Origin: Haloplanus sp. HW8-1
GTDB taxonomy: Archaea; Halobacteriota; Halobacteria; Halobacteriales; Haloferacaceae
DNA: 64,000 nucleotides
NCBI RefSeq assembly: GCF_023703795.1
Contig: NZ_CP098518.1
Location: 2,790,001-2,854,000 of the forward strand
Direction: 5' to 3'
Positions within the stretch are counted from its first letter, which is position 1, and each line of letters begins with the position of its first letter. Shown in pieces: positions 1-64,000 of the stretch. A program made the translations under genes and the position numbers. Below the pieces are notes generated by a model, which worked only from the letters and a program-made list of their open reading frames with translations, was not told the DNA's origin and did not search any database.

Positions 1-100
1 CTCGGAACTCCGACCGGTCGTCGTCGAAATCCGCGTCGACCTGCCCCGTTTTCTGTGCGCGGCGTTCGTGCTCGTCCTCGTCATAGGCACCCATTGACAT
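1..100 (-). CDS. Small acidic haloarchaeal protein, DUF5786-like (partial)
   Basis: The reverse strand opens with ATG at 100-98 and reads MSMGAYDEDEHERR followed by an acidic stretch to the window edge (33 residues seen). This start and composition resemble the DUF5786 family of small acidic haloarchaeal proteins, an assignment made from memory. The function is unknown. The gene is cut by the window start and is divergent from the DUF5784-like gene. Confidence 0.6.
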   Translation of the reverse strand, partial: MSMGAYDEDEHERRAQKTGQVDADFDDDRSEFR

Positions 101-195
101 GGTACATACTGGCTTGGACACCTCCGAATATATATGTAACGGACGTCCCAGTCGGGGACGGAACGCGTAAATCGTCCGAGAGCGTACCGGACGAC

Positions 196-1197
196 GTGGC
201 ACGACCCCTTCGTTTTCGATACGCCCCCGGTCGCTGGACCGACGGCCGCGTCCGCGCCGAGGTGGCCGAACCGCTGGACGACAACTTGGGCGCGACCAGT
301 CGTCGGCCGTGGTTCAAACCGCCGGACGGATACGATGCACGTCGGTTCGACGTCGACAACGGCGATACGGCGCTGTTCTGCTGGAACGACGACGGCGCCT
401 ACTGGCTCGGCAACACGGAGACGCCGTCGAGCCTCTGGCGCACCGAAAAGTACGGCTTCACCGAAGTCCCGGTGGCCGTAGCAGAGTGGGCCGAGCGCGA
501 ACTCCTCGCGGAACTGCACGAGCAGTCGCCGTGGCTCGAACCCTACCCCCACCTCTCGTGGTTCTTCCTCCCCGTCTTCCTCTCGAAGGACGGTCGGTGG
601 ACGACACGCGAGTTCTTTTCGGAGCACGCGGCAGGGTTCCCGGACGCCGACGCCGACGACGCGCTGGCGTTCTACGAGTCGGTCCTCTCGACGGGCGTCC
701 TCGACGACGACCGGGAGACGATGGCAGGGAAACTCGGCACGTCCGAACGGCTGGATCTGACGCGCATGGCAGCGACGATGGGAGAGTTCCACGCCGCGAA
801 ACTCCTGGCCGACGCGGGCTACGATCCCCAGCCCGAAATCGAGGTGACGACCGGCCACTCCATCGACTTCCAAGCGCGCACCGAGAGCGGGGAGCAGCCG
901 CTCGTGGAGGTGACACGGCCGCTCCCGCCGAACCGCCGCTCCGCGGGGACGCCGGCGGCCGCCGTGCGAGACACGACGCGGACGAAGACGGACGGACAGC
1001 TGTCGGCACACGCGGGTGGCGTGGTGTTGTTCGTCGACTGTTCGTCGTTCCCGGACGACGACTGGTTCGCCGTCGAGGAGGCCCGTCCGGACGTGGGTCA
1101 CCGACCGGTGGTCGTCTACCGGATGCGGCCGGACGGACGGACGGCGGGGTATCTGAAGGGATCCGTGCCGCTAGAACTGGACGCGATACTCGATTAG
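196..1197 (+). CDS. DUF5784-family haloarchaeal protein
   Basis: A 333-residue soluble protein of unknown function. The sequence from VARPLRFRYAPGRW onward matches the DUF5784 pattern as I remember it, including FCWNDDGAYWLGNTETP, a central GEFHAAKLLADAGY segment and a C-terminal VVLFVDCSSF strand. I chose the GTG at 196 because family similarity begins there; the frame is open back to a GTG at 55, but that extension looks unlike the family. The TAG stop (1195-1197) overlaps the TAA stop of the convergent gene. Confidence 0.75.
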   Translation: MARPLRFRYAPGRWTDGRVRAEVAEPLDDNLGATSRRPWFKPPDGYDARRFDVDNGDTALFCWNDDGAYWLGNTETPSSLWRTEKYGFTEVPVAVAEWAERELLAELHEQSPWLEPYPHLSWFFLPVFLSKDGRWTTREFFSEHAAGFPDADADDALAFYESVLSTGVLDDDRETMAGKLGTSERLDLTRMAATMGEFHAAKLLADAGYDPQPEIEVTTGHSIDFQARTESGEQPLVEVTRPLPPNRRSAGTPAAAVRDTTRTKTDGQLSAHAGGVVLFVDCSSFPDDDWFAVEEARPDVGHRPVVVYRMRPDGRTAGYLKGSVPLELDAILD

Positions 1198-1478
1198 AGT
1201 GACAGCGGCGTCGGGCCGGATTCGCCGAGAGCCGTCGGGTCGCGGTCGCTGTAGAAGCGCCGGCCGATGGCTTTGTGACCGACCGCGGAGCGAACCGAGA
1301 GCCGGACCTCCTCGGGCGTCTCGAACTCTTCGGTCCCCAGTCGTTCGAGAATCTCACCGACCTGTTCGGTGCCACGCTGGAGTTCGAGTTCGTATTGACC
1401 GTGGTTGTCGATGATTTCGTCGGTGGTAGTCGGGTAGTCGAGAGCTTCGATCATTTCGCCAGTGCCGTTGAACCTCAT
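1194..1478 (-). CDS. DUF5789-like small haloarchaeal protein
   Basis: A 94-residue acidic protein beginning MRFNGTGEMIEALDYP. The pattern of an N-terminal 'leucine/tyrosine-P-T-T-D-E-I' segment, a 'LELQRGTEQVGEIL' middle and a basic C-terminus resembles the DUF5789 (DUF2795-like) haloarchaeal family. The role is unknown. The start ATG at 1478-1476 is preferred over the in-frame start at 1565 because upstream residues are not family-like and the AT-rich stretch at 1495-1560 looks like promoter. It converges on the DUF5784-like gene with overlapping stops. Confidence 0.6.
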   Translation of the reverse strand: MRFNGTGEMIEALDYPTTTDEIIDNHGQYELELQRGTEQVGEILERLGTEEFETPEEVRLSVRSAVGHKAIGRRFYSDRDPTALGESGPTPLSL

Positions 1479-1650
1479 CACTGGGTTCCAAGGGTTCGAT
1501 AAATATAATGGTTTTCCATGTACGACCTTAATGCGAGACAAGTCTTTAATCATCCTTAATTGCACACCGTCACCGCGTCAGCTGGTGTCACGCGGGACGA
1601 CGGCGTGAGTCGGGCACAAGGTCTATCGGCGGGGGTAGCGAGGGAAAGAT
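1479..1650. promoter_or_regulatory. Divergent intergenic region with promoters
   Basis: This 172-nt gap separates divergent genes. It has AT-rich patches near 1498-1510 and 1537-1560. On the plus strand a TCTATC box at 1622-1627 lies about 27 nt before the PHP-domain ATG, the spacing expected for a leaderless haloarchaeal transcript. Confidence 0.45.
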
Positions 1651-2442
1651 ATGGACGTCGTCGCCGACCTGCACGTACACACGCCCGTCTCGGACGGGCG
1701 GTTGTCGCTCTCGGCTCTCCCGGGGGCCGCGCGGCGGGCCGGCGTCGAGGTGGTCGCCGTCACCGACCACGACCGGCTCCACCCGGGGCTGGACGCCCCC
1801 GTGATCGTCCGCGACGGCGTGACGATGATCCGGGGGATCGAACTCCAGGTCGAGACGGCGACGGGACGGATCGATCTGCTCGGCTACGGGGCGGCGGAGA
1901 CGGTGGCCCTACGGGCGGAGCTGGATCGACTGCAGCGCGACCGGATGTGCCGGGCGCGTCGGATGAGCGAGCGGATCGAGGACCGCCTCGGCGTCGAGCT
2001 TGACGTGTCGTTCGAACCCGGAGTGGGCCGGCCACACGTCGCACGCGCGGTGGCGGAGAGTGACGCCGCCTGCGACTACGCGGGCGCGTTCGACCGGCTC
2101 ATCGGCGACGACGGGCCGTGTTACGTCCCACGTGAGGTGCCGTCGGTCGAACGCGGGATCGACCTGCTGTCGGACGCCTGCCCGGTCGTCTCGCTGGCCC
2201 ACCCGTTTCGGTACGCCGACCCGGACGCGGCGCTCGAACTCGCGCCGGAACTGGACGCGGTCGAACGGTACTACCCGTACGACGCGCCGGTGGATACGGA
2301 CCGTCTCGACGCGGTGATCGAGGCCCACGACCTGCTGGCGACGGGTGGGAGCGACGCCCACGATCGGCGACTCGGCGTCGCCGGACTGGACGCCGCGGCG
2401 TACGCCCGGTTCGCGTCGTATCTGCCGGATGCGCAGGGTTAA
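1651..2442 (+). CDS. PHP-domain metal-dependent phosphoesterase
   Basis: A 263-residue protein with the ordered metal-binding motifs of the PHP family: DLHVHTPVSDG near the N-terminus, VTDHDRL at about residue 48, GIELQVE at about residue 70, SLAHPF at about residue 180 and GGSDAHD near residue 232. PHP proteins bind two or three metals and hydrolyse phosphoesters; the substrate cannot be told from sequence. The length fits stand-alone PHP phosphoesterases of the YciV/TrpH type. It is followed 26 nt later by a small zinc-finger gene whose promoter box overlaps this stop codon. Confidence 0.88.
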   Translation: MDVVADLHVHTPVSDGRLSLSALPGAARRAGVEVVAVTDHDRLHPGLDAPVIVRDGVTMIRGIELQVETATGRIDLLGYGAAETVALRAELDRLQRDRMCRARRMSERIEDRLGVELDVSFEPGVGRPHVARAVAESDAACDYAGAFDRLIGDDGPCYVPREVPSVERGIDLLSDACPVVSLAHPFRYADPDAALELAPELDAVERYYPYDAPVDTDRLDAVIEAHDLLATGGSDAHDRRLGVAGLDAAAYARFASYLPDAQG

Positions 2443-2445
2443 ACC
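2438..2445 (+). promoter_or_regulatory. TATA-like box, leaderless geometry
   Basis: GTTAAACC is centred about 26 nt before the ATG at 2468 and overlaps the stop codon of the PHP gene. The spacing is what a leaderless archaeal mRNA would show. Confidence 0.4.
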
Positions 2446-2467
2446 GGGGGGAGCACCTACCCGGAGT

Positions 2468-2632
2468 ATGAACTGCCACTACTGCGATCGCGAGGCCGCC
2501 TACGCGGCGGAGAAGGAGGGGATTCGCGTCGGCCTCTGCGAGAACCACTTCCGCGAGCGGTTGGAGGAACTCGCGGAGTCGGACGACCTCGCCGCGCTCC
2601 GCGAGAAGATCGACATCGATCGGACCGAGTAG
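2468..2632 (+). CDS. Small zinc-finger-like protein (54 aa)
   Basis: A 54-residue protein beginning MNCHYCDREAAYAAE, with a CxxC pair at residues 3-6, a downstream C-E-N-H-F (residues 27-31) that could complete a zinc site, and a charged helical C-terminus. Small conserved proteins of this type (I recall DUF6757) are common in haloarchaea. The function is unknown; nucleic-acid or protein binding is an inference from the zinc-finger layout. Confidence 0.7.
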   Translation: MNCHYCDREAAYAAEKEGIRVGLCENHFRERLEELAESDDLAALREKIDIDRTE

Positions 2633-2655
2633 CTCTTTTCTCGCCCGCCCCCCGC

Positions 2656-3177
2656 TCACAGCACCGTTCCGAACCAGAGATACAGCCCGGCCAGAATCGC
2701 CTCGAAGGAGAGGGTCCCGAGCGCCGAGAGGGCGACGAACCGGCGGTCGTCCATGTCGGCGAGGCCGGCGGGCACCGTGACCATCCCCCGCGTGAACAGG
2801 AGCGTGTTGCTCACGGGGACGACCACCGGCCCCCAGCGGTCGAACCAGCCCTCGAAGCGTGCGAGGGCGTCGTCGCTAACGCGGAACCACCGCGACTGGA
2901 GCAGCCGCTCCCGTCCCGCACGCTTGGCCAGCGTGAACAGGGCGAACTGGCCGACCGTCGCGCCGGCGACGGCGACGGCGACGACGATCACGGCGTTCGC
3001 GACGGACCCGCCGAGGAGGGCGAGCGCCCCCGGGACGACGAGTTCGCTCGGCACGACGTACAGCAGCATCGCCCCTTCGAGGACGAACACGGCGAAGAGG
3101 ACGAGGAGGCCGTAGTCGGCGGCGAGCAACTCGCGGAGGGTGGTGGGCAACTGTGCGACCTGGAGCGGCGTGGGCAC
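2656..3177 (-). CDS. DedA/SNARE-associated family membrane protein
   Basis: A 173-residue polytopic membrane protein. It has an N-terminal hydrophobic segment, the loop FVLEGAMLLYVVPSELVVPG typical of DedA family re-entrant regions, a GATVGQFALFTLAKRAGR segment, and PVSNTLLFTRGMVTVPAGLA, matching the DedA arginine/proline motif. Family members are proposed lipid scramblases or flippases. The GTG at 3177 is the natural start; the longer open frame upstream runs antisense into hemB. It is divergent from hemB with an 85-nt gap. Confidence 0.8.
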   Translation of the reverse strand: MPTPLQVAQLPTTLRELLAADYGLLVLFAVFVLEGAMLLYVVPSELVVPGALALLGGSVANAVIVVAVAVAGATVGQFALFTLAKRAGRERLLQSRWFRVSDDALARFEGWFDRWGPVVVPVSNTLLFTRGMVTVPAGLADMDDRRFVALSALGTLSFEAILAGLYLWFGTVL

Positions 3178-3233
3178 GCCGTACGGTCGACGGTGGAAGA
3201 ATATAGCGGTTGCGTGTCCGCACGAACGACGGG

Positions 3234-3240
3234 GTTTTGA
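3234..3240 (+). promoter_or_regulatory. TATA-like box before hemB
   Basis: GTTTTGA lies about 26 nt before the hemB ATG at 3263, consistent with a leaderless transcript. Confidence 0.4.
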
Positions 3241-3262
3241 GCGTCCCGGGCGAGGCGTCCGT

Positions 3263-4252
3263 ATGGAGCAGACAGACCGCCCGCGGCGACTCCGCCGCGA
3301 CGGCATCCGCCCGCTGGTCAGCGAGACCGAACTCCACGCGACCGATCTGGTGGCGCCCGTCTTCGTCGACGCGACCGCCGAGGAGCGGGTGCCCATCGAA
3401 TCGATGCCCGGACAGGAACGGGTCCCCGTCGACGCGGCGGTTGACCGCGTCGAAGAGATCATGGCGACGGGCGTCGAGGCCGTCATCCTCTTCGGCATCC
3501 CGGCGTCGAAGGACCACGAGGGGTCACGCGCCTGGGCCGAGGACGGCGTCGTCCAGCGGGCGACGCGCGAGATCACCGCGGCGACGGACGCGACGGTCAT
3601 CACCGACGTCTGTCTCTGTGAGTACACCGAGCACGGGCACTGCGGGGTACTGGAGGCAGACGCACGGGAGAATCCCACTCTGACCGTCGACAACGACGCG
3701 ACGCTCGACCTCCTGGCACGGACTGCCGTCTCGCACGCGGCGGCGGGCGCGGAGATGATCGCCCCCTCCAGCATGACCGACGGGATGGTCGGTGCGATCC
3801 GGAGCGGTCTCGACGACGCCGGCTTCGAGGACGTGGGAATCATGTCTTACGCCGCGAAATACGAGAGCGCGTTCTACGGCCCGTTCCGTGACGCCGCCGA
3901 CGGCGCCCCCGCCTTCGGCGACCGTCGCCACTACCAGATGGACCCCGCGAACGGCCAGGAGGCGCTGCGGGAGGCCCGCCTCGACGTCGAACAGGGCGCG
4001 GACGTGTTGATGGTCAAACCCGGCCTCCCCTACCTCGACGTGGTGAGCGCCGTCCGCCGCGAGTTCGACCGCCCGGTCGCGGCCTACAACGTCAGCGGCG
4101 AGTACGCGATGATCCACGCCGCCGCCGAACAGGGGTGGCTCGACCTGGAGGCGACCGCCCGGGAGTCGTTGCTCTCGCTCAAGCGCGCGGGCGCCGACCT
4201 GATCGTGACCTACTTCGCCGAGGACGTCGCCCCCGACTGCCGGGACGCGTGA
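3263..4252 (+). CDS. hemB: Porphobilinogen synthase (delta-aminolevulinic acid dehydratase)
   Basis: A 329-residue enzyme, normal length for HemB, that condenses two 5-aminolevulinate molecules to porphobilinogen in heme, siroheme and cobalamin synthesis. The metal site DVCLCEYTEHGHCG is present, as are the two active-site lysines in SYAAKYESAFYGPFR (K199) and VLMVKPGLPYLD (K252). The ATG at 3263 gives the family N-terminus (RPRRLRRDGIRPLVSET). hemL, hemC and hemD follow downstream, with the ammonium transporter between. Confidence 0.96.
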   Translation: MEQTDRPRRLRRDGIRPLVSETELHATDLVAPVFVDATAEERVPIESMPGQERVPVDAAVDRVEEIMATGVEAVILFGIPASKDHEGSRAWAEDGVVQRATREITAATDATVITDVCLCEYTEHGHCGVLEADARENPTLTVDNDATLDLLARTAVSHAAAGAEMIAPSSMTDGMVGAIRSGLDDAGFEDVGIMSYAAKYESAFYGPFRDAADGAPAFGDRRHYQMDPANGQEALREARLDVEQGADVLMVKPGLPYLDVVSAVRREFDRPVAAYNVSGEYAMIHAAAEQGWLDLEATARESLLSLKRAGADLIVTYFAEDVAPDCRDA

Positions 4253-4547
4253 GCGCGCACCGGCCCCGAATCATACAGGTTCACTGACAAAACGTTCGTC
4301 CGATTTTCGGGCAACATTTGTCCCGCTATCCCGCATTTTACATCCTTATACAACCCTTATCCGATATTAAACCTGACGAGCGTCTACTTCACACCCGTTA
4401 TACAAACGTTTGTAAACGCTAATCCTTATACTATGTCGTAACAGTACCTTCTATCGCAACACGGAGAACGAACATGGTAGAAGAATTCGAAAACGCGAAC
4501 GTCTGTCCAAGCACTGATAGCGAAGTACCGTTCGAGGAGGGGGACGG
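4253..4547. other. AT-rich upstream region of amt-glnK
   Basis: A 295-nt gap that becomes markedly AT-rich from about 4285. It contains an ACAAAACGTTCGT stretch near 4287, a 14-bp perfect palindrome at 4401-4414, a CCTTATACTA box at 4423-4432 and a 26-codon mini-ORF from 4474. It is the most regulation-rich non-coding stretch in the housekeeping half of the window. Confidence 0.5.
4401..4414. promoter_or_regulatory. 14-bp perfect palindrome, candidate operator for amt-glnK
   Basis: TACAAACGTTTGTA is a perfect inverted repeat lying 9 nt before the putative TATA region (4423-4432). A dimeric regulator could bind it; control by nitrogen status is an inference from the downstream gene. A related ACAAAACGTTCGT lies about 115 nt upstream. 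Confidence 0.4.
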
Positions 4548-4554
4548 ATGCTGA
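4474..4554 (+). CDS. Candidate 26-residue leader peptide overlapping amt start
   Basis: ATG at 4474 opens a 26-codon frame ([15 protein letters not shown], then acidic residues ending GDGC) whose TGA ends 7 nt inside the amt-glnK frame. A purine-rich GGAGGGGG at about 4536-4543 precedes the amt ATG. Such an overlap would couple translation. No homologue is known to me and a chance frame cannot be excluded. Confidence 0.35.
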
Positions 4555-6221
4555 CGCCGCTGCAGGTCGACCCGTCGACCGTCGTCTCCGGCGTCAACAA
4601 CGTCTGGGTGTTGACCGTCACCTTCCTGATTTTCTTCATGCACGCCGGCTTCGCCATGCTGGAGGCGGGCCAGGTGCGGTCGAAGAACGTCGCCAACCAG
4701 CTGACGAAGAACATGCTGACCTGGAGCATCGGCGTCATCGTCTACTTCCTGATCGGCGCGGGGGTCTCCGGAATGGTCGGCGGGAGTGCCGATCCGTTCG
4801 GCTACATCACCGGCGGCTCCGACGCGTGGATCGGCTGGCTGTTCGGCGCGGTGTTCGCCATGACGGCGGCGACCATCGTCAGCGGCGCCGTGGCGGGCCG
4901 CGCGAAACTCCGCGCGTACGTCACGTACACCGTCGTCCTCTCGGCGGTCATCTACCCCGTCGTGACGGGGCTGACGTGGGGTGGTGGCTACCTCTCGTCG
5001 GTGCTGGGCGTCGGGTTCAGCGACTTCGCCGGGGGCATGATCGTCCACGGCATGGGCGGCGTCGCCGGCCTCACGGCGGCGTGGGTCCTCGGTCCGCGGA
5101 TGGATCGCTACAACGACGACGGCTCGGCGAACGTCATTCCCGGCCACTCGATGACCTTCGCCGTGCTGGGGACGCTCATCCTCTGTTTCGGCTGGTACGG
5201 CTTCAACGTCGGCACGGCCGCCTCGGTGTTCGTCGTCGAGGAGGGCTCCGTCGCGCTGGGCGCCTTCGCCGAGACGGTCGGTCGCGTCGCGCTGACGACG
5301 ACGCTGGCGATGGGCGCCGGGGCGATCGGCGCCGCCGGCGTCTCGCTGCTCCAGACCGACAAGGTCGACACGCTCTACGTCGCCAACGGGATGCTCGCCG
5401 GCCTCGTCGGCATCACGAGCATCACCAACCTCTCGACGTGGTGGGGTGCGCTCCTGGTCGGCCTGCTGGCCGGCGGACAGCTTCCCATCGTCTTCAAGTT
5501 CGTCGAGAAGCGGCTCAAGATCGACGACGTCTGTGCGGTCTACCCCGTCCACGGGAGCGCCGGTGCCCTCGGGGCGGTGTTGCTCCCGTTCGTCTCGATC
5601 AACGGATTCTCGGCGCAGGTCCTGCTCGCACAGATCGTCAGCGTCACCGTCATCGGCGCCTGGACTATCGTCGCGACGGCGGCGGTGTTCGGCGTTCTGA
5701 AAGCCATCGGGCAGGCCCGCGTTTCGCCCGATCACGAGCGCGAAGGACTCGACGTGGCCGAACACGGCGTCGACACGTACCCCGAGTTCGGCGATCAGCC
5801 CGACGCAGTTCCGGACGGCGGCGAGCGGACAGAGCTTCGCACCGACGGCGGCGAGATCGTCCGGACCGACGGTGGCAGCGAGATCAAGATGGTCGTCGCC
5901 ATGCTCCGCCCGGAGAAGCTAGGCGACGTGAAGCAGGCCATCGCCGAGGTCGGTGCCCCCTCGATCACAGTGACGAACGTCTCCGGCCGCGGTTCCCAGC
6001 CCGCCAAAAAGAGCCAGTGGCGCGGCGAGGAGTACACGGTCGACCTCCACCAGAAGGTGAAAATCGAGTGTGTGGTCGCGGACGTGCCCGCGATGGACGT
6101 CGCGGACGCCATCCGCGAGAGCGCGAACACGGGCGACCCCGGCGACGGCAAGATCTTCATCATGCCCGTCGAGAACGCCATCCAGGTCCGGACGGGCAAG
6201 GAGGGGCCCGACGCGGTCTGA
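4548..6221 (+). CDS. amtB: Ammonium transporter fused to PII/GlnK regulator domain
   Basis: A 557-residue fusion. Residues 1 to about 395 are an Amt/Mep/Rh channel with about 11 membrane segments, including [19 protein letters not shown] and the pore histidines in [13 protein letters not shown] and [13 protein letters not shown] polar Asp/Gly-rich linker (about 395-443) joins a complete PII domain (about 444-557) with [13 protein letters not shown], the T-loop [20 protein letters not shown] with a uridylylation-position tyrosine (Y496), the KVKIE strand and the [12 protein letters not shown]-loop. PII normally blocks Amt as a separate protein; here it is tethered. The predicted role is ammonium uptake with built-in 2-oxoglutarate/ATP sensing. 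No separate glnK lies nearby. Confidence 0.93.
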
Positions 6222-6328
6222 GCGGCCCCCGAATCCCACGGCCCGCGGGCGAGCGGCGAGCACCCACGCGATTGCCGTTTCTGCTGTAACCCAGTACATT
6301 CTTTCCGCAGCGGCGCACAGCCGTAGGT

Positions 6329-7663
6329 ATGAACCACGACGATTCCCGAGCGCTGTACGACCGGGCGCTGTCGGTGCTGCCCGGCGGTGTCAATTCGTCG
6401 GTGCGGGCCACGATGCCCTACCCGTTTTTCGTCGACCACGGCGACGGCGCCCACGTCGTCGACGCCGACGGCAACCGCTATCTCGACTACGTGATGGGGT
6501 ACGGCCCGCTGCTGTACGGTCACGACCTGCCCGACCCGGTGGAGGCGGCCATCCAGTCACACGCCAGCGCCGGGCCGATGTACGGCGCCCCCACCGAAGT
6601 CGAGGTCGACCTCGCGGAGTTCGTGACCCGACACGTCCCCTCGATCGAGATGCTCCGGTTCGTCAACTCGGGGACGGAAGCGACCGTCTCCGCGGTCCGC
6701 CTCGCGCGAGCGTACACCGGACGGGACAAGATCGTCGTCATGCAAGGCGGCTACCACGGCGCCCAGGAGTCCACGCTCGTGGAGGGCAGTCCCGGGGACG
6801 TCCACCCGTCCTCGCCGGGCATCCCCGACGCCTTCGCCGAACACACTATTCCCGTCCCGTTCAACGACACCGACACCGTCGCGGACGTCTTCGAGACTCA
6901 CGGCGACGACATCGCGGCCGTCCTCACCGAGCCCATCCTCGGCAACATGGGCGTGGTGATGCCCGTGGACGGCTTCCACGAGTCGTTGCGTGACCTCTGT
7001 GACGAGTACGGCTCGCTGCTGATCTTCGACGAGGTCATCACCGGCTTCCGCGTCGGCGGACTCGGCTGTGCCCAAAGCGAGTTCGGCATCACGCCGGATC
7101 TGACGACCCTCGGCAAGATCGTCGGCGGCGGCTTCCCCGTCGGCGCCGTCGGCGGCCGGGCCGAAATCGTCGAACACCTCACTCCGGGCGGCGACGTGTT
7201 CCAGTCCGGGACCTTCTCGGGCCACCCGGTGACGATGGCCGCCGGCCTCGAAACGCTGCGTTACGCCGCCGAGAACGACGTCTACGAACACGTGAACGGG
7301 CTTGGTGAGCAGTTGCGTGCGGGCATCACCGACGTCCTCGAAGAGCGCGCCCCGGAGTACACCGTCGTCGGCACCGGCAGCATCTTCAAGACCATCCTCA
7401 CCCGGGACGGGAGCGGCGGCGAGGGCCGCTGTGAGGCCGGCTGTCGCCAGCGCGAAGACTGTCCCAACTTCGACGCCTGTCCCAAGACGGGCGCGGACGT
7501 GGCTGCCGCCGAGACCGACCGTTGGGAGCGGGTGTTCTGGCAGGAGATGCGGGATCGCGGGATCTTCCTCACCGCCAACCAGTTCGAGGCGCAGTTCGTC
7601 AGCTACGCCCACACGGAGGCTGACGTTCAGCGGACGATCGACGCGTATCAGGACGTACTGTAG
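6329..7663 (+). CDS. hemL: Glutamate-1-semialdehyde 2,1-aminomutase
   Basis: A 444-residue PLP enzyme that converts glutamate-1-semialdehyde to 5-aminolevulinate, the first committed tetrapyrrole intermediate of the C5 pathway. It has [11 protein letters not shown] at the N-terminus, [17 protein letters not shown] for cofactor binding, the aspartate motif [12 protein letters not shown] and the Schiff-base lysine in [12 protein letters not shown] (K263). A short Cys-rich insert at residues 368-384 (four cysteines) is unusual against bacterial HemL. It lies between the ammonium transporter and hemC. Confidence 0.95.
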
Positions 7664-7731
7664 GACACGACGGCGGGTGGTCGGCGACCGGCCACCCCGC
7701 TGGCCGACCGCTCGCAACCGGGAACTGGTGG

Positions 7732-7740
7732 GCTTTTCAC
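7732..7740 (+). promoter_or_regulatory. TATA-like box before hemC
   Basis: GCTTTTCAC is centred about 26 nt before the hemC ATG (7762), consistent with a leaderless hemC-hemD transcript. Confidence 0.35.
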
Positions 7741-7761
7741 CCTCGGGAGCGACCATCGGAC

Positions 7762-8847
7762 ATGAACACGCGCGGGACCATCCGGCTAGCGACGCGCGAG
7801 TCCGACCTCGCCCGCCGACAGACGGCGAGCGTCAGCGACCGACTCGACGGGCCACACCGCACGGTCGAGACGGTGGGGGTGTCGACCCGCGGCGACGAGA
7901 TCCGTGACGAACTCATCCACCGCCTCGGGAAGACGGGCGCGTTCGTCCGAGCGCTCGACGAGCGGGTACTCGACGGCGACGTGGACGCCGCGGTCCACTC
8001 GATGAAGGACATGCCCACGGAGTCGCCGGCGGCCCTCGTGGTCGCCGGGGTCCCGGAGCGTGCGCCCGCGGACGACGTGTTGGTGACACCCGACGGGACC
8101 GACCTGGACGAGCTGCCCGAGGGTGCCGTCGTCGGCACCTCGTCGCTCCGGCGGAGAGCGCAGTTGCGCCGGGCGCGGCCGGATCTGAGGATCGAGCCGC
8201 TCCGGGGCAACGTCGATACGCGTCTGGAGAAGCTGCTCGCGCCGGAGCTCCAGCGCGAACACGAGCGGCGGCTGGACGCGGAAGACGAGGACGAGGGCGA
8301 GCATCCGGACGCGTTCGACCGATCGGTCGAGGACTGGTTCGACGGGCTCGCCGAACTGGAGCGCGGGGCGATGGAACGCGCCGTGGAGACGGAGTACGAC
8401 GCCGTCGTCCTCGCGGAGGCGGGGCTGGCGCGGAGCGGGCTGCTGGAGACCGTCGAGACGAGCCGGCTCCCCAAAGAGCGGTTCGTCCCCGCGCCGGGGC
8501 AGGGCGCCATCGCGGTGACGGCCCGGGCGGACGGTGCGGCGACCGAGACGATCCACGACCGCGTCGACGATCCGGTATCACGCGTCGAGACGACCGTCGA
8601 ACGGACGGTCCTCGCGGAGCTGGGGGGTGGCTGCATCGCTCCCATCGGCGTCTACGCCGTCGTCCAGGGCGAGTACGTCCACGTGACCGTACAGGTCCTC
8701 TCGCTCGACGGCGAGGAGGCGATCGAGCGGACCGCCGACCTGCCGATCACGGACCACGCCGACGCGGCGGCGGCGCTCGCGTCCGAACTGCGCGAGGCGG
8801 GCGCCGCGGACCTGATCGAGCGCGCCCGTGCGGAGGCCGAGGCGTGA
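7762..8847 (+). CDS. hemC: Hydroxymethylbilane synthase (porphobilinogen deaminase)
   Basis: A 361-residue enzyme that polymerises four porphobilinogens to hydroxymethylbilane. The N-terminus IRLATRESDLARRQT, VHSMKDMPTE, GTSSLRRRAQLRRARPDL and PLRGNVDTRLEKL are diagnostic, and the dipyrromethane cofactor cysteine is in GGGCIAPIG (C291). It is longer than bacterial HemC because of an acidic insert at about residues 160-190, likely a halophilic adaptation. Its TGA overlaps the hemD GTG by 4 nt (GTGA). Confidence 0.95.
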   Translation: MNTRGTIRLATRESDLARRQTASVSDRLDGPHRTVETVGVSTRGDEIRDELIHRLGKTGAFVRALDERVLDGDVDAAVHSMKDMPTESPAALVVAGVPERAPADDVLVTPDGTDLDELPEGAVVGTSSLRRRAQLRRARPDLRIEPLRGNVDTRLEKLLAPELQREHERRLDAEDEDEGEHPDAFDRSVEDWFDGLAELERGAMERAVETEYDAVVLAEAGLARSGLLETVETSRLPKERFVPAPGQGAIAVTARADGAATETIHDRVDDPVSRVETTVERTVLAELGGGCIAPIGVYAVVQGEYVHVTVQVLSLDGEEAIERTADLPITDHADAAAALASELREAGAADLIERARAEAEA

Positions 8848-9587
8848 CCGGGGACCGCCCGCGCGTCGCCGTCTTCCGTCCGGACGACGACCGCCTGGCC
8901 GCGGCCCGGTCGCTCCTCGACGACCTCGGCGCCGAGGCGGTCGCCGACCCGATGCTCGCGGTCGAGCCCACGGACGCGACCCCGCGGGCGGCCGACTACG
9001 TCGTGTTCACGAGCAAGACGGGCGCGGAACTCGTCGCGGCGGCGGGGTGGGAGCCGGGAGCGGCGACGGTCGTCGCCATCGGCCCCAAGACCGCCGACGC
9101 ACTGGAGGCGGCGGGCTACGCGGTGGATCTGGTGCCCGAGGAGTTCTCCTCGACGGGGCTGGTCGACCTGCTGGCCGACCGGGCCGCGGACGCGACGGTG
9201 GAGGTGGCCCGGAGCGACCACGGCAGTCCGGTCCTGCTCGACGGCCTCCGGGCGGCCGGCGCCGACGTCCACGAGACGGTGCTCTACCGGCTGGTCCGCC
9301 CCGAGGGAGCGGGCGAGTCGGCGGCGCTCGCGGCGGCCGGCGCCCTCGACGCCGCCTGTTTCACCTCGTCGCTGACGGTCGAGCACTTCCTGGACGCGGC
9401 CGCCGAACGCGGGGGTCGCGACGCCGCGGTCGCGGGGCTGAACGACGCCGTCGTCGGCGTCATCGGCGAGCCGACCTGCGAGACCGCCGAGGCGAGGGGA
9501 ATCGCGGTGGACGTGGTGGCCAGCGAGGCGACCTTCGAGGCGCTGGCCCGCGAGACGGTCGCCCGCCTGCGCGCCGACGGGGGGTGA
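8844..9587 (+). CDS. hemD: Uroporphyrinogen-III synthase
   Basis: A 247-residue protein that cyclises hydroxymethylbilane with ring D inversion to uroporphyrinogen III. HemD sequences diverge widely, but the visible pattern fits the bilobed fold: VAVFRPDDDRLAAARSLL at the start, YVVFTSKTGAELV, VVAIGPKTADAL, a hinge, then AACFTSSLTVEHFL and VGVIGEPTCETAEARG. The GTG start overlapping the hemC stop by 4 nt implies translational coupling and strongly supports the assignment. Confidence 0.9.
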   Translation: MTGDRPRVAVFRPDDDRLAAARSLLDDLGAEAVADPMLAVEPTDATPRAADYVVFTSKTGAELVAAAGWEPGAATVVAIGPKTADALEAAGYAVDLVPEEFSSTGLVDLLADRAADATVEVARSDHGSPVLLDGLRAAGADVHETVLYRLVRPEGAGESAALAAAGALDAACFTSSLTVEHFLDAAAERGGRDAAVAGLNDAVVGVIGEPTCETAEARGIAVDVVASEATFEALARETVARLRADGG

Positions 9588-9591
9588 GAGG

Positions 9592-9598
9592 GTTTATC
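9592..9598 (+). promoter_or_regulatory. TATA-like box before DHH nuclease gene
   Basis: GTTTATC is centred 29 nt before ATG 9624 but only about 8 nt before the alternative ATG at 9603. The geometry therefore favours the downstream start. Confidence 0.4.
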
Positions 9599-9623
9599 CG
9601 CGATGGCGACGGAGTCGACGACG

Positions 9624-11078
9624 ATGGGACCGGTACCCGAACTCGCGGAGCGGGCGGCGGCGTGTGCCGACCGCCTCCGGGCGGCCGACGCCGTTCTGCT
9701 CGCGTCCCACATCGACGCCGACGGCCTGACGAGCGCCGCCGTCGCCGCGACGGCACTGGAGCGCGCGGGCATCCCCTTCGAGACCGTCTTCGAGAAACAG
9801 TTGGACGGGGCGGCGATCCGACGGATCGCAGCGACCGACCACGACACCGTCCTCTTTACCGACTTCGGCAGCGGGCAACTCGACGTGATCGCCGCCTTCG
9901 AGGAACGGGGCGCGTTCGATCCGGTGATCGCCGACCACCACCAGCCGGCGGACGCGACGACGACCCACCACCTGAACCCCCTGCTCGAAGGGATCGACGG
10001 GGCGAGCGAACTCTCCGGCGCCGGGGCGGCGTACGTCCTCGCCCGCGCCCTCGAACCCGCGGGCGGGGACAACCGCGACCTGGCGGCGCTCGCGGTCGTC
10101 GGCGCCGTCGGCGACATGCAGGGCGGGGTCGACGGCCTCGTCGGCGCCAATGCGGGAATCGTCACCGAGGGCGTCGAGGCGGGCGTCCTCGCCGAACGGA
10201 CAGACCTCGCGGTGTACGGGCGCCAGACACGGCCACTCCCGAAACTGCTGGAGTACGCGAGCGACGTCCGGATTCCGGGGATCACGGGCGACGCGGCGGG
10301 CGCCGTCGCCTTCCTCGCGGAGTTGGACGCCGACCTGCGTGACGATGGGGAGGAACCACGTTCCTCGGGCAGTCGGCCACAGGCCGACGCCGGGGAGTGG
10401 AAGCGGTGGGTCGACCTCGCGGACGACGACCGGCGGACGGTCGCGAGCGCGCTGCTCAAGCGGGCGGTGTCGAGCGGCGTCCCCGCCGACCGCGTGAACG
10501 ACCTGATCGGGACGACCTACACGCTCACCGCCGAGGCCGAGGGGACCGAACTGCGCGACGTGAGCGAGTTCTCCACCCTGCTGAACGCGACGGCGCGCTA
10601 CGAGCGCGCGGACGTGGGGCTGGCGGTGTGTCTCGGCGACCGCGGGGCGGCCTTGGAGCGCGCCCGGACGCTCCTGCGCAACCACCGCAAGAACCTCTCG
10701 AACGGACTGGAGTTGGTGAAATCGGAGGGCGTCACGGTCGAGGATCACGTCCAGTGGTTCGACGCCGGCAGCCGGATCAGGGAGACCATCGTGGGCATCG
10801 TCGCCGGGATGGCGCTGGGCGCCGACGGCGTGCGTCGCGACCTGCCCATCGTCGCGTTCGCCGCGGCGGGCGACGACGAGGTGAAGGTCTCCGCACGCGG
10901 CTCACACCGGCTGGTTCGGGAGGGCCTCGATCTCTCCGCGGCCATGCGGGAGGCGGCGCGATTGGTCGGCGGCGACGGCGGCGGCCACGACGTCGCCGCG
11001 GGGGCGACCATCCCCGACGGCGAGCGGGCGGCGTTCGTGGCGGCGGTGGACGACCTGGTCGCCGAACAGCTCGGATAG
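9624..11078 (+). CDS. RecJ-like single-stranded-DNA exonuclease, DHH/DHHA1 family
   Basis: A 484-residue phosphoesterase. DHH-domain motifs are clear: LLASHIDADGLTSAA (motif I), LFTDFGSGQ (motif II), PVIADHHQPAD (DHH) and ALAVVGAVGDMQG (motif IV). The C-terminal DHHA1-type domain ends with GGDGGGHDVAAGAT, the glycine-rich substrate-binding loop. This is the archaeal RecJ/GAN type, involved in DNA repair or linked to the replisome (GINS-associated nuclease in Thermococcales). An in-frame ATG at 9603 would add seven residues. Confidence 0.85.
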   Translation: MGPVPELAERAAACADRLRAADAVLLASHIDADGLTSAAVAATALERAGIPFETVFEKQLDGAAIRRIAATDHDTVLFTDFGSGQLDVIAAFEERGAFDPVIADHHQPADATTTHHLNPLLEGIDGASELSGAGAAYVLARALEPAGGDNRDLAALAVVGAVGDMQGGVDGLVGANAGIVTEGVEAGVLAERTDLAVYGRQTRPLPKLLEYASDVRIPGITGDAAGAVAFLAELDADLRDDGEEPRSSGSRPQADAGEWKRWVDLADDDRRTVASALLKRAVSSGVPADRVNDLIGTTYTLTAEAEGTELRDVSEFSTLLNATARYERADVGLAVCLGDRGAALERARTLLRNHRKNLSNGLELVKSEGVTVEDHVQWFDAGSRIRETIVGIVAGMALGADGVRRDLPIVAFAAAGDDEVKVSARGSHRLVREGLDLSAAMREAARLVGGDGGGHDVAAGATIPDGERAAFVAAVDDLVAEQLG

Positions 11079-11096
11079 CGAACTGGTTCGGCTCAA

Positions 11097-11105
11097 CCCT
11101 TACCC
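11097..11105 (+). promoter_or_regulatory. TATA-like box before cysK
   Basis: CCCTTACCC is centred 28 nt before the cysK ATG (11129). It is a weak match, but the spacing is the same as for its neighbours. Confidence 0.3.
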
Positions 11106-11128
11106 GCGGTGCCGGGGTAGCGGCGAGC

Positions 11129-12064
11129 ATGAGCGACCGCGTGACGGCCGACCGAGGGGACGGGTCGCGAGTCGTCGACTCCGTGGAGGCGCTGATCGGG
11201 GACACCCCCCTGCTTCGGCTCGACGGCTTCGCGCCCGGACTGCTCGGCAAGGTGGAGGCGGCCAACCCCTACTCGGTGAAAGACCGGATCGCTCGGGCGA
11301 TGATCGACGCCGCGGAGGCGTCGGGCGACCTCTCGCCCGGCGGGACGGTCGTGGAGGCCACCAGCGGGAACACGGGCATCGGTCTGGCGACCGTGGCCGC
11401 CGCCCGGGGGTACGACTGCGTGCTGACGATGCCGGAATCCATGTCGACGGAGCGTCGAACCATGCTCGCCGCCCTCGGCGCGACACTGGAACTGACCCCG
11501 GCCGAGGAGGGGATGACGGGGGCAAACCGGCGGGCCGAGAACCTGGCCGACGCCGACGATGCCGTCCTCGCGCGCCAGTTCGAGAACGCGGCGAACCCGC
11601 GAGCCCACCGGGAGACGACCGGGCCGGAGATCGATCGCGCGACTGGCGGCGACGTCGACGCCGTGGTCGCGGGCGTGGGCACCGGCGGCACCGTCACGGG
11701 CGTCGCCGAACACTTCGCGGCGCGCGACGACCCCGTGACGGCCGTCGCCGTCGAACCCGCGTCCTCGCCGACGGTCTCCGAGACGTGTACGGACGGCCAC
11801 GACATCCAGGGCATCGGCCCGGGGTTCGAGCCCGACGTGTTGGACACGGCCCTGATCGACGAGGTGCGGGCGGTCACCGCCGAGGAGGCGCGGGCGGCGG
11901 CGCGGCGCCTCGGGCGCGAGGCGGGACTGCTCGTGGGCATCTCCTCGGGGGCGGCGCTCGCCGCGGCGACCGAGTACGCGACTGCCAACCCGTCGGAGAC
12001 GACGGTGGTCGTCCTCCCGGACACCGGCGAGCGGTATCTGTCGACGGATCTCTTCGAGGAGTGA
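11129..12064 (+). CDS. cysK: Cysteine synthase (O-acetylserine sulfhydrylase type)
   Basis: A 311-residue fold-type II PLP enzyme that makes cysteine from an activated serine and sulfide. Evidence includes IGDTPLLRL, the Schiff-base lysine in NPYSVKDRIA (K51), the substrate loop TSGNTGIGLA, the phosphate-binding GVGTGGTVTG and GISSGAA near the C-terminus. The ATG at 11129 gives the family N-terminus. It is slightly short of bacterial CysK but complete. It stands alone between a nuclease gene and small conserved genes. Confidence 0.92.
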   Translation: MSDRVTADRGDGSRVVDSVEALIGDTPLLRLDGFAPGLLGKVEAANPYSVKDRIARAMIDAAEASGDLSPGGTVVEATSGNTGIGLATVAAARGYDCVLTMPESMSTERRTMLAALGATLELTPAEEGMTGANRRAENLADADDAVLARQFENAANPRAHRETTGPEIDRATGGDVDAVVAGVGTGGTVTGVAEHFAARDDPVTAVAVEPASSPTVSETCTDGHDIQGIGPGFEPDVLDTALIDEVRAVTAEEARAAARRLGREAGLLVGISSGAALAAATEYATANPSETTVVVLPDTGERYLSTDLFEE

Positions 12065-12124
12065 GGGCGTTACGCGGCCGTCCCGGTCCGTGACCCGGGG
12101 CGAGGACGGGCGGGTAACCGTCCG

Positions 12125-12132
12125 ACTTTTCT
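12125..12132 (+). promoter_or_regulatory. TATA-like box, leaderless geometry
   Basis: ACTTTTCT lies about 26 nt before the ATG at 12155. Confidence 0.3.
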
Positions 12133-12154
12133 CCACCCCCCCGCAAGGGCGCCC

Positions 12155-12490
12155 ATGGCCGAGTTCGACCCCGAGAAGTTCGAGGACAAGTACGCCAACT
12201 ACTTCACCGAACTCCAGCGGGCGTACAAGAACGCCTTCGAGACGATGAACGATCGGTTCGACTCCGAACTCGTTCACGCCATCGACCAGCAGGTGCTCAA
12301 CGAATCCGAGCCGTTCTACGAGGACGGCGAGTTCCGCGTGGAACTCCCCGAGAACCCGGCCGAACGGGTGACCGCGGTGATCGTCGACGAGGAGAAACTG
12401 GAGGCGACGCTGTCGCGCTACGTCGAGGAGATCGAGGGGGAACTCCGGGCGGTCTTCGACCTCGAGGACTCGGACGAACCAAAGGCCTAA
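12155..12490 (+). CDS. DUF5783-like haloarchaeal protein
   Basis: A 111-residue acidic, helical protein starting MAEFDPEKFEDKYANYF. The combination of this start with AIDQQVLNESEPFYE and an acidic helical C-terminus is shared with the haloarchaeal DUF5783 family as I remember it. No membrane segment or catalytic motif is visible and the function is unknown. It precedes the Nfu gene by 25 nt and each seems to have its own promoter box. Confidence 0.65.
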   Translation: MAEFDPEKFEDKYANYFTELQRAYKNAFETMNDRFDSELVHAIDQQVLNESEPFYEDGEFRVELPENPAERVTAVIVDEEKLEATLSRYVEEIEGELRAVFDLEDSDEPKA

Positions 12491-12515
12491 GCCCGTCGGT
12501 ATCCTTGTTCTGCGC

Positions 12516-12908
<393 letters not shown>

Positions 12909-12984
12909 ACCCTGTTCGCCGCGGTGTTTGTTCCGGTGCCAGCGGTAGCGCCGTCCGTCGAGTCCCCGACGGCGACCGAGTAAG

Positions 12985-12992
12985 GTTTAATC
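12985..12992 (+). promoter_or_regulatory. TATA-like box before PCC-domain gene and polC
   Basis: GTTTAATC is centred 27 nt before ATG 13015. It is one of the clearest leaderless promoters in the window and probably drives both overlapping downstream genes. Confidence 0.5.
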
Positions 12993-13014
12993 GGGGGCGG
13001 TCCGTCTCGCGTCT

Positions 13015-13410
13015 ATGGACGCTCGTGAACTCGCCGTGAGCGCGGAGTACCGCGTCGCCATCGAGGCGGGCGACGACTGGCGAGAAGCGATCGAGGCCGC
13101 CACGGCCGAGGCGGCCGTCGCCGCGGCGTGGTTCACCGGGGTAGGTACGGTCCGTGACGCCGACGTGTGGCACTACGATCCGGACGCCGAGGAACACCGC
13201 GCGGTACAGTTCGACGAACCGCTCTCGGTCGCCGCCTGCATGGGCGAGGTGTCGGTGACCGACGGGAAGCCGGACGCCCGCCCCTACGCGGTCCTCACGC
13301 GACCGAGCGGGCAGGCGGTCGGCGGCTATCTCAACGCCGCCGTGGCCGTCGAGGGGCAGGTGCATCTCCGGGGCTTCGAGGACCCGTTCGACCGACGGAG
13401 AGGGCCGTGA
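13015..13410 (+). CDS. PCC/PPC (DUF296) domain protein
   Basis: A 131-residue protein comprising a single PCC/PPC domain. EAGDDWREAIEAATAEA is followed by AAWFTGVGTVRDADVWHYD, a central strand LSVAACMGEVSV and GGYLNAAVAVEGQVHL, matching the domain's trimer-forming core. Stand-alone archaeal and bacterial members are linked to DNA binding or small-molecule binding, but the role here is unknown. Its TGA overlaps the polC GTG by 4 nt, so expression is coupled to the replicative polymerase subunit. Confidence 0.82.
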   Translation: MDARELAVSAEYRVAIEAGDDWREAIEAATAEAAVAAAWFTGVGTVRDADVWHYDPDAEEHRAVQFDEPLSVAACMGEVSVTDGKPDARPYAVLTRPSGQAVGGYLNAAVAVEGQVHLRGFEDPFDRRRGP

Positions 13411-16400
13411 CGCCGGACGACGAGCGCTACTTCGAGCGGATGGAACGACGCCTCGACGAGGCGTTCGACCGGGCCGAACGGGCCAAGTCCCGCGGCGTCG
13501 ACCCCCGGCCGGAAGTCGAGATCCCGATCGCCCGGGACATGGCCGACCGGGTGGAGAACATCCTGGGCATCGAGGGGGTCGCGGCGCGGGTCCGCGAACT
13601 CGACGGGCAGATGAGCCGCGAGGAGGCGGCGCTGGCGCTCGTCACCGACTTCGTCGAGGGGACGGTCGGGGACTACGACACCGACGCCGGCAAGATCGAG
13701 GGCGCGGTCCGGACGGCCGTGGCGCTCCTGACCGAGGGAGTCGTGGCGGCGCCGATCGAGGGGATCGACCGCGTCGAGGTACTCGACAACGACGACGGCA
13801 GCCGCTTCGTCAACGTCTACTACGCGGGGCCGATCCGTTCGGCCGGCGGGACCGCACAGGCGCTCTCGGTGCTGGTCGCGGACTACGCACGCTCGCTGCT
13901 GGGCATCGACGAGTTCAAAGCCCGCGACGACGAGATCGAGCGCTACGCCGAGGAGGTCGGCCTCTACGACACCGAGACGGGACTGCAGTACACGCCCAAG
14001 GACAAGGAGACGAAGTTCATCGCCGAGCACATGCCGATCATGCTGGACGGGGAGGCGACGGGCGACGAGGAGGTGTCGGGGTTCAGGGACTTAGAACGGG
14101 TCGACACCAACGCCGCCCGCGGCGGGATGTGTCTCGTCCTCGCGGAGGGGATCGCGCTGAAGGCGCCGAAGATCCAGCGGTACACCCGCGACCTCGACGA
14201 GGTCGCGTGGCCGTGGCTGCAGGACCTCATCGACGGCACCGTCGGGAACGACGAGGGGAGCGACGACGGCGAGGGTGCCGAGGACGACGCCGACGGCGAC
14301 GCCGACACGGACGCGGCCGACGACGCCGACGGGGCGGCGGGACCGCCACGGGTCGACTCCTCCGAAAAGTACCTTCGGGACCTGATCGCGGGGCGGCCGG
14401 TGTTCGGCCACCCATCGGAGTCGGGGGGTTTTCGTCTCCGCTACGGCCGCGCCCGGAACCACGGCTTCGCCACCGCCGGCGTCCACCCGGCGACGATGCA
14501 CCTCGTCGACGACTTCCTCGCGACGGGGACACAGATCAAGACGGAGCGCCCGGGGAAGGCCGCCGGGGTCGTCCCGGTCGACACCATCGAGGGACCGACG
14601 GTGCGGCTTGCGAACGGCGAGGTGCGCCGCATCGACGATCCGGCGGAGGCACTGGAGATCCGCAACGGAGTAGAGGAGATCCTCGATCTGGGCGAGTACC
14701 TCGTCAACTACGGCGAGTTCGTCGAGAACAACCACCCGCTCGCGCCGGCCGCCTACACGTTCGAGTGGTGGATTCAGGAGTTCGAGGAGAGCGGGGCGGA
14801 CGTGCAGGCGTTGCGCGACGACCCCCGCGTCGACCTCGCGGAGCCGAGTGCCGAGGAGGCCCTCGCGTGGGCCACCGAGTACGACTGCCCGCTCCACCCG
14901 GCGTACACCTACCTGTGGCACGACGTGAGCGTCGACGCGGTCGAGACGCTCGCCGCGGCGGTCGCGAGCGGCGAGACGCGAACCGTCGAGAGCGACGGCG
15001 GACGGGGGATCGTCCGCTCGGCGGACGACGGCCGAGGGGACGTCCTCGTGATCGAGCGGACCGAAGGGCTCCGCCGCACCCTCGAAACCCTCCTGGTCGA
15101 ACACGTCGCGACCGACGCGGGGATCCGGATTCCGGACTGGCGGCCGCTCGTCCGGTCGCTGGGTCTGACGGCCGATCTCGACCGGACGTGGACGAGCGGA
15201 GACCTCTCGACGGCGGCCCGGGAGTACGACGACGGCGACAACGCCATCCGCGCGGTCGGCGAGGTGGCGCCGTTCGCGGTTCGGGAGCGGGCGCCGACCC
15301 GCATCGGCAACCGGATGGGACGCCCGGAGAAATCGGAGCGGCGCGACCTCTCGCCGGCCGTCCACACACTCTCTCCGATCGGCGAGGCCGGCGGGAGCCA
15401 GCGCGACGTGGGCGCCGCCGCTGGCGCCCGGACCGACGAGGGGAAAGGCGTCGTGAGCGTCCAAGTGGGGCGACGTGGCTGTCCGGACTGCGGGACCGAT
15501 ACCCACCGCACGCAGTGTCCGGACTGTGGCGCACACACCGATCCCGTCTACGAGTGTGACTCCTGCGACCGGCGGATCGAACCGGACGAGTCGGGGCGGG
15601 TTCACTGCGAGCGCTGCGACCGGGACGTGACCAGCGTCGAACGACGGGACGTGGACGTGGGCGAACGCTACCGCGAGGCGCTGGAGACGGTCGGCGAGCG
15701 GGAAGCGGCCTTCGACATCCTCAAAGGCGTCAAGGGGCTCACCTCCGCGAACAAGACGCCCGAACCGATGGAGAAGGGCGTGTTGCGCGCCAAACACGAC
15801 GTCAGCGCGTTCAAGGACGGCACCGTCCGCTACGACATGACGGACCTGCCAGTGACGGCGGTGCGTCCGGAGGAACTCGACGTCACGGCCGAGGACTTCC
15901 GCGAACTCGGCTACGAGGAGGACGTCGACGGCGACCCGCTCCGGTTCGACGACCAGTTGGTCGAACTCAAGGTACAGGACATCGTGCTCTCGGACGGCGC
16001 CGCCCAGCATCTCCTGCAGACGGCCGATTTCGTCGACGACCTGTTGACGGAGCTGTACGACCTGCCCGCGTTCTACGAGGTCGAGGAGCGGTCGGAACTG
16101 GTCGGCGAACTCGTCTTCGGGATGGCACCACATACCTCCGCGGCGGTCGTCGGGCGGGTGGTCGGCTTCACGTCGGCGGCGGTCGGATACGCACACCCGT
16201 ACTTCCACGCGGCGAAGCGGCGCAACTGCTTCCACCCCGAGACGAAGGTGTGGTACCGGGACGAAGACGGCGCGTGGCACCACCAGCGGATCGATCGGCT
16301 GGTCGAGGAACGGTTGACGAATCCGGAGACGGACGACTTCGGCACGCTCGTGCAGGAACTCGACGGCGACGTACACGTTCCGAGCATCGACGACGACGGT

Positions 16401-19400
16401 GTCCAGGTGCTGAAACCGGTCGAAGCGGTGTCGAAACACCGGGCGCCGGATCATCTGGTCGAAATCGAGACGCGGAGTGGGCGGGAGGTGACGGTTACCC
16501 CGGATCACGAAGTGCAGGTGTTCGACGGAGGGGAGATCGAATCGAAACGAGCGTCGAAAATAGTGGACGATGACCAGCTAATCAAACCCACACATCTCGA
16601 CACTGTGGCACCAGCAGACGAGCCACACCGTATCGATCTGCTTGCGGAATTACTACGGAGAGACATCATCGATGCTGACAGCCTGACTATCAGAGGAATA
16701 GCGAAGGATGAGCTCTACGATCTATTCACCAAGTCACTGAGCGATAGGTGGGAAGGGACGTTTTATCCACTGAAAAGTACTGCCGAGTACCTCGGATTAT
16801 CGAAAAAGGCACTGAGTAACTACGTCTATCGGGAGAGCATCCCTGTTCAACTGTTCGATCGACTGTTCGAGTCTACCGACGCGCTCCTATCGGCCGTCCC
16901 GGACAATGTGAAACTCGGTGTCAAGCGAGATCGAACCCAGATGAATCGCTTCGTCGAACTGAACGAACGGGTTGCGACGCTCTTGGGATACTACGCTGCG
17001 GAAGGATTCGCTCGTACACAAGAGACATCTAAAGGGACGATCCATCAGACGACGATCTGTGGTACCGAATCCGAAGCCCGAGAGTTCTACATGGAGACGT
17101 TGCGGTCGGAGTTCGGCGTCGAACCGTATCGTGAAAACGAGGCGAAGGTGACCGTTTCGGGACGACTACCCCGTGCGTTCTTCGATACAATCCTGGACGC
17201 CGGTGTATACGCAGAAACCAAGCGCGTCCCACAGCCACTATTCGACTCGCCGAATCGAATCGTCGCAGCGTATCTCCGCGGATACTTTAGCGGCGATGGA
17301 TCGATCGACTCGACGGGAACGACGGTTTCTGCGTGGACAGTAAGCAGCGAACTCAAAGAGGATCTCGTCGCACTTCTGACCCGTTTCGGTATTGAAGCAC
17401 GGATCAGGCACGTTGAGCCGACCTTGCTCCAAGACCAGTTTCCGGAGCACTACGGCGCTGAAGACATGTCTATGTCGAAACCGGCATACGTCGTTCACCT
17501 TGCCGGTGAACGCAGCCTTCGATTTTCGAAGCAAGTCGGATTTCACCTCTCTCGGAAAGCCGAAACGCTTCGTCAAAATGTCGATGAACGTAATAATAAG
17601 GAGGGCTATGCCCGCTGTTTCGACGGTGGAAATGATGAGTTTCTGTTAGATCCCGTTGAATCCACGAATATCGGCACCGGTAAAGTCGATTCGGTATACT
17701 GTCTCACCGTCGCAGATACTCACTCCCTGATCACGAACGATCTGTCAAATAAACAATGTGATGGAGACGAAGATTGCGTCATGCTCCTCATGGACGGCCT
17801 GCTCAACTTCAGTCGGGAGTTCCTGCCGGACCAGCGTGGCGGGAGCGTCGCCGCCGATTCGCGGCTCGTCGCCGTCTCGCCCGAGGGCGAGGTCCGCTTC
17901 CTGACCGTCGAGTCCTTCTGGGACGAACTCGACGCCGGAGTCGTACGCGACGGGAAGTTCCGGAAGAAGCCGTGCGTCGACGAAGGATGGCAGACGTACG
18001 TCTTCGACGACGATCACCGGGCGTCGCTCGCGCCGATCGAGAAGGCGATCCGATATCCGGCCGACGAGGACGAGACGCTGCTCCGCGTCGAGACGCAGTT
18101 CGGCCGGTCGCTGGACATCACTGCGGATCACAGCCTGTTTCGCTACGACGACGGGATCGAGGAGGTCGCCGGCGAGGATCTGGAGGAAGGTGACCTCGTG
18201 CTGGCACCGCGACAGCTCGACGTCGATCCGGTCGAAACGACGGTCGACGTCGCCGAGGTCGTCGACGATCCGTACGTCTTCATCGACGACCACGTCGAGG
18301 ACCTACTCCGGACCGTCTGGGAGTCGACCGATCACGGAAGCGATGCGCACGACGAGTTCATGCGGGGGCTGTCGTACCGTCTCGCCAAGCGCAAGATCGG
18401 GTACGAACGGTTCGAACACATCTTGGGCGCGGGCGGATTCGAGGGGGTGCCGGCCGACGTAACGGTGGGGCGGTCCGGCTCCGAGACGGGGATCGCCCCC
18501 GAGATCGACATCGACGAGGAGTTCGCCTGGCTCCTCGGCCTGTTCGTCGCGGAGGGGACGCTGTCGAGCACCTATCCGGCGATCCACAACAGCGACGAAG
18601 GGATCGTCGAGCGTGCGCGCTCACGTGCCGAGTCGGCGCTCGGTCACGAGCCCTCCATCAGGTGGTCGAACCGAACGTACGAAATCCGGTTCCCGGCGGT
18701 CTTCGAGGACGTACTCCACGAGCTTGGATTCGTCGACGCGGAGTCGTACGACTCCAGCGAGAAAGTGATCCCCGAACCCATCCTCCGGGCACCGCGTGAA
18801 ATCGTCATCGCGTTCATTCGGGGATTCATTGCGGGCGACGGGAGCGACTCGACCGACGACAACGTCACCACGGTCGGGTTCCACACGACCAGCGAGGACG
18901 TCAAGGACGGCATCGTGTTCCTGCTCCACCGACTCGGGCTGGTAGCCAACGTCTCGGTCAAGACGGAGCGCGACGGAAACAGGCAAGACATCTACACCGT
19001 GACGGTGTCCGGTGGAGCGAGCGACAACCCGCTACACAGAGTTCTGGACGGTGACGAGCCTTATCGCTCGAAGAGCCTCGTCGTGTCGATTCCGGACGCC
19101 CTGATGGCGCTCCGCGGGATGGAGATCGAGGGAATCAAGCGGACGATTCCGAAGTATCTCAAGCGCCGAGAGAACGTGTCCCTAGAGAAACTTCGAGAGA
19201 TCGTCACGGAATTGGACAGTCGAGACCTGCCGGAGATCGCAGAGGCTCGACTCGACGAACTCCGCCCACTCGTCGACGGCGACCTCTCGTATCTCCGGGT
19301 ACAGCGCGTCGAGGAGGTCGACTACGAGGGCGACCTCTACGACCTGCAGGTCGGCGGCGAACCCATCTTCACCGCGAACTGGCTGTACGCACACAACTCG

Positions 19401-20057
19401 ATGGACGCCCCCCTCGTGATGTCCTCGCGGATCGACCCCACCGAGATCGACGACGAGGCCCACAACATGGACGTGGTCCGGCAGTATCCCCTCGAATTCT
19501 ACGAGGCGACCCGGGAGATGGCCGACCCCGAGACGGTGGACGTCGAGATCGCCGAGGCGTCTCTGGAGACGGCCGACGAGTACCACGGTTTCGACCACAC
19601 CCACGACACCTCGAACATCGCGCTGGGACCGGACCTCTCGGCGTACAAGACGCTGGGGTCGATGATGGAGAAGATGGACGCCCAGTTGAACCTGGCCCGG
19701 AAACTGCGGGCGGTCGACGAGACGGACGTTGCCGAACGCGTCATCGAGTACCACTTTCTGCCGGACCTGATCGGGAACCTCCGGGCGTTCTCCCGGCAGG
19801 AGACGCGGTGTCTGGACTGTGGGGAGTCCTACCGACGGATGCCGCTCTCGGGCGACTGCCGGGAGTGTGGCGGGCGGGTCAACCTCACCGTCCACGAGGG
19901 ATCGGTGAACAAGTACATGGACACCGCCATCACGGTGGCCGAGGAGTTCGACTGTCGGCCGTACACGAAACAACGGTTGGAGGTGCTCGAAAAGAGTCTG
20001 GAGAGCGTCTTCCAGAACGACCGGAACAAGCCGTCACGGTTGGACGACTTCATGTGA
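13407..20057 (+). CDS. polC: DNA polymerase D large subunit DP2 with two inteins
   Basis: A 2216-residue precursor; removing two inteins (510 and 518 residues) leaves about 1188 residues, normal for haloarchaeal DP2, the catalytic subunit of the archaeal replicative polymerase PolD. The start GTG 13407 overlaps the upstream stop by 4 nt and gives YFERMERRLDEAFDRAERAK, the family N-terminus. Visible parts are DMADRVENILGIEGVA, an acidic low-complexity insert near residues 275-312, a zinc region with CPDCG repeats near 690-750, the catalytic CDGDEDCVMLLMDGLLNFS split from its N-side by intein 1, SMDAPLVMSSRIDP after intein 2, a second zinc finger (CLDCGESYRR), and a C-terminal SRLDDFM resembling a PCNA-interacting peptide. 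Confidence 0.96.
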   Translation: MTPDDERYFERMERRLDEAFDRAERAKSRGVDPRPEVEIPIARDMADRVENILGIEGVAARVRELDGQMSREEAALALVTDFVEGTVGDYDTDAGKIEGAVRTAVALLTEGVVAAPIEGIDRVEVLDNDDGSRFVNVYYAGPIRSAGGTAQALSVLVADYARSLLGIDEFKARDDEIERYAEEVGLYDTETGLQYTPKDKETKFIAEHMPIMLDGEATGDEEVSGFRDLERVDTNAARGGMCLVLAEGIALKAPKIQRYTRDLDEVAWPWLQDLIDGTVGNDEGSDDGEGAEDDADGDADTDAADDADGAAGPPRVDSSEKYLRDLIAGRPVFGHPSESGGFRLRYGRARNHGFATAGVHPATMHLVDDFLATGTQIKTERPGKAAGVVPVDTIEGPTVRLANGEVRRIDDPAEALEIRNGVEEILDLGEYLVNYGEFVENNHPLAPAAYTFEWWIQEFEESGADVQALRDDPRVDLAEPSAEEALAWATEYDCPLHPAYTYLWHDVSVDAVETLAAAVASGETRTVESDGGRGIVRSADDGRGDVLVIERTEGLRRTLETLLVEHVATDAGIRIPDWRPLVRSLGLTADLDRTWTSGDLSTAAREYDDGDNAIRAVGEVAPFAVRERAPTRIGNRMGRPEKSERRDLSPAVHTLSPIGEAGGSQRDVGAAAGARTDEGKGVVSVQVGRRGCPDCGTDTHRTQCPDCGAHTDPVYECDSCDRRIEPDESGRVHCERCDRDVTSVERRDVDVGERYREALETVGEREAAFDILKGVKGLTSANKTPEPMEKGVLRAKHDVSAFKDGTVRYDMTDLPVTAVRPEELDVTAEDFRELGYEEDVDGDPLRFDDQLVELKVQDIVLSDGAAQHLLQTADFVDDLLTELYDLPAFYEVEERSELVGELVFGMAPHTSAAVVGRVVGFTSAAVGYAHPYFHAAKRRNCFHPETKVWYRDEDGAWHHQRIDRLVEERLTNPETDDFGTLVQELDGDVHVPSIDDDGVQVLKPVEAVSKHRAPDHLVEIETRSGREVTVTPDHEVQVFDGGEIESKRASKIVDDDQLIKPTHLDTVAPADEPHRIDLLAELLRRDIIDADSLTIRGIAKDELYDLFTKSLSDRWEGTFYPLKSTAEYLGLSKKALSNYVYRESIPVQLFDRLFESTDALLSAVPDNVKLGVKRDRTQMNRFVELNERVATLLGYYAAEGFARTQETSKGTIHQTTICGTESEAREFYMETLRSEFGVEPYRENEAKVTVSGRLPRAFFDTILDAGVYAETKRVPQPLFDSPNRIVAAYLRGYFSGDGSIDSTGTTVSAWTVSSELKEDLVALLTRFGIEARIRHVEPTLLQDQFPEHYGAEDMSMSKPAYVVHLAGERSLRFSKQVGFHLSRKAETLRQNVDERNNKEGYARCFDGGNDEFLLDPVESTNIGTGKVDSVYCLTVADTHSLITNDLSNKQCDGDEDCVMLLMDGLLNFSREFLPDQRGGSVAADSRLVAVSPEGEVRFLTVESFWDELDAGVVRDGKFRKKPCVDEGWQTYVFDDDHRASLAPIEKAIRYPADEDETLLRVETQFGRSLDITADHSLFRYDDGIEEVAGEDLEEGDLVLAPRQLDVDPVETTVDVAEVVDDPYVFIDDHVEDLLRTVWESTDHGSDAHDEFMRGLSYRLAKRKIGYERFEHILGAGGFEGVPADVTVGRSGSETGIAPEIDIDEEFAWLLGLFVAEGTLSSTYPAIHNSDEGIVERARSRAESALGHEPSIRWSNRTYEIRFPAVFEDVLHELGFVDAESYDSSEKVIPEPILRAPREIVIAFIRGFIAGDGSDSTDDNVTTVGFHTTSEDVKDGIVFLLHRLGLVANVSVKTERDGNRQDIYTVTVSGGASDNPLHRVLDGDEPYRSKSLVVSIPDALMALRGMEIEGIKRTIPKYLKRRENVSLEKLREIVTELDSRDLPEIAEARLDELRPLVDGDLSYLRVQRVEEVDYEGDLYDLQVGGEPIFTANWLYAHNSMDAPLVMSSRIDPTEIDDEAHNMDVVRQYPLEFYEATREMADPETVDVEIAEASLETADEYHGFDHTHDTSNIALGPDLSAYKTLGSMMEKMDAQLNLARKLRAVDETDVAERVIEYHFLPDLIGNLRAFSRQETRCLDCGESYRRMPLSGDCRECGGRVNLTVHEGSVNKYMDTAITVAEEFDCRPYTKQRLEVLEKSLESVFQNDRNKPSRLDDFM
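16227..17756 (+). other. Intein 1 in PolC (LAGLIDADG homing endonuclease)
   Basis: 510 residues between extein HAAKRRN and CDGDED. The first residue is Cys (CFHPETKVWYR), block B is VTVTPDHEVQVF, and the C-terminal part is VYCLTVADTHSLITND ending in Gln (SNKQ) before extein Cys+1. Two LAGLIDADG helices are visible, LLGYYAAEGF (about intein residue 252) and YLRGYFSGDGSID (about 350), with a DNA-binding-like segment (YLGLSKKALSNYVYRE) before them. From about 16555 to 17755 the DNA is clearly more AT-rich than the flanking gene, pointing to recent acquisition. Terminal Gln is known from the Pyrococcus abyssi PolII intein. Confidence 0.93.
17844..19397 (+). other. Intein 2 in PolC (LAGLIDADG homing endonuclease)
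   Basis: 518 residues between extein LPDQRGG and SMDAPLV. It begins with Ser (SVAADSRLVAVSPEG), has block B as LDITADHSLFRYDD, and ends with the canonical His-Asn (WLYAHN) before extein Ser+1. Two endonuclease motifs are seen, WLLGLFVAEGT (about intein residue 229) and FIRGFIAGDGSDS (about 325). Its base composition is close to that of the host gene, unlike intein 1, which suggests longer residence. Confidence 0.93.
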
Positions 20058-20397
20058 CGGGCGGGGCGGCGTCTCCGATACTGTCCGACACCCCCCGCGT
20101 CAGAACGACTCCCCGAATTCAGGACGTTCGTTTCATATAGACGCACGAAAACCGGACATTCAATCACAGTTTTCGCATCGTAATAGCACATTACCGTCCC
20201 GTCGAGGGTTCGGGAAGCCACGGTAAGGTGCTACTAACTATATCATAGAGTCTGAATGATTGGAACGAGTAGATGAACAGGGACAGTATCGATACGGCGT
20301 TGTGTCGGGATCGGCCCGGCGGGGGGGAGTGCGGACGACCGGGTCCCGAACGTGTCACCAGCGTCGGGACGGGCGAAGGACTGCGGTGCGTGTTAGG
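20058..20397. other. Intergenic region after polC
   Basis: A 340-nt gap without a convincing gene. It holds AT-rich stretches at about 20130-20180 and 20228-20262 (including CTAACTATATCATAG), which may be promoter or terminator sequence. The glycosyltransferase frame is open back to 20260, but codon use and lack of family similarity argue that the coding start is 20398. Confidence 0.4.
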
Positions 20398-22164
20398 ATG
20401 AGCGTACAGACCGTAATCAGGGATGGGGTGAGCGTCGAGAAGGACATCCAATCGGCGGACGACGGTTCGTCTACCGTCAGGGAACTGGACGTCACGATGA
20501 CGGTGTCGTCCGACCACGACTTCCCGGTCGACGTGTCCATCGTCGACAGGCTCCCGTCCGACCTTGGTCCGTCCAACGTAGCGCTCCCCCCGGGAACGGA
20601 CCGGGAGGACCGCTGGACGCTAGATACGGAGGCTGTGACCTGCCGAACGGTCGTGCCGCCGGACGACGACGTGGAGGTGAGCTACCACCTGCACACGGAC
20701 GCTCTCGACGAGGCGGCACTGGTCGGGGCGACGGTGATCAGGGACGTCCGGCCGCTCGACCCGGCGGCGACCGTAGAGTCCGACGATCATCGCCGGACGA
20801 ACGGCGAGGCGGCCACGCCGGGGGCGAGGACCGGCGGCCCCCGGGCCGACGGCGTCGGGGTCGTCCCCGACACCGCCACGACCGACGGCCGGAACGGCGA
20901 CGTCGATACGCTGGCCGCAGCGGCGGACGACTGCGGGATCGAGTCGGTCGAGCGGTTCGAAACGAGCGAGCGGGTGGCCACGGAGAGCGGGTTCCTCGTT
21001 CCTCGGCAGAGTTCGTCCGATCCGATCGTCTCCTTCGTCATGCCGACGATGAACGAGGAGGAGGGCATCGAAGAGTGTATCGAACGGGCGAAATCGGCCC
21101 TGGAGATGCTCGGACTGACCGGCGAGATCATCGTGAGTGACAGTTCCGAGGACCGCACCCCTGATCTCGCCGCCGAGATGGGCGCCCACGTCGTCACGCC
21201 GGACGGCGCGGGATACGGCTACGCGTACCGCTACGCGTTCGATCGGGCACGCGGCAAGTACATCGTCATCGGGGACGCGGACACGACATACGACTTCGAA
21301 GAACTGCCGACCCTGTTCAAGCGCCTGCAGGCGACGGACGCGGACATGGTGATGGGGAGTCGACTGGAGGGCGAAATCAAGCCCGGTGCGATGCCCAACC
21401 TCCATCAGTACGTCGGGAACCCGCTCCTGACGGCGTTCCTCAACGTGTTCTACGAGGCGGGGGTGAGCGACGCCCACAGCGGCTTCCGGGTGATCGAGCG
21501 CGACGCGCTGGACCGGCTCGACCTCCGGTCGGACGGCATGGAGTTCGCCAGCGAGATGATCATGCAGGCGGCCGAGCGGGACCTCAACATCGAGGAAGTT
21601 CCCATCGTCTATCACGAGCGGGAAGGCGAAGCGACCCTCGACAGTTTCCGCGACGGCTGGCGGCACGTCCGCTTCATGCTGTTGAACGCCCCCGGATACC
21701 TGTTCACCGGCCCGGCCATCGGCCTCGGCATCGTCGGCGTCGCAATGATGGTGCTGTCGGTCATGAACCGGCCGGTCGGCGGCGTGTTCTTCGGCCAGCA
21801 CACGATGATCGCCGGCAGCCTCGCCGTCATCCTCGGCTACCAGATCGGGAGTCTCGGCCTGTTCAGCGCCGTCGCCGCGGAGCCGATCCGGTCGCCCCGC
21901 GACCCGGTGACGGAGTTCGTACTGGGCCGGTTCCGACTGGAGCACGGAACGACGATCGGACTGGGACTGTTCACCGTCGGCGCCCTCTACACGACCTATC
22001 TCGTCGTCCAGTGGGTCCAGAGTGGCTACACCGCCCTCCCGATCGTCCCGGTGAACCTGCTGGCGTTCACAGCACTCGTCCTCGGGGCCCAGACGGTGTT
22101 CCATTCCTTCTTTCTCAGTCTCCTCGGCGGGCGTTCGACGGACGCGGACGAATCGGAGACGTAG
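20398..22164 (+). CDS. GT2 glycosyltransferase with extra N-terminal domain and membrane tail
   Basis: A 588-residue protein. Residues about 205-450 form a GT2 domain of the polyprenyl-phosphate sugar transferase type: FVMPTMNEEEGIEECIERA, EIIVSDSSEDRTPDLA, YIVIGDADTTYDF (the DxD-like metal motif) and DAHSGFRVIERDAL. The C-terminus has four likely membrane segments. Residues 1-125 are an unrelated beta-rich region (VTMTVSSDHDFPVDVSIVDR) followed by a disordered Gly/Ala/Asp linker, an unusual addition. It probably charges a dolichol-type lipid carrier for surface glycan synthesis. ATG 20398 is chosen. Confidence 0.82.
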   Translation: MSVQTVIRDGVSVEKDIQSADDGSSTVRELDVTMTVSSDHDFPVDVSIVDRLPSDLGPSNVALPPGTDREDRWTLDTEAVTCRTVVPPDDDVEVSYHLHTDALDEAALVGATVIRDVRPLDPAATVESDDHRRTNGEAATPGARTGGPRADGVGVVPDTATTDGRNGDVDTLAAAADDCGIESVERFETSERVATESGFLVPRQSSSDPIVSFVMPTMNEEEGIEECIERAKSALEMLGLTGEIIVSDSSEDRTPDLAAEMGAHVVTPDGAGYGYAYRYAFDRARGKYIVIGDADTTYDFEELPTLFKRLQATDADMVMGSRLEGEIKPGAMPNLHQYVGNPLLTAFLNVFYEAGVSDAHSGFRVIERDALDRLDLRSDGMEFASEMIMQAAERDLNIEEVPIVYHEREGEATLDSFRDGWRHVRFMLLNAPGYLFTGPAIGLGIVGVAMMVLSVMNRPVGGVFFGQHTMIAGSLAVILGYQIGSLGLFSAVAAEPIRSPRDPVTEFVLGRFRLEHGTTIGLGLFTVGALYTTYLVVQWVQSGYTALPIVPVNLLAFTALVLGAQTVFHSFFLSLLGGRSTDADESET

Positions 22165-22274
22165 CGGCGAGCGCCCGGTCGCGTCGCGACCGGTGCTCCG
22201 GAATCCGCGCCGGCGGCGTCGGCCGGGAGCGGTTCGGGGTCGAGACGGCCGGCCGACGCGTCACAGCGGTAGGA

Positions 22275-22332
22275 AGGCGGAAGCCCACGGCTTTAGCCGT
22301 GGGAGGAAGCCGACAGGGTTGGCTTGTAACCC
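22275..22332. mobile_element. Orphan IS200/IS605-type end hairpin
   Basis: CCCACGGC-TTTA-GCCGTGGG (22284-22303) is an 8-bp perfect stem with a 4-nt loop, preceded by GGCGGAAG and followed by AGGAAGCC. From memory this is the conserved subterminal hairpin found at the tnpB-side end of haloarchaeal IS200/IS605 elements, where it also forms the 3' end of the TnpB guide RNA. No tnpA or tnpB frame lies nearby. A second weaker stem (GGGTT/AACCC) lies at 22316-22332. Confidence 0.55.
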
Positions 22333-22377
22333 GGTAACAGACCAATAACTAATCACTATTCGGGCAATGACGGTCGT

Positions 22378-22506
22378 ATGAGTCGGTATCCACGAGAGGT
22401 GCGGGACTCACGCATCAAATGCATCCCGTGTAACGCGCCGGTCGCGAAGACCGTCGACGGGCGGTACGTCTGTGTCGAGTGTGGCGACTCGCCGATCGGT
22501 GGCTGA
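22378..22506 (+). CDS. Zinc-finger micro-protein (42 aa)
   Basis: A 42-residue frame MSRYPREVRDSRIKCIPCNA with a second knuckle CVECGD. The two CxxC pairs (C15/C18 and C32/C35) are 17 residues apart (C15-C32), the usual zinc-ribbon layout of haloarchaeal micro-proteins. An AATAACTAATC box about 27-35 nt upstream supports a leaderless transcript. The function is unknown; regulation is typical of the group but not shown here. Confidence 0.7.
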   Translation: MSRYPREVRDSRIKCIPCNAPVAKTVDGRYVCVECGDSPIGG

Positions 22507-22514
22507 CGACCGCC

Positions 22515-23117
22515 TCAGCGCTCGGTATCCACGGTCGAATCCGACGACCGACGGGTGAGGAGTCGCCGTGTCGTCCCGAGACCCGGGAACCCGTCCAGTC
22601 CCCAAACACCGAACACGACCGAGAAGAGCGCGAGCTGGACGCCGAACCCACTCGTCAGGAACTCCAGCGGGGAGACGGGCAGCAACCGAAGGTGAGCGAG
22701 CCACGAACCGAGGTGGCCCCCCAGACTGTCCGTGGAGTAGGTCGGCACCGGCAGCAGGGGCCAGAGGAGAAACGTCGCACGCTCGAACCGTCCCGCGACC
22801 AGCGGTCGCCACGCGTCGGCACACAGGTGAGAGAAGAGTCCGATCGAGAGTGCCCCGGTCAGCGCGGGCCGATCGTATCTGCGCGCGACCAGAACGGCGA
22901 GCAGACAGACCACGGCCACGGCAACCAGCGAGTGGCCGATGCCCCGGCCGTCGAAGACGCCGAACCACCAGTTGAGCGGCTTGTCGACGAGGTCGGGAAG
23001 CTGCGTGGCGACCGCCAGCACGAGCACCGGAACACCTGCCGGGGGGCGGCGGGTCCGCGCCCGCGTCAGGACGGTGTAGCCGAGGTAACCCACCGCTAGA
23101 TGTCCCCATGGCAACAT
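22515..23117 (-). CDS. DUF457/YdjM-like membrane-bound metal-dependent hydrolase
   Basis: A 200-residue membrane protein with the histidine/aspartate pattern of the DUF457 (YdjM/LexA-inducible) family: MLPWGHLAVGYLGY at the start, QLPDLVDKPLNWW, GIGHSLVAVAVVCL and GLFSHLCADAWRP. About four hydrophobic segments are visible. Members are annotated as inner-membrane metal-dependent hydrolases, but biochemical proof is scarce. ATG 23117 is the family-like start. Its 3' end lies 8 nt from the convergent zinc-finger gene. Confidence 0.8.
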   Translation of the reverse strand: MLPWGHLAVGYLGYTVLTRARTRRPPAGVPVLVLAVATQLPDLVDKPLNWWFGVFDGRGIGHSLVAVAVVCLLAVLVARRYDRPALTGALSIGLFSHLCADAWRPLVAGRFERATFLLWPLLPVPTYSTDSLGGHLGSWLAHLRLLPVSPLEFLTSGFGVQLALFSVVFGVWGLDGFPGLGTTRRLLTRRSSDSTVDTER

Positions 23118-23263
23118 ATGAGAGACGGTGACGGGGGAGCGTAGTAAGCGTCCCGGTCCGACCGGCCCCGGCGTCGGCGGAACGCGGCAGTCGGGCGGCG
23201 TCCGGACCCCGAACGGCCGCAGGATCACGTTTTACCTTCGACGGGCGACAATCCAGTGTGCGT

Positions 23264-23596
23264 ATGACGGATCCGGCAACGCTGTTCGAGTTCGTCGGCA
23301 TCGTCCTCCCGCTGAGTTTCGTGGGGTTCCGCATCCTCCTCGACGAACTCGAGGAGGCGAGCGGCGTCCCCGACGGGGCGGAGTCGAACAGGTACGTAAC
23401 CCACCTCGTCTGGATGGCCGTCGCGCTCGTGGCCGCCGGGTGGCTGGCGATTCTGGAGTTGCTCGTCGCTCCGACCTGGCTGCCGCTCGCGGAACTCGGG
23501 TACCTTTCGGCGGCGGCTGGCATCACCGTCCCGGTGTGGCTGTTGCTGACGCTCCGGAACGACCTCGACGTGACCGACGTCTCGGAACGTGCGTGA
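23264..23596 (+). CDS. Small membrane protein, three predicted helices
   Basis: A 110-residue protein with hydrophobic segments at about 8-26, 46-67 and 80-98, separated by an acidic loop (DELEEASGVPDGAES). I do not recognise the family. A CGTTTTACC box about 30 nt upstream fits a leaderless promoter. The ATG at 23264 is preferred over the GTG six nt upstream. Confidence 0.65.
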   Translation: MTDPATLFEFVGIVLPLSFVGFRILLDELEEASGVPDGAESNRYVTHLVWMAVALVAAGWLAILELLVAPTWLPLAELGYLSAAAGITVPVWLLLTLRNDLDVTDVSERA

Positions 23597-23709
23597 GCCG
23601 TCGCGTCGGAGCGCAACCGTCGTCACACCCCTCAACGAACGCGATATTTCGGCCGCTCGTCGGATTCACTAAAAGTATTATGATTATTGATTAACAAGAC
23701 AACGAGTGT
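23597..23709 (+). promoter_or_regulatory. AT-rich promoter of the 23710 peptide gene
   Basis: The stretch at 23669-23697 (ACTAAAAGTATTATGATTAT and following) is one of the most AT-rich in the window and ends 13 nt before the ATG. It implies a strong dedicated promoter for the small gene. Confidence 0.45.
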
Positions 23710-24102
23710 ATGTCACAAAGTGGCGACATGATTCCGGAGGAGATCAGTAGACTGATCAACATCGGCGAGCGGATGGCCGAGATCCGAAATATCGCGTCGG
23801 AGTCGACGATACTCGGCGGCGGGGGCACGGGTCGGACCGACGACCTCCCCGACCACTTCCCCGACAACCTCCCCGAGGAGTTCGCCAGGCGGCCGCTCGG
23901 CGAGTTTACCATCGGCGAGTTGGCGGAGGCGGAGGGTGCGAGCATCGAGGGAATTCCCGAGGACATCGTCGACAGGCCGCTGTCGGAGTTGACTCTCGAC
24001 GACGTCACACGCGCCGTCGACGAAGGCGGATTCGGGCTTGGGGGCGCCGGCCAGACCTTCGTCATCTGTGGCGGGAGCGGCTGTGCGGGCTACGACAACT
24101 GA
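23710..24102 (+). CDS. Candidate peptide precursor with Cys/Gly-rich C-terminus
   Basis: A 130-residue protein of unknown family. The layout is precursor-like: an amphipathic helical N-terminus (PEEISRLINIGERMAEIRNI), a GGGGTGR hinge, two imperfect repeats (LPEEFARRPLGEFTIGELAE and IPEDIVDRPLSELTLDDVTR), then a glycine-rich tail GGFGLGGAGQTF ending VICGGSGCAGYDN with the only two cysteines. It lacks a membrane segment or Sec/Tat signal. A strong private promoter precedes it, and a DUF6895-like helical protein follows 129 nt downstream. A ribosomally made, modified peptide is an inference; no known modifying enzyme is in the window. Confidence 0.6.
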   Translation: MSQSGDMIPEEISRLINIGERMAEIRNIASESTILGGGGTGRTDDLPDHFPDNLPEEFARRPLGEFTIGELAEAEGASIEGIPEDIVDRPLSELTLDDVTRAVDEGGFGLGGAGQTFVICGGSGCAGYDN

Positions 24103-24231
24103 GCGCGTCGACACCGGCGGCCGCACGCGTCGGGTGCTTCCCGGAGCCACGCGGGGGTCGAGCCGACTCCCGACCGACGATGCGACGTCCCGGATCGACG
24201 CGACGGCTCGGCCCCCGCCGCGACACACCAC

Positions 24232-25584
24232 ATGACGGGGTCCGAAACGTCCGACGACGACCTCGGTCCGATCGGTCGTGTGGGGCCGTCGAACGTCCCG
24301 GCCGAGCTCCGACGACTGGAACGAATCGCGGGCCGCTGGATCGACGACCGGGCCGACCTCTTCGACCCGCACGGCTGGGAACGACAGGACGAGTATCAGA
24401 CGCGGCTCAAGGCCTTCAGCGAACTGTCCATCTACCTCATGCTGGGCGATCAGCTTCCGGTCGAACCGTCGGCCGACCGGACGGACGGCCACGAACTCGT
24501 CGTCGAACGGGTCCACGACCGATCGTATCGAGAGGCGATCCGCCGGAATCCGGCGGAGATCCGAGTGTACGGCTATCCACCCATCTACGTCGACCTGGCC
24601 GGCGAACTCCGCGACCCAGCCGTCCGGGACGCGCTGGGTGACGTCCTCGGTGGGGACGCGGCCTGGGCACGGGAGCGCCAGCCGTACGCGCTGCTCGACG
24701 TCTGGCACATGGCGACCCTGTGTGGGATCGAACCGCCGTACGACCGGGACACCATCCTCCGGACGAGCAGCCTCGTCGGGGGTGTCCACCCGATCCGGGC
24801 CGAACTGGAGGACGTCTATCCGCTGACCCACGACATCATGTTCGCCCGCGGCTTCGGGCTGGAGGGGTTCGGCTTCGCGACGGACCCGCTCCCCTACGAC
24901 GTGCGGTGTGCCCACGTCGGGCTCGCGCTGCGATATCTGGCCGCCGAACTCTACGATCCACTACTCGAAGTGTTGTTGACGGGCGTGTTACAGCACCAGT
25001 TACCGCCGGATCTCGTCGGCGTCTGTCTGCAGCGGCTCGTCGAGGTCGCCGAATCACACGGCCACGTGCCCGACCACTCCGGGGACGACCCGCGACTCGA
25101 CACGATCAGCGACGCCAACACGGAGACGCTGGCCCACCTCGGGGACCGTGCCGTCGACTGGGGGAGCCAGTACCACGTCAACCTGGTCGCCGGCTTCTGT
25201 GCGCTCGGTGTCCGGGCGGAGTGGCCCGCGCTCCGAGAAGCGTTCGAGTGGCGGACGTGCACGTACGACCCGGAGACGCTGTTGGGACTTGGCGAGGCGC
25301 TCGACCACCTGGCGAAGTACGAACTGGAGTCGGGCGCCCGGCGCCTCCGGGACGTCGCGGGGACCGACGCCGCCGCGGCGTATCCGCAGGTCTTCGAGGC
25401 GGCGGTGACGTTCCTCCGGGAGCAGCGTCGGGCGGACGGCTCCTTCGGCTACTGGCCCGAGGAGCGACTGGTGCTCGGCCGTGCGGGCGTCGACGCCGAT
25501 CAGTTCGACCGGCAGTTCCTGGCGACGACGACCGAGGCCTGTGCGGACGCGCTCGATGCGATCGACGACGAGGTCGAGGACTAG
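24232..25584 (+). CDS. DUF6895-like alpha-helical protein
   Basis: A 450-residue helical protein. The segments VYPLTHDIMFARGFGLEGFG (about residue 195) and SQYHVNLVAGFCALGVRAEW (about residue 310) match, as I recall, the 'Y-x-LTH' and 'YH-x-x-LVAAF' signatures of DUF6895. Toward the C-terminus EQRRADGSFGYWPEER resembles the repeat turn of alpha/alpha-toroid enzymes (prenyltransferases, terpene cyclases, LanC). No catalytic residues can be assigned. Its partner is probably the upstream Cys/Gly-rich small protein. Its TAG stop overlaps that of the convergent gene. Confidence 0.6.
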   Translation: MTGSETSDDDLGPIGRVGPSNVPAELRRLERIAGRWIDDRADLFDPHGWERQDEYQTRLKAFSELSIYLMLGDQLPVEPSADRTDGHELVVERVHDRSYREAIRRNPAEIRVYGYPPIYVDLAGELRDPAVRDALGDVLGGDAAWARERQPYALLDVWHMATLCGIEPPYDRDTILRTSSLVGGVHPIRAELEDVYPLTHDIMFARGFGLEGFGFATDPLPYDVRCAHVGLALRYLAAELYDPLLEVLLTGVLQHQLPPDLVGVCLQRLVEVAESHGHVPDHSGDDPRLDTISDANTETLAHLGDRAVDWGSQYHVNLVAGFCALGVRAEWPALREAFEWRTCTYDPETLLGLGEALDHLAKYELESGARRLRDVAGTDAAAAYPQVFEAAVTFLREQRRADGSFGYWPEERLVLGRAGVDADQFDRQFLATTTEACADALDAIDDEVED

Positions 25585-25970
25585 TCTTGGTGGCGCCGAC
25601 CACGGACTGGGAGGCGTTCGTCCAGCTCTTCGGCGGGCCAATCGGCGACGTCGACGGTGGCGGAGTGCGTGAGTCGGAGGACGAGCGGCCCGTCGGAGAC
25701 GAGACAGTTCAGAGACATTTCCCAGTACCGATCGGCGGGCGTCGTTCCGTCGACGTGGGCACGATAATACGTCACCGACCCCTCTCGTCGCTCCCGGGAA
25801 TCGACCAGCCGGATCGGCGCCGTGCGGACGTCCACGTCGTTGGGGGAGTGAGCGACGGGGAACACGACGCGGTCGACTGTCGCCGGAGCTAGCCCCCCAC
25901 CGGCTTCGATCGTGGCGGCGGAGCCGTCCGTGCGGATCGCGCCGACGGACCACTCCTCGGGATTCGGCAT
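25581..25970 (-). CDS. Hypothetical protein (129 aa)
   Basis: An unrecognised soluble protein beginning MPNPEEWSVGAIRTDGSAAT. Its alternating polar/hydrophobic strands (VDRVVFPVAHS, VTYYRAHVDGTT, LVLRLTHSATVDVADW) suggest a small beta-rich fold. ATG 25970 is taken as the start; an upstream in-frame start at 25997 is possible. It is convergent with the DUF6895-like gene and shares stop-codon bases with it, so the two compete at their 3' ends. Confidence 0.55.
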   Translation of the reverse strand: MPNPEEWSVGAIRTDGSAATIEAGGGLAPATVDRVVFPVAHSPNDVDVRTAPIRLVDSRERREGSVTYYRAHVDGTTPADRYWEMSLNCLVSDGPLVLRLTHSATVDVADWPAEELDERLPVRGRRHQD

Positions 25971-26172
25971 ACGAGTCACCTCCGGGCGTCGGGGCACGAC
26001 GACCGGCGGGGGCAGATCACGGTCGTCGCCCCGCGAACCGTCGCCTCAGCGAAGTGAGGGGAGCGTCCCACACCTCGCGGACTCGACACTGACGGGACGG
26101 AGGATTGACAGATCCGGGCGGTCGGTCGACCCGAAGCGACGGGCGACGGCCGCTCGCGTGGAGCGAGGAACG

Positions 26173-26298
26173 TCACTGGTTGATCGACAGACAGCGCTTG
26201 CAGAGCGAACCGATCCACGGCTCGTCTCGAAGCACCTCGGTGATCTCCTCACACTCCGGACAGTATTTCGTGTCGCCGAGCCCCACCATATGTTTCAT
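26173..26298 (-). CDS. Zinc-finger micro-protein (41 aa)
   Basis: A 41-residue frame MKHMVGLGDTKYCPECEEIT with a second knuckle CKRCLS close to the C-terminus; the two CxxC pairs sit about 20 residues apart. The AT-rich stretch at 26299-26335 (TTCTAAACAC and neighbours) would be its promoter. The start could also be the internal ATG three codons later. The function is unknown, as for most haloarchaeal zinc-finger micro-proteins. Confidence 0.65.
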   Translation of the reverse strand: MKHMVGLGDTKYCPECEEITEVLRDEPWIGSLCKRCLSINQ

Positions 26299-26404
26299 AT
26301 TAAATTAGTTCTTCTAAACACTTTCGGTCGTGTTGGAATAGTAATACGACCCCCGCAGGTGGCCCCGACTCGGCCGACGCGAGCGGAGCGCCGTGGTTCC
26401 GTCG

Positions 26405-26668
26405 TCACAGGAGCCACCGGAGCAGTCCGGTAATCCCCTCGATCGTTCGCGGGGCGTATCCGTGTTCGACGACGTCAGCGAAGACGTGCGTCCACGTAGC
26501 CAACAGCAGCAGTGATAAGAACTGCCGTGACGACATCCAGCTTATATAGCCACCGGGGGCCGTCGATCGCGACGGCGACGACGTCGAATAGATCCACGCT
26601 AACCCCAGCAATCCCACAAGCGACGACGACCAGAAGTGGTAGAACCCAGGATGGATCGGATCGTACAT
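26405..26668 (-). CDS. Small membrane protein (87 aa)
   Basis: MYDPIHPGFYHFWSSSLVGL begins an 87-residue frame with two hydrophobic segments (about 15-27 and 50-60) and a polar end THVFADVVEHGYAPRTIEG. An overlapping frame (minus strand, about 26670 to 26475) is also hydrophobic, but the frame listed here has much higher GC at third codon positions and is the better candidate. A TGA precedes the ATG directly, so the frame cannot extend upstream. Family unknown. Confidence 0.5.
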   Translation of the reverse strand: MYDPIHPGFYHFWSSSLVGLLGLAWIYSTSSPSRSTAPGGYISWMSSRQFLSLLLLATWTHVFADVVEHGYAPRTIEGITGLLRWLL

Positions 26669-26796
26669 TCACGCGGGGTGCTAGGAGGGGAAACGTCATA
26701 TATCCTATCGCTTCCCGCGTATCGCCGCGACCGCCGTCGGCGTCGTGAGCGTCCGCTCGATGCGTAAGCGGGGAACTCGTTCGTCGGGGGGCGCGA

Positions 26797-27909
26797 CTAC
26801 CCGCCGAATCCGTCCTGGCCGTAGCCCTGGACGCCGTACTCGTCCGTGGCCGTCGGCGTTGGCGTCGGCGTCGCCGTCTCGGTTGGTGTTGGGGTCGGCG
26901 TTGGCGTCGCCGTCTCGGTCGGTGTCGGCGTCGGCGTTGGCGTCGCCGTCTCCGTGGCTGTCGGCGTCGGCGTTGGCGTCGCCGTCTCCGTGGCTGTCGG
27001 CGTCGGCGTTGGCGTCGCCGTCTCGGTCGGTGTCGCCGTCTCCGTGGGTGTCGCCGTCTCCGTGGGTGTCGCCGTCTCCGTGGCGGTGGCCGTATCGCTG
27101 GGCGTCGGCGTCGGGGTCGGCGTCGTAGCCTCGTCGGACTCGGACACTTCGAACCAGTTGAGGTTACAGTCGCCGCCGATGGACTTGATGCGGAGGGTGT
27201 GCTCTCCGCTGCTGTCGACGGAGACGGCGTACAGGGTCGTGGTCGCCCACTGCTGCCAATCGCCGGTGACAGGGACCTGGATGACGCCGAGTTCCGTCCC
27301 GTCGAGGAGGAACTGCAGTTTCTCGCCGGAGGACTTGGCCGCCACGCGGGCCGAGATGTCGTAGGTCCCAGCGGGGATCCTGACGGAGTACTCGAGCCAC
27401 TCGCCGTCCTCGATCGCGCCGATGTTGTACTCGCCGCTCGTGTCTCGCGTCTCCTGGATGTCGACGCCGGAGTCCGGTCGGTACGCGCCGAAGCGGTTCT
27501 CCGCGTCGGTGTCGTGATACGAGACGCCTTCGCCGCCGGTGTCGAAGTCCTGCGCCTGGACCCGTCCGGGAAGCTGCCGCACGTACGCGGACTGACCGGA
27601 GGAGTCCGTGACTTGTGCCGCGCCCGTGCCGCCGTCGTCGACGGCCTCGGCGATGCCGGCGGTCGAGCCCGCCGTCGACTCCGTCTCCGCCACGAGTGGC
27701 ACGCCACCGTAGCCGTAGCCGACGTGGTCCGACTCGGGCTCCGAATCGTCGGACCGGGTCCGCAGGTACCCACCCAGACCGACGGCGGAGAGACCGGCCA
27801 CTTTGAGATACGACCGGCGGGCGATGGGGGCGTCGTCGCCCTCCGTCTCGCCGTCGTTTTCAGTCAATTCGGGATCACTTCCAATCAGCTCTGATAACTT
27901 CGGGATCAC
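26797..27909 (-). CDS. Tat-exported carbohydrate-binding-module protein with Thr/Pro tail
   Basis: A 370-residue secreted protein. Residues 30-48 hold a twin-arginine signal ([18 protein letters not shown]) after an unusually long acidic N-terminus. Residues about 110-250 form a CBM6/CBM35-like beta-sandwich: [51 protein letters not shown]. Residues about 261-354 are Thr/Pro repeats ([10 protein letters not shown] units), probably a glycosylated wall spacer. The C-terminus is [14 protein letters not shown], echoing a GYGYGG element near residue 67. It probably binds surface or environmental glycans outside the cell. Confidence 0.82.
26847..27126. repeat. Tandem repeats encoding the Thr/Pro tail
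   Basis: Imperfect tandem units of GTCGGCGTTGGCGTCGCCGT with interspersed GTCTCCGTGGCT or GTCTCGGTCGGT, in 18-, 36- and 48-nt periods. They encode the Thr/Pro segment of the minus-strand surface protein. Copy number is likely to vary between strains by slippage or recombination. Confidence 0.85.
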
Positions 27910-28282
27910 TGTACTCTCACCCGGCGATGCGTATTTATGAACCTTGAGCCCCCAGTATTACGGGTGATATTCCCGCACGGTCGAATCGAACGACCGCGCA
28001 ACCTCGCCGCTCGGCGGGGGTTCGCCGGGCCGGATGGCGATCGGTCACCGCCGTCGTCGAGACGGGGATGACTCGTCTCGCGCTCGCCGAACGGTGCCGG
28101 CGAGGAGTGACTGCTCGACGTGTCTGGGGGATCGCAGCGCATGACAGGGACACTGGATTCGAGGTCGGCGTTGGCTCCTCAATCCTGCGATTTCGGACGG
28201 ACGGGGAGCGGGACGCCGGGTGGCCGAACGCGGACCGCCGGCACACGGGCGACGGGGCGGAGCCCCCGGTGCCCGTCGCGAG
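27910..28282. other. Gene-free stretch
   Basis: 373 nt with no credible coding frame. A TATTTATGAACC box at 27932-27943, read on the minus strand, would be the promoter of the CBM protein gene. The rest is GC-rich with no repeat or hairpin that I can see. Confidence 0.4.
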
Positions 28283-29221
28283 CTAGGTCTCCTCGCTGAT
28301 CTCCCCGACCAACTGATCGGCCGCCCGGCGCACCGCCTCGTCGCTCGACCGGTCGGGCTCCCAGCCCAGCGCGGACAGCTTCTCGATCGACAGGCGCATC
28401 TTGGGGACGTCGCCCGTCCAGCCGCGGTCGCCGCCGGTGAACTCGTAGGTGGGATCGAGGCCCATCCGCTCGGCGACGATGTCGGCGATGCGGGTGACCG
28501 ACGTCGTCGTCCGCGTCCCCAGGTTGTAGATGTTCAGGTCGTCGGTCGCGTGCTCGACGACGTGGCGGATGGCGTCGACACACTCCTCGACGTGGAGGTA
28601 CGACTTCTCCTGTCGGCCGTCGCCGAGGATCTCCAGGGTGTCGGGGTCCGCGACGAGTTTCTCGATGAAGTCCGGGATGACGGTGCCGCGCTGGTGGGGG
28701 CCGACGATGTTGGCGAAGCGGAAACACCAGACCGTCATGTCGTGTGAGTGTGCGTACGTCGAGAGGAGCGCCTCGTCGGCGAGTTTCGCGGCGCCGTACA
28801 CCGAGATCGGTTCGAGCGGAGCGTAATCCTCGGGGGTCGGGCGCGGGGCCTCGCCGTAGACGGTCGAGGACGACGTGAACGCGAGCTTCGAGACACCCAC
28901 TGCGTCCATCCGTTCCAAGACGTTGTACGTCATCGCGGCGTTCTCCTCGAACAGCTGTCGCGGCCGGTCGAAGTTCGTGTCCGTGTACGCCGCGAGGTGG
29001 AAGACCACGTCGACGTCGGCGGTGATGACGTCGGCGACGTCGTCCGGGTCGGTCATGTCGGCGCGGACGAGTTCCGCCGCATCCGGCAGGTACGCTTCGC
29101 TTCCCTTGGAGAGGTCATCGGCGACGACGACGCGGTTCTCGGGGACGAGCGCCCCGGCGAGGTGAGAGCCGATGAGTCCGGCACCCCCAGTGATGACGAT
29201 GTCGCGGTCTCGGAGTCTCAT
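28283..29221 (-). CDS. NAD-dependent epimerase/dehydratase (nucleotide-sugar)
   Basis: A 312-residue extended short-chain dehydrogenase of the GalE/WcaG type. It has the Rossmann GGAGLIGSHLAGAL, VFHLAAYTD, TSSSTVYGEAPRP and the catalytic YGAAK (Tyr and Lys), with substrate region GPHQRGTVIPDF. Such enzymes epimerise or dehydrate UDP- or GDP-sugars. It is the last gene of a minus-strand glycan operon, 61 nt after the oxidoreductase, and could supply its donor sugar. Confidence 0.9.
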   Translation of the reverse strand: MRLRDRDIVITGGAGLIGSHLAGALVPENRVVVADDLSKGSEAYLPDAAELVRADMTDPDDVADVITADVDVVFHLAAYTDTNFDRPRQLFEENAAMTYNVLERMDAVGVSKLAFTSSSTVYGEAPRPTPEDYAPLEPISVYGAAKLADEALLSTYAHSHDMTVWCFRFANIVGPHQRGTVIPDFIEKLVADPDTLEILGDGRQEKSYLHVEECVDAIRHVVEHATDDLNIYNLGTRTTTSVTRIADIVAERMGLDPTYEFTGGDRGWTGDVPKMRLSIEKLSALGWEPDRSSDEAVRRAADQLVGEISEET

Positions 29222-29282
29222 ATCATACCGTCAGCGGATCGAAAAAAATAGGTTGGGGTATCGGTGCGGCGGGCGTTCGCCG

Positions 29283-30317
29283 TCAGTCCGTCTCCTCGGT
29301 GGATTCGACCACGTCGTGAACCGTGCGCAGGATCCGGTAGCCGTCGGCACCGGTGACGGGGGGCTCACCGTTGGAGTCGAGCGCGGCGGTGTATCGCGAC
29401 AGGAGTTCCCCGAACCCGAAGTAGAGGTCGCCACGCAGGACGTCGAGGCCGGACGAGAGCGCACCCGCGACGGCCTGTCCGGTCCCGGAGAGGAGGACCT
29501 TCAGGACCTGCAGCGGGGAGTGGGACTCCTCCCGGTCGAAGGTCAGAAGGATGTCCCGGAAGATGTCGACGACGACGAGGCGTCGCGTCCCCACGACGAA
29601 GAGGAACCACTCGGAGAGGGGGGCATCGAAGAGCATCGTCAATTGGCCGACCTTGTCCTCGCGGCCCCGGAACGTCGCCGTCACCGACTTCAAACTCTGT
29701 GCGTCGGCCGGCGCGCGCTGGGCGGTCGAGGACTCCAGATCGAGAGTGCCGACGAACCGCTCCATCAGGTACAGGAGGTGGGGCGATTCGTCGAAGAACA
29801 GCCCCCCGGGAAGGTCGGTGTACCACGACGGGAGGTCACGCCGGGGACTACTCAGCTGGAACCCCTTGACGTATCGCACCGTTCCGAGTCTCCCGTTCGC
29901 AGCCATGCGGTCGACCTTCCGTAGCGAGTTCGAGTACAGGAAGTTGTGGACGATACCCAGCGTGCGACCGCTCTCGTCCGCGGCGTCGATCATCGACTGT
30001 GCGTCCGAGAGCGTCACCGCCATCGGTTTCTCACAGAGCACGTCCACGCCGGCCCGCAGCGCGGAGGTCGTCCGATCCGCGTGGGCGAAGGGCGGCGTCG
30101 CGACGGTCGCGAAGTCGATGCCGGAGTCCAGCAAGGCGTCGTAGTCGTCGTACGCGTAGGGGACGTCGTACGCTTCGGCCGTCGTCTCCGCGTTCGACCA
30201 CTTGTGGTCGTACACTGCCCGAAGTGTCGTCCGATCGTTCGCCTCGATGGCAGGAATGTGTCGTTCAGTCGCGATCGACCCACAGCCGACCACGCCCACG
30301 CGATACGTGTCAGTCAC
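29283..30317 (-). CDS. Gfo/Idh/MocA family oxidoreductase
   Basis: A 344-residue NAD(P)-dependent sugar dehydrogenase. The N-terminal GVVGCGSIATERHIPA Rossmann motif and the catalytic EKP (VLCEKPMAVTLSDAQ) are clear, and the alpha/beta C-terminal domain contains GGLFFDESPHLLYLM. Members oxidise or reduce nucleotide-sugar intermediates. Its start overlaps the end of the upstream GT4 gene by 8 nt, so both are co-translated in the same glycan pathway. Confidence 0.9.
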   Translation of the reverse strand: MTDTYRVGVVGCGSIATERHIPAIEANDRTTLRAVYDHKWSNAETTAEAYDVPYAYDDYDALLDSGIDFATVATPPFAHADRTTSALRAGVDVLCEKPMAVTLSDAQSMIDAADESGRTLGIVHNFLYSNSLRKVDRMAANGRLGTVRYVKGFQLSSPRRDLPSWYTDLPGGLFFDESPHLLYLMERFVGTLDLESSTAQRAPADAQSLKSVTATFRGREDKVGQLTMLFDAPLSEWFLFVVGTRRLVVVDIFRDILLTFDREESHSPLQVLKVLLSGTGQAVAGALSSGLDVLRGDLYFGFGELLSRYTAALDSNGEPPVTGADGYRILRTVHDVVESTEETD

Positions 30318-31443
30318 GGTTCATCACACTCTCGTACACTGTAATTACCTTTGTCGTCCGTTGGTCCCACGAGTGATGCGTCCGAACGTACTCGCGAGCG
30401 CGGCGCCCGATCGCCACGCGCTGCTCCCGGTCCGCGACGAGGTCGTCGAGCGCCGAACCGATCGACGCCGGATCGCCCGGCGAGACGAAGCGCCCGGTCC
30501 GGTCGCCCGTGACCACTTCGGGGACGCCGGCGACCGGCGTGACGACCGGCGGAATCCCACACGCCATCGACTCGAGGAGCGTCAGCGGGAGCCCCTCGGA
30601 GTACGACGGCCGGCAGAACACGTCGCCGACCGCGTACGCGTCCGTGATGTCGTCGACGTAGCCGTGGACGGTGACCCGATCGGAGTGATCGAGTTCGGCC
30701 ACACGGCGACGGAGCGTCTCCTCCAAGGGACCGCCGCCGAACAGTTCGATCCGCACGTCGGGGTGGGTTTCGAGCACGTCGGGGGCGGCAGCCAGCAGAT
30801 CCTGGGGCCCGTTGTTCCGGATCAGTCGCCCGACGTAGAGGACGGTCACGCCGTCGTCGGTCTCGGTCGGCTGGAACCGGGACGTGTCCACGGAGTTGCG
30901 GGCGACGGTAGTCCGCGGGGCTCCCAGTTCGGTCGCCACCTCCTCGACTGCCCCGCTGACGCAGATGACGTGATCGCTGCCCGAGACGATCCAGCGCGAG
31001 ACCGTCCGTTCGAAGCCCGTCGCCAGCACGCCGCCGAGACCGTCGATCTCGTCGATATGCCCGAGATGCAGCGTCGTCACCAGCGGATACCCCGACAGCA
31101 GGTGGTGGAGTTTGCCGACGATGCTGGTGAAGAAAAATCGGTTGTGGACGTGGACGAGGTCCGGATCGAAGGCGCGAAGCACCCGTCGAAACTCGGGGAT
31201 GGCCGCCGGGGCGACGCTCGATTGCAGCCCCAGGAGGTCGGTCAGTTCGAGCGAGTCGGCCTCGAACACGGTGACGGCCGGGTCGTCGCGGAGATCGATG
31301 CCCGAGTCGTCAGCCAGGGTGAACACCCCCACGTCGTGGCCGCGCTCCGACAGGCGGAGCGCCAGGTTTTCCACGACGTGTTCGACGCCCCCGTCGCTCG
31401 GTGGGAGATAGTCCGAACAGAGGAGGATGGAGTAGGAGGCCAC
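30310..31443 (-). CDS. GT4-family glycosyltransferase
   Basis: A 377-residue GT-B enzyme. The N-terminal YLPPSDGGVEHVVENLALRL is the GT4 acceptor loop, followed by LVHVHNRFFF and a C-terminal donor domain with VLYVGRLIRNNGPQDLL, IELFGGGPLEETLRR and the E-x7-E motif in SYSEGLPLTLLESMACG. It transfers a sugar from a nucleotide donor to a growing surface glycan at the cytoplasmic face. It lies 3 nt after the GT2 gene and overlaps the next by 8 nt. Confidence 0.92.
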   Translation of the reverse strand: MASYSILLCSDYLPPSDGGVEHVVENLALRLSERGHDVGVFTLADDSGIDLRDDPAVTVFEADSLELTDLLGLQSSVAPAAIPEFRRVLRAFDPDLVHVHNRFFFTSIVGKLHHLLSGYPLVTTLHLGHIDEIDGLGGVLATGFERTVSRWIVSGSDHVICVSGAVEEVATELGAPRTTVARNSVDTSRFQPTETDDGVTVLYVGRLIRNNGPQDLLAAAPDVLETHPDVRIELFGGGPLEETLRRRVAELDHSDRVTVHGYVDDITDAYAVGDVFCRPSYSEGLPLTLLESMACGIPPVVTPVAGVPEVVTGDRTGRFVSPGDPASIGSALDDLVADREQRVAIGRRAREYVRTHHSWDQRTTKVITVYESVMNRD

Positions 31444-31446
31444 GGA

Positions 31447-32388
31447 TTACATCCCCTTGCCCTTCCGTTTCGATCCCAAGACCAGTCGCGAGTAGAGTCG
31501 TCGGGAGAGCTTGTAAACCAGTCGACCGAACAGCGAACTGACCAGCGATCCCGCGTAGGGGAGCGAAAACCCCGGCGAGTACGACACCGCGGTCACGAAC
31601 GACCGGATGGCGGACGTCGACCAGACGGCGTCTTGGAGAGCGAACTCCCCCGCGACGAGGTACGCCTCCGCCAGCGCCTCCCGCCGAACGTCCTCCGGAA
31701 ACCGTGCGTACAGGTCGTCGTACATGTCGATGATCTCGAATCGTCCCGCAACGGCGGCCTGCGTGGTGCTGAGCGACCCCGCCGAGTCGCCCCTGATGAG
31801 CAACACGTCGTTGATGTAATCGAAGTCGGTGACGCGGGCGAGTTCGATCTTGAAGCCGATGTCGTCGGCCGCGTGGTCGTGTTTGAGCAGATCCACGCGG
31901 TCGAGCGCCGACCGCTCGATCAGCATCGTCCCCATCATGCAGGACGAGGTGTCGAACCGCAGCGCATCGACCAGAACGTCTCCCCGAACCCCGGGTCGCG
32001 GCAAAACGACGGGACCGTCCTCCCACCGGAGCCCACAGTAGACGACGCCGACGTCGTCGTCGTCGACGGCGAGGACCGGCACCTGTCGGCTCAGCTTCGA
32101 CGCCAGGAGCTGGTCGTCGTCGTCCAGAAACTGGATATACTCCCCCGTTGCCCGCTCGACGCCGGCCTGCCGTGCCCCCTGTGCGCCGCGGGACTGGCTC
32201 AACGGCACGTACGTGACCGACTCGTACTCGTCGACGACGGATCTGGCGTGTTCCTCCCCGGAGTCGTCGACGACGATCACCTCGACGGGGTCGTACGTCT
32301 GGCCGAGGGCACTGCGGATCGCATCCCGCAACGGATCGTTCCGGTAATGTGTGGGGATTATCACCGAGACGGTGCCGGGAGACGCCAT
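31447..32388 (-). CDS. GT2-family glycosyltransferase
   Basis: A 313-residue GT-A enzyme: VSVIIPTHYRNDPLRDAI, VEVIVVDDSGEEHA, YIQFLDDDDQLLASKLSRQV (DxD metal motif) and DDIGFKIELARVTDF for the catalytic region. The C-terminal part is basic (SRRLYSRLVLGSKRKGKGM), probably membrane-associated. It is a close paralogue of the plus-strand GT2 at 39625 along its whole length. ATG 32388 is preferred over the GTG two codons upstream. Confidence 0.9.
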   Translation of the reverse strand: MASPGTVSVIIPTHYRNDPLRDAIRSALGQTYDPVEVIVVDDSGEEHARSVVDEYESVTYVPLSQSRGAQGARQAGVERATGEYIQFLDDDDQLLASKLSRQVPVLAVDDDDVGVVYCGLRWEDGPVVLPRPGVRGDVLVDALRFDTSSCMMGTMLIERSALDRVDLLKHDHAADDIGFKIELARVTDFDYINDVLLIRGDSAGSLSTTQAAVAGRFEIIDMYDDLYARFPEDVRREALAEAYLVAGEFALQDAVWSTSAIRSFVTAVSYSPGFSLPYAGSLVSSLFGRLVYKLSRRLYSRLVLGSKRKGKGM

Positions 32389-32395
32389 CAACACA

Positions 32396-33019
32396 TCAAT
32401 GAGACTGTACTACTATATAATTGAGGGGTTGGGCGAAACGAGCGGCGACAGGGCTCAGCGCACCAGTACGACGGACAGGTGACGGAGCCAGATCCACCGC
32501 GACCGTCGCGGGCGGCGCAGAGACGTTCGTCCACAGCCGAAGTCGGCGATACGGCTCGGCCCCGGACCCGGCGTCGGTCCCGCGATACAGGTGGAACTGC
32601 ACCCTGACACGGCCGGAGCGATCGAACGAGTACGACACCGTCTCCTCGCGGCGCTCGTCCCTGTCGACGGCCAGTTGTCGGGTCACGAGCGTCCGGTCGT
32701 CCGTCCGGACGAGGAGCGTGTAGGTGACCTGGCGCCGTTCGTGGTTCACGACGCCGACGGTGACCGTCGCGCGCTCCCCGACGGTCAGATTCGTCGGGTA
32801 GTCGGCGGCCCGCCCGTCGTCCCCGAGGACGTAGAACTCGGTGTAGGGATCGGTCGCCTGCTGGGGCGTCAGGGCGACGTAGACCACGCCGGCGAGGCCG
32901 ACGAGGAGGGCCGCCGCGACGACGAGCGTCGCGACGTCCCGGACCGTGAGCGCGGCCACCAGCGCGCGAAGGCGGTCGACCCCGGCGTCGTCGGCGTCCG
33001 AGGGGTCGTCCTCAGGCAT
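32396..33019 (-). CDS. DUF1616-like membrane protein
   Basis: A 207-residue protein with a polar N-terminus, one or two membrane segments (VATLVVAAALLVGLAGVVYV) and an exposed beta domain: DPYTEFYVLGDDGRAADYP, LTVGERATVTVGVVNHE and VQFHLYRGTDAG. This is the pattern of haloarchaeal DUF1616 proteins, frequent in surface-glycan loci, with unknown function. The start overlaps the end of the deacetylase gene by 8 nt and the stop lies 7 nt before the GT2 ATG. Confidence 0.78.
   Translation of the reverse strand: MPEDDPSDADDAGVDRLRALVAALTVRDVATLVVAAALLVGLAGVVYVALTPQQATDPYTEFYVLGDDGRAADYPTNLTVGERATVTVGVVNHERRQVTYTLLVRTDDRTLVTRQLAVDRDERREETVSYSFDRSGRVRVQFHLYRGTDAGSGAEPYRRLRLWTNVSAPPATVAVDLAPSPVRRTGALSPVAARFAQPLNYIVVQSH
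32413..32422 (-). promoter_or_regulatory. TATA box for GT2-led sub-operon
   Basis: CTATATAATT sits about 28 nt before the GT2 ATG on the minus strand, inside the 3' end of the DUF1616-like gene. It suggests that the four distal genes can also be transcribed separately. Confidence 0.45.
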
Positions 33020-34004
33020 CGGCGATCCGCTCCGTGAGCGAGTCCATGGTTCGGACGGCGACGTCGCCACGATCCCGCCGTCGAGCGATCGTCCGCAACG
33101 CCGATTCGACCGGCTCCCACTGCGCGTCGTTCGAGAGGTTGAACAGGTGACTCCAGAAGTGGGCACAGGACCGCTGCGCGACGGCCCGCTCGACGCCCGA
33201 CCGCAGATACCGTTCGTGGATCGACTGCCGGAGCGACCGCGGAAGCAGCCGAAAAGCACGGTGGGGAACGGTCCGACCGTTCGGCAGGTAGGGGGCAGTC
33301 AGCGACGCGTGCCACGAGGAGTAGTGTTCGACGACGCCGTCGACGACGGTCGGCTCGCGGACGGGATGCGAGCGGAACAACACCTCGACGGGATACGCGT
33401 GCCGGAGACGCCACGGGAGTGCCCGCAGGAGCGACGCGGGGGGGTCGGGCTCCGCCACCGGCGCCCAGTACTCGGTGGGCGTCCGAACGGCGTCGAAGCC
33501 GTGGGTCCGGAGCAGGTCGTGGGGGACCGGCGCGTGGATCGGGGGGACGAAACTCGTCGGCGCCGACAGGCCGAAGTCGGCGTGGTGCCGGCGGGCAGCG
33601 TCGAGTTCCCAATCGAGGACGTCGGTCCCGACCTCGTGAGCGGGGGTGTGTGAGAAGGTGTGCGACCCGATCTCGTGAGGCGTGTCGGCGTCCAGGATCC
33701 GCCGGATCAGATCGGGCGCGTAGTACAGCGGATCGCGCTCGGCGTCCGTCCCCGGATCGGCGCCGAAGAACACGTCGTCGTGCGGACCGTCGTGGCGACC
33801 GGCACAGCGCTCCAGCAACAGGTGGCCGACGACGTCGAACGTGAGCGGCAGGGAGAGGTCGTCACACAGCGAGAGCAGGCGTTCGAGCGTCGCCGTCTCG
33901 GCCGTGCGTCCGCGACTGTGTCGGTCGATGCCCTCGCGACCGGGCAGGTGACTCAACCCCCACGCCAGTTCGATCTCCACGCTGATGACGACCGTCGGTT
34001 CCAT
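33012..34004 (-). CDS. Polysaccharide deacetylase family protein
   Basis: A 330-residue NodB-homology protein beginning MEPTVVISVEIELAWG. Typical features are LPLTFDVVGHLLLERC, the histidine motif EIGSHTFSHTP and SFVPPIHAPVPHDLLRTHGF. In canonical deacetylases TFDD supplies the metal-binding aspartate; here the equivalent is 'SVEIELAWG', seen in the archaeal subgroup. It probably removes N-acetyl groups from glycan sugars. It is the first gene of the minus-strand glycan operon, overlapping the DUF1616-like gene by 8 nt. Confidence 0.82.
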   Translation of the reverse strand: MEPTVVISVEIELAWGLSHLPGREGIDRHSRGRTAETATLERLLSLCDDLSLPLTFDVVGHLLLERCAGRHDGPHDDVFFGADPGTDAERDPLYYAPDLIRRILDADTPHEIGSHTFSHTPAHEVGTDVLDWELDAARRHHADFGLSAPTSFVPPIHAPVPHDLLRTHGFDAVRTPTEYWAPVAEPDPPASLLRALPWRLRHAYPVEVLFRSHPVREPTVVDGVVEHYSSWHASLTAPYLPNGRTVPHRAFRLLPRSLRQSIHERYLRSGVERAVAQRSCAHFWSHLFNLSNDAQWEPVESALRTIARRRDRGDVAVRTMDSLTERIADA

Positions 34005-34118
34005 GTGATTCTCGGGCCCCCCACCGGCCGGGCGGTCGACGACGCCGACGACCGTCCGTTCGGACGAGAGGTGGACCCCCCAGCACATAAATGTCACGTA
34101 GCTGGAACGCCGGCGAAC

Positions 34119-34469
34119 TCACCGCGTCTCGGCGTCGGGGTCACGTCGTGACGCCCGGAGCCACTCGCTCAGGGCCGTACTGACCAGGAGGAAGCCGAGC
34201 GCGAGGGCGGCCGCCCTCCTGGTTCCCTCACCCTGACGGGCCGCGTCGAGGGCCGCGTGAAACCAGAACAGGTTGCCGAGGGCGGTGTGTTTGATCGCCG
34301 AGAGCGGCCCCCGGAACACCGGCGAGAGGTAGTGCAGGTCCGGAACGAGCGCCCAGATCCCACTCAGGACGACGAGCGACTCGCGGTATCCGATCGACGG
34401 GGAGACGACGGCGAGGACGAGTTGCATCAGCCCAGCACCCAGGGCGAAGTGCGTGAGCGCGAGGGACAT
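34119..34469 (-). CDS. Small membrane protein (116 aa)
   Basis: A polytopic protein with hydrophobic segments at about 5-25, 32-44 and 82-98, an internal PDLHYLSPVFRG and KHTALGNLFWFHAALD. The His/Asp spacing recalls the DUF457 hydrolase group but is too short for it. The function is unknown. It lies 114 nt upstream of the deacetylase gene and may be the head of the same operon. Confidence 0.65.
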   Translation of the reverse strand: MSLALTHFALGAGLMQLVLAVVSPSIGYRESLVVLSGIWALVPDLHYLSPVFRGPLSAIKHTALGNLFWFHAALDAARQGEGTRRAAALALGFLLVSTALSEWLRASRRDPDAETR

Positions 34470-34704
34470 ACGTCCACCCTCGACGGCGACACGTAAGTAT
34501 CATTCCTCGTAGACACCGAATCGACCCCGTGGACGGCGAGGGTCCCACCACGGGAACGCGGCCCGACGGGCCGAGAGTCGCGCCGTCGACGGCCGTGTCG
34601 GGCGCTGGCCGCGACGGGGAACCGGCGTCCAGACGGTCCGCCCGAGCAACATGTCTCGGTGATTAAAAATAATAGCCTGCGCTCACAACCGGAGTGATAG
34701 ACAC
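34470..34704. promoter_or_regulatory. Divergent region with promoter of the plus-strand glycan operon
   Basis: GC-rich except for ATTAAAAATAATA at 34662-34674, which lies about 31-37 nt before the mini-ORF ATG at 34705. It is the likely TATA region of the seven-frame operon. Confidence 0.5.
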
Positions 34705-34776
34705 ATGACTTGTCGGGGGGACACCGACGGACCGTCGGGACGCCGTCGCCGTCGAGGAGGGTGCCACGAGCGATGA
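34705..34776 (+). CDS. Candidate 23-residue leader peptide of glycan operon
   Basis: MTCRGDTDGPSG followed by an Arg-rich run and GGCHER. It starts at the first ATG after the TATA region, as a leaderless mRNA requires, and its TGA overlaps the next ATG by 4 nt (ATGA at 34773). It may be a translated leader that loads ribosomes onto the coupled chain; a chance frame is the alternative. Confidence 0.4.
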   Translation: MTCRGDTDGPSGRRRRRGGCHER

Positions 34777-34907
34777 GCAACGGAACGCACGGGACGGCAA
34801 CGGTGGAGACGAACGGGCGCGAACGAGGCGGACGGCAGGGTGGGCCGCCGGTGTCGGCCGCCCCGGTCGGGACAGCCGAACCGAGGGGGCGGCCGGGCGA
34901 CCGGTGA
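34773..34907 (+). CDS. Candidate 44-residue ORF in glycan operon leader
   Basis: MSNGTHGTATVETNG, then Arg/Gly/Pro-rich residues to RGRPGDR. It is low in hydrophobic residues and likely disordered. Both ends fit the chain: the ATG overlaps the leader stop and the TGA overlaps the GT4 GTG (GTGA at 34904). Family unknown. Confidence 0.4.
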   Translation: MSNGTHGTATVETNGRERGGRQGGPPVSAAPVGTAEPRGRPGDR

Positions 34908-36115
34908 GCGCGATGCACGTCGTCCACCTCTACGACGGTCACGAGAAAGTGTACGACGGCCGGGGGTCGGTCCCGGGCGTCGTCTGGAACCTGGCACGGG
35001 AGACGGTCGCGCGCGGCCACGAGGTCACGGTCGTCGAACGTCAGTGGCGGGACCTCGACGTGACGGCGGCCCACGAGGGCGTCGCCTTCCACCGGCTGGC
35101 GCTGGCGACGGGGAGCGCGGAGCCCTGGGACCAACTCCCCTACGAGATGGTGTCGAGTCCGCTCGGGGCGGTGCGACTGATCGTCGACCGGGCCAACTTC
35201 GCCCGCGCCGCCGTTCCCCTGCTTGCCCACCACGATCCGGACGTGATCCACGTCCACCTCCCGTTCGCGGCGAACGTCCTCGTGACCGTCGCGTCCCGCT
35301 TCCGGGACCGACTCGTGTACACGGCCCACCTCGGGGAGACCGAACAGCGCGTGGTGGAACCACGCGTCTCGCCGGACGTCTACCTGGCCAAGCGGGCGGC
35401 CCGGACGATCGCGCTGAACCCCTCGATGCACGAGGCGTTCGCCGACCGCGGCGTCTCGGAGGGGGCGCTCGAAACCATCCCCAACGGCGTCGACACGACG
35501 CAGTTCGACGGCGTCACCGACGCGGACCGCGCCGGCGTGGCCGAGCGGTTCGGCGTCGACGCCGACGTGGTCGCCCTGTTCGTCGGCACGGTGACGCCGC
35601 GGAAGGGCGTCCTGGAACTCGCGCGGGCGGCCGGCCGGATCTTCCCCGTCGACGCCGACGCCGAGGTGGTCGTCGTGGGCAACACCGAGTTGGACGCCGA
35701 GTACGTCCAGTCCGTCGAGGACGCGATTACAGAGGCGGGGATCGACGACGACGTGACGCTGACCGGCTTCGTCTCCGAGCGAGACCTCGCCGCGCTCTAC
35801 GACCTCGGCGACGTCGTCGTCCTGCCGTCGTACGAGGAGGGATCGAGCATCGCCGTCGCCGAGGCGCTCGCCGCCGGGACGCCCGTGATCGGCACGCGGA
35901 TCGACGGGATCAGACAGCAGATCGACCACGGACGACACGGGTTGCTCTCGGAACCGGGCGACGTCGACGAACTGTCGCGGCACCTGGAGACGCTACTCAC
36001 CGACGACGAACGGCGCGAGACGATGGCGGCGGCGGTCGACGAGCGCGCCCACGATCTCTCGTGGTCACGGATCACGGGCGACGTCCTCGACGTCTACCGG
36101 GAGGTGGCGGCGTGA
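34904..36115 (+). CDS. GT4-family glycosyltransferase
   Basis: A 403-residue GT-B enzyme. MHVVHLYDGHEKVYDGRG begins the acceptor domain, VIHVHLPFAANVL follows, and the donor domain shows VALFVGTVTPRKGVLELARA, VVVVGNTEL and the E-x7-E region SYEEGSSIAVAEALAAG. The GTG at 34904 is chosen because it overlaps the previous stop by 4 nt like every other junction in the block; ATG 34913 is the alternative. It overlaps the following gene by 4 nt. Confidence 0.9.
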   Translation: MSAMHVVHLYDGHEKVYDGRGSVPGVVWNLARETVARGHEVTVVERQWRDLDVTAAHEGVAFHRLALATGSAEPWDQLPYEMVSSPLGAVRLIVDRANFARAAVPLLAHHDPDVIHVHLPFAANVLVTVASRFRDRLVYTAHLGETEQRVVEPRVSPDVYLAKRAARTIALNPSMHEAFADRGVSEGALETIPNGVDTTQFDGVTDADRAGVAERFGVDADVVALFVGTVTPRKGVLELARAAGRIFPVDADAEVVVVGNTELDAEYVQSVEDAITEAGIDDDVTLTGFVSERDLAALYDLGDVVVLPSYEEGSSIAVAEALAAGTPVIGTRIDGIRQQIDHGRHGLLSEPGDVDELSRHLETLLTDDERRETMAAAVDERAHDLSWSRITGDVLDVYREVAA

Positions 36116-37362
36116 GAAACGTCGTCCTCGTGACGTTCGACAGTCTCCGGGCGGACCACTGCGGGTTCATGGGCTACGACCGCGACACCACGCCGACACT
36201 CGACGCGATGGCCGCCGAGGGGCTGAACTTCGAACACGCCATCTCGCCGGGGCCGTCGACGCCGGAGTCCATGCCGGTGATCATGACCGGGGAGTTCCCG
36301 GTCGGCAGCGACGATTCGGGGTCGTCGCTGCTCGCGACCCGCCGGGCCAAGATCAGGCGACACATGAAGACACGGGAGACGCTGGCCGAGCGCTTCGGCC
36401 GGGCGGGGTACGCGACGGCCGCCTTCTCGCCGAACCCGTACACCTCGCGGTACTTCGGATTCGATCGGGGGTTCGACCGCTTCGAGGACTTCATGGGCGG
36501 CTCACGGGAGGAACTGTACCAGCGGATGCTCGACGGCGCACTCGCCGGCCTTCCGCTCGGATCGGTGCTGCCGGTCCGAATCCTCCTCAACTGGATCCAG
36601 CGCGAGGAAGTGTTCAAACCGTGGGAGGACTTCTACGACGCGATCCGCGCGTGGACCGAACAGGCCCCCGAGCCGTACTTCCTGTGGATCCTGCTGATGG
36701 ACACCCACGATCCGTACCTCGTGCCCGACGACTACCGGACCCAGTCGTGGCGGGCGATGTACCACGCCAACTATCGGCTCTGGCGACAGGGCCACGAGCC
36801 GCCGTTCTCGGAGACGACCCACGAGCGACTGGTGCGGGCGTACGACGACTCCATCGCGTACGCGGACGCGTTCCTCGACCGACTGCGGACCGACCTCGCG
36901 GACGACGACCCGCTGATCGCCGTCCACGGCGACCACGGCGAGGCGTTCGGCGAACACGGCACCTACGGCCACCACCAGCGACTGTTCGAGGAGAACGTCC
37001 ACGTGCCATTCGTCGTCGAGGGGGCGGCCGACCGGAACGTGACGGCGCCGGTCACGCTCCAGCGGACGCCGGAGCTCCTCGAATCGCTCGCCATCGACGG
37101 GGAACTGCCGGCGTTCGACGACCGGAACGTGCCGGCCCGGACGCTCGACGTGGACCGGTCGGCCGTGCGCGCCCGGACGTACAAGTACCTGCGCGACGGG
37201 GACGAGGTACGCCTGTACGACCTCGTGACCGACCCCGGGGAGGAGTCGCCGAGTCGCGACCTCGACCCCGTGGCTCGGGCGCCGGTGACGGCACGGGAGG
37301 AACACGTCGCCGAGCGGCGTCGGATTCGCGACGCGGTGTCGGACCGGGGGGATCGGCTGTGA
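36112..37362 (+). CDS. Sulfatase-like alkaline-phosphatase-superfamily protein 1
   Basis: A 416-residue enzyme with the superfamily metal sites: NVVLVTFDSLRADHCGF (D10) and VHGDHGEAFGEHGTYGH (D274, H275). Where sulfatases carry the formylglycine motif C/S-x-P-x-R, it reads PGPSTPESMPVIMTG, with T50 in the nucleophile place. LDP-type sulfatase annotation is therefore uncertain; phosphoryl or phosphodiester chemistry is plausible. No signal peptide is present, so it is predicted cytoplasmic. The GTG start overlaps the GT4 stop by 4 nt. It is very similar to the next gene. Confidence 0.85.
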   Translation: MRNVVLVTFDSLRADHCGFMGYDRDTTPTLDAMAAEGLNFEHAISPGPSTPESMPVIMTGEFPVGSDDSGSSLLATRRAKIRRHMKTRETLAERFGRAGYATAAFSPNPYTSRYFGFDRGFDRFEDFMGGSREELYQRMLDGALAGLPLGSVLPVRILLNWIQREEVFKPWEDFYDAIRAWTEQAPEPYFLWILLMDTHDPYLVPDDYRTQSWRAMYHANYRLWRQGHEPPFSETTHERLVRAYDDSIAYADAFLDRLRTDLADDDPLIAVHGDHGEAFGEHGTYGHHQRLFEENVHVPFVVEGAADRNVTAPVTLQRTPELLESLAIDGELPAFDDRNVPARTLDVDRSAVRARTYKYLRDGDEVRLYDLVTDPGEESPSRDLDPVARAPVTAREEHVAERRRIRDAVSDRGDRL

Positions 37363-38687
37363 CCGACCGTCGAAACGTCGTGCTGGTGAGCGTCGACAGT
37401 GTCCGGGCGGACCACTGCGGGTTCATGGGCTACGACCGCGACACCACGCCCACCCTCGACGCGATGGCCGAGACGGGGCTGTACTTCGAGAACGCCGTCG
37501 CGCCCGGCCCGAGCACGTACGACTCGATGCCGGCCGTCTTCACCGGTCGCCGGATGGCGCCACACACCGTCGGGGAGACGTTCGAGGGCGACACGCTCGA
37601 CCGCAAGACCGAGAACATCGCACGGAACATGCACGGCGAGACGCTCGCCGAGTGGTTCGACCGCCAGGGCTACGCGACCGGGGCGTTCACCACGAACCCC
37701 TACACGGGCGAGCACACCGCGTTCGCGCGCGGCTTCGACCGGTACGAGGATTTCATGGACGGCGGCGAGGGGACGCTCATGCAGAAGGCCGCCCACGTCC
37801 CGGTGTTCGCGGAACTCAAACACCTCGTGACGCTCGTCCGGGGCGACCGGGCGTCGATGCGGTGGTCCGAGTACTATCGGGAGATCGTCGAGTGGGTCCG
37901 GAATGCCCCGGAGCCGTACTTCCTCTGGATCTTCCTGCTCGATACGCACACGCCGTACCTTGTCGACGGCGAGTACCGATCGGAGACGGGACCGCTGGGT
38001 ATGTACTACCACAACTGGAAACTGTGGATGGCCAAGAAGTGGCTGGACTCGGACGGGTCGTCGCTGGATCGCGACAGCCTCGTCTCGCTGTACGACGACG
38101 CGATCCGCGCCACGGACGCGTTCCTCGACCGACTGCTCGCCGATCTGGGCGACACCGATCCGGCGGTGGTCGTCCACGCGGACCACGGCGAGGCGTTCGG
38201 CGAACACGGCACCTACGGCCACCAGGGAACGCTCTACGAGGAGAACGTCCACGTGCCGCTGGTGGTCCACGGCGGGACGGTCGAGGGTGTGGAGCGGCGA
38301 CCGACCTCGTTGACCCAGCTCCCGGCCATCCTCCGGGCGGTCGCGAGCGACAGAGACCCACGGGACGGGGCGACCGATCGGCCGGACATCGCCACGGCGA
38401 CGACGTGGGACGGGCGGCGGTTCGCCGTCCGGGGCCGGCGGCTGAAATACATCGCGACGGTTGATCCCGAGACCGGAAGCCCCACCGAGGAAGCGGTGTA
38501 CGATCTGGCGTCCGACGAGGACGAGCAGCGGAACCTCGCGGCAGAACACAGGGCTGTCGTCGACGCATGTCGGACGATGGTCCAGCAACAGTTTCACCAC
38601 GGAAAAGAGGTGACGAACGTCGCGGATCGGGCCGCGGCGTTGGTGGCGGAGGAAGACGAGACTGCGAAGACCCCCGATCGATCATGA
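37359..38687 (+). CDS. Sulfatase-like alkaline-phosphatase-superfamily protein 2
   Basis: A 442-residue paralogue of the preceding protein: VVLVSVDSVRADHCGFMGY (D13), PGPSTYDSMPAVFTG (T53; the proline after Thr is replaced by Tyr) and VHADHGEAFGEHGTYGH. The shared GYDRDTTPTLDAMA implies tandem duplication. A C-terminal extension of about 30 residues is added. The GTG start overlaps the upstream stop by 4 nt, and its TGA overlaps the GT2 ATG by 4 nt. It probably decorates the glycan assembled by the flanking transferases. Confidence 0.85.
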   Translation: MTDRRNVVLVSVDSVRADHCGFMGYDRDTTPTLDAMAETGLYFENAVAPGPSTYDSMPAVFTGRRMAPHTVGETFEGDTLDRKTENIARNMHGETLAEWFDRQGYATGAFTTNPYTGEHTAFARGFDRYEDFMDGGEGTLMQKAAHVPVFAELKHLVTLVRGDRASMRWSEYYREIVEWVRNAPEPYFLWIFLLDTHTPYLVDGEYRSETGPLGMYYHNWKLWMAKKWLDSDGSSLDRDSLVSLYDDAIRATDAFLDRLLADLGDTDPAVVVHADHGEAFGEHGTYGHQGTLYEENVHVPLVVHGGTVEGVERRPTSLTQLPAILRAVASDRDPRDGATDRPDIATATTWDGRRFAVRGRRLKYIATVDPETGSPTEEAVYDLASDEDEQRNLAAEHRAVVDACRTMVQQQFHHGKEVTNVADRAAALVAEEDETAKTPDRS

Positions 38688-39628
38688 AAACGAGCATCAT
38701 CATCGCGACGTACGAACGCCAGGACGACGTGGTCGAGTGTGTCCACTCCCTCCGCAATCAGTTCGAGCAACCCGACGAGATAATCATCGTCGACGACGGC
38801 GATCTCGAGCGCACACGGGACCGTCTCGCCGAAAACGGGATGCTCGATGACGTCACCCACATCGGCGGGCCGGGCGAGGGGCGGATGGCGAGTCGGAACG
38901 TCGGCGTCGCGAATGCGTCCGGGGACATCGTCTGCTTTCTGGACGACGACGTGATTCTGCCACCGATCTGGCTGCGTGAAGTGGTCGAAACGTACGAACG
39001 AAACGAGGACGCCAGCGGCGTCGGGGGGCACGTGTTGAACTTCAACCCCGACGAAATCCGGAAAGCCAACATGGAGTCGCTCGGGTACCGGGCGCTCACC
39101 GCGTTTCGGCTACTGTTTCTGCACGACAGAATCGGTGACTTCAGTCCGATCGGCGTCCTCTGGGCGCCGCATACGCTCGTCGGCGGCGGTGAACAGGACG
39201 CCGAGGCGTTCCAAGGCTGCAACATGACGTTTCGGGCCGACGTGTTCGAGGAGTACGAGTTCGACGAGTGGTACGGCGCGACCGGCTCGTTCACCTGTGA
39301 GGAACTCGATATCTGTGCGCGTCTGGCCGCCGACGGCCGTCGGCTGGTGTACAATCCCCGTGCGACGGTCGTCCACAAGCGGAGCACCGGTCCCGACAGG
39401 CAGACGGACGGACCGGACTACGCCAACGTGACCAACCTGTCGTACTTCCTTCTGAAGAGCCCCCGCTTCGGCGTAGCGAATTTTCTTCTGTTCGCGTGTC
39501 TGATCACGGGATATTCGTTGCTCGGCCGTGACGCCGAATACGTCAAACGGGTGTTCGCGGGACTGGGGCATTACGCACGACAGACCGACTCCGGATGGCT
39601 GACCAGTCTGACGAGCAAGCTACTATGA
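38684..39628 (+). CDS. GT2-family glycosyltransferase
   Basis: A 314-residue GT-A enzyme: SIIIATYERQDDVVECVHSL, EIIIVDDGDLERT, IVCFLDDDVILPPIWLREVV (DxD motif), FQGCNMTFRADVF and GATGSFTCEELDICARL, the acidic catalytic-base region. A hydrophobic stretch near 275-295 (ANFLLFACLITGYSLLG) suggests membrane attachment. Its ATG overlaps the stop of sulfatase-like protein 2 and its TGA overlaps the next ATG, each by 4 nt. Confidence 0.9.
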   Translation: MKTSIIIATYERQDDVVECVHSLRNQFEQPDEIIIVDDGDLERTRDRLAENGMLDDVTHIGGPGEGRMASRNVGVANASGDIVCFLDDDVILPPIWLREVVETYERNEDASGVGGHVLNFNPDEIRKANMESLGYRALTAFRLLFLHDRIGDFSPIGVLWAPHTLVGGGEQDAEAFQGCNMTFRADVFEEYEFDEWYGATGSFTCEELDICARLAADGRRLVYNPRATVVHKRSTGPDRQTDGPDYANVTNLSYFLLKSPRFGVANFLLFACLITGYSLLGRDAEYVKRVFAGLGHYARQTDSGWLTSLTSKLL

Positions 39629-40557
39629 ACGACGAGACAGTCTCGGTGGTCATTCCGACGTACTTCCGGAACGAACGGCTGCGCGAGGCCATCGAGAGCG
39701 TCCGGGCACAGACCTACGAGCCGATCGAGATCATCGTCGTCGACGGCTCCGAGGAGGCACACGCTCGTCCGGTCGCCGAGAACTACGACGTCCGGTACAT
39801 CCCACAGGACGAGGACCGGGGGCCACACGCCGGGCGGAGCGAGGGCGCACAGGTGGCCGAGGGAGCGTACGTGAACTTCCTCGACGACGACGACCGGTTT
39901 CACCCGCGAAAGATCGAAAAGCAGCGATCGGTGCTCGACGCGAACGACGAGGTCGGCGTGGTCTACTGTGGCATCGAGTGGGAGAACGGCCACCCGGTGC
40001 TGCCCGATCCCGACGTGCGGGGCGACGTCCTCGACCGGGCGCTCATGTTCGACATGACGCCGAGTAGTCCGTCGACGATGCTGATCGACGCCGACGTACT
40101 CGACGCGATCCTCCCCTTCGAGAACCTCCACGGCGCCGACGACATGGGGATGAAGATCGAACTGGCCCAGCGGTGTGCGTTCGATTTCGTGGACGAACCC
40201 CTGGTGACCAAGGGCGACGACGGCGACGGTCTCGGCGGCTCGCGGGAGAACATCGAAGGGCGGTTCACGCTCGTCGACCGGTATCGGGACCTCTACGACC
40301 GACATCCGCCACACGTTCGCCGAACCGCCGTGGGTCACACGCACCTCCTCGACGCGGAGTTGACGCTGAACCGGACGGTGTGGTCGCCGCGAGCGATCAG
40401 GCAGGCGGCGCTGGCGTGCTATCACGTGCCGGGGCTGCCGCTCTCTTTCGCCGGCTATCTGGTCGCGTCCGTGTTCGGCCGGCCGGGACGTGACGTCGCG
40501 AGGGGGGTCTACTCGGCGCTGGTACTCGGCGACGAACACCGGGGCAAGATCACGTAG
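39625..40557 (+). CDS. GT2-family glycosyltransferase (paralogue of 31447)
   Basis: A 310-residue GT-A enzyme: VSVVIPTYFRNERLREAI, IEIIVVDGSEEAHARPV, YVNFLDDDDRFHPRKI and GADDMGMKIELAQRC. It matches the minus-strand GT2 at 31447-32388 end to end, including GVVYCGIEWENG and the C-terminal SALVLGDEHRGK. ATG 39625 is used because it overlaps the upstream stop by 4 nt; an in-frame ATG at 39595 would add ten residues. It is the last gene of the coupled block and convergent with sulfatase-like protein 3. Confidence 0.9.
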   Translation: MNDETVSVVIPTYFRNERLREAIESVRAQTYEPIEIIVVDGSEEAHARPVAENYDVRYIPQDEDRGPHAGRSEGAQVAEGAYVNFLDDDDRFHPRKIEKQRSVLDANDEVGVVYCGIEWENGHPVLPDPDVRGDVLDRALMFDMTPSSPSTMLIDADVLDAILPFENLHGADDMGMKIELAQRCAFDFVDEPLVTKGDDGDGLGGSRENIEGRFTLVDRYRDLYDRHPPHVRRTAVGHTHLLDAELTLNRTVWSPRAIRQAALACYHVPGLPLSFAGYLVASVFGRPGRDVARGVYSALVLGDEHRGKIT

Positions 40558-40563
40558 CCGGCG

Positions 40564-41859
40564 CTACCCGTCGTCGGGGATCGTCTCCGCGGCCGCGGAG
40601 ACGGCGGCACACTCCCAGCCGTGTGCGTCGAACCGATCGAGGACCGCCCGCAGGAGGGCGGCGGGTTCGGCCATCTCGGCCTCGGCGATCAGGTTTCGCG
40701 TCTCGCCCGGGTCGACGGTCGTTCGATACAGCTCCGCCGGCTGGAAGTCGTAGAGGTAGTCGGCGAACGTCTCGTCGGCGCTGATATACGTCCAGTCGTC
40801 GGTCCGGACGGCGGTCCGTTCGGCCTCCTCGGTCCGGGAGAGGAGGAAGTTACGGGCGGAGGCAGTCGGATCGAGACCGCCGGAACCGGCACGGGTGACG
40901 TACGCCGGCAGATCCCGGAGTGTGACGGGAGTCTCGATCCGGCCCGTCGTCTCGGCCCCGTGGATCAGGAAGGGGACGTGGAGGTTCTCCTGGTAGAGTT
41001 GGGGACGGTGGCCGTAGGTGCCGTGTTCGTGGAACGACTCCCCGTGGTCGGCGTGGACGACGGTCGTCGGATCGTCGTCCGCGAGGTCGTCGAGGAGGCG
41101 GTCGACGAACGCGTCCACCGACCGGACGGTGTCCCGATAGGCGCGCGCGAGGCGGGTTTCGAGGTGAGCGGGGAGCGGATCCGTATACCCGTGAAACCGA
41201 CTGTGGCGGACGTTGCTGTAGTACATCGCCGGCGTGGAGTTCTCCTCGCGATAGCGAGACGGGGTGAAGTAGGGTTGGTGAGGGTCGAGGAGGAAGACCC
41301 AGAGGAAGTACGGTTCGTCGAGTTCCGCACGGGCCTCGATGATCAGGTCGTAGAAGTCGGGCCAGGTGAGCAGCCAGTCGTCGACGCCGGCGTCGGTGAG
41401 CGTGCCGATCGCCCGTCCGAGCGGGAGGCTCCGGGGTTCGACGTCGCTGTTCTGGACGGCGTGGAAGACGTCGAATCCCCGGTCGAAGTTGGTCTCCGCG
41501 TCGGTCCACGGGTTCGCGGTGACGCCCGCGGTGTCGTAGCCGAGCGCCCCGAACCGTTCGGGCACGGTGCGAAAGCGATCGAGGTGTCGCCGGATGCGGG
41601 CACGTCGCTCGACGTGTGCCGACCGCTTCTCGTCGTAGCTCCGGTACACGCCGAGGTCGCGCTGCCGGACGAACTCGCCGGTGAAGACGACCGGCATCGA
41701 CGACGGCGTTCGGGGGCCGGGGGCGAACGCCTGTTCGAAGACGAGGCCGTCGGCGGCCATCGCGTCGAGGGTCGGCGTCAGGTCGCGGTCGGCGCCCAGA
41801 AAGCCACAGTGGTCCGCACGCAGGCTGTCGACGGTGACGAGGATCACGTTCTCGCTCAT
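40564..41859 (-). CDS. Sulfatase-like alkaline-phosphatase-superfamily protein 3
   Basis: A 431-residue protein: NVILVTVDSLRADHCGFLG (D11), PGPRTPSSMPVVFTG with T51 at the nucleophile place and Arg just before it, FLLDPHQPYFTPSRY and VHADHGESFHEHGTYGH. The C/S-x-P-x-R formylglycine motif is absent. No signal peptide is visible. It is transcribed toward the GT2 operon and separated from it by only 6 nt, so it is a unit of its own with its promoter near 41870-41930. Confidence 0.85.
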   Translation of the reverse strand: MSENVILVTVDSLRADHCGFLGADRDLTPTLDAMAADGLVFEQAFAPGPRTPSSMPVVFTGEFVRQRDLGVYRSYDEKRSAHVERRARIRRHLDRFRTVPERFGALGYDTAGVTANPWTDAETNFDRGFDVFHAVQNSDVEPRSLPLGRAIGTLTDAGVDDWLLTWPDFYDLIIEARAELDEPYFLWVFLLDPHQPYFTPSRYREENSTPAMYYSNVRHSRFHGYTDPLPAHLETRLARAYRDTVRSVDAFVDRLLDDLADDDPTTVVHADHGESFHEHGTYGHRPQLYQENLHVPFLIHGAETTGRIETPVTLRDLPAYVTRAGSGGLDPTASARNFLLSRTEEAERTAVRTDDWTYISADETFADYLYDFQPAELYRTTVDPGETRNLIAEAEMAEPAALLRAVLDRFDAHGWECAAVSAAAETIPDDG

Positions 41860-41999
41860 CTCGGGAGTCCCCTCCGGCGCGTGATCGACCGCACGACCCG
41901 TAGTCGTCTACGATCATTGATAGATCTACCGGTGGATCTCACTGGCCGAACGACGCGTTCGAGGACAGACGAGACACCGGACACGCCGAACCGGCGGTG

Positions 42000-42007
42000 G
42001 TTATATG
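42000..42007 (+). promoter_or_regulatory. TATA box before small membrane protein gene
   Basis: GTTATATG is centred 28 nt before ATG 42031, with typical leaderless spacing. Confidence 0.5.
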
Positions 42008-42030
42008 TTCGCCGCCGACCCAGTCGGGGT

Positions 42031-42312
42031 ATGCGACTCTCGATTCTCGGCCCGGAGGGGAGCGGTACCCTTCCCGTTCGGCTGGGGTTCGAGATCGGTC
42101 CGGGAGACGTGTTCGTCGCGCTCGTTCTCGTCTACCTGCTGGCGTATCTCTACCTGCTCGAACCGATCAAGACGGCAGCGGGGAACAAACGGGAGGTCAG
42201 ACACATGTTGCTCGCGGTGGCGCTCCCGCTCGTGGTGACGTTCCTCGCCGTGCTCACGTTCACCATCTTCCAGCGCGAAGTGGTGCTGTTCGCCGTCGGG
42301 GTGCTCGGCTGA
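42031..42312 (+). CDS. Small membrane protein (93 aa)
   Basis: MRLSILGPEGSGTLPVRLGF precedes two hydrophobic segments (about 29-45 and 60-84) separated by a basic loop (EPIKTAAGNKREVRH). The family is not recognised. A clear TATA box lies 28 nt upstream. It is isolated between a sulfatase-like gene and a CPBP-family gene, so context gives little information on its role. Confidence 0.65.
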   Translation: MRLSILGPEGSGTLPVRLGFEIGPGDVFVALVLVYLLAYLYLLEPIKTAAGNKREVRHMLLAVALPLVVTFLAVLTFTIFQREVVLFAVGVLG

Positions 42313-42533
42313 CCCACGAGTCGACCCGTGGAGACCCGTGGCGCGATCCGAGTCGACGTCGCCCCTGCGTCGCCCGCGGCCACGTCCTCGTCACCGACCC
42401 GCCCCGAGGCACGGGGACACGGCGGCCGTACTCGTGAACGTCGCTTCGGACCGTGCTGATGGGACACGTCACGTCCGGGACGCGACGGGACGAGAATCGT
42501 TGCGAGACGGCGGGAGACGGCACGGTCCGAGAG

Positions 42534-43352
42534 TCAGGCCAGCGGCAGCGCGGGGACCACGCCGGCCGAGACTGCGGGAAGCACGACCATGAGAGACAGG
42601 TTCACCGTTCCACGGCAGACGATCGGCACCACCAGCGACTCGCTCAGTTCGTAGCCGAGTCCGTAGATCACGCCCGCACCGAGCGCGAGAGCGACGGCCG
42701 TCCCGCCGAACGCAGCCTGCATCGTGGCGAACACCACGGCGACGGTACCGACGCCGAACCACGGGCCGACGGAGCGACGGAGCGCGGACTGCAGGACGCC
42801 ACGGAGGAGGACCTCCTCGGCGATCACGCCGACGACGACGACCGCGCCGAGCAGCCACAGGCCGTCGCCCGTCACCGTCGGGAGGAGGGAAGGGACGTCG
42901 ACGAGACGAGATTCGACGGCGCCGACGACGGCCCCGACGACGACCGCGGCCGGGGTCCACAGAAGCGTCCCCCGCGGATCGAGCAGCGGTTCCACGGCCT
43001 CGCTACGCCGGAGATACCACATGCCTGCGAGGGGAAACGGGGCGTACACCAGCGGCACCCAGAGGACGGTCAGATCGAGGAAGACGGGCATCGAGAGGTT
43101 GACCAGCCGAAACACCGTCAGCAAGGCGAACCCCGCGAGGACGGGGACGGGACTCGGCACGCGGAGCGGGAGGAGCGTACAGAACAGGAGGATGACGACG
43201 TAAACCCAGAGCGCCGACTGGACCAGCCCGGCGGAGAGGAACAGTTCACCCAAGAGGAGTCCCAGCGCCGGGAGGAACACGGCCAACATCGCGTTCGACG
43301 TGACGTCCGGAGCCACGTCGAGGGACGTCGAGGGGAGGGAGATCCGAGACAT
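42534..43352 (-). CDS. CPBP/Abi-like intramembrane protease homologue, degenerate motifs
   Basis: A 272-residue protein with about eight membrane segments. Motif 1 of the CPBP (CAAX protease/bacteriocin-processing) family is intact: GVIAEEVLLRGVLQSA (E179, E180, R184). The histidines of motifs 2 and 3 appear replaced: FATMQAAFG has Gln212 for FxxxH and RGTVN has Arg247 for HxxxN. It may be a non-catalytic member. A TTTTATAACT promoter on the minus strand lies at about 43371-43380, 27 nt before the ATG. Confidence 0.8.
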   Translation of the reverse strand: MSRISLPSTSLDVAPDVTSNAMLAVFLPALGLLLGELFLSAGLVQSALWVYVVILLFCTLLPLRVPSPVPVLAGFALLTVFRLVNLSMPVFLDLTVLWVPLVYAPFPLAGMWYLRRSEAVEPLLDPRGTLLWTPAAVVVGAVVGAVESRLVDVPSLLPTVTGDGLWLLGAVVVVGVIAEEVLLRGVLQSALRRSVGPWFGVGTVAVVFATMQAAFGGTAVALALGAGVIYGLGYELSESLVVPIVCRGTVNLSLMVVLPAVSAGVVPALPLA

Positions 43353-43543
43353 GTTCAGGGGTGTAGTGGTAGTTATAAAAGCTTAATCGGCCGATTTCGG
43401 CGTATGATAACGACGGACGGTGGCCTGTGTGGCCACTCCCTCGGAGTGGGCTACCTGATCGCGTCCCACCGCCGGCCCCGAGGGACCATACGGAACGGGA
43501 CGACACGGGGTCGTCCCGTCCGGGCGAAGCCGGATCGGCGAGA

Positions 43544-43777
43544 TCACCCGTCGAGGTAGCCGAGCGACTCCAGGCGGTCCCTGACCTCGTCCTCGTCAAC
43601 CTCCTCGAAGTCGTCGTCTTCGGTCTCCTGTTCGACGTGGTAGAGAACCTCTTCCATGACGAAGGTGATGTAATCGGCCGGGTCGTCCCACTCGGTCCGC
43701 GGGAGGCGGTCCTCGACTCGCTCGACGATTCGGGTCGGCAGTTCGACCGCCCGTGCCTGCTCGTACTCGTTCGACAT
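43544..43777 (-). CDS. Small ribbon-helix-helix-like protein (77 aa)
   Basis: MSNEYEQARAVELPTRIVER opens a strand-helix-helix pattern (AVELPTRIVERVEDRL, then DPADYITFVMEEVLYHVEQ) like CopG-type antitoxins and regulators, followed by an acidic C-terminal region ending RDRLESLGYLDG. Related small proteins are common in haloarchaeal sulfatase loci. It is divergent from sulfatase-like protein 4. DNA or protein binding is inferred. Confidence 0.65.
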   Translation of the reverse strand: MSNEYEQARAVELPTRIVERVEDRLPRTEWDDPADYITFVMEEVLYHVEQETEDDDFEEVDEDEVRDRLESLGYLDG

Positions 43778-44010
43778 GTGATCGGTCGGGAGTATATGAT
43801 TTCTCATCACACATATTCCTTTCCGTACACGAGACGAGGATGCGACGAGTGGGGCGCCGGCGGGAACGCCACCCCCGTCACGATCGTTCGACGCCGGGAG
43901 CGCCGAGATTGGGGCGACGGTGGCGACACGAGCGGTCGGGATCGCACGAACGTTATCCGGAGTTACGGCGGGACGTTTCGGAACCTGGCAACACACGGGG
44001 ATGTCTCAAG

Positions 44011-44023
44011 GTTTTTATTTATC
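44011..44023 (+). promoter_or_regulatory. TATA region before mini-ORF/sulfatase-like 4
   Basis: GTTTTTATTTATC lies about 34 nt before the mini-ORF ATG at 44051 and nearly 100 nt before the main start at 44113. Confidence 0.45.
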
Positions 44024-44050
44024 GCACGACATATCGAGGTCGACGGATCA

Positions 44051-44116
44051 ATGTGTGGGGGTAGCTTCACGATCGAGACGCCGACGGACGGCACCGCGTG
44101 GCCGGACGGAGCATGA
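44051..44116 (+). CDS. Candidate 21-residue leader peptide
   Basis: MCGGSFTIETPTDGTAWPDG ends in Ala-TGA, the TGA overlapping the ATG of sulfatase-like protein 4 by 4 nt (ATGA at 44113). It begins at the first ATG after the TATA region. It repeats the arrangement at 34705 and, loosely, at 4474. Confidence 0.4.
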   Translation: MCGGSFTIETPTDGTAWPDGA

Positions 44117-45612
44117 GCCGACCGAACATCCTGCTGGTCGTCTGGGACGCGTGTCGACGCGACGCCGCGCGCGAGCACGCACCGACGCTGTCGAATCTCG
44201 CCGCGTCGAACGTCCGGTTCGAGAACGCGATCACGCCGGGGGGGTCGTCCCTGCCGGCACACGTGTCGATAGCGACCGGCACGTATCCGGACGAACACGG
44301 CGTCGTCCGCCAGTCACATACGATCGACTCCGTGCCCCTCGTCGACACGCTGAACGCGGCGGGCTACCACACGGTCGGCGTCTCGGCGAACGGGTTCGCG
44401 TCCTCGAAGTACGGGTTCGACGCCCCCTTCGATCGGTTCTACAACACGCAGGGGTTGGTCGTCTCCCCCGAGGGGTTCGACGTACACGAGTACGCGAAAC
44501 GCGTCGCGGACCGGACGGGCGAGCAGTTCTCGACGGACGACGTCGACTACGCGACCCTGGCGAAGCAGGTGCTCACGCACGAGCATCCCGTCGCCAGCGC
44601 GCTGAACCTCGGCGCGGCCGCCCTCGCGGAACTGGTCGGGGCGTATCCGGCCCTCCGTCGGATCCCCCACCCCCGATTCAGCCGGTTCAACGAGTTCTGT
44701 TACGATCCCGCGAAGAACACGAACCGCATCACGCGGGTGTTCGAGGAGCACGCGGAGCGCGACCGGCCGTTCTTCGTGTTCGCGAACTACATGGACCCCC
44801 ACCACCCGTACGCGCCCCCCGAACGCTACCAGCGGGAGTACTGCGGGCGATCCTTCTCGTATCGAGAGTTGCGGCGACTGAGCCACGAGACCCATCCCTG
44901 GAACTACATGGAGCGGATCGCCGCCGGCGACCCACCCTCGGAGGAGTGGCTCGACACCGTTCGCGACCTGTACCACGGCGAGGTCCGGACCGCCGACGAC
45001 CACCTCCGGCGGCTCCTCGATACCCTCGACCGGACCGGGTTGCGCGAGGAGACGCTGATCGTCGTCACAGCCGACCACGGGGAGAACCTGGGCGAGACGG
45101 ATCGACTGGGCGAGCGGCGAATGGGCCACGTCTGCTCCGGGAGCGACCACCACCTTCGGGTGCCGCTCGTCGTCGCCCATCCCGACCTCGGGAACCGGAC
45201 GGTCGAGCAGTACGTCTCGCTGAAGGACCTGTTCGGACTGCTGACCGAGGGAGCCGACCGGCTGGGCGAGTCGACGGGCGATCCGCTCGCTCCGCTACTG
45301 ACCGAGGCGGTCGTCTCGGCAGCGGTCCCGGCGACGGACAACGACGCGCTGGTCGAGAAGTATCCGGAACTGGCCGACGTCCTCGGCCGACACCTCGTCG
45401 CGTCGTACGTCGACGAGTGGGCGGCCGTCGTCGCCTCGACCGGCGAGGAGCGCGTCTGGCGGGACGGGACGGAACGCGACCCCCGGGAGGCGCCGCCGGA
45501 CCTGCTCGAGACGAGCCAGGAACGTCTCGGGGGACTGGTCGAGGCCGCGACCGAGGACCGGGCGCTGAGCGAGGGCGAAATCGCCCACCTCGAAGCGCTC
45601 GGGTACATGTGA
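44113..45612 (+). CDS. Sulfatase-family protein 4
   Basis: A 499-residue protein, longer than the other five and more sulfatase-like: NILLVVWDACRRDAAREH (D12), TPGGSSLPAHVSIATGTYP with S46 in the nucleophile place (S-L-P-A-H for C/S-x-P-x-R), FANYMDPHHPYAPPERY and VVTADHGENLGETD. It ends EGEIAHLEALGYM, the C-terminal 'L-x-ALGY' motif common to many sulfatases. No signal peptide is seen. It precedes the flippase gene by 68 nt and is probably in the same unit. Confidence 0.86.
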   Translation: MSRPNILLVVWDACRRDAAREHAPTLSNLAASNVRFENAITPGGSSLPAHVSIATGTYPDEHGVVRQSHTIDSVPLVDTLNAAGYHTVGVSANGFASSKYGFDAPFDRFYNTQGLVVSPEGFDVHEYAKRVADRTGEQFSTDDVDYATLAKQVLTHEHPVASALNLGAAALAELVGAYPALRRIPHPRFSRFNEFCYDPAKNTNRITRVFEEHAERDRPFFVFANYMDPHHPYAPPERYQREYCGRSFSYRELRRLSHETHPWNYMERIAAGDPPSEEWLDTVRDLYHGEVRTADDHLRRLLDTLDRTGLREETLIVVTADHGENLGETDRLGERRMGHVCSGSDHHLRVPLVVAHPDLGNRTVEQYVSLKDLFGLLTEGADRLGESTGDPLAPLLTEAVVSAAVPATDNDALVEKYPELADVLGRHLVASYVDEWAAVVASTGEERVWRDGTERDPREAPPDLLETSQERLGGLVEAATEDRALSEGEIAHLEALGYM

Positions 45613-45680
45613 TGTGTCCGGTCGCCTCGACGAGAACCGCGCCGACGAACGGGTAGCCCGAACGAGCCACGAGATCAGTC

Positions 45681-47231
45681 ATGTCGGAGGAGACCACGGA
45701 GGACGGAACCGCCGACTCCCTGTCGACCATCGCGGGAGGCGCGGGGCTGATCGTCGGGGGGCGCATCACCAAACTGCTGTTCGGGTTCCTCTCACAGCTC
45801 GTGATGGCGCGCCTGCTCGGTGTGGACGCGTACGGAAGCGTCGTACTGGTCAACATCACCGTCGGGATCGTCGTGCTGTTCGTAGTGCTGGGGCTGCCGG
45901 GCGGGCTACAGCGAAAGATCCCGTACTACGAGGACGACCCGGAGAAGGCACGCGGCGTCGTGAAGGCGAGTGGCCAGATCGTCGTGGTCATGAGCGGTAT
46001 CGTCGCGGGGTCTCTGTTTCTCGCCGCCCCGTGGATTTCGGCGGCCGTGTTCGACGACAGCGATCTCACGCTGCTGTTGCGGATCGCCGCGCTCGGCCTC
46101 CCGTTCACCGCCCTGAAATCACTCAGTGTCGCGGCAGCGAAGGCGTCCCGCAGCGCGGTGCCCGAGGTCATCGTCAACCACATCCTCAGACCGGTCACCG
46201 GGTTGGTCTTCATCTCCGCGCTCATCGTCGCCGGCTACGAAGCCCCCGGCGCGGTGGCCGGCAAGGTCATCGCGACGGTCGTGGTGACGGGCGCCGCGCT
46301 GTATCTGGCACGCCGGACGCTGCGCTTCTCGGTCCGCGGGCCGACGACGCGGATGCACACCGAGGTGTTGCAGTTCGGCCTCCCCCTGATGCTGTCCGCC
46401 GGCATGAATATTCTCGTCTTCCAGACCGACACCGTCCTGATCGGAATGTTTCTGGAATCCGCCGCGGCGGGCGTCTACAACGTCGCGTTTCAGTTCCGGA
46501 GTATGGGCATGTTCTTTTTCTTCTCGTTCGCCTACCTGCTCCCCCCGGTACTGGCACGGCTGGAGAAGGGGGGGAAACATCGGGACGCCCTCCGGACGTA
46601 TCAGATCACGTCGAAGTGGATGGTGATCACGACGTTCCCCATCGTCCTCGGGTTCGTCCTCTTTCCCGAGATCATCATCGGCCGGATCTTCGGAAGCGGG
46701 TACGTGGGTGGCGCCACGCCCCTCCGCGTCCTGATGCTCCCCGTCCTGGTGACGGCGCTGTTGGGCGCGAACGGTCGGGCGCTGGTCGCGCTGGGTCACA
46801 ACAAGGTGAATATGTACGTGAACACCGGAATCGGCCTCGGGAATCTCCTGCTCAACCTCACCCTGATCCCGCGGTACGGCATCGTGGGGGCGGCGGCCGC
46901 CACCGCGACGGCGCTGGTGACCCGCGACGTCGCTTTCGCCCTCTTTCTCTACCGGCGCGAGGGGATCTTCGCGATCACGCGGACGACGGTGAAGACCGTC
47001 GTCGTGTCGTCGCTGCTCGCCGCCGTCGGCTACCTGCTCTTCGTCCAGTTCGTCACGGTCTCTTTCCTCTCGGCGCTCGCGTGGGGGATCGCCTTCCTCG
47101 CGGTGTACGCACCGGCGCTCGTCGTCATCGGCGGGGTCGAGAGCGAGGACGAGGAGATGGTCTCGCTGTTCGAGCAACGCGTCGGCGTGGACCTGACGGC
47201 GGTTCGGTCGGTCGTCGCGAAACTCCAGTGA
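45681..47231 (+). CDS. Polysaccharide flippase (Wzx/MOP superfamily)
   Basis: A 516-residue membrane protein with about 14 hydrophobic segments. GGAGLIVGGRITKLLFGFLS at the N-terminus and LGVDAYGSVVLVNITVGIVV are the typical Wzx/PST start. It would flip lipid-linked oligosaccharide units from the cytoplasmic to the outer face. The C-terminal soluble tail is acidic (ESEDEEMVSLFEQRVGVD). It is the only evident exporter in the locus. Confidence 0.9.
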   Translation: MSEETTEDGTADSLSTIAGGAGLIVGGRITKLLFGFLSQLVMARLLGVDAYGSVVLVNITVGIVVLFVVLGLPGGLQRKIPYYEDDPEKARGVVKASGQIVVVMSGIVAGSLFLAAPWISAAVFDDSDLTLLLRIAALGLPFTALKSLSVAAAKASRSAVPEVIVNHILRPVTGLVFISALIVAGYEAPGAVAGKVIATVVVTGAALYLARRTLRFSVRGPTTRMHTEVLQFGLPLMLSAGMNILVFQTDTVLIGMFLESAAAGVYNVAFQFRSMGMFFFFSFAYLLPPVLARLEKGGKHRDALRTYQITSKWMVITTFPIVLGFVLFPEIIIGRIFGSGYVGGATPLRVLMLPVLVTALLGANGRALVALGHNKVNMYVNTGIGLGNLLLNLTLIPRYGIVGAAAATATALVTRDVAFALFLYRREGIFAITRTTVKTVVVSSLLAAVGYLLFVQFVTVSFLSALAWGIAFLAVYAPALVVIGGVESEDEEMVSLFEQRVGVDLTAVRSVVAKLQ

Positions 47232-47298
47232 GTCGGACGGACCGTCGGACCGGTGGACCGGTCGTCGCCGACCACGGCCCCGAGCGCGGCGATCCGTC

Positions 47299-48330
47299 TC
47301 AGGCCTCGATTTCGTCCAGAAGGCTGTGGAAGGCGTCGGCAAAGGCCTGCTTTCGGGAGTCGGGATCGAAGCGAGCGCCGCGCTCGCGGGCGCGGCGGGA
47401 GAGTTCGCGGCGCTCCTCGGCGGGACGGTCGAAGTAGTCGACGATGCCCTCGGCGAGGGCGTGGGGACTGTTGTCCACGACCAAGTCGCCGCTGACCGCT
47501 CGCACCTCCGATCGGGTTCCGGTCGTCTGGGTAACGATCGGCGGGAGGCCGGCCTGGAGTGCTTCGAGCGTACTGACCGGGAAGGCGTCACCGAGCGAGG
47601 GCTGGACGAACAGCGACGCTTCGGAAAGCTGATGGGCGACCGAATCGACATACCCGAGACAGTCCACGCCATCGACATCGGCGTACGTGCCCGGTTCGTT
47701 GCCGGGGCCGACGAGACGAAGTTCGGCCGAGGGATGGGCTTCGCGAACGGTCGGCCACGCCTCGATTAGCTCATCGAATCCCTTGTAGTGCATGTCACGT
47801 CCGACGGTCACGGCAACGTTGTCCTCCAACGCGGGAGACGTGTCTCCGAGTTCTTCGAACGGTTCGTCGTGAATGTACGGATGCGCCACACGTATCGGCG
47901 TGTCGGGACCCGTTAACAGTCTCGTGTAATCGGCCACGAAATCGGAGACGGAAATGACACCGTCGATCGACTGAGACAGCGATCTACCGACGTACTTGCC
48001 GATCCGGCGGATGACAACGTCTCGGATCGTGTGATCCGGATGCTGTCCGGACGCGGACGAGAGGGCATACATTCCACGATCCGCGCCGAGATAGATCACG
48101 ATAGAATCGGAGGCGACACTGTTCGAAAACGCCGAATAGAGGGGCGCCGAACCCTCGATGATGTAGACGTCGTACTCCGGCCATCGATAGCCGGATACTA
48201 CATCTCCGAGAATCGTCCCATCGAGAACGCCCGTGGATTCATCTCTGAAGTGAAATATGTCGGCATCGATGTCCTCCGCCCACGCCAAGTGGACCTGATG
48301 CTGGAACGAGGAGACGAAGGCAGTCCTCAT
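47299..48330 (-). CDS. GT4-family glycosyltransferase
   Basis: A 343-residue GT-B-like enzyme: the N-terminal half is atypical (FRDESTGVLDGTILGDVV), while the donor domain has VAVTVGRDMHYKGFDELIEA, LRLVGPGNEPGTY and SLGDAFPVSTLEALQAGLPP, the E-x7-E-type motif. Its ATG overlaps the stop of the upstream pyruvyl-transferase-like gene by 4 nt. DNA from here to 50.9 kb is more AT-rich than its surroundings. Confidence 0.85.
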   Translation of the reverse strand: MRTAFVSSFQHQVHLAWAEDIDADIFHFRDESTGVLDGTILGDVVSGYRWPEYDVYIIEGSAPLYSAFSNSVASDSIVIYLGADRGMYALSSASGQHPDHTIRDVVIRRIGKYVGRSLSQSIDGVISVSDFVADYTRLLTGPDTPIRVAHPYIHDEPFEELGDTSPALEDNVAVTVGRDMHYKGFDELIEAWPTVREAHPSAELRLVGPGNEPGTYADVDGVDCLGYVDSVAHQLSEASLFVQPSLGDAFPVSTLEALQAGLPPIVTQTTGTRSEVRAVSGDLVVDNSPHALAEGIVDYFDRPAEERRELSRRARERGARFDPDSRKQAFADAFHSLLDEIEA

Positions 48331-49379
48331 AACAGTTCGTCGACTGCCGTGTCGATAGCTTCGACCTGTTCACGCTTCTTTCGTCGTAGCTTTTCTTGAT
48401 CGATCGTCGAGAATCCGTCCGTGATCTCCCTGTCCATCACTTCGTCGAAGAGTTTGGATCGACCGGTCTCGTAGTAGAGATACGCCTCGCTTCCGTAAAC
48501 GAGGGTCGGAACACAGGCGTGAACCCGATCCGAGATGGTCCGATCGGTGTTCGCGTAGATGGTCAGATAATCCTCCAGGAGATCGGAAACGAACACGTTC
48601 GGATCGTCGAAATAGCCGTCGCCGAGGTGTGCCGCGAGTATGGATTTGAGCGAGGCGAGGATATCGGTGGACAGTTCCACGTTCTTTCCGGTGGGTCGTA
48701 GGAACTCCTTGATCACTCCCTGGAACGGGAACCCGAAGGGATCGTGATGCGGACGGATCACCTCGGCGTCCGACCGAAGCGTCGGTTCGGTTCGCTTGTC
48801 GAACGCAGCCGTGATGTACTCTTTTTCCAGGTCCGGTGGCTCGAACCAGTCGTTTATGAAGAACGCGCAGTCGATTCCTTCCCGGGAATACGCCACCGTA
48901 TCGGAATAATATTCGTAGGCTGTTCCGTCGCGTGATATCAACCCGACGGAGTCGAGTTCGCGGAGCTGTCCCCTGACGTAGTTTCGCATCGGATCGTTGT
49001 ACGTGCCACCCCCACCCAAAATCAAGATGGGAATCCCTCGGTCACTGATGGATCGCAGCGTGCTGTGATACTTTCTCAGCGCGTGCGTGGTGAGAACGCA
49101 GCCGGGGAGAACGGCGAGATCGAACTCCATGCTCTCGGGGAGTTTGAACACGTTTTCGACCTCCTGCGGGGCTTTCGAGTAGTCGATCCTGTTCGCGATC
49201 TGTCCGAGTAATCCGTCGATTCCCCCCATGGCGTTCTCGTCCGCCGCCGCTACCCCGTAGCCGCTGGCCTCCACGATATTAGCGTCCGGAAAAGCCGCAG
49301 TGAGTTGTGCCTTGGCGCCTTTATCGATGAACCCGTTGCCGATGTTTCGAATCCAGGTCCGCAGGAGGAGTATGTCCAT
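48327..49379 (-). CDS. Polysaccharide pyruvyl transferase-like protein
   Basis: A 350-residue protein fitting the CsaB/WcaK family: LLRTWIRNIGNGFIDKGAKA at the start, PILILGGGGTYNDPMRNYV in the middle and the family C-terminal histidine motif SDRVHACVPTLVYG, followed by a short helical tail. These enzymes add pyruvate ketals to sugars, though many archaeal members are uncharacterised. It is co-translated with the next GT4 gene (4-nt overlap), so the modified sugar is probably part of the same glycan. Confidence 0.75.
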   Translation of the reverse strand: MDILLLRTWIRNIGNGFIDKGAKAQLTAAFPDANIVEASGYGVAAADENAMGGIDGLLGQIANRIDYSKAPQEVENVFKLPESMEFDLAVLPGCVLTTHALRKYHSTLRSISDRGIPILILGGGGTYNDPMRNYVRGQLRELDSVGLISRDGTAYEYYSDTVAYSREGIDCAFFINDWFEPPDLEKEYITAAFDKRTEPTLRSDAEVIRPHHDPFGFPFQGVIKEFLRPTGKNVELSTDILASLKSILAAHLGDGYFDDPNVFVSDLLEDYLTIYANTDRTISDRVHACVPTLVYGSEAYLYYETGRSKLFDEVMDREITDGFSTIDQEKLRRKKREQVEAIDTAVDELL

Positions 49380-49415
49380 ATGACAAAGGGAAGTGTTCTA
49401 TTACATAAGTGTTCC

Positions 49416-50948
49416 TCAAGATGAGATTTGGACCCAGTTGAGAGTGGGAGTCAACAAGTAAGTCCCCGATCCGGTACCATCACCGGAGTCGTTATGTACG
49501 ACTATCGTCCCAGGGGCGTAATCGCCCTGTGGCAACTCGGCATTCGAGGATTCAACAGTAGTATTGTTTATGATGACATCACCAGGATCAACGTCCCACA
49601 TATTATCCACTTGCTCACCGGAAATATTGTCAAACGAGACACTATCGGTGGAAACAGCGGAGGAGATCGAGACACCAGTATCACATCCGCTAAATAACAT
49701 GTTGCTTGCCTGGATGTTGCTTACAGTGGTACTTGATCCGGAGAAACCAATCCCTGTTGACAAGGAGGTTCCGTTATCATGGACGGAGATCCCGGTCATT
49801 TGGAGATTGTTGACGGTACCGCCGGTAATCTTGATAGCGGGACCAGTCATTTCCCGTGCAACACAGTTCGTGAGTTGCACGTTTTCCATATTTTGTTGGT
49901 CATTATCCAAGAGACCCCCTTTAGCATTCATTTGGGAAACATAGAGATTCATCACCGAATGGTAGCACTCGATGCCCTTCGATTCTGAGAACACATTATT
50001 GACCAAGATATTCTTATGCTGACTCCTGTCGGGGTTGTCATTTCCGCCCAGTCGCAACGCTGGCTGGCCGTTCCCGATTGTTGAATTTTCAAGAATGATG
50101 CCATCACAAACAAATGATGCACCCGATGCAGTTCGAAGCAGTCCACCACCCTTTATGCTATTATAATGACAATTGGAGAACGAAATATTGGATACACCTC
50201 CACCGCCGCCATAGGCGGAGTGAGGATTAGGAGTAGCATCCGCGGCCAGGAAGTCATCGCCGGTCTCCCCTATGATACCACTAACCACGATCTTGGTTGC
50301 CGGTCCAGTAATGTGTACTGCGTCCGTTCGGAGAGCTTTACGACCATGCACCTGAATATCGCGAATGGTACCGTTGGATGAACCTTCTGTCTGAATCGAC
50401 CTGGACTCCGCATTCCGGATAACCAAACCGGAAATCAGGAACGAGTCAACGTTGATTAATGTAATACAGTTGTCATTATAAGTGTTCTGTCGAGTCTGAT
50501 TAGCACCAGCGTGGTCAAGGACTGTCCCTCTGCCGAGGATGGTAATGTCAGAGTCACCGTCCTGAATATTCTCATTCCGGAGAATATTATCGTCGGAGCC
50601 GTCGCTGAGAACCAATCGGGTACTCTCCAAGATCAAGCAGGTGTTACCCGGAACACGGATAGCCTCATTCAGCAACCATGAGCCGTTCGAATCCGGACCA
50701 TGGTTATCCACGACGACCACGTTTTTTCCGTTTGATGAATCGGCATCATCAATCGCCGCTTGAATCATTTCACCGCCGTTCTCACCCGAGAACTCCAATG
50801 CGTGCCGCACACCGCCGTCGTTAATCGAGCCGTCAGTCTCTAGCTGGTACAGCAGCGAATCAAGACTCTCGAAGTTCTCGTTCAGCGGGACGTGCCAGTC
50901 GGTCGTGCCCTCCGCGGGCGTGTTGAGGTCGTAGTTGTTGGTCGGCAT
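49416..50948 (-). CDS. Right-handed beta-helix protein with tailspike-like N-terminus (1)
   Basis: A 510-residue protein beginning MPTNNYDLNTPAEGTTDWHV, then PLNENFESLDSLL, a short module seen in phage tail fibres and spikes. The remainder has pectate-lyase-like parallel beta-helix repeats (SFLISGLVIRNAESRSIQTE, KIVVSGIIGETGDDF, NVQLTNCVAREMTG), with a GGGGGV loop. It has no signal peptide. Catalytic residues are not evident; glycan binding or cleavage is likely. The DNA is notably AT-rich while its partner is GC-rich, suggesting transfer. It lies 12 nt downstream of the paralogue. Confidence 0.8.
   Translation of the reverse strand: MPTNNYDLNTPAEGTTDWHVPLNENFESLDSLLYQLETDGSINDGGVRHALEFSGENGGEMIQAAIDDADSSNGKNVVVVDNHGPDSNGSWLLNEAIRVPGNTCLILESTRLVLSDGSDDNILRNENIQDGDSDITILGRGTVLDHAGANQTRQNTYNDNCITLINVDSFLISGLVIRNAESRSIQTEGSSNGTIRDIQVHGRKALRTDAVHITGPATKIVVSGIIGETGDDFLAADATPNPHSAYGGGGGVSNISFSNCHYNSIKGGGLLRTASGASFVCDGIILENSTIGNGQPALRLGGNDNPDRSQHKNILVNNVFSESKGIECYHSVMNLYVSQMNAKGGLLDNDQQNMENVQLTNCVAREMTGPAIKITGGTVNNLQMTGISVHDNGTSLSTGIGFSGSSTTVSNIQASNMLFSGCDTGVSISSAVSTDSVSFDNISGEQVDNMWDVDPGDVIINNTTVESSNAELPQGDYAPGTIVVHNDSGDGTGSGTYLLTPTLNWVQISS
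50871..50905. repeat. Shared module DNA, copy 1
   Basis: GAAGTTCTCGTTCAGCGGGA and the next 15 nt match 52623-52657 with one mismatch. It encodes the conserved DWHVPLNENF part of both beta-helix proteins, although the genes otherwise differ strongly. Confidence 0.75.
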
Positions 50949-50960
50949 GGTTGGGAGGTA

Positions 50961-52700
50961 TTACGCGGTGTTGCTCCAGACTTCACGCCAGGCGCCGGTC
51001 TGGGAGTCGTAGCGGTACGCGGCGACGGCGCCGGCCGAGATGAGCGTCTCGTCCGTGCCGGAGCGGTTGAGCAGCGGGTTGGTCGCCGAGCCGTCGTGTT
51101 CGAGGATCACCTGCTTCGAGCCGGTGCGCTCGACGACGACGACGCTCCCGTCGGTGGTGCGGCCGTCGATGCCCCGGAGGTTCGCCGAGGCGGAACCGGC
51201 GTCGATCCGGATCGTCGTCGGGTTCGAGGGTTTGTCCGAGATGGAGACCGAGCCGCTGGACCCGCCGAGCGAGTAGGTGTAGGGGCGGACCCACTCGCCG
51301 TCGACGATGCAGAGCTGTGGGTTGTTGATGTTGGCCGCGTAGTCGGCGGTGCCGAGGTCCAGGCCGTTGAACACCGGAACGTCGCCGGGCTGGCCGCCCT
51401 GCACGCCGCGCACGTCGACGGCGGGGCTGCCGTTCCCGTTGCGGTCCCAGTTCCGGACCCGGACGTTCGACAGCTGCGAGAAACACTGCGCGCCGTCGAA
51501 GACGATGCCGGGGCCGTCGACGCCACTGACGTCGACGCGGTCCCACTGGCCCGGGTTCGTGTTCACGTAGACGCCCGCCGACAGCATGTCCCGGACGCGA
51601 ACGGAATCGAGCGCCGTGTTCGGGTTGCCGTTCAGGAAGATCCCGACGTCGCCCTTCTCGATTAGGGTGTCGGAGACGCGCAGGTGGTTGTTCTGTGACT
51701 GGCGGATGCCGTGCGAGCCGGCGCCTCGATAGGCGTCGACGGTACACCGCGAGAGTTCCAGCATCGAGCCGTCGTGTTCGACCACCGGCATCGGCGACGT
51801 CGCCGGCGACGCGCTCGACTTGAGCGTGGCGTCGTACCAGCGCCCGAGCGCGGAGTTGAACACCAGCGCCGACTGGCCGCGGTCGTTGGAGATCCGGCCG
51901 CCGAGCCAGCGGATCTGTGTGTCCTGGCCGCCGCTCCCGATGGTGCCGTCCTCGCTCTCGATGAGAACGGCGGGCGTGGTGCTGTCGCCGCAGTCCTTGA
52001 CGCTGCTCATCTCGACCCACGTGTCGAGCGAGCCGCGACACCAGTAGCCCGGTCGGCGGGTCCGGGTCACGATGACGTTCTGCGTGATGTTCGTCCCGGA
52101 GCCCACGTCCCACTTGATGCCGTACACGTCGTTGCCGGCGCCGTTCACCACGAGGTTGTGGACGCCCATGTGGTTCCGGCCGGACTCGCTCCGGATGATC
52201 GGGCGCCCCGACGAAATGTTCGAACCCGAGATGACCGAGTACTGCCACTCGTGGTGGTTCTGTCCCAGGAGCCAGTCGGGCTGGACGCCGACGAGTCGGG
52301 TGCCCTGTCTGAGCGTGATCGGCGAACTTGGCGTGTACTCCTTCCGTTTGAGCATGACGATGCCGCCGCCGGGCCGGGAGGCCCGGCCGTCGCTGTCGTA
52401 GCCGGTCTGCGAGCCGTCCAGCGTGTCGAGTGCCGTCTGGATGTCCGCCGCCGTGTCGGCGACGATGATCTTGTCGTCCGCAGTCGTCGGGTCCGTCGAG
52501 AACAGCGATTCCCAGGACGTCCGCGTCTCGCCGTCGAGCGTCAACTGATCCGTCGCTACCGAGGACGGGGAGAACGTCGTGCCGTCGCCGCTGATGTTCT
52601 GCAGGATCGAATCCAGCGAACTGAAGTTCTCGTTCAACGGGACGTGCCAGTCGGTCGCACCTTCGGGGGGAGTGTTTAGCCCGTGATTGTCAGTAGGCAT
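50961..52700 (-). CDS. Right-handed beta-helix protein with tailspike-like N-terminus (2)
   Basis: A 579-residue protein beginning MPTDNHGLNTPPEGATDWHV, then PLNENFSSLDSILQ. A linker with a DUF-like Asp/Thr segment precedes PGGGIVMLKRKEYTPSSPIT, typical of the N-cap of pectate-lyase folds, then helical turns such as HNLVVNGAGNDVYGIKWDV and LSNVRVRNWDRNGNGSPA, and a beta-rich C-terminal domain ending GAWREVWSNTA. There is no signal peptide. It probably pairs with the downstream homologue as surface or spike-like glycan-active proteins. A GTAAATAGA box lies about 30 nt upstream of the start. Confidence 0.82.
   Translation of the reverse strand: MPTDNHGLNTPPEGATDWHVPLNENFSSLDSILQNISGDGTTFSPSSVATDQLTLDGETRTSWESLFSTDPTTADDKIIVADTAADIQTALDTLDGSQTGYDSDGRASRPGGGIVMLKRKEYTPSSPITLRQGTRLVGVQPDWLLGQNHHEWQYSVISGSNISSGRPIIRSESGRNHMGVHNLVVNGAGNDVYGIKWDVGSGTNITQNVIVTRTRRPGYWCRGSLDTWVEMSSVKDCGDSTTPAVLIESEDGTIGSGGQDTQIRWLGGRISNDRGQSALVFNSALGRWYDATLKSSASPATSPMPVVEHDGSMLELSRCTVDAYRGAGSHGIRQSQNNHLRVSDTLIEKGDVGIFLNGNPNTALDSVRVRDMLSAGVYVNTNPGQWDRVDVSGVDGPGIVFDGAQCFSQLSNVRVRNWDRNGNGSPAVDVRGVQGGQPGDVPVFNGLDLGTADYAANINNPQLCIVDGEWVRPYTYSLGGSSGSVSISDKPSNPTTIRIDAGSASANLRGIDGRTTDGSVVVVERTGSKQVILEHDGSATNPLLNRSGTDETLISAGAVAAYRYDSQTGAWREVWSNTA
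52623..52657. repeat. Shared module DNA, copy 2
   Basis: GAAGTTCTCGTTCAACGGGA and the next 15 nt are the second copy of the 35-nt match at 50871-50905. Near identity only here suggests exchange or strong selection on the N-terminal module. Confidence 0.75.
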
Positions 52701-52932
52701 TGCGTCTACCTCACCGTGAGGCCGGATCTATTTACCCATTAGGGCCACGGTATCAGACGCGATATCCGGAGGGTTCGGCCGCGAAAGCATACGTTTCGGA
52801 GAATGTCCGCCGGGGGACCGAGGCCGGATTCGCGTCCTGTGCCCGCCGATCGAAGCCCGTCAGCGCGTTCCTCACTGGTCAATCGTGTGACCGATAACTC
52901 TAATTGAGTGGACAGTTCAATAAAACACGTAA

Positions 52933-55206
52933 ATGTGGGAACACGTGAGACGGTATCGGGTGGAACACCTCGCCATCGCGGTCACGGTGCTGTTCGGTGC
53001 GATCGCTCTGCTCGACGAGACGCTGGTGGAACTCCCCCTCGTTCGGCCCGTGGTCGGCTTCGTGTTCCTGACCTTCGCGACCGGCGGTGTGGTCCTCACG
53101 GCGCTCGGGTTCGAGCCCTCGGTGCGCGCCCGATCCCTGATCTACACCGTGGGCGTGGGCCTGATGAGCGTGATGCTGATCGGGCTCGTCCTGAACGCCG
53201 GGTTTCTGCAACTCGGGCTGGCGGACCCGCTCTCCCCGCTCCCCCTCGTGGTGGCGCTGTCCCTGTCGACGATCGGGATCGCCGTCGCGACCCTCTGGTA
53301 CCGCTCCGGTCCGACGGTCGACGACCTCGCGCCCGACCCCGCGCGGGTGTGTGGGCTGCTCCGCGAGGACGGCCTGCAGGTGGGACTCGTCCTGTTGCTG
53401 CCGGTCGCGGGGGTCCTCTCGGTCGTGTACCTGAACGGGACGAACGAGGCCGCGCCGCTCCTGGTGGTCCTGGCCGCGGTCGCGAGCGTTCCCCTGTTCG
53501 CGGTGATGGGGTTCGTCGACGAACGGTATCTGGCGTTCGCAGCGTGGGGAACGGGGCTGACGATCCTCTATCACAAGACCGTCTGGGTGGGGAGCGTGTA
53601 CGGCGGACACGCGTCGACGGTCGGGGTGTACGAGCAACACGTCTGGACCATGAGCGGGGAGACGCTCCTGCCGAATGCGGTGCTCATGCCCGCGTACGCA
53701 CACGTGCTCGATGTTGGCATCATCACCCAGACACAGATCGTCATGCCGGCGATGGTCGCGTTCATTCCGCCCGCCCTCTACGTGACGTTCCGCGACTACA
53801 CGTCGCCCTCGCTCGGCTACCTCGGCGCGGCGATATTCATGTTTGCCCACCCGTTTTACTACCAGTATCCCTCGACGCCGCGGGCGTCGATCCCGGTCCT
53901 GTTTCTGGTGTTGATCGGGACGGTGATGAGCGATACCGGGACGGCGCCCATCGTGCGACGTAGCCTGGCCCTGCTGTTCGCGGCCGGGCTGGCCGTGTCC
54001 CACTACGGGACGTCCTACTACGCGCTGTTCGCCCTCGGGGGGGCGCTGCTGGTGCTCGTGCAGTTCAGGCTGTTCGACCGCGTCGCCGAGTCGATAGCGG
54101 CGAAGCGGGCCGTGGCCGACGGGAGCGGGTCCGAGGACGGACTGTTGAGCAGGGTGCCTCCGAACCTGCTCAGACTCGACTTCGTCGCGTTTTACGCCAT
54201 CGTGGTCACGGCGTGGTACTACTACATCGATCGGAGTTCGAAGTTCGTCTCGATCGCCGAACACGTCGTCAGCTCGTTCGCGGGCCTGTTCGAGTCGGGA
54301 GGCGGGGCGACGGCGACTCGCCTGAGCACGGACTACGGCGGCCTGTCGATCCGCTATTCGAAGTACGTCTACCTGATCGTCGCGTCGTTGAGCGGCTTTG
54401 GACTCGCACTGGCCTTCGTCCGCCGGTACGTCCCGGCGTTGCGGACCGAGTTCTCCGACGAGTATCTCGCGACCACGGCACTCCTGTTCGTGCTGTTCGG
54501 CGGGACGTTCATCATGTCCGGACAGTGGGGCGGCGGGCGGCCGATGATGATCGTCCTCAGTTTCAGTGCGGTCTTCACCGCGGTGGCGGCCAACGAGTGC
54601 GGTCGAGCGATAGCTGCGGGGTGTGAAGCGGGCGCCCGTCGGATCTCGGGACGCCTCGCTGCGGCCGTCGACCGCGCACCCACCCTCCTCGGCGGGAAGG
54701 TCGCCCTCGCGACCGTCCTCGCGGTGTTCTTCCTGCTGAACTCGGGGTTCATGGCCGCGGTCGCGTACGGCGGCGAAGCGCCGAGCAACGTGCCACAGTC
54801 CGACACCGACGACGTGTACACGACCTACGACATCGAGACGCACGTCTGGCTGGCCGATCACCGCGACGTCAACTATCCGATATCCGGTGATCGCAACGCG
54901 CGGGCGCAGACGACGGACTGGATGAACGGCGAAATCGCGGCCCGAAGCGAGCGGTCGCCGTATCGGTTCAGGAAATCCAGCCAGTTCACGTCGGTGAACG
55001 ACTCGGAACTGGGGCGTGGCTACCTCCTCCTTATGGGACACAACGTCGAGGAGGACCGAGCGGTGGTGAACTACGTCGTCTCGCGACCGATGAGCGCGTA
55101 CGATCTGGAGACCGACAGGCGACACAGGGTGTACTCGAACGGCGCCGGCCGCGTGTACTTCGTCGGAAACGACACGCGGACGTTCACGGGCGGGGAGGCG
55201 ACCTGA
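52933..55206 (+). CDS. Polytopic membrane protein, DUF2206-like (possible glycan polymerase)
   Basis: A 757-residue protein with about 14 membrane segments in residues 10-590 and an external C-terminal domain (about 610-757) rich in polar and aromatic residues. The segments YYQYPSTPRASIPVLFLVL and LAVSHYGTSYYALFALGG resemble archaeal DUF2206/GT-C-type proteins. A polymerase, ligase or mannosyltransferase role in surface glycan assembly is inferred from the topology and setting. No diagnostic catalytic motif is visible. Confidence 0.7.
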   Translation: MWEHVRRYRVEHLAIAVTVLFGAIALLDETLVELPLVRPVVGFVFLTFATGGVVLTALGFEPSVRARSLIYTVGVGLMSVMLIGLVLNAGFLQLGLADPLSPLPLVVALSLSTIGIAVATLWYRSGPTVDDLAPDPARVCGLLREDGLQVGLVLLLPVAGVLSVVYLNGTNEAAPLLVVLAAVASVPLFAVMGFVDERYLAFAAWGTGLTILYHKTVWVGSVYGGHASTVGVYEQHVWTMSGETLLPNAVLMPAYAHVLDVGIITQTQIVMPAMVAFIPPALYVTFRDYTSPSLGYLGAAIFMFAHPFYYQYPSTPRASIPVLFLVLIGTVMSDTGTAPIVRRSLALLFAAGLAVSHYGTSYYALFALGGALLVLVQFRLFDRVAESIAAKRAVADGSGSEDGLLSRVPPNLLRLDFVAFYAIVVTAWYYYIDRSSKFVSIAEHVVSSFAGLFESGGGATATRLSTDYGGLSIRYSKYVYLIVASLSGFGLALAFVRRYVPALRTEFSDEYLATTALLFVLFGGTFIMSGQWGGGRPMMIVLSFSAVFTAVAANECGRAIAAGCEAGARRISGRLAAAVDRAPTLLGGKVALATVLAVFFLLNSGFMAAVAYGGEAPSNVPQSDTDDVYTTYDIETHVWLADHRDVNYPISGDRNARAQTTDWMNGEIAARSERSPYRFRKSSQFTSVNDSELGRGYLLLMGHNVEEDRAVVNYVVSRPMSAYDLETDRRHRVYSNGAGRVYFVGNDTRTFTGGEAT

Positions 55207-55273
55207 TTGTGACCCGACGGTCGTCGGCCTCCCTCGCCGCGGGGAGTCCGCCGGAGACAGGGGGTGTGCCTGA

Positions 55274-55492
55274 ATGAACGAGCGCGTCCTCGAATCGTCG
55301 GTCGTCGTGTTCACGGCGGCCGTGACGACCGCCGTCATACTCGGGATCCCGGTCGCCATCGGCGTCGTGTTTCCCTACGGGCGCTTCGCTCCCGCGGAAG
55401 GGCTCGCCATTCTGCGGGTCGGCGCCCCGTTCCTGTTGCTGTTCGCCGTCGCGTTCCTCGTCGAACGAACGCTCGGGACGAACGAACACTGA
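55274..55492 (+). CDS. Small membrane protein (72 aa)
   Basis: MNERVLESSVVVFTAAVTTA starts a 72-residue protein with two hydrophobic segments (about 8-33 and 45-63) and a charged end (ERTLGTNEH). It lies 67 nt downstream of the polytopic membrane protein and is probably co-transcribed with it, perhaps as an accessory subunit. Not recognised. Confidence 0.6.
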   Translation: MNERVLESSVVVFTAAVTTAVILGIPVAIGVVFPYGRFAPAEGLAILRVGAPFLLLFAVAFLVERTLGTNEH

Positions 55493-55708
55493 CGTCGAGG
55501 ACGATCACGCGTCGAGGCGACGAACGCCCGTTCGGTGGCGCGACGTCCACAGGAGTGGCGGTGACGGATGGGGTGTGCTCCCACCACGGCCCGCCGAAGG
55601 GTCGCCGGGGCGGCCATCGACCGTCGGGGCCGGACGCGGATCGGCCGGACCACCGGTCTCGGCGGGACGGTCGTCCGGAGCCGGCGTCTCGTGGCAAGAC
55701 GGTCCCGA

Positions 55709-56941
55709 TCAGAGAGCCCCTGCGTCGAGCGTCGGCGCCGTCGACCGGAGCGTGACACGCTCGCCCCAGTCGTTTCGGAACGACCGGACGTATTCGTGGA
55801 GCGCGTCCCGCAGCCCGGTCAACTCGGCAGCGAGGTTCTCCCGCTCGTTCGGATCGGTTTCGAGGTCGTACAGTTCGTCGCCGTCCGGGGTCGCGATGTA
55901 CTTGTACCGCGCCGTCCGGACGGCGGTGCGGCCACCTTCCGTGGAGTGTGCCACGACCGGCACGCGCCCGGCCTCGTACCGCCGGGACAGCGACGCCGCG
56001 TCACCGTCCGCGATCGTCCGAATCGCGTCCGGAATCGACCGGAGCGAGACGGGCCGGTCGACGGTCGCGCTGGCCGGCACACCGCCGATCACGTACGGGA
56101 CATGGAGGTTCTCCTCGTACAGATGCCGCTCGTGTCCGTAGACGCCGTGCTCGCTCAGCGCTTCCCCGTGGTCGGAGTGGATGAGATACGCCGGATCGGT
56201 GTCGGCGAGGTCGGTGGTGAGACGGTCGACGAACGCGTCGACGTACCGCACCGTATCCTCGTACGCGCTCACGAGCCGTCCGTGAGCCGCGTCCGGATCG
56301 TTGACGTTGTGCGCGCGCCAGTTCGCATACATCATCCCCAGCCACGAGTTCTTCCGTCGATACGCACGCGGGACCAGGTACGGGGAGTGAACGTCGAGCA
56401 GGAACACCCACAGAAAGTACGGTTGTGACGCGTCGCGAACGCGGGCCACGACGTCGTCGTAGTACCCCTCCCACCGTTTCCAGTTGCCCTCCCCCCGGAC
56501 GAGTTTGATGAGTCCCCTGAGGTGGTTCGGGATATCGAACCCGGGCCGGATATCCTCGTCGAGAAAGTCGTTGAAGAAGTCGAACCCTTCGCCGAAGCCG
56601 AAGTATCGCGAGGTGAACCCGTTCGGCGTGAACGCTATCGTCTCGTACCCGCGATCCGAGAGAGATTCGGGAATCGTCTCCCGTTTCAGCATATGTGACT
56701 CGATATCCGCCTGCCAGGAGTCGAGTTCCGAGTCCGTCCGATGGCCGGTCGGATACTGTCCGGTGAAGATGGCAGGCATCGACTCGGGCGTCTTCGGTCC
56801 CGGAGCGATAGCGTCCCGAAAACAAATACCGTCCGTAGCCATCCGATCGATGGTGGGCGTGAGTTCGACGCCCGGATTCAGGTGACCACACCGATCGGCT
56901 CGAAGACTGTCGATGGTTATCAGAACGATATTCGGGTTCAT
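55709..56941 (-). CDS. Sulfatase-like alkaline-phosphatase-superfamily protein 5
   Basis: A 410-residue protein: PNIVLITIDSLRADRCGHL (D11), PGPKTPESMPAIFTG with T51 at the nucleophile place and Lys before it, FLLDVHSPYLVPRAYRR and IHSDHGEALSEHGVYGH. The formylglycine motif is missing, as in relatives 1-3 and 6. ATG 56941 gives the family N-terminus; an in-frame ATG at 56977 would add 12 residues. It is divergent from protein 6 across a 179-nt gap. Confidence 0.85.
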   Translation of the reverse strand: MNPNIVLITIDSLRADRCGHLNPGVELTPTIDRMATDGICFRDAIAPGPKTPESMPAIFTGQYPTGHRTDSELDSWQADIESHMLKRETIPESLSDRGYETIAFTPNGFTSRYFGFGEGFDFFNDFLDEDIRPGFDIPNHLRGLIKLVRGEGNWKRWEGYYDDVVARVRDASQPYFLWVFLLDVHSPYLVPRAYRRKNSWLGMMYANWRAHNVNDPDAAHGRLVSAYEDTVRYVDAFVDRLTTDLADTDPAYLIHSDHGEALSEHGVYGHERHLYEENLHVPYVIGGVPASATVDRPVSLRSIPDAIRTIADGDAASLSRRYEAGRVPVVAHSTEGGRTAVRTARYKYIATPDGDELYDLETDPNERENLAAELTGLRDALHEYVRSFRNDWGERVTLRSTAPTLDAGAL

Positions 56942-57120
56942 ACAGGCAACCGGATTGTCGGTAGTATCCGCTGACATGTAACTTTTCCTCAAAAACGGCG
57001 GGATTGCGCCACGGTGCCCGGAGTCGGGGCGGTCCACCGGCGCAGTCGCGTGATGAGTTCCCGAGGCGTGTCGACACAGGTCTTTATCTTACCACTGGTC
57101 GTACAGTTCCGTATCGTATC

Positions 57121-58365
57121 ATGAGAAATACAGTTCTCGTCACCGTGGACAGTTTGCGCGCGGACCACGTCGCGCCATACGCGGACGTTGAGACCACGCC
57201 GGAACTGGAGGGGTTGGCAGACGACGGGGTCGTGTACGAACGGTCGATCGCACCCGGTCCGAGCACCCCCCAGTCGATGCCCGCGATATGGACCGGGAGC
57301 TACCCGACATCGGCCGTCGGCGGAGATGTCCGGGACGTCATCGAGCGCCACGTAGACACTCGAACGACCCTCGCCGAGCGGTTCTCGCAGTCGGGATATG
57401 CGACGGCCGCGTTCACGCCGAACCCGTTCACCTCGCGTCACTACGGGTTCGACGAGGGATTTGACACGTTCGAGGATTTCTTGGACCCGGGAGGCCGGAT
57501 CGATCGGCTTCGCTCGCGGGTCGTCACCCGATGGATGGAGCAGGGGTCGACGTTCGGGATCAGATTCGCCCTGAATATGCTCGGTGTGGGGGATCTGACG
57601 ATGAGTTGGGAATCGTATTACGATCGGATCGTGGAGTGGGTCGACCAAGCTCCGGAACCGTGGTTTCTGTGGGTCTTCTTGCTCGAACCGCACTGGCCGT
57701 ACCGACCGCCACGTCGCCATCGCGACAGCTCGATCCTGGAGATGTATCGCGCGAACTTGCGGCGCGCGCCCGCGACGGACTCCACGCCGTCGGCCGAGGA
57801 TCGCGAGCGTCTCCTCCGGCTGTACGAGGGGACCATCCGCCACGTGGACGAATTCATCGGACGGATACGGCGCGAGTTCGACGAACCGATCGTCGCAGTC
57901 CACGGCGACCACGGTGAGGGGTTCGGCGAACACGGTGAGTGGGGACACGGAAGCGTCGGATTCGACGGGCCGCTCTTCGAGGAAAACGTTCGCGTGCCCC
58001 TCGTGATCGGCAACGTCGATCAAGAAACTATCGAGCGCCCCCTCTCGCTGCGATCGCTCGGGGACATTCTGATATCGGCGGCGGGTGGGGACCCCGACTG
58101 GAGCGAATTTTCGCGACGATGGGTGGTGACGAAATCCGCGACGGTCGGATTGCGGGGGAGTGAGTGGAAGTTTTTGAAGTCCGCCGACGAATCGAGGGCG
58201 TATGCTCTGCAATCGGACCCCGGTGAGCGAACCCCACTGTCGGACGGCCATCCCCTGGTGGAACTCGGAGAGCGCCTGGCAGCGGCGTTCCAGGAGTCAC
58301 AGAGCGAGAGGGAGCGCCTCGAGAGAGCGGCGGAGTCCGTGAGCGAGCACTCCGGGCGCCTATGA
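57121..58365 (+). CDS. Sulfatase-like alkaline-phosphatase-superfamily protein 6
   Basis: A 414-residue protein: TVLVTVDSLRADHVAPYAD (D10), PGPSTPQSMPAIWTG (T49), FLLEPHWPYRPPRRHRD and VHGDHGEGFGEHGEWGH. It lacks the C/S-x-P-x-R signature and a signal peptide. The C-terminal 30 residues are a charged helix (RERLERAAESVSE). A CTTTATCTTA box lies 30-39 nt upstream. Close similarity to proteins 1, 2, 3 and 5 places all five in one lineage. Confidence 0.85.
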   Translation: MRNTVLVTVDSLRADHVAPYADVETTPELEGLADDGVVYERSIAPGPSTPQSMPAIWTGSYPTSAVGGDVRDVIERHVDTRTTLAERFSQSGYATAAFTPNPFTSRHYGFDEGFDTFEDFLDPGGRIDRLRSRVVTRWMEQGSTFGIRFALNMLGVGDLTMSWESYYDRIVEWVDQAPEPWFLWVFLLEPHWPYRPPRRHRDSSILEMYRANLRRAPATDSTPSAEDRERLLRLYEGTIRHVDEFIGRIRREFDEPIVAVHGDHGEGFGEHGEWGHGSVGFDGPLFEENVRVPLVIGNVDQETIERPLSLRSLGDILISAAGGDPDWSEFSRRWVVTKSATVGLRGSEWKFLKSADESRAYALQSDPGERTPLSDGHPLVELGERLAAAFQESQSERERLERAAESVSEHSGRL

Positions 58366-59684
58366 CTCGACCGGCATGCAGATCTCGTGTCGCTCCGACT
58401 CGTCAGATTCGCCCACGTCGACACCCTTCGTGACCGCCGGACGTTTTCTCACTGGTTCCGGTCCCGCGAACCGGACGCGAGCGGACGTGTGAAGGGCCTT
58501 GGCCGCCCGGATACCGGCCGGCCCGTCTTCCCGAAGGGACTCCTAGTGGCTGTTGTGGATCGCCTCATCACCACCGAGGCTGTCGAGCACGACCACCCCG
58601 CGACTCATCTGGGACTGCAGCTCCGTTCGGAGAGCTGGTGGGAGCCATCCCACTAGGGCAGTGATTCGGACCCGCGCACCAGACGATCATGATCGGCGGC
58701 AACACAGGAGCGGGGCTTAGGGAGGCTTTCGGGGACGTACGGTACGCGTCGAGGATTCATAATCGGGATCAGGCCCCGCAAGAGAAGGAGGGGGACACAT
58801 CGGTTGCGGTCGTATGACCGCAGGGAAGTGCCACCCGATCGGCTGATTCCGGACAAGACATGGCTCAATACGGTATTTCGGGAAGATCACCGATGGCAAA
58901 CAGGAGAGTAAAACGAGACCTGAGTCCGCACAAAATTTTCATAATCGGTTCACGTCTGCCGATTTTTCGTTGTGAGATATCGCAGTATCCTCGTAGATTG
59001 AGGAACGCCACCCACCATTGTGAAGCGGGAACAGCGGTGGCCTCGGGATCCAACTGGCCTCGCACCCAGTACGGCCGTTACGCGACACAACACAGGGCTT
59101 GAGGAGGCTGGCGTCGAACCGACGACACGTACACCGACGCCGATGGCTGGGAGACGAGGTTGGAGCGTGGACAGCGACGTCTCGTCGACTTTCCGAATCG
59201 TTACCTTCTCGAGAGCCGAACTCGCACGTAGATTCATACACATACCCGTTCGTCCCCGGTTCTTGCGGAACGATAGCCGATTATGAAAACCGATTGCGCC
59301 ACGCTCTGCTCCCGAGCGACGATTTGACCCGATGAGCGCCCCGCGAACCGATTATGACCGAGAGCTGGACGACATTTGAGAACGTCACTTGCGAACGCAT
59401 ACGCACCGAGTGTATCGAGGCGATCCGGCGGCCACTTGACGCGATGCATCGCTGTCAGTCCAAGGGACCCCTTCGCGGAACCGCCGTATCGGAGTCGTCT
59501 TCGTGGGGGTCTTCCGTTCGTGGCACACTCCGTTCAGCGACGCATTAAATGCGCCCGGGCTCTCGTGACCCGCGAAGTGATCATTACAAACCAACCAGTG
59601 TCCACAACCTCGGTAGATACGGTCCTAGCGAAGTCCTCAAGCACCGGACGTAGGACATTGTGGTTCAACGTTCGGCCCTGATGG
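58366..59684. other. Gene-poor, decayed region
   Basis: About 1.3 kb in which no frame has convincing coding character; the longest is about 100 codons and none resembles a known family. Base composition drops and is uneven. It contains a 26-nt match to the RHH-like gene at 60764 (see 58543). It looks like degenerated mobile or duplicated DNA. Confidence 0.5.
58543..58608 (-). pseudogene. Remnant of RHH-like gene 60764
   Basis: A 26-nt stretch (58539-58564) matches 60775-60800 with two mismatches in the same frame, encoding AIHNSH. In the intact gene the next codon is CAG; here it is TAG, so the copy is truncated. Upstream similarity is lost. Confidence 0.45.
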
Positions 59685-59925
59685 CTACGACGATGTCGGC
59701 GCCGGCGATCCATTCAATTCACTGTCGGATTGTAGGTGTGGACTTGGGTTTGTGGAGGTCACGGTCCCAACGCGGGCAACCTGCGAGATCGCGGCCGCCA
59801 CCAGCGTCCCGTGAGTGATAGTGCCGTCTGCCTTGGATCCAATCCTCGGCTCCGGATCGCTGCTGCCGCCGAACGCACGCCCGGCACTGGTGGCGGCTAC
59901 GTAGTCGGCCGACTGGGCCAGCCAC
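59685..59925 (-). pseudogene. C-terminal remnant of YadA-like surface protein
   Basis: The minus strand encodes SADYVAATSAGRAFGGSSDP and then PRIGSKADGTITHGT and QVARVGTVTSTNPSP, clearly homologous to SADYAVAIGDQRAIGGGSSDP, MIKSGAHGAVALGT and QVARIGTSTSPDPSP of the intact protein at 60907. DNA at 59846-59871 is identical to 61167-61192 (26 nt). The N-terminal three quarters and the secretion signal are missing, and the end is frameshifted or altered. Confidence 0.7.
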
Positions 59926-60001
59926 GTAGTGGAATCCGTATCACGCCGACGTCTGAGTGATGCAGATGAGGAGCGCTTCGCGACGGGGCACGACACGCGG
60001 A

Positions 60002-60631
60002 CTACTCGTTCGGTTTGATGAAAAACCAATCCGTACCGGGGTCTTCCAGGCGAAACGGGATGCCTTCCGTTTTCGAGAACTCGACGACGGCTTCGACGAC
60101 ACCTGGCCACTCTCCGGAAAAGTCGTGTCCTGCCAGAACACCACCGGGTCTCAAAAGTGAATAGTACGTTTGGATATCGTTCAGTACGTACTCGTACGCG
60201 TGGTTCCCGTCGACGTAGACGTAATCCAACGATTCGGAGAGGTGATCCGAGGCGTTCTCGGATCGCCGTTCGATCCACGTGATGTTATCGTATTCCGCCA
60301 ACCGGGCCCGTGCTTCTCGTTTTGCATGCTTTAATCGGTGACTCGATCGAGGCTCATTCAAGTCCGCGTATCCGTTGTAGTCCTCGTAGGAGTCGATTAG
60401 ATACAAGTGGTCGATATCCAACTGGTTCTGTAGCGTCCGGGCGTGGTCTCCCTTCCACACCCCGATTTCGGCCACTGTGAGGTCGTTCATTCGCTGAACC
60501 GTTTTGATATGCTCCCTGAGAAAGCAATTCCGGGGATCGGAGTTCAGCAGATAGTGGTTCAGCCCGAACCAGACGCCGATCAGTCCAGTCGATCGATAAA
60601 CTCGGAGAGCAGTAGCCAATCTATCGACCAT
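60002..60631 (-). CDS. Class I SAM-dependent methyltransferase
   Basis: A 209-residue enzyme. VAEIGVWKGDHARTLQNQLD is the SAM-binding motif I, LYLIDSYEDYNGYADLNEP motif II, ESLDYVYVDGNHAYEYVLND the post-II/metal region and LLRPGGVLAGHDFSGEWPG motif III. The pattern fits Methyltransf_24/TylF-like sugar O-methyltransferases, suggesting methylation of a glycan residue. ATG 60631 is preferred over the GTG at 60658. It sits between the decayed copy and the intact copy of the YadA-like locus. Confidence 0.85.
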   Translation of the reverse strand: MVDRLATALRVYRSTGLIGVWFGLNHYLLNSDPRNCFLREHIKTVQRMNDLTVAEIGVWKGDHARTLQNQLDIDHLYLIDSYEDYNGYADLNEPRSSHRLKHAKREARARLAEYDNITWIERRSENASDHLSESLDYVYVDGNHAYEYVLNDIQTYYSLLRPGGVLAGHDFSGEWPGVVEAVVEFSKTEGIPFRLEDPGTDWFFIKPNE

Positions 60632-60763
60632 TCGTTTGCTACTCACGCACCGATTCACATCCGATAGGCCCTATCATCGCTGTGTGCACCGAGGCGAGCT
60701 AGTTCGGTGAGAGGCTGGGACGCCTTCTGTGGCGACGTCCAGACAGGCGTGTGACAACCGTGT

Positions 60764-60913
60764 TCATCTGAGATACTCCTGATGGCTGTTGTGGATCGCC
60801 GACTCCACGATGGCCGCGAGTTCGGCGTCCACGTCCTCGTCCATCTCCTCGCGCAGCGTCTCCAGCAGCGCGTAGTGGCCGTCGCTGATCTCGATCGTCA
60901 ACTCCTCTACCAC
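60764..60913 (-). CDS. Small RHH-like protein (49 aa) overlapping surface-protein gene
   Basis: A 49-residue frame starting at GTG: VVEELTIEISDGHYALLETL, then acidic helical residues and AIHNSHQEYLR. A strand followed by two helices (TIEISDGHYALLETLREEM, AELAAIVESAIHNS) fits a ribbon-helix-helix or DUF-type mini-domain. The GTG overlaps the stop of the YadA-like gene by 7 nt, so it is its translational partner. A decayed copy lies at 58543. Confidence 0.55.
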   Translation of the reverse strand: MVEELTIEISDGHYALLETLREEMDEDVDAELAAIVESAIHNSHQEYLR

Positions 60914-62379
60914 GAGACTCTCGCCTCCCTGACCGTGCCGCCGCTGTCCTTGCCCTTGAGGACGAACTCCCCGCTGGACTCGTCCATGAACAGGGTGACT
61001 TCCCCGGGGACGTAGTCGCCGTCGGCGAGCTGTTCGCTGCCCTGCCAGACCAACTGACGCGGACTCGGGTCCGGCGAGGTCGAGGTGCCGATGCGGGCGA
61101 CCTGTGGTGTCGCGACCTCAACGTTCGTCCCGAGGGCAACCGCGCCGTGGGCGCCGGATTTGATCATCGGCTCCGGATCGCTGCTGCCGCCGCCGATCGC
61201 GCGCTGGTCGCCGATGGCGACCGCGTAGTCGGCCGACGAGGAGGCCTCGTTACCGATGTTGACGACGTGGCTGCCGGGCGTGCCGCGCTCGCCGGCACCC
61301 GGACCGAGCGCGGTGCCGCGGATACCGGCGGACGCTCGCGACCCGACGGCGACCCGAATCCCATCCCAGCCACTCCCCGTCCCCGACGCGTTCTCGTTGG
61401 CGGAGGCGCCGATAGCGACAGAGTTGCGGTTCGCGGCGCTCGCGTTGAGGCCGAGCGCGACCGACCGTCGGTCGTTCGAAACGTTCCGTCCGACGGTTAC
61501 GGCGCTGGGACCCCCGCTGTTGCCGTGACCGACGAGGACCTCCCCTTTCCCACCCGGCGTGTTCGACTGACCGACGACCGTCGACTGGTCGTTGCCCGAC
61601 GCGTCGGTGCCGTCGCCGATCACGACGCCGCCGCTCGGGGCCGTACTCCCTGCGCCGACGACCAGGCCGGAGTCGGCCGTCGACGCGCCGGCGCCGATCG
61701 TCACGGGGTCGCTGGCGAGGCCGCCGCCGACGGTCAGCGTGCCGTCGACCCGCGCGTCGTCCCCGGTGTACAGGCCGTATCCGTCGGGCGAGTCGACCCG
61801 GCCGTGGACGCCGTAGGTCGTCCCCGAGGTGGCGGTGTTGATCCCCTGGACGGCCGTCCCCTGTGGCGACTGGGCGAGGCCACGGACGCCCTTCGTCTGG
61901 CCGCTCTCGTGTTTGGCGAAGCCGATGACGCCGGTGCCGTACTCGGCGCTCGTCCGCCCTTCCAGCCCCTTGGCGGACCCGAACTCGTTCGTCGCGTTGC
62001 CGAGCAACCCGACGCCCTGCTCCGATTTGGTCTTGCCCTCGACGCCGTAGTTCTGTCCGTCGGGATCGTGGGCCACCCCCTGGATGGCGATGCCCTCGGG
62101 GTGGGCGGTGGCGCCGACGTACGCCCGGTCGGTGTTGGAACCGACGTCGATCGTGAGTCCGGGATCTCCCGGATCGCCGCTCCACGTCTGGGTGAGGTGG
62201 TCGTGGTCGGACTGGGCGCGCGCGGTGTCGCTCGCCGCGTACGTCCCGACCCCGAGCAGCGCGAGCAACCCGAGTGCCCCACGGCGGGTGGCGCCGAGTG
62301 AGCGCTCGTTCTCACCCCCGCCGTCCGTCGAGTCGTCGGAACCGTCGGACCCCGCCGACCCCATGTCAGTATCTGTCAC
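60907..62379 (-). CDS. Exported YadA-like head-repeat surface protein
   Basis: A 490-residue protein from the GTG at 62379 (ATG 62364 is the alternative). A Tat-like signal (GATRRGALGLLALLGVG, cleavage near ARA-Q) is followed by two repeat regions. Residues about 75-200 carry 'GVxG' repeats (GVGLLGNATNEFG, GVIGFAKHESGQTKGVRGL). Residues about 215-420 carry 14-15-residue left-handed beta-roll repeats (SVALGLNASAANRNSVAIGA, AVAIGDQ) like the head of trimeric YadA adhesins. The C-terminus is a small beta domain (GEVTLFMDESSGEFVLKG). A trimeric adhesin or spike at the cell surface is likely. Confidence 0.8.
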   Translation of the reverse strand: MTDTDMGSAGSDGSDDSTDGGGENERSLGATRRGALGLLALLGVGTYAASDTARAQSDHDHLTQTWSGDPGDPGLTIDVGSNTDRAYVGATAHPEGIAIQGVAHDPDGQNYGVEGKTKSEQGVGLLGNATNEFGSAKGLEGRTSAEYGTGVIGFAKHESGQTKGVRGLAQSPQGTAVQGINTATSGTTYGVHGRVDSPDGYGLYTGDDARVDGTLTVGGGLASDPVTIGAGASTADSGLVVGAGSTAPSGGVVIGDGTDASGNDQSTVVGQSNTPGGKGEVLVGHGNSGGPSAVTVGRNVSNDRRSVALGLNASAANRNSVAIGASANENASGTGSGWDGIRVAVGSRASAGIRGTALGPGAGERGTPGSHVVNIGNEASSSADYAVAIGDQRAIGGGSSDPEPMIKSGAHGAVALGTNVEVATPQVARIGTSTSPDPSPRQLVWQGSEQLADGDYVPGEVTLFMDESSGEFVLKGKDSGGTVREARVSW

Positions 62380-62591
62380 GGCTACGCGTGTCAACGCTCT
62401 TGGACAACTAAGCATTAACGGTATGAAACGTTCCGGGCAGCGATCCCCGCGACGAGACGCGCGGTGGGAGGATGAGTCAATCCATGTGAGACCCGTAGTA
62501 ATCGGTGCTTACCGGTCGTTACGGCCGACCGCGATAATGTAAACAAAAGAAACAGCTAACACTGTCGACAATAATCACAGAGTATCCATTC
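62380..62591. promoter_or_regulatory. Divergent promoter region
   Basis: 212 nt between the YadA-like gene and the terminal glycosyltransferase. A CTTAGTTGTCC element (minus strand, about 62400-62411) is 27-29 nt before GTG 62379. The AT-rich stretch 62533-62580 would serve the plus-strand gene. Confidence 0.4.
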
Positions 62592-64000
62592 ATGTCAGAT
62601 GGTGTCGGAACGATTCCAGGTGGGGGGGAGGGGAACCGTCCGGTCGCCGGGGCGACGGCGGACGACGTCGGACCGACCGGTGTCTCGGTCGTCGTCCCCA
62701 CGTTCAACGAGGCCGAAAACGTCTGCCGGGTCGTCTCGCGCTGTTTCGCCGCGCTCGGGGACCGGCCGGCCGAGGTGATCGTCGTCGACGACGACTCGCC
62801 CGACCGGACCGCCGAGCGCGCACGCGAGCGGTTCGGCGACGACGATCGGGTCCAGGTGGTGTGCCGGACGGGCAAGCGGGGGCTGTCGCGGTCGGTCGTC
62901 GAAGGGTTTCGGCGGGCCAGCCACGACTGCGTGGCCGTGATCGACGCCGACCTGCAACACCCACCGGAGACGCTCCCGGCGCTCCTGGCCGAGATCGACG
63001 ACGGCGCCGCGCTCGCGATCAGCAGCCGGTACGCCGACGGCGGGAGAATCGAGAACTGGTCGCTGTGGCACCGGATCGTGAGTCGGGGCGCCACGGCGCT
63101 CGCCAGACTGGTGTTGCCGTCGGCCCGGACGGTGAGCGATCCGCTGTCGGGGTTTTTCGCCGTCCGACGCGAGGTCGTCGACCACGAGGCGATCGACGGG
63201 GACGGGTACAAGATCCTGCTGGAGATCCTCGCCAAGGGCGACTACGCGCCCGGGTCGGTCGTCGAAGTGCCGTACGTGTTCTCCGAGCGTGACCGTGGCG
63301 AGAGCAACCGGACGCTCGGCGAGTACGGCGACTTCGTCAGGCGCCTCGACCGACTCCGGCGCCACGATCCCGCCGTCGAGGGCGGCCTCGGCGACGGGGC
63401 GAGCGAGCGGTCGACCAGCCCCGACGGCGGCCGCGCCGGTCGGCCCGCGCTGGTGTCGGCGTATCCCCCCGCCACCGACGGACTGGCACACTACGCCGAC
63501 GGCCTCGCCGCCGGCTACGCCGAGACGGCGGGCGCGGTCACCGTCGTCGGATCGAGAACGGACGGCGACGACGACGTGACCGACGCCCGGATCGACCTGC
63601 GGCGGGACTGGCGGAAGGGGCGACTCAGCGGCCTGTACGGCATCCTGCACGGTCTCTGGGAGTCGGCCCACCAGTACGAGTTCGTCCACTTCAACGTCAA
63701 GCCGACGTACTTCGGGTCGGGGAACGTCCACCGGTTCCTCTCGCTGTTCGTCCCGCTTCTCGCGCGCATCGTCTGTCGCAAGCCGACGGTCGTGACGATG
63801 CACGACCTCGTCGAGGACGTCGATCCGGACGCGGTCGACGAGCGACTCGGACCCCTCCAGCGGGTCGGCGCGACGCTCGCGACGGCGGCGGTGTTGCTCG
63901 CCGGCCCGGTGACGGTGACCTCCGAGCGATACCGTCGCCTGCTCGCGGCGAAGTACCCCTTCGGCGAGGTCCACCACGTCCCACACGGGGTCCGGGGGAG
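62592..64000 (+). CDS. GT2-GT4 fusion glycosyltransferase (partial)
   Basis: An open frame of 469 residues cut by the window end. Residues about 30-255 are a DPM1-like polyprenyl-phosphate GT2: VSVVVPTFNEAENVCRVVSR, EVIVVDDDSPDRTAERA, CVAVIDADLQHPPETLPALL and DPLSGFFAVRREVV. After a Ser/Gly-rich linker (about 265-290) comes the N-terminal domain of a GT4 (ALVSAYPPATDGLAHYADGL, EFVHFNVKPTYFGSG, TVVTMHDLVEDVDPD). The fusion would couple lipid-carrier charging to sugar transfer. The C-terminal donor domain lies beyond the window. Confidence 0.85.
   Translation, partial: MSDGVGTIPGGGEGNRPVAGATADDVGPTGVSVVVPTFNEAENVCRVVSRCFAALGDRPAEVIVVDDDSPDRTAERARERFGDDDRVQVVCRTGKRGLSRSVVEGFRRASHDCVAVIDADLQHPPETLPALLAEIDDGAALAISSRYADGGRIENWSLWHRIVSRGATALARLVLPSARTVSDPLSGFFAVRREVVDHEAIDGDGYKILLEILAKGDYAPGSVVEVPYVFSERDRGESNRTLGEYGDFVRRLDRLRRHDPAVEGGLGDGASERSTSPDGGRAGRPALVSAYPPATDGLAHYADGLAAGYAETAGAVTVVGSRTDGDDDVTDARIDLRRDWRKGRLSGLYGILHGLWESAHQYEFVHFNVKPTYFGSGNVHRFLSLFVPLLARIVCRKPTVVTMHDLVEDVDPDAVDERLGPLQRVGATLATAAVLLAGPVTVTSERYRRLLAAKYPFGEVHHVPHGVRG

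Follow-up and report, generated by a model that had tools for sequence, protein, structure and literature searches.

The window analysed here, a stretch of 64,000 nucleotides from Haloplanus sp. HW8-1, carries six genes whose products match the sulfatase family PF00884. Five of these, called the Thr proteins below, are S1 (36112..37362, + strand, 416 aa), S2 (37359..38687, +, 442 aa), which overlaps S1 as the second of a pair, S3 (40564..41859, −, 431 aa), S5 (55709..56941, −, 410 aa counted from the ATG at 56941, in a frame that is open from 57037) and S6 (57121..58365, +, 414 aa). The sixth is S4 (44113..45612, +). An earlier note on this DNA had described six 'sulfatase' paralogues at this locus, and the profile search recovers all of them at these coordinates, with 106–134 bits against a cut-off of 25. 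The Thr proteins have diverged rapidly, to ~40–50% identity between one another, and belong to a clade defined here by 65 distinct haloarchaeal and acidobacterial proteins (70 genes); one viral relative was also matched (26%).

The genes between and around them belong to a surface-glycan assembly cluster. A family 4 glycosyltransferase (34913..36115, +) overlaps the start of S1, and the order of this gene followed by two sulfatase-fold genes is kept in other genera. Two family 2 glycosyltransferases (38684..39628 and 39625..40557, both +), a CAAX-protease-like membrane protein (42534..43352, −; also in clusters L001 and L088), an oligosaccharide flippase (Polysacc_synt; 45681..47231, +), another family 4 glycosyltransferase (47299..48330, −), a polysaccharide pyruvyl transferase-like protein just below the Pfam cut-off (48327..49379, −) and a DUF2206 membrane protein that is kept in sister clusters (52933..55206, +) also lie in this neighbourhood, together with a 77-aa protein discussed below. 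This glycosyltransferase and flippase context recurs in many genera and in Acidobacteria, and a pattern of four to six paralogues per assembly cluster is repeated in unrelated genera.

At the position where a sulfatase forms its formylglycine, the Thr proteins have T50, T53, T51, T51 and T49 (S1, S2, S3, S5 and S6), as the earlier note had claimed. Counting back from the conserved TG, this Thr stands at −9, the same place as the Cys/Ser of C/S-x-P-x-R; profile alignments against solved sulfatases put it at the formylglycine position, and a pairwise alignment to the NmEptA sequence matches it to the first Thr in GTSTAHSLP's counterpart segment. T50, placed at the start of helix 50–59 in the S1 model, is invariant in a 21-sequence alignment with a mean column identity of 37%, and because the nucleophile position is Thr in 65/65 of the wider clade, this conservation is not a matter of chance. 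The suggestion that Thr is the sole candidate nucleophile kept in all five proteins holds for the nucleophile position itself but not for its surroundings, where the Ser of SMP, at +3, persists in all five as well, and in 20/20 sequences of alignment A3 and 62/65 of the clade. The metal sites had been described as intact, and indeed D10, N108, H199, D274 and H275 are each found in 65/65 clade members and H287 in 64/65; divergence elsewhere in the protein has left the metal and nucleophile positions invariant.

The replacement is not peculiar to the window. Over 102 full-length homologues the same position is Thr in 90, Ser in 11 and Cys in one, and Thr or Ser is the rule among those sampled (101/102). 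The lone Cys homologue (L070) has C-x-P-x-R together with a Lys at the site that is His in every other homologue but one: the sulfatase signature is swapped as a unit. In place of C/S-x-P-x-R, the five Thr proteins have T-x-x-S-M and S4 has S-L-P-A-H; S4, which had been suspected of being different, does fall on a separate branch, and its motif lacks the Arg of the formylglycine motif. The Arg at +4 of sulfatases is missing from the Thr proteins, the Lys-x-His pair gives way to P/A/S-N-P/G at the K-M-H position, and the distal Lys is replaced by His. No PF03781 match was found in the genome by a search that covered the formylglycine-generating enzyme (FGE), as distinct from the anaerobic anSME route. 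Thr-type PF00884 proteins were already described in 2016 by Barbeyron et al. (PMC5066984), who assigned 30 of the family's 59 Pfam seed sequences to the Thr type; Thr cannot yield formylglycine (PMC5066984). The proteins of that set share the replacement of Cys/Ser by Thr but were uncharacterised, and some have T-x-N-x-E, whereas those considered here have T-x-x-S-M-P and form a defined haloarchaeal clade.

The S1 model (pLDDT 87.5, pTM 0.90) has as its best structural match BT1596 (5g2u), a glycan sulfatase, with a Z of 34.2 over 337 residues; the S4 model, with a pLDDT of 45, was left out of the structural comparison. As modelled, S1 combines a complete glycan-sulfatase fold with an EptA/MCR-like active site, made up of the Thr, the D-H pair and a distal His in place of the sulfatase Lys. 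The resemblance to S1-family glycan sulfatases such as BT1596 extends over the whole fold (Z 34), in contrast to the catalytic residues, which differ as described above. With EptA/MCR the Thr proteins share the nucleophile Thr followed by x-x-S-[ML]-P and the D-H-G-E with a His at +12 (the D-H-x11-H metal/phosphate motif), but EptA and MCR are membrane enzymes that act outside the cell on lipid A and have an N-terminal Glu, whereas the Thr proteins have an N-terminal Asp, no membrane part and a sulfatase-like C-terminal subdomain. EptA and LtaS are absent among the 50 structural matches listed for S1, which is not evidence of differing folds. The NCBIfam EptA/MCR models give scores of 56 bits or less against cut-offs of 404–1250, about a tenth. 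LtaS, too, acts outside the cell, whereas the proteins of the window have no membrane or secretion segment: no segment exceeds a hydropathy of 1.6 in any of the six proteins, and the PF00884 domain starts within the first few residues, with no N-terminal transmembrane domain. Judged from their sequences, the Thr proteins appear to be cytosolic.

The only tested haloarchaeal relatives in the superfamily are Agl30 (VNG1056C) and Agl31 (VNG1057C) of Halobacterium salinarum, reported as sulfotransferases that act on N-glycans: their deletion lowers N-glycan sulfation and their expression in Hfx. volcanii adds it (PMC11980604). They, too, are sulfatase-fold proteins of a glycan assembly cluster; Agl31 is cytosolic, and the published best structural match of Agl30 is BT1596, as for S1 (PMC11980604). 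They differ from the five Thr proteins in ending with an LxxLGY tail, which S4 has as well. The tail is read from the published cloning primers of both, and Agl30 and Agl31 thus probably belong to the other branch, that of S4. Searching the primer patterns against 392 genomes from the order, and against 13 from a single genus, gave no match. Two genomes from this genus each have an aglB-linked cluster (L081, L082), where the three genes of the sulfatase fold show Ser, Thr and T-P-E-W, and none has Cys; their orthology with Agl30 and Agl31 could not be shown. The gap between SO3 (79.9568) and HPO3 (79.9663) is just 2.4–3.8 ppm at the published m/z values, so the +80 gained by Hfx. volcanii expressing these proteins is not enough on its own to separate sulfate from phosphate; native sulfation in Hbt. 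salinarum rests on NMR (PMC11980604). Agl7 (HVO_2046) of Haloferax volcanii, which contributes to sulfation of a lipid-linked hexose (PMC3871713), is likened to the Thr proteins by description, as a haloarchaeal glycan-cluster protein tied to sulfation. In the genome analysed here we found no Sat-type ATP sulfurylase, no Sulfotransfer_3 and no APS kinase, the sole match to the latter being an FtsY-like P-loop protein; one CysD/PAPS-reductase-like protein scores far below the CysD cut-off. We rejected the PAPS pathway as a discriminator, as the same lack of a clear ATP sulfurylase and APS kinase may hold for sulfating species too.

The LxxLGY ending occurs in 107/110 other sulfatase-fold proteins of these loci, S4 (LEALGYM) among them, versus 0/70 Thr-clade genes (0/65 distinct proteins). 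In these loci its only carrier outside the alkaline phosphatase superfamily is a small unnamed protein of 60–90 aa. The one in the window, the 77-aa protein (43544..43777, −; divergent from S4), has a ribbon-helix-helix-like N-terminus, ends in RDRLESLGYLDG, the same tail as in S4, and matches no Pfam or NCBIfam family above cut-off. Such a protein is found in 37/46 Thr-clade clusters, acidobacterial relatives included, and missing from the other 9, versus 6/33 controls. From this co-occurrence we infer that the tail might be supplied in trans, the Thr enzyme and the 77-aa protein being a possible split enzyme–tail pair. Our literature searches found no known LGY tail and no published link of Agl30 or Agl31 to a small tail protein. 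We gave up the idea that the CysD-like protein shares its tail with the sulfatase-fold proteins, as CysD proteins from bacteria align over that same end, and CysD itself ends in GYF.

Our preferred reading, held tentatively and at a little under an even chance, is that the five Thr proteins are cytosolic group transferases that tailor the glycan, with sulfate likelier than phosphate and the tail provided in trans. The neighbouring glycosyltransferases would build the glycan and the Thr proteins, each perhaps specific for one sugar or position, would modify it before export by the flippase. The metal-activated Thr would take the group from a donor and hand it to a sugar hydroxyl, with the LxxLGY tail of the relatives coming from the 77-aa protein. 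The group would more likely be sulfate than phosphate or a phosphodiester because of the precedent of Agl30 and Agl31, and it is a precedent only; against it, the active-site motif has its nearest counterpart in the EptA/MCR phosphotransferases. A more specific and rather doubtful version is a split enzyme found in haloarchaea and Acidobacteria, in which a cytosolic Thr sulfo- or phosphotransferase without LxxLGY receives the tail from a dedicated 60–90-aa protein and the sulfuryl donor is perhaps not made via the Sat/APS-kinase route. Hundreds of haloarchaeal proteins are called sulfatases in databases; nearly all of our sample cannot be such enzymes, and the tested relatives, which are few, build glycans rather than degrade them. 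If the Thr enzymes do transfer sulfate, they would represent a sulfotransferase chemistry unlike that of the PAPS-dependent fold, for which the Thr offers a direct handle, and a tail in trans would offer a concrete and cheap route to the role of the LxxLGY end.

The earlier note had proposed phosphotransferases acting on surface glycans. The exclusion of formylglycine sulfatases, the EptA/MCR-like nucleophile and metal motif and the surface-glycan setting stand, but the moved group need not be phosphate: the lack of a membrane or secretion segment, the glycan sulfatases as nearest fold and the sulfotransferase reports for the tested relatives all argue against phosphate as a necessity. Transfer of phosphate, phosphoglycerol or a similar phosphodiester, as by EptA and LtaS outside bacterial cells, would agree well with the Thr aligned to that of NmEptA, the shared S-[ML]-P continuation, the presence, at +12 from D-H, of the EptA/MCR His and not the sulfatase Lys, and the missing Arg and K-x-H pair. 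We nevertheless regard it as unlikely, considering the absence of a membrane domain or export signal, the low EptA/MCR scores, an overall fold closest to soluble glycan sulfatases and a cluster whose annotated genes include none for a phospho-donor.

Trimming of glycans or lipid-linked precursors by Thr-nucleophile phosphodiesterases or phosphatases strikes us as less probable still. The Type I phosphodiesterase family has Thr as its nucleophile, and its profile also matches the five Thr proteins, at or near cut-off; however, several paralogues per assembly cluster, in unrelated genera, would suit position-specific addition better, and the tested superfamily relatives add groups (PMC11980604). 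The annotated identity as true formylglycine sulfatases, with which fold and family profile agree, we consider refuted on sequence, given a Thr that cannot become formylglycine (PMC5066984), the missing Arg, Lys and His of the site and a genome without FGE. The fast divergence of the paralogues might also be expected of catalytically idle scaffold or regulatory proteins, a reading that is very improbable in view of metal and nucleophile positions that stay invariant amid that divergence.

An earlier note placed a threonine at the formylglycine site of five sulfatase-like proteins, S1 (36112..37362, +), S2 (37359..38687, +), S3 (40564..41859, -), S5 (55709..56941, -) and S6 (57121..58365, +), and this threonine is indeed present (T50, T53, T51, T51 and T49), exactly nine residues ahead of the conserved TG, where formylglycine sulfatases carry Cys or Ser. 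It falls on the nucleophile position both in profile alignments with solved sulfatases and when paired with NmEptA, and all six window genes, including S4 (44113..45612, +), belong to PF00884 by profile search (106-134 bits vs the cut-off of 25). The claim that Thr is the only candidate nucleophile kept in all five went too far: Ser at +3 is likewise kept in 5/5, and Thr is therefore the best, not the sole, conserved hydroxyl. S4 has the S-L-P-A-H motif described for it and lacks the formylglycine-motif Arg, and in the tree it lies away from the five.

Among 102 full-length homologues from the fetched loci, nearly all haloarchaeal, the nucleophile position is Thr in 90, Ser in 11 and Cys in one, and the distal position is His in 100. 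The lone Cys protein (L070 1030-2442, -), the sole formylglycine-type sulfatase sampled, combines C-M-P-S-R, a C-x-P-x-R motif, with the distal Lys; the active-site type changes over as a set. The five window proteins fall inside one supported set (28 rows, SH-aLRT 99) but are split among different sub-branches, each with kin from other families, and are therefore old paralogues gathered in one cluster rather than recent copies. A gap in profile score sets off the Thr clade containing them, whose weakest member reaches 387 bits against 311 for the next protein; all 65 distinct proteins of the clade have Thr. Only one of 11 congeners has a close homologue, and most lack the clade. Formylglycine cannot arise from Thr, and 30 of the 59 PF00884 seed sequences were reported as Thr-type in 2016 (PMC5066984), so that the bare residue finding is not new. 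The Thr observation is correct and well conserved, yet among haloarchaea Thr is the usual residue, and it had been described for the family before. An aglB-linked cluster of two related genomes (L081 8914-10347, 13011-14261 and 14225-15160; L082 5006-7071) holds three sulfatase-fold genes, one of Ser type, one of Thr type and a short T-P-E-W one, which is without the TG and has no Pfam match.

In the AlphaFold model of S1, built from a 20-sequence alignment (pLDDT 87.5, pTM 0.90), T50 opens helix 50-59, and the best structural matches are glycan sulfatases, with BT1596 at the top (5g2u; Z 34.2, 337 residues, rmsd 2.5). BT1596 is also reported as the best structural match of Agl30 and VNG1063H in PMC11980604. 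Unlike sulfatases, the Thr-type site has no Arg after the nucleophile, no K-x-H pair and no distal Lys. Its D-H pair, with a His at +12, and its T-x-x-S-[ML]-P match those of EptA/MCR. The result is a sulfatase scaffold whose active site resembles that of a phosphotransferase. Searching the genome turned up no FGE gene.

Our best reading of the five is that they are cytosolic glycan-tailoring transferases of the Agl30/Agl31 kind, forming a distinct tail-less clade. By hydropathy, none of the six has a membrane-type hydrophobic segment (maximum 19-residue mean 1.49; four membrane proteins encoded in the cluster reach 2.3-2.9), and their neighbours are glycosyltransferase, flippase, DUF2206, epimerase and oxidoreductase genes. 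Halomarina, Halapricum, Halorientalis and others show the same GT4-sulfatase-sulfatase order together with DUF2206, a flippase and an S4-like gene; some lack parts of it. As to the group transferred, precedent favours sulfate and the active site favours phosphate, the group that the earlier note had proposed beside phosphoglycerol and phosphoethanolamine. According to PMC11980604, Agl31 is cytosolic, deletion of the sulfatase-fold genes for Agl30 (VNG1056C) and Agl31 (VNG1057C) lowers N-glycan sulfation, producing them in Hfx. volcanii adds +80 to the glycan of that host, and the native modification was located by NMR in work cited there; the passages covered discuss neither nucleophile nor donor. 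By our calculation 2.4-3.8 ppm separates sulfate from phosphate at the published masses, so the heterologous +80 data alone are indecisive. Agl7 also contributes to glycan sulfation in Hfx. volcanii (PMC3871713), and on the strength of Agl30/Agl31, the native NMR placement and Agl7 we tentatively rate sulfate above phosphate. Counting against sulfate, the genome yielded no Sat ATP sulfurylase, no APS kinase (the single match is an FtsY-like P-loop protein) and no Sulfotransfer_3; the only hint of sulfate activation is a CysD/PAPS-reductase-like protein scoring under the CysD cut-off (L107 1045-2013, +, own genome), with ~80% identity across haloarchaeal plasmids.

Primers published in PMC11980604 translate to the C-termini HLEDLGYL for Agl30 and LEELGYT for Agl31. 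Over loci of 10 kb or more, an L-x-x-[LM]-G-Y end, with up to four further residues, closes 107 of 110 other sulfatase-fold genes vs none of 70 Thr-clade genes (Fisher p about 6e-47, a statistic that ignores kinship). Of 15,302 open frames in the loci, 179 carry such an end. They comprise the 107 sulfatase-fold genes, a small protein (44 copies) and a remaining 28 which, judged by eye, encode further members of the alkaline-phosphatase superfamily or a piece of one.

In the window the gene of the small protein (77 aa; 43544-43777, -) is found between S3 and S4 and is transcribed divergently from S4; the protein has the consensus ..VelP..l..RvE.Rl..TeFds.deYv.fvLEEVL....vDeeeVedRLkSLGYL. Of the 46 distinct clusters with the Thr clade 37 contain it, compared with 6 of 33 in which every sulfatase-fold gene lies outside that clade (p about 5e-8, again ignoring kinship); it was not found in nine Thr-clade clusters within the DNA covered. 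A tblastn search of 72,556 plasmids recovered it in four records, all among the six with the best Thr-clade matches. It is often divergent from the Thr gene and in some cases in the same operon; with acidobacterial Thr relatives it lies ~2 kb upstream, in the order flippase, small protein, methyltransferase or acetyltransferase, unknown gene, Thr enzyme and GT4 (L012, partly L009). The small protein is linked to tail-less Thr-clade genes across haloarchaea and Acidobacteria and is probably their partner; on the simplest reading, the tail that other members carry in cis would be supplied to the Thr clade in trans. The main rival reading is that it is an RHH-type regulator, encoded divergently, with no more than the tail in common. 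In Pfam and NCBIfam the small protein gives weak ribbon-helix-helix matches, and no family scores over cut-off. Unnamed 60-90-aa proteins with an RHH-like start and an LxxLGY end were seen in L005, L007, L009, L011, L012, L100, L102 and L105.

Elsewhere in the glycan cluster, in its lowest-G+C part (0.53 at 48-51 kb), two adjoining beta-helix proteins (49416-50948 and 50961-52700, -) share the N-terminus MPTxNxxLNTPxEGxTDWHVPLNENFxSLDS and a weak likeness to phage depolymerases, and a relative was found near the L006 cluster. At 13407-20057 (+), the DNA polymerase II large subunit DP2 is split: intein segments carrying LAGLIDADG and homing-endonuclease domains lie within it.
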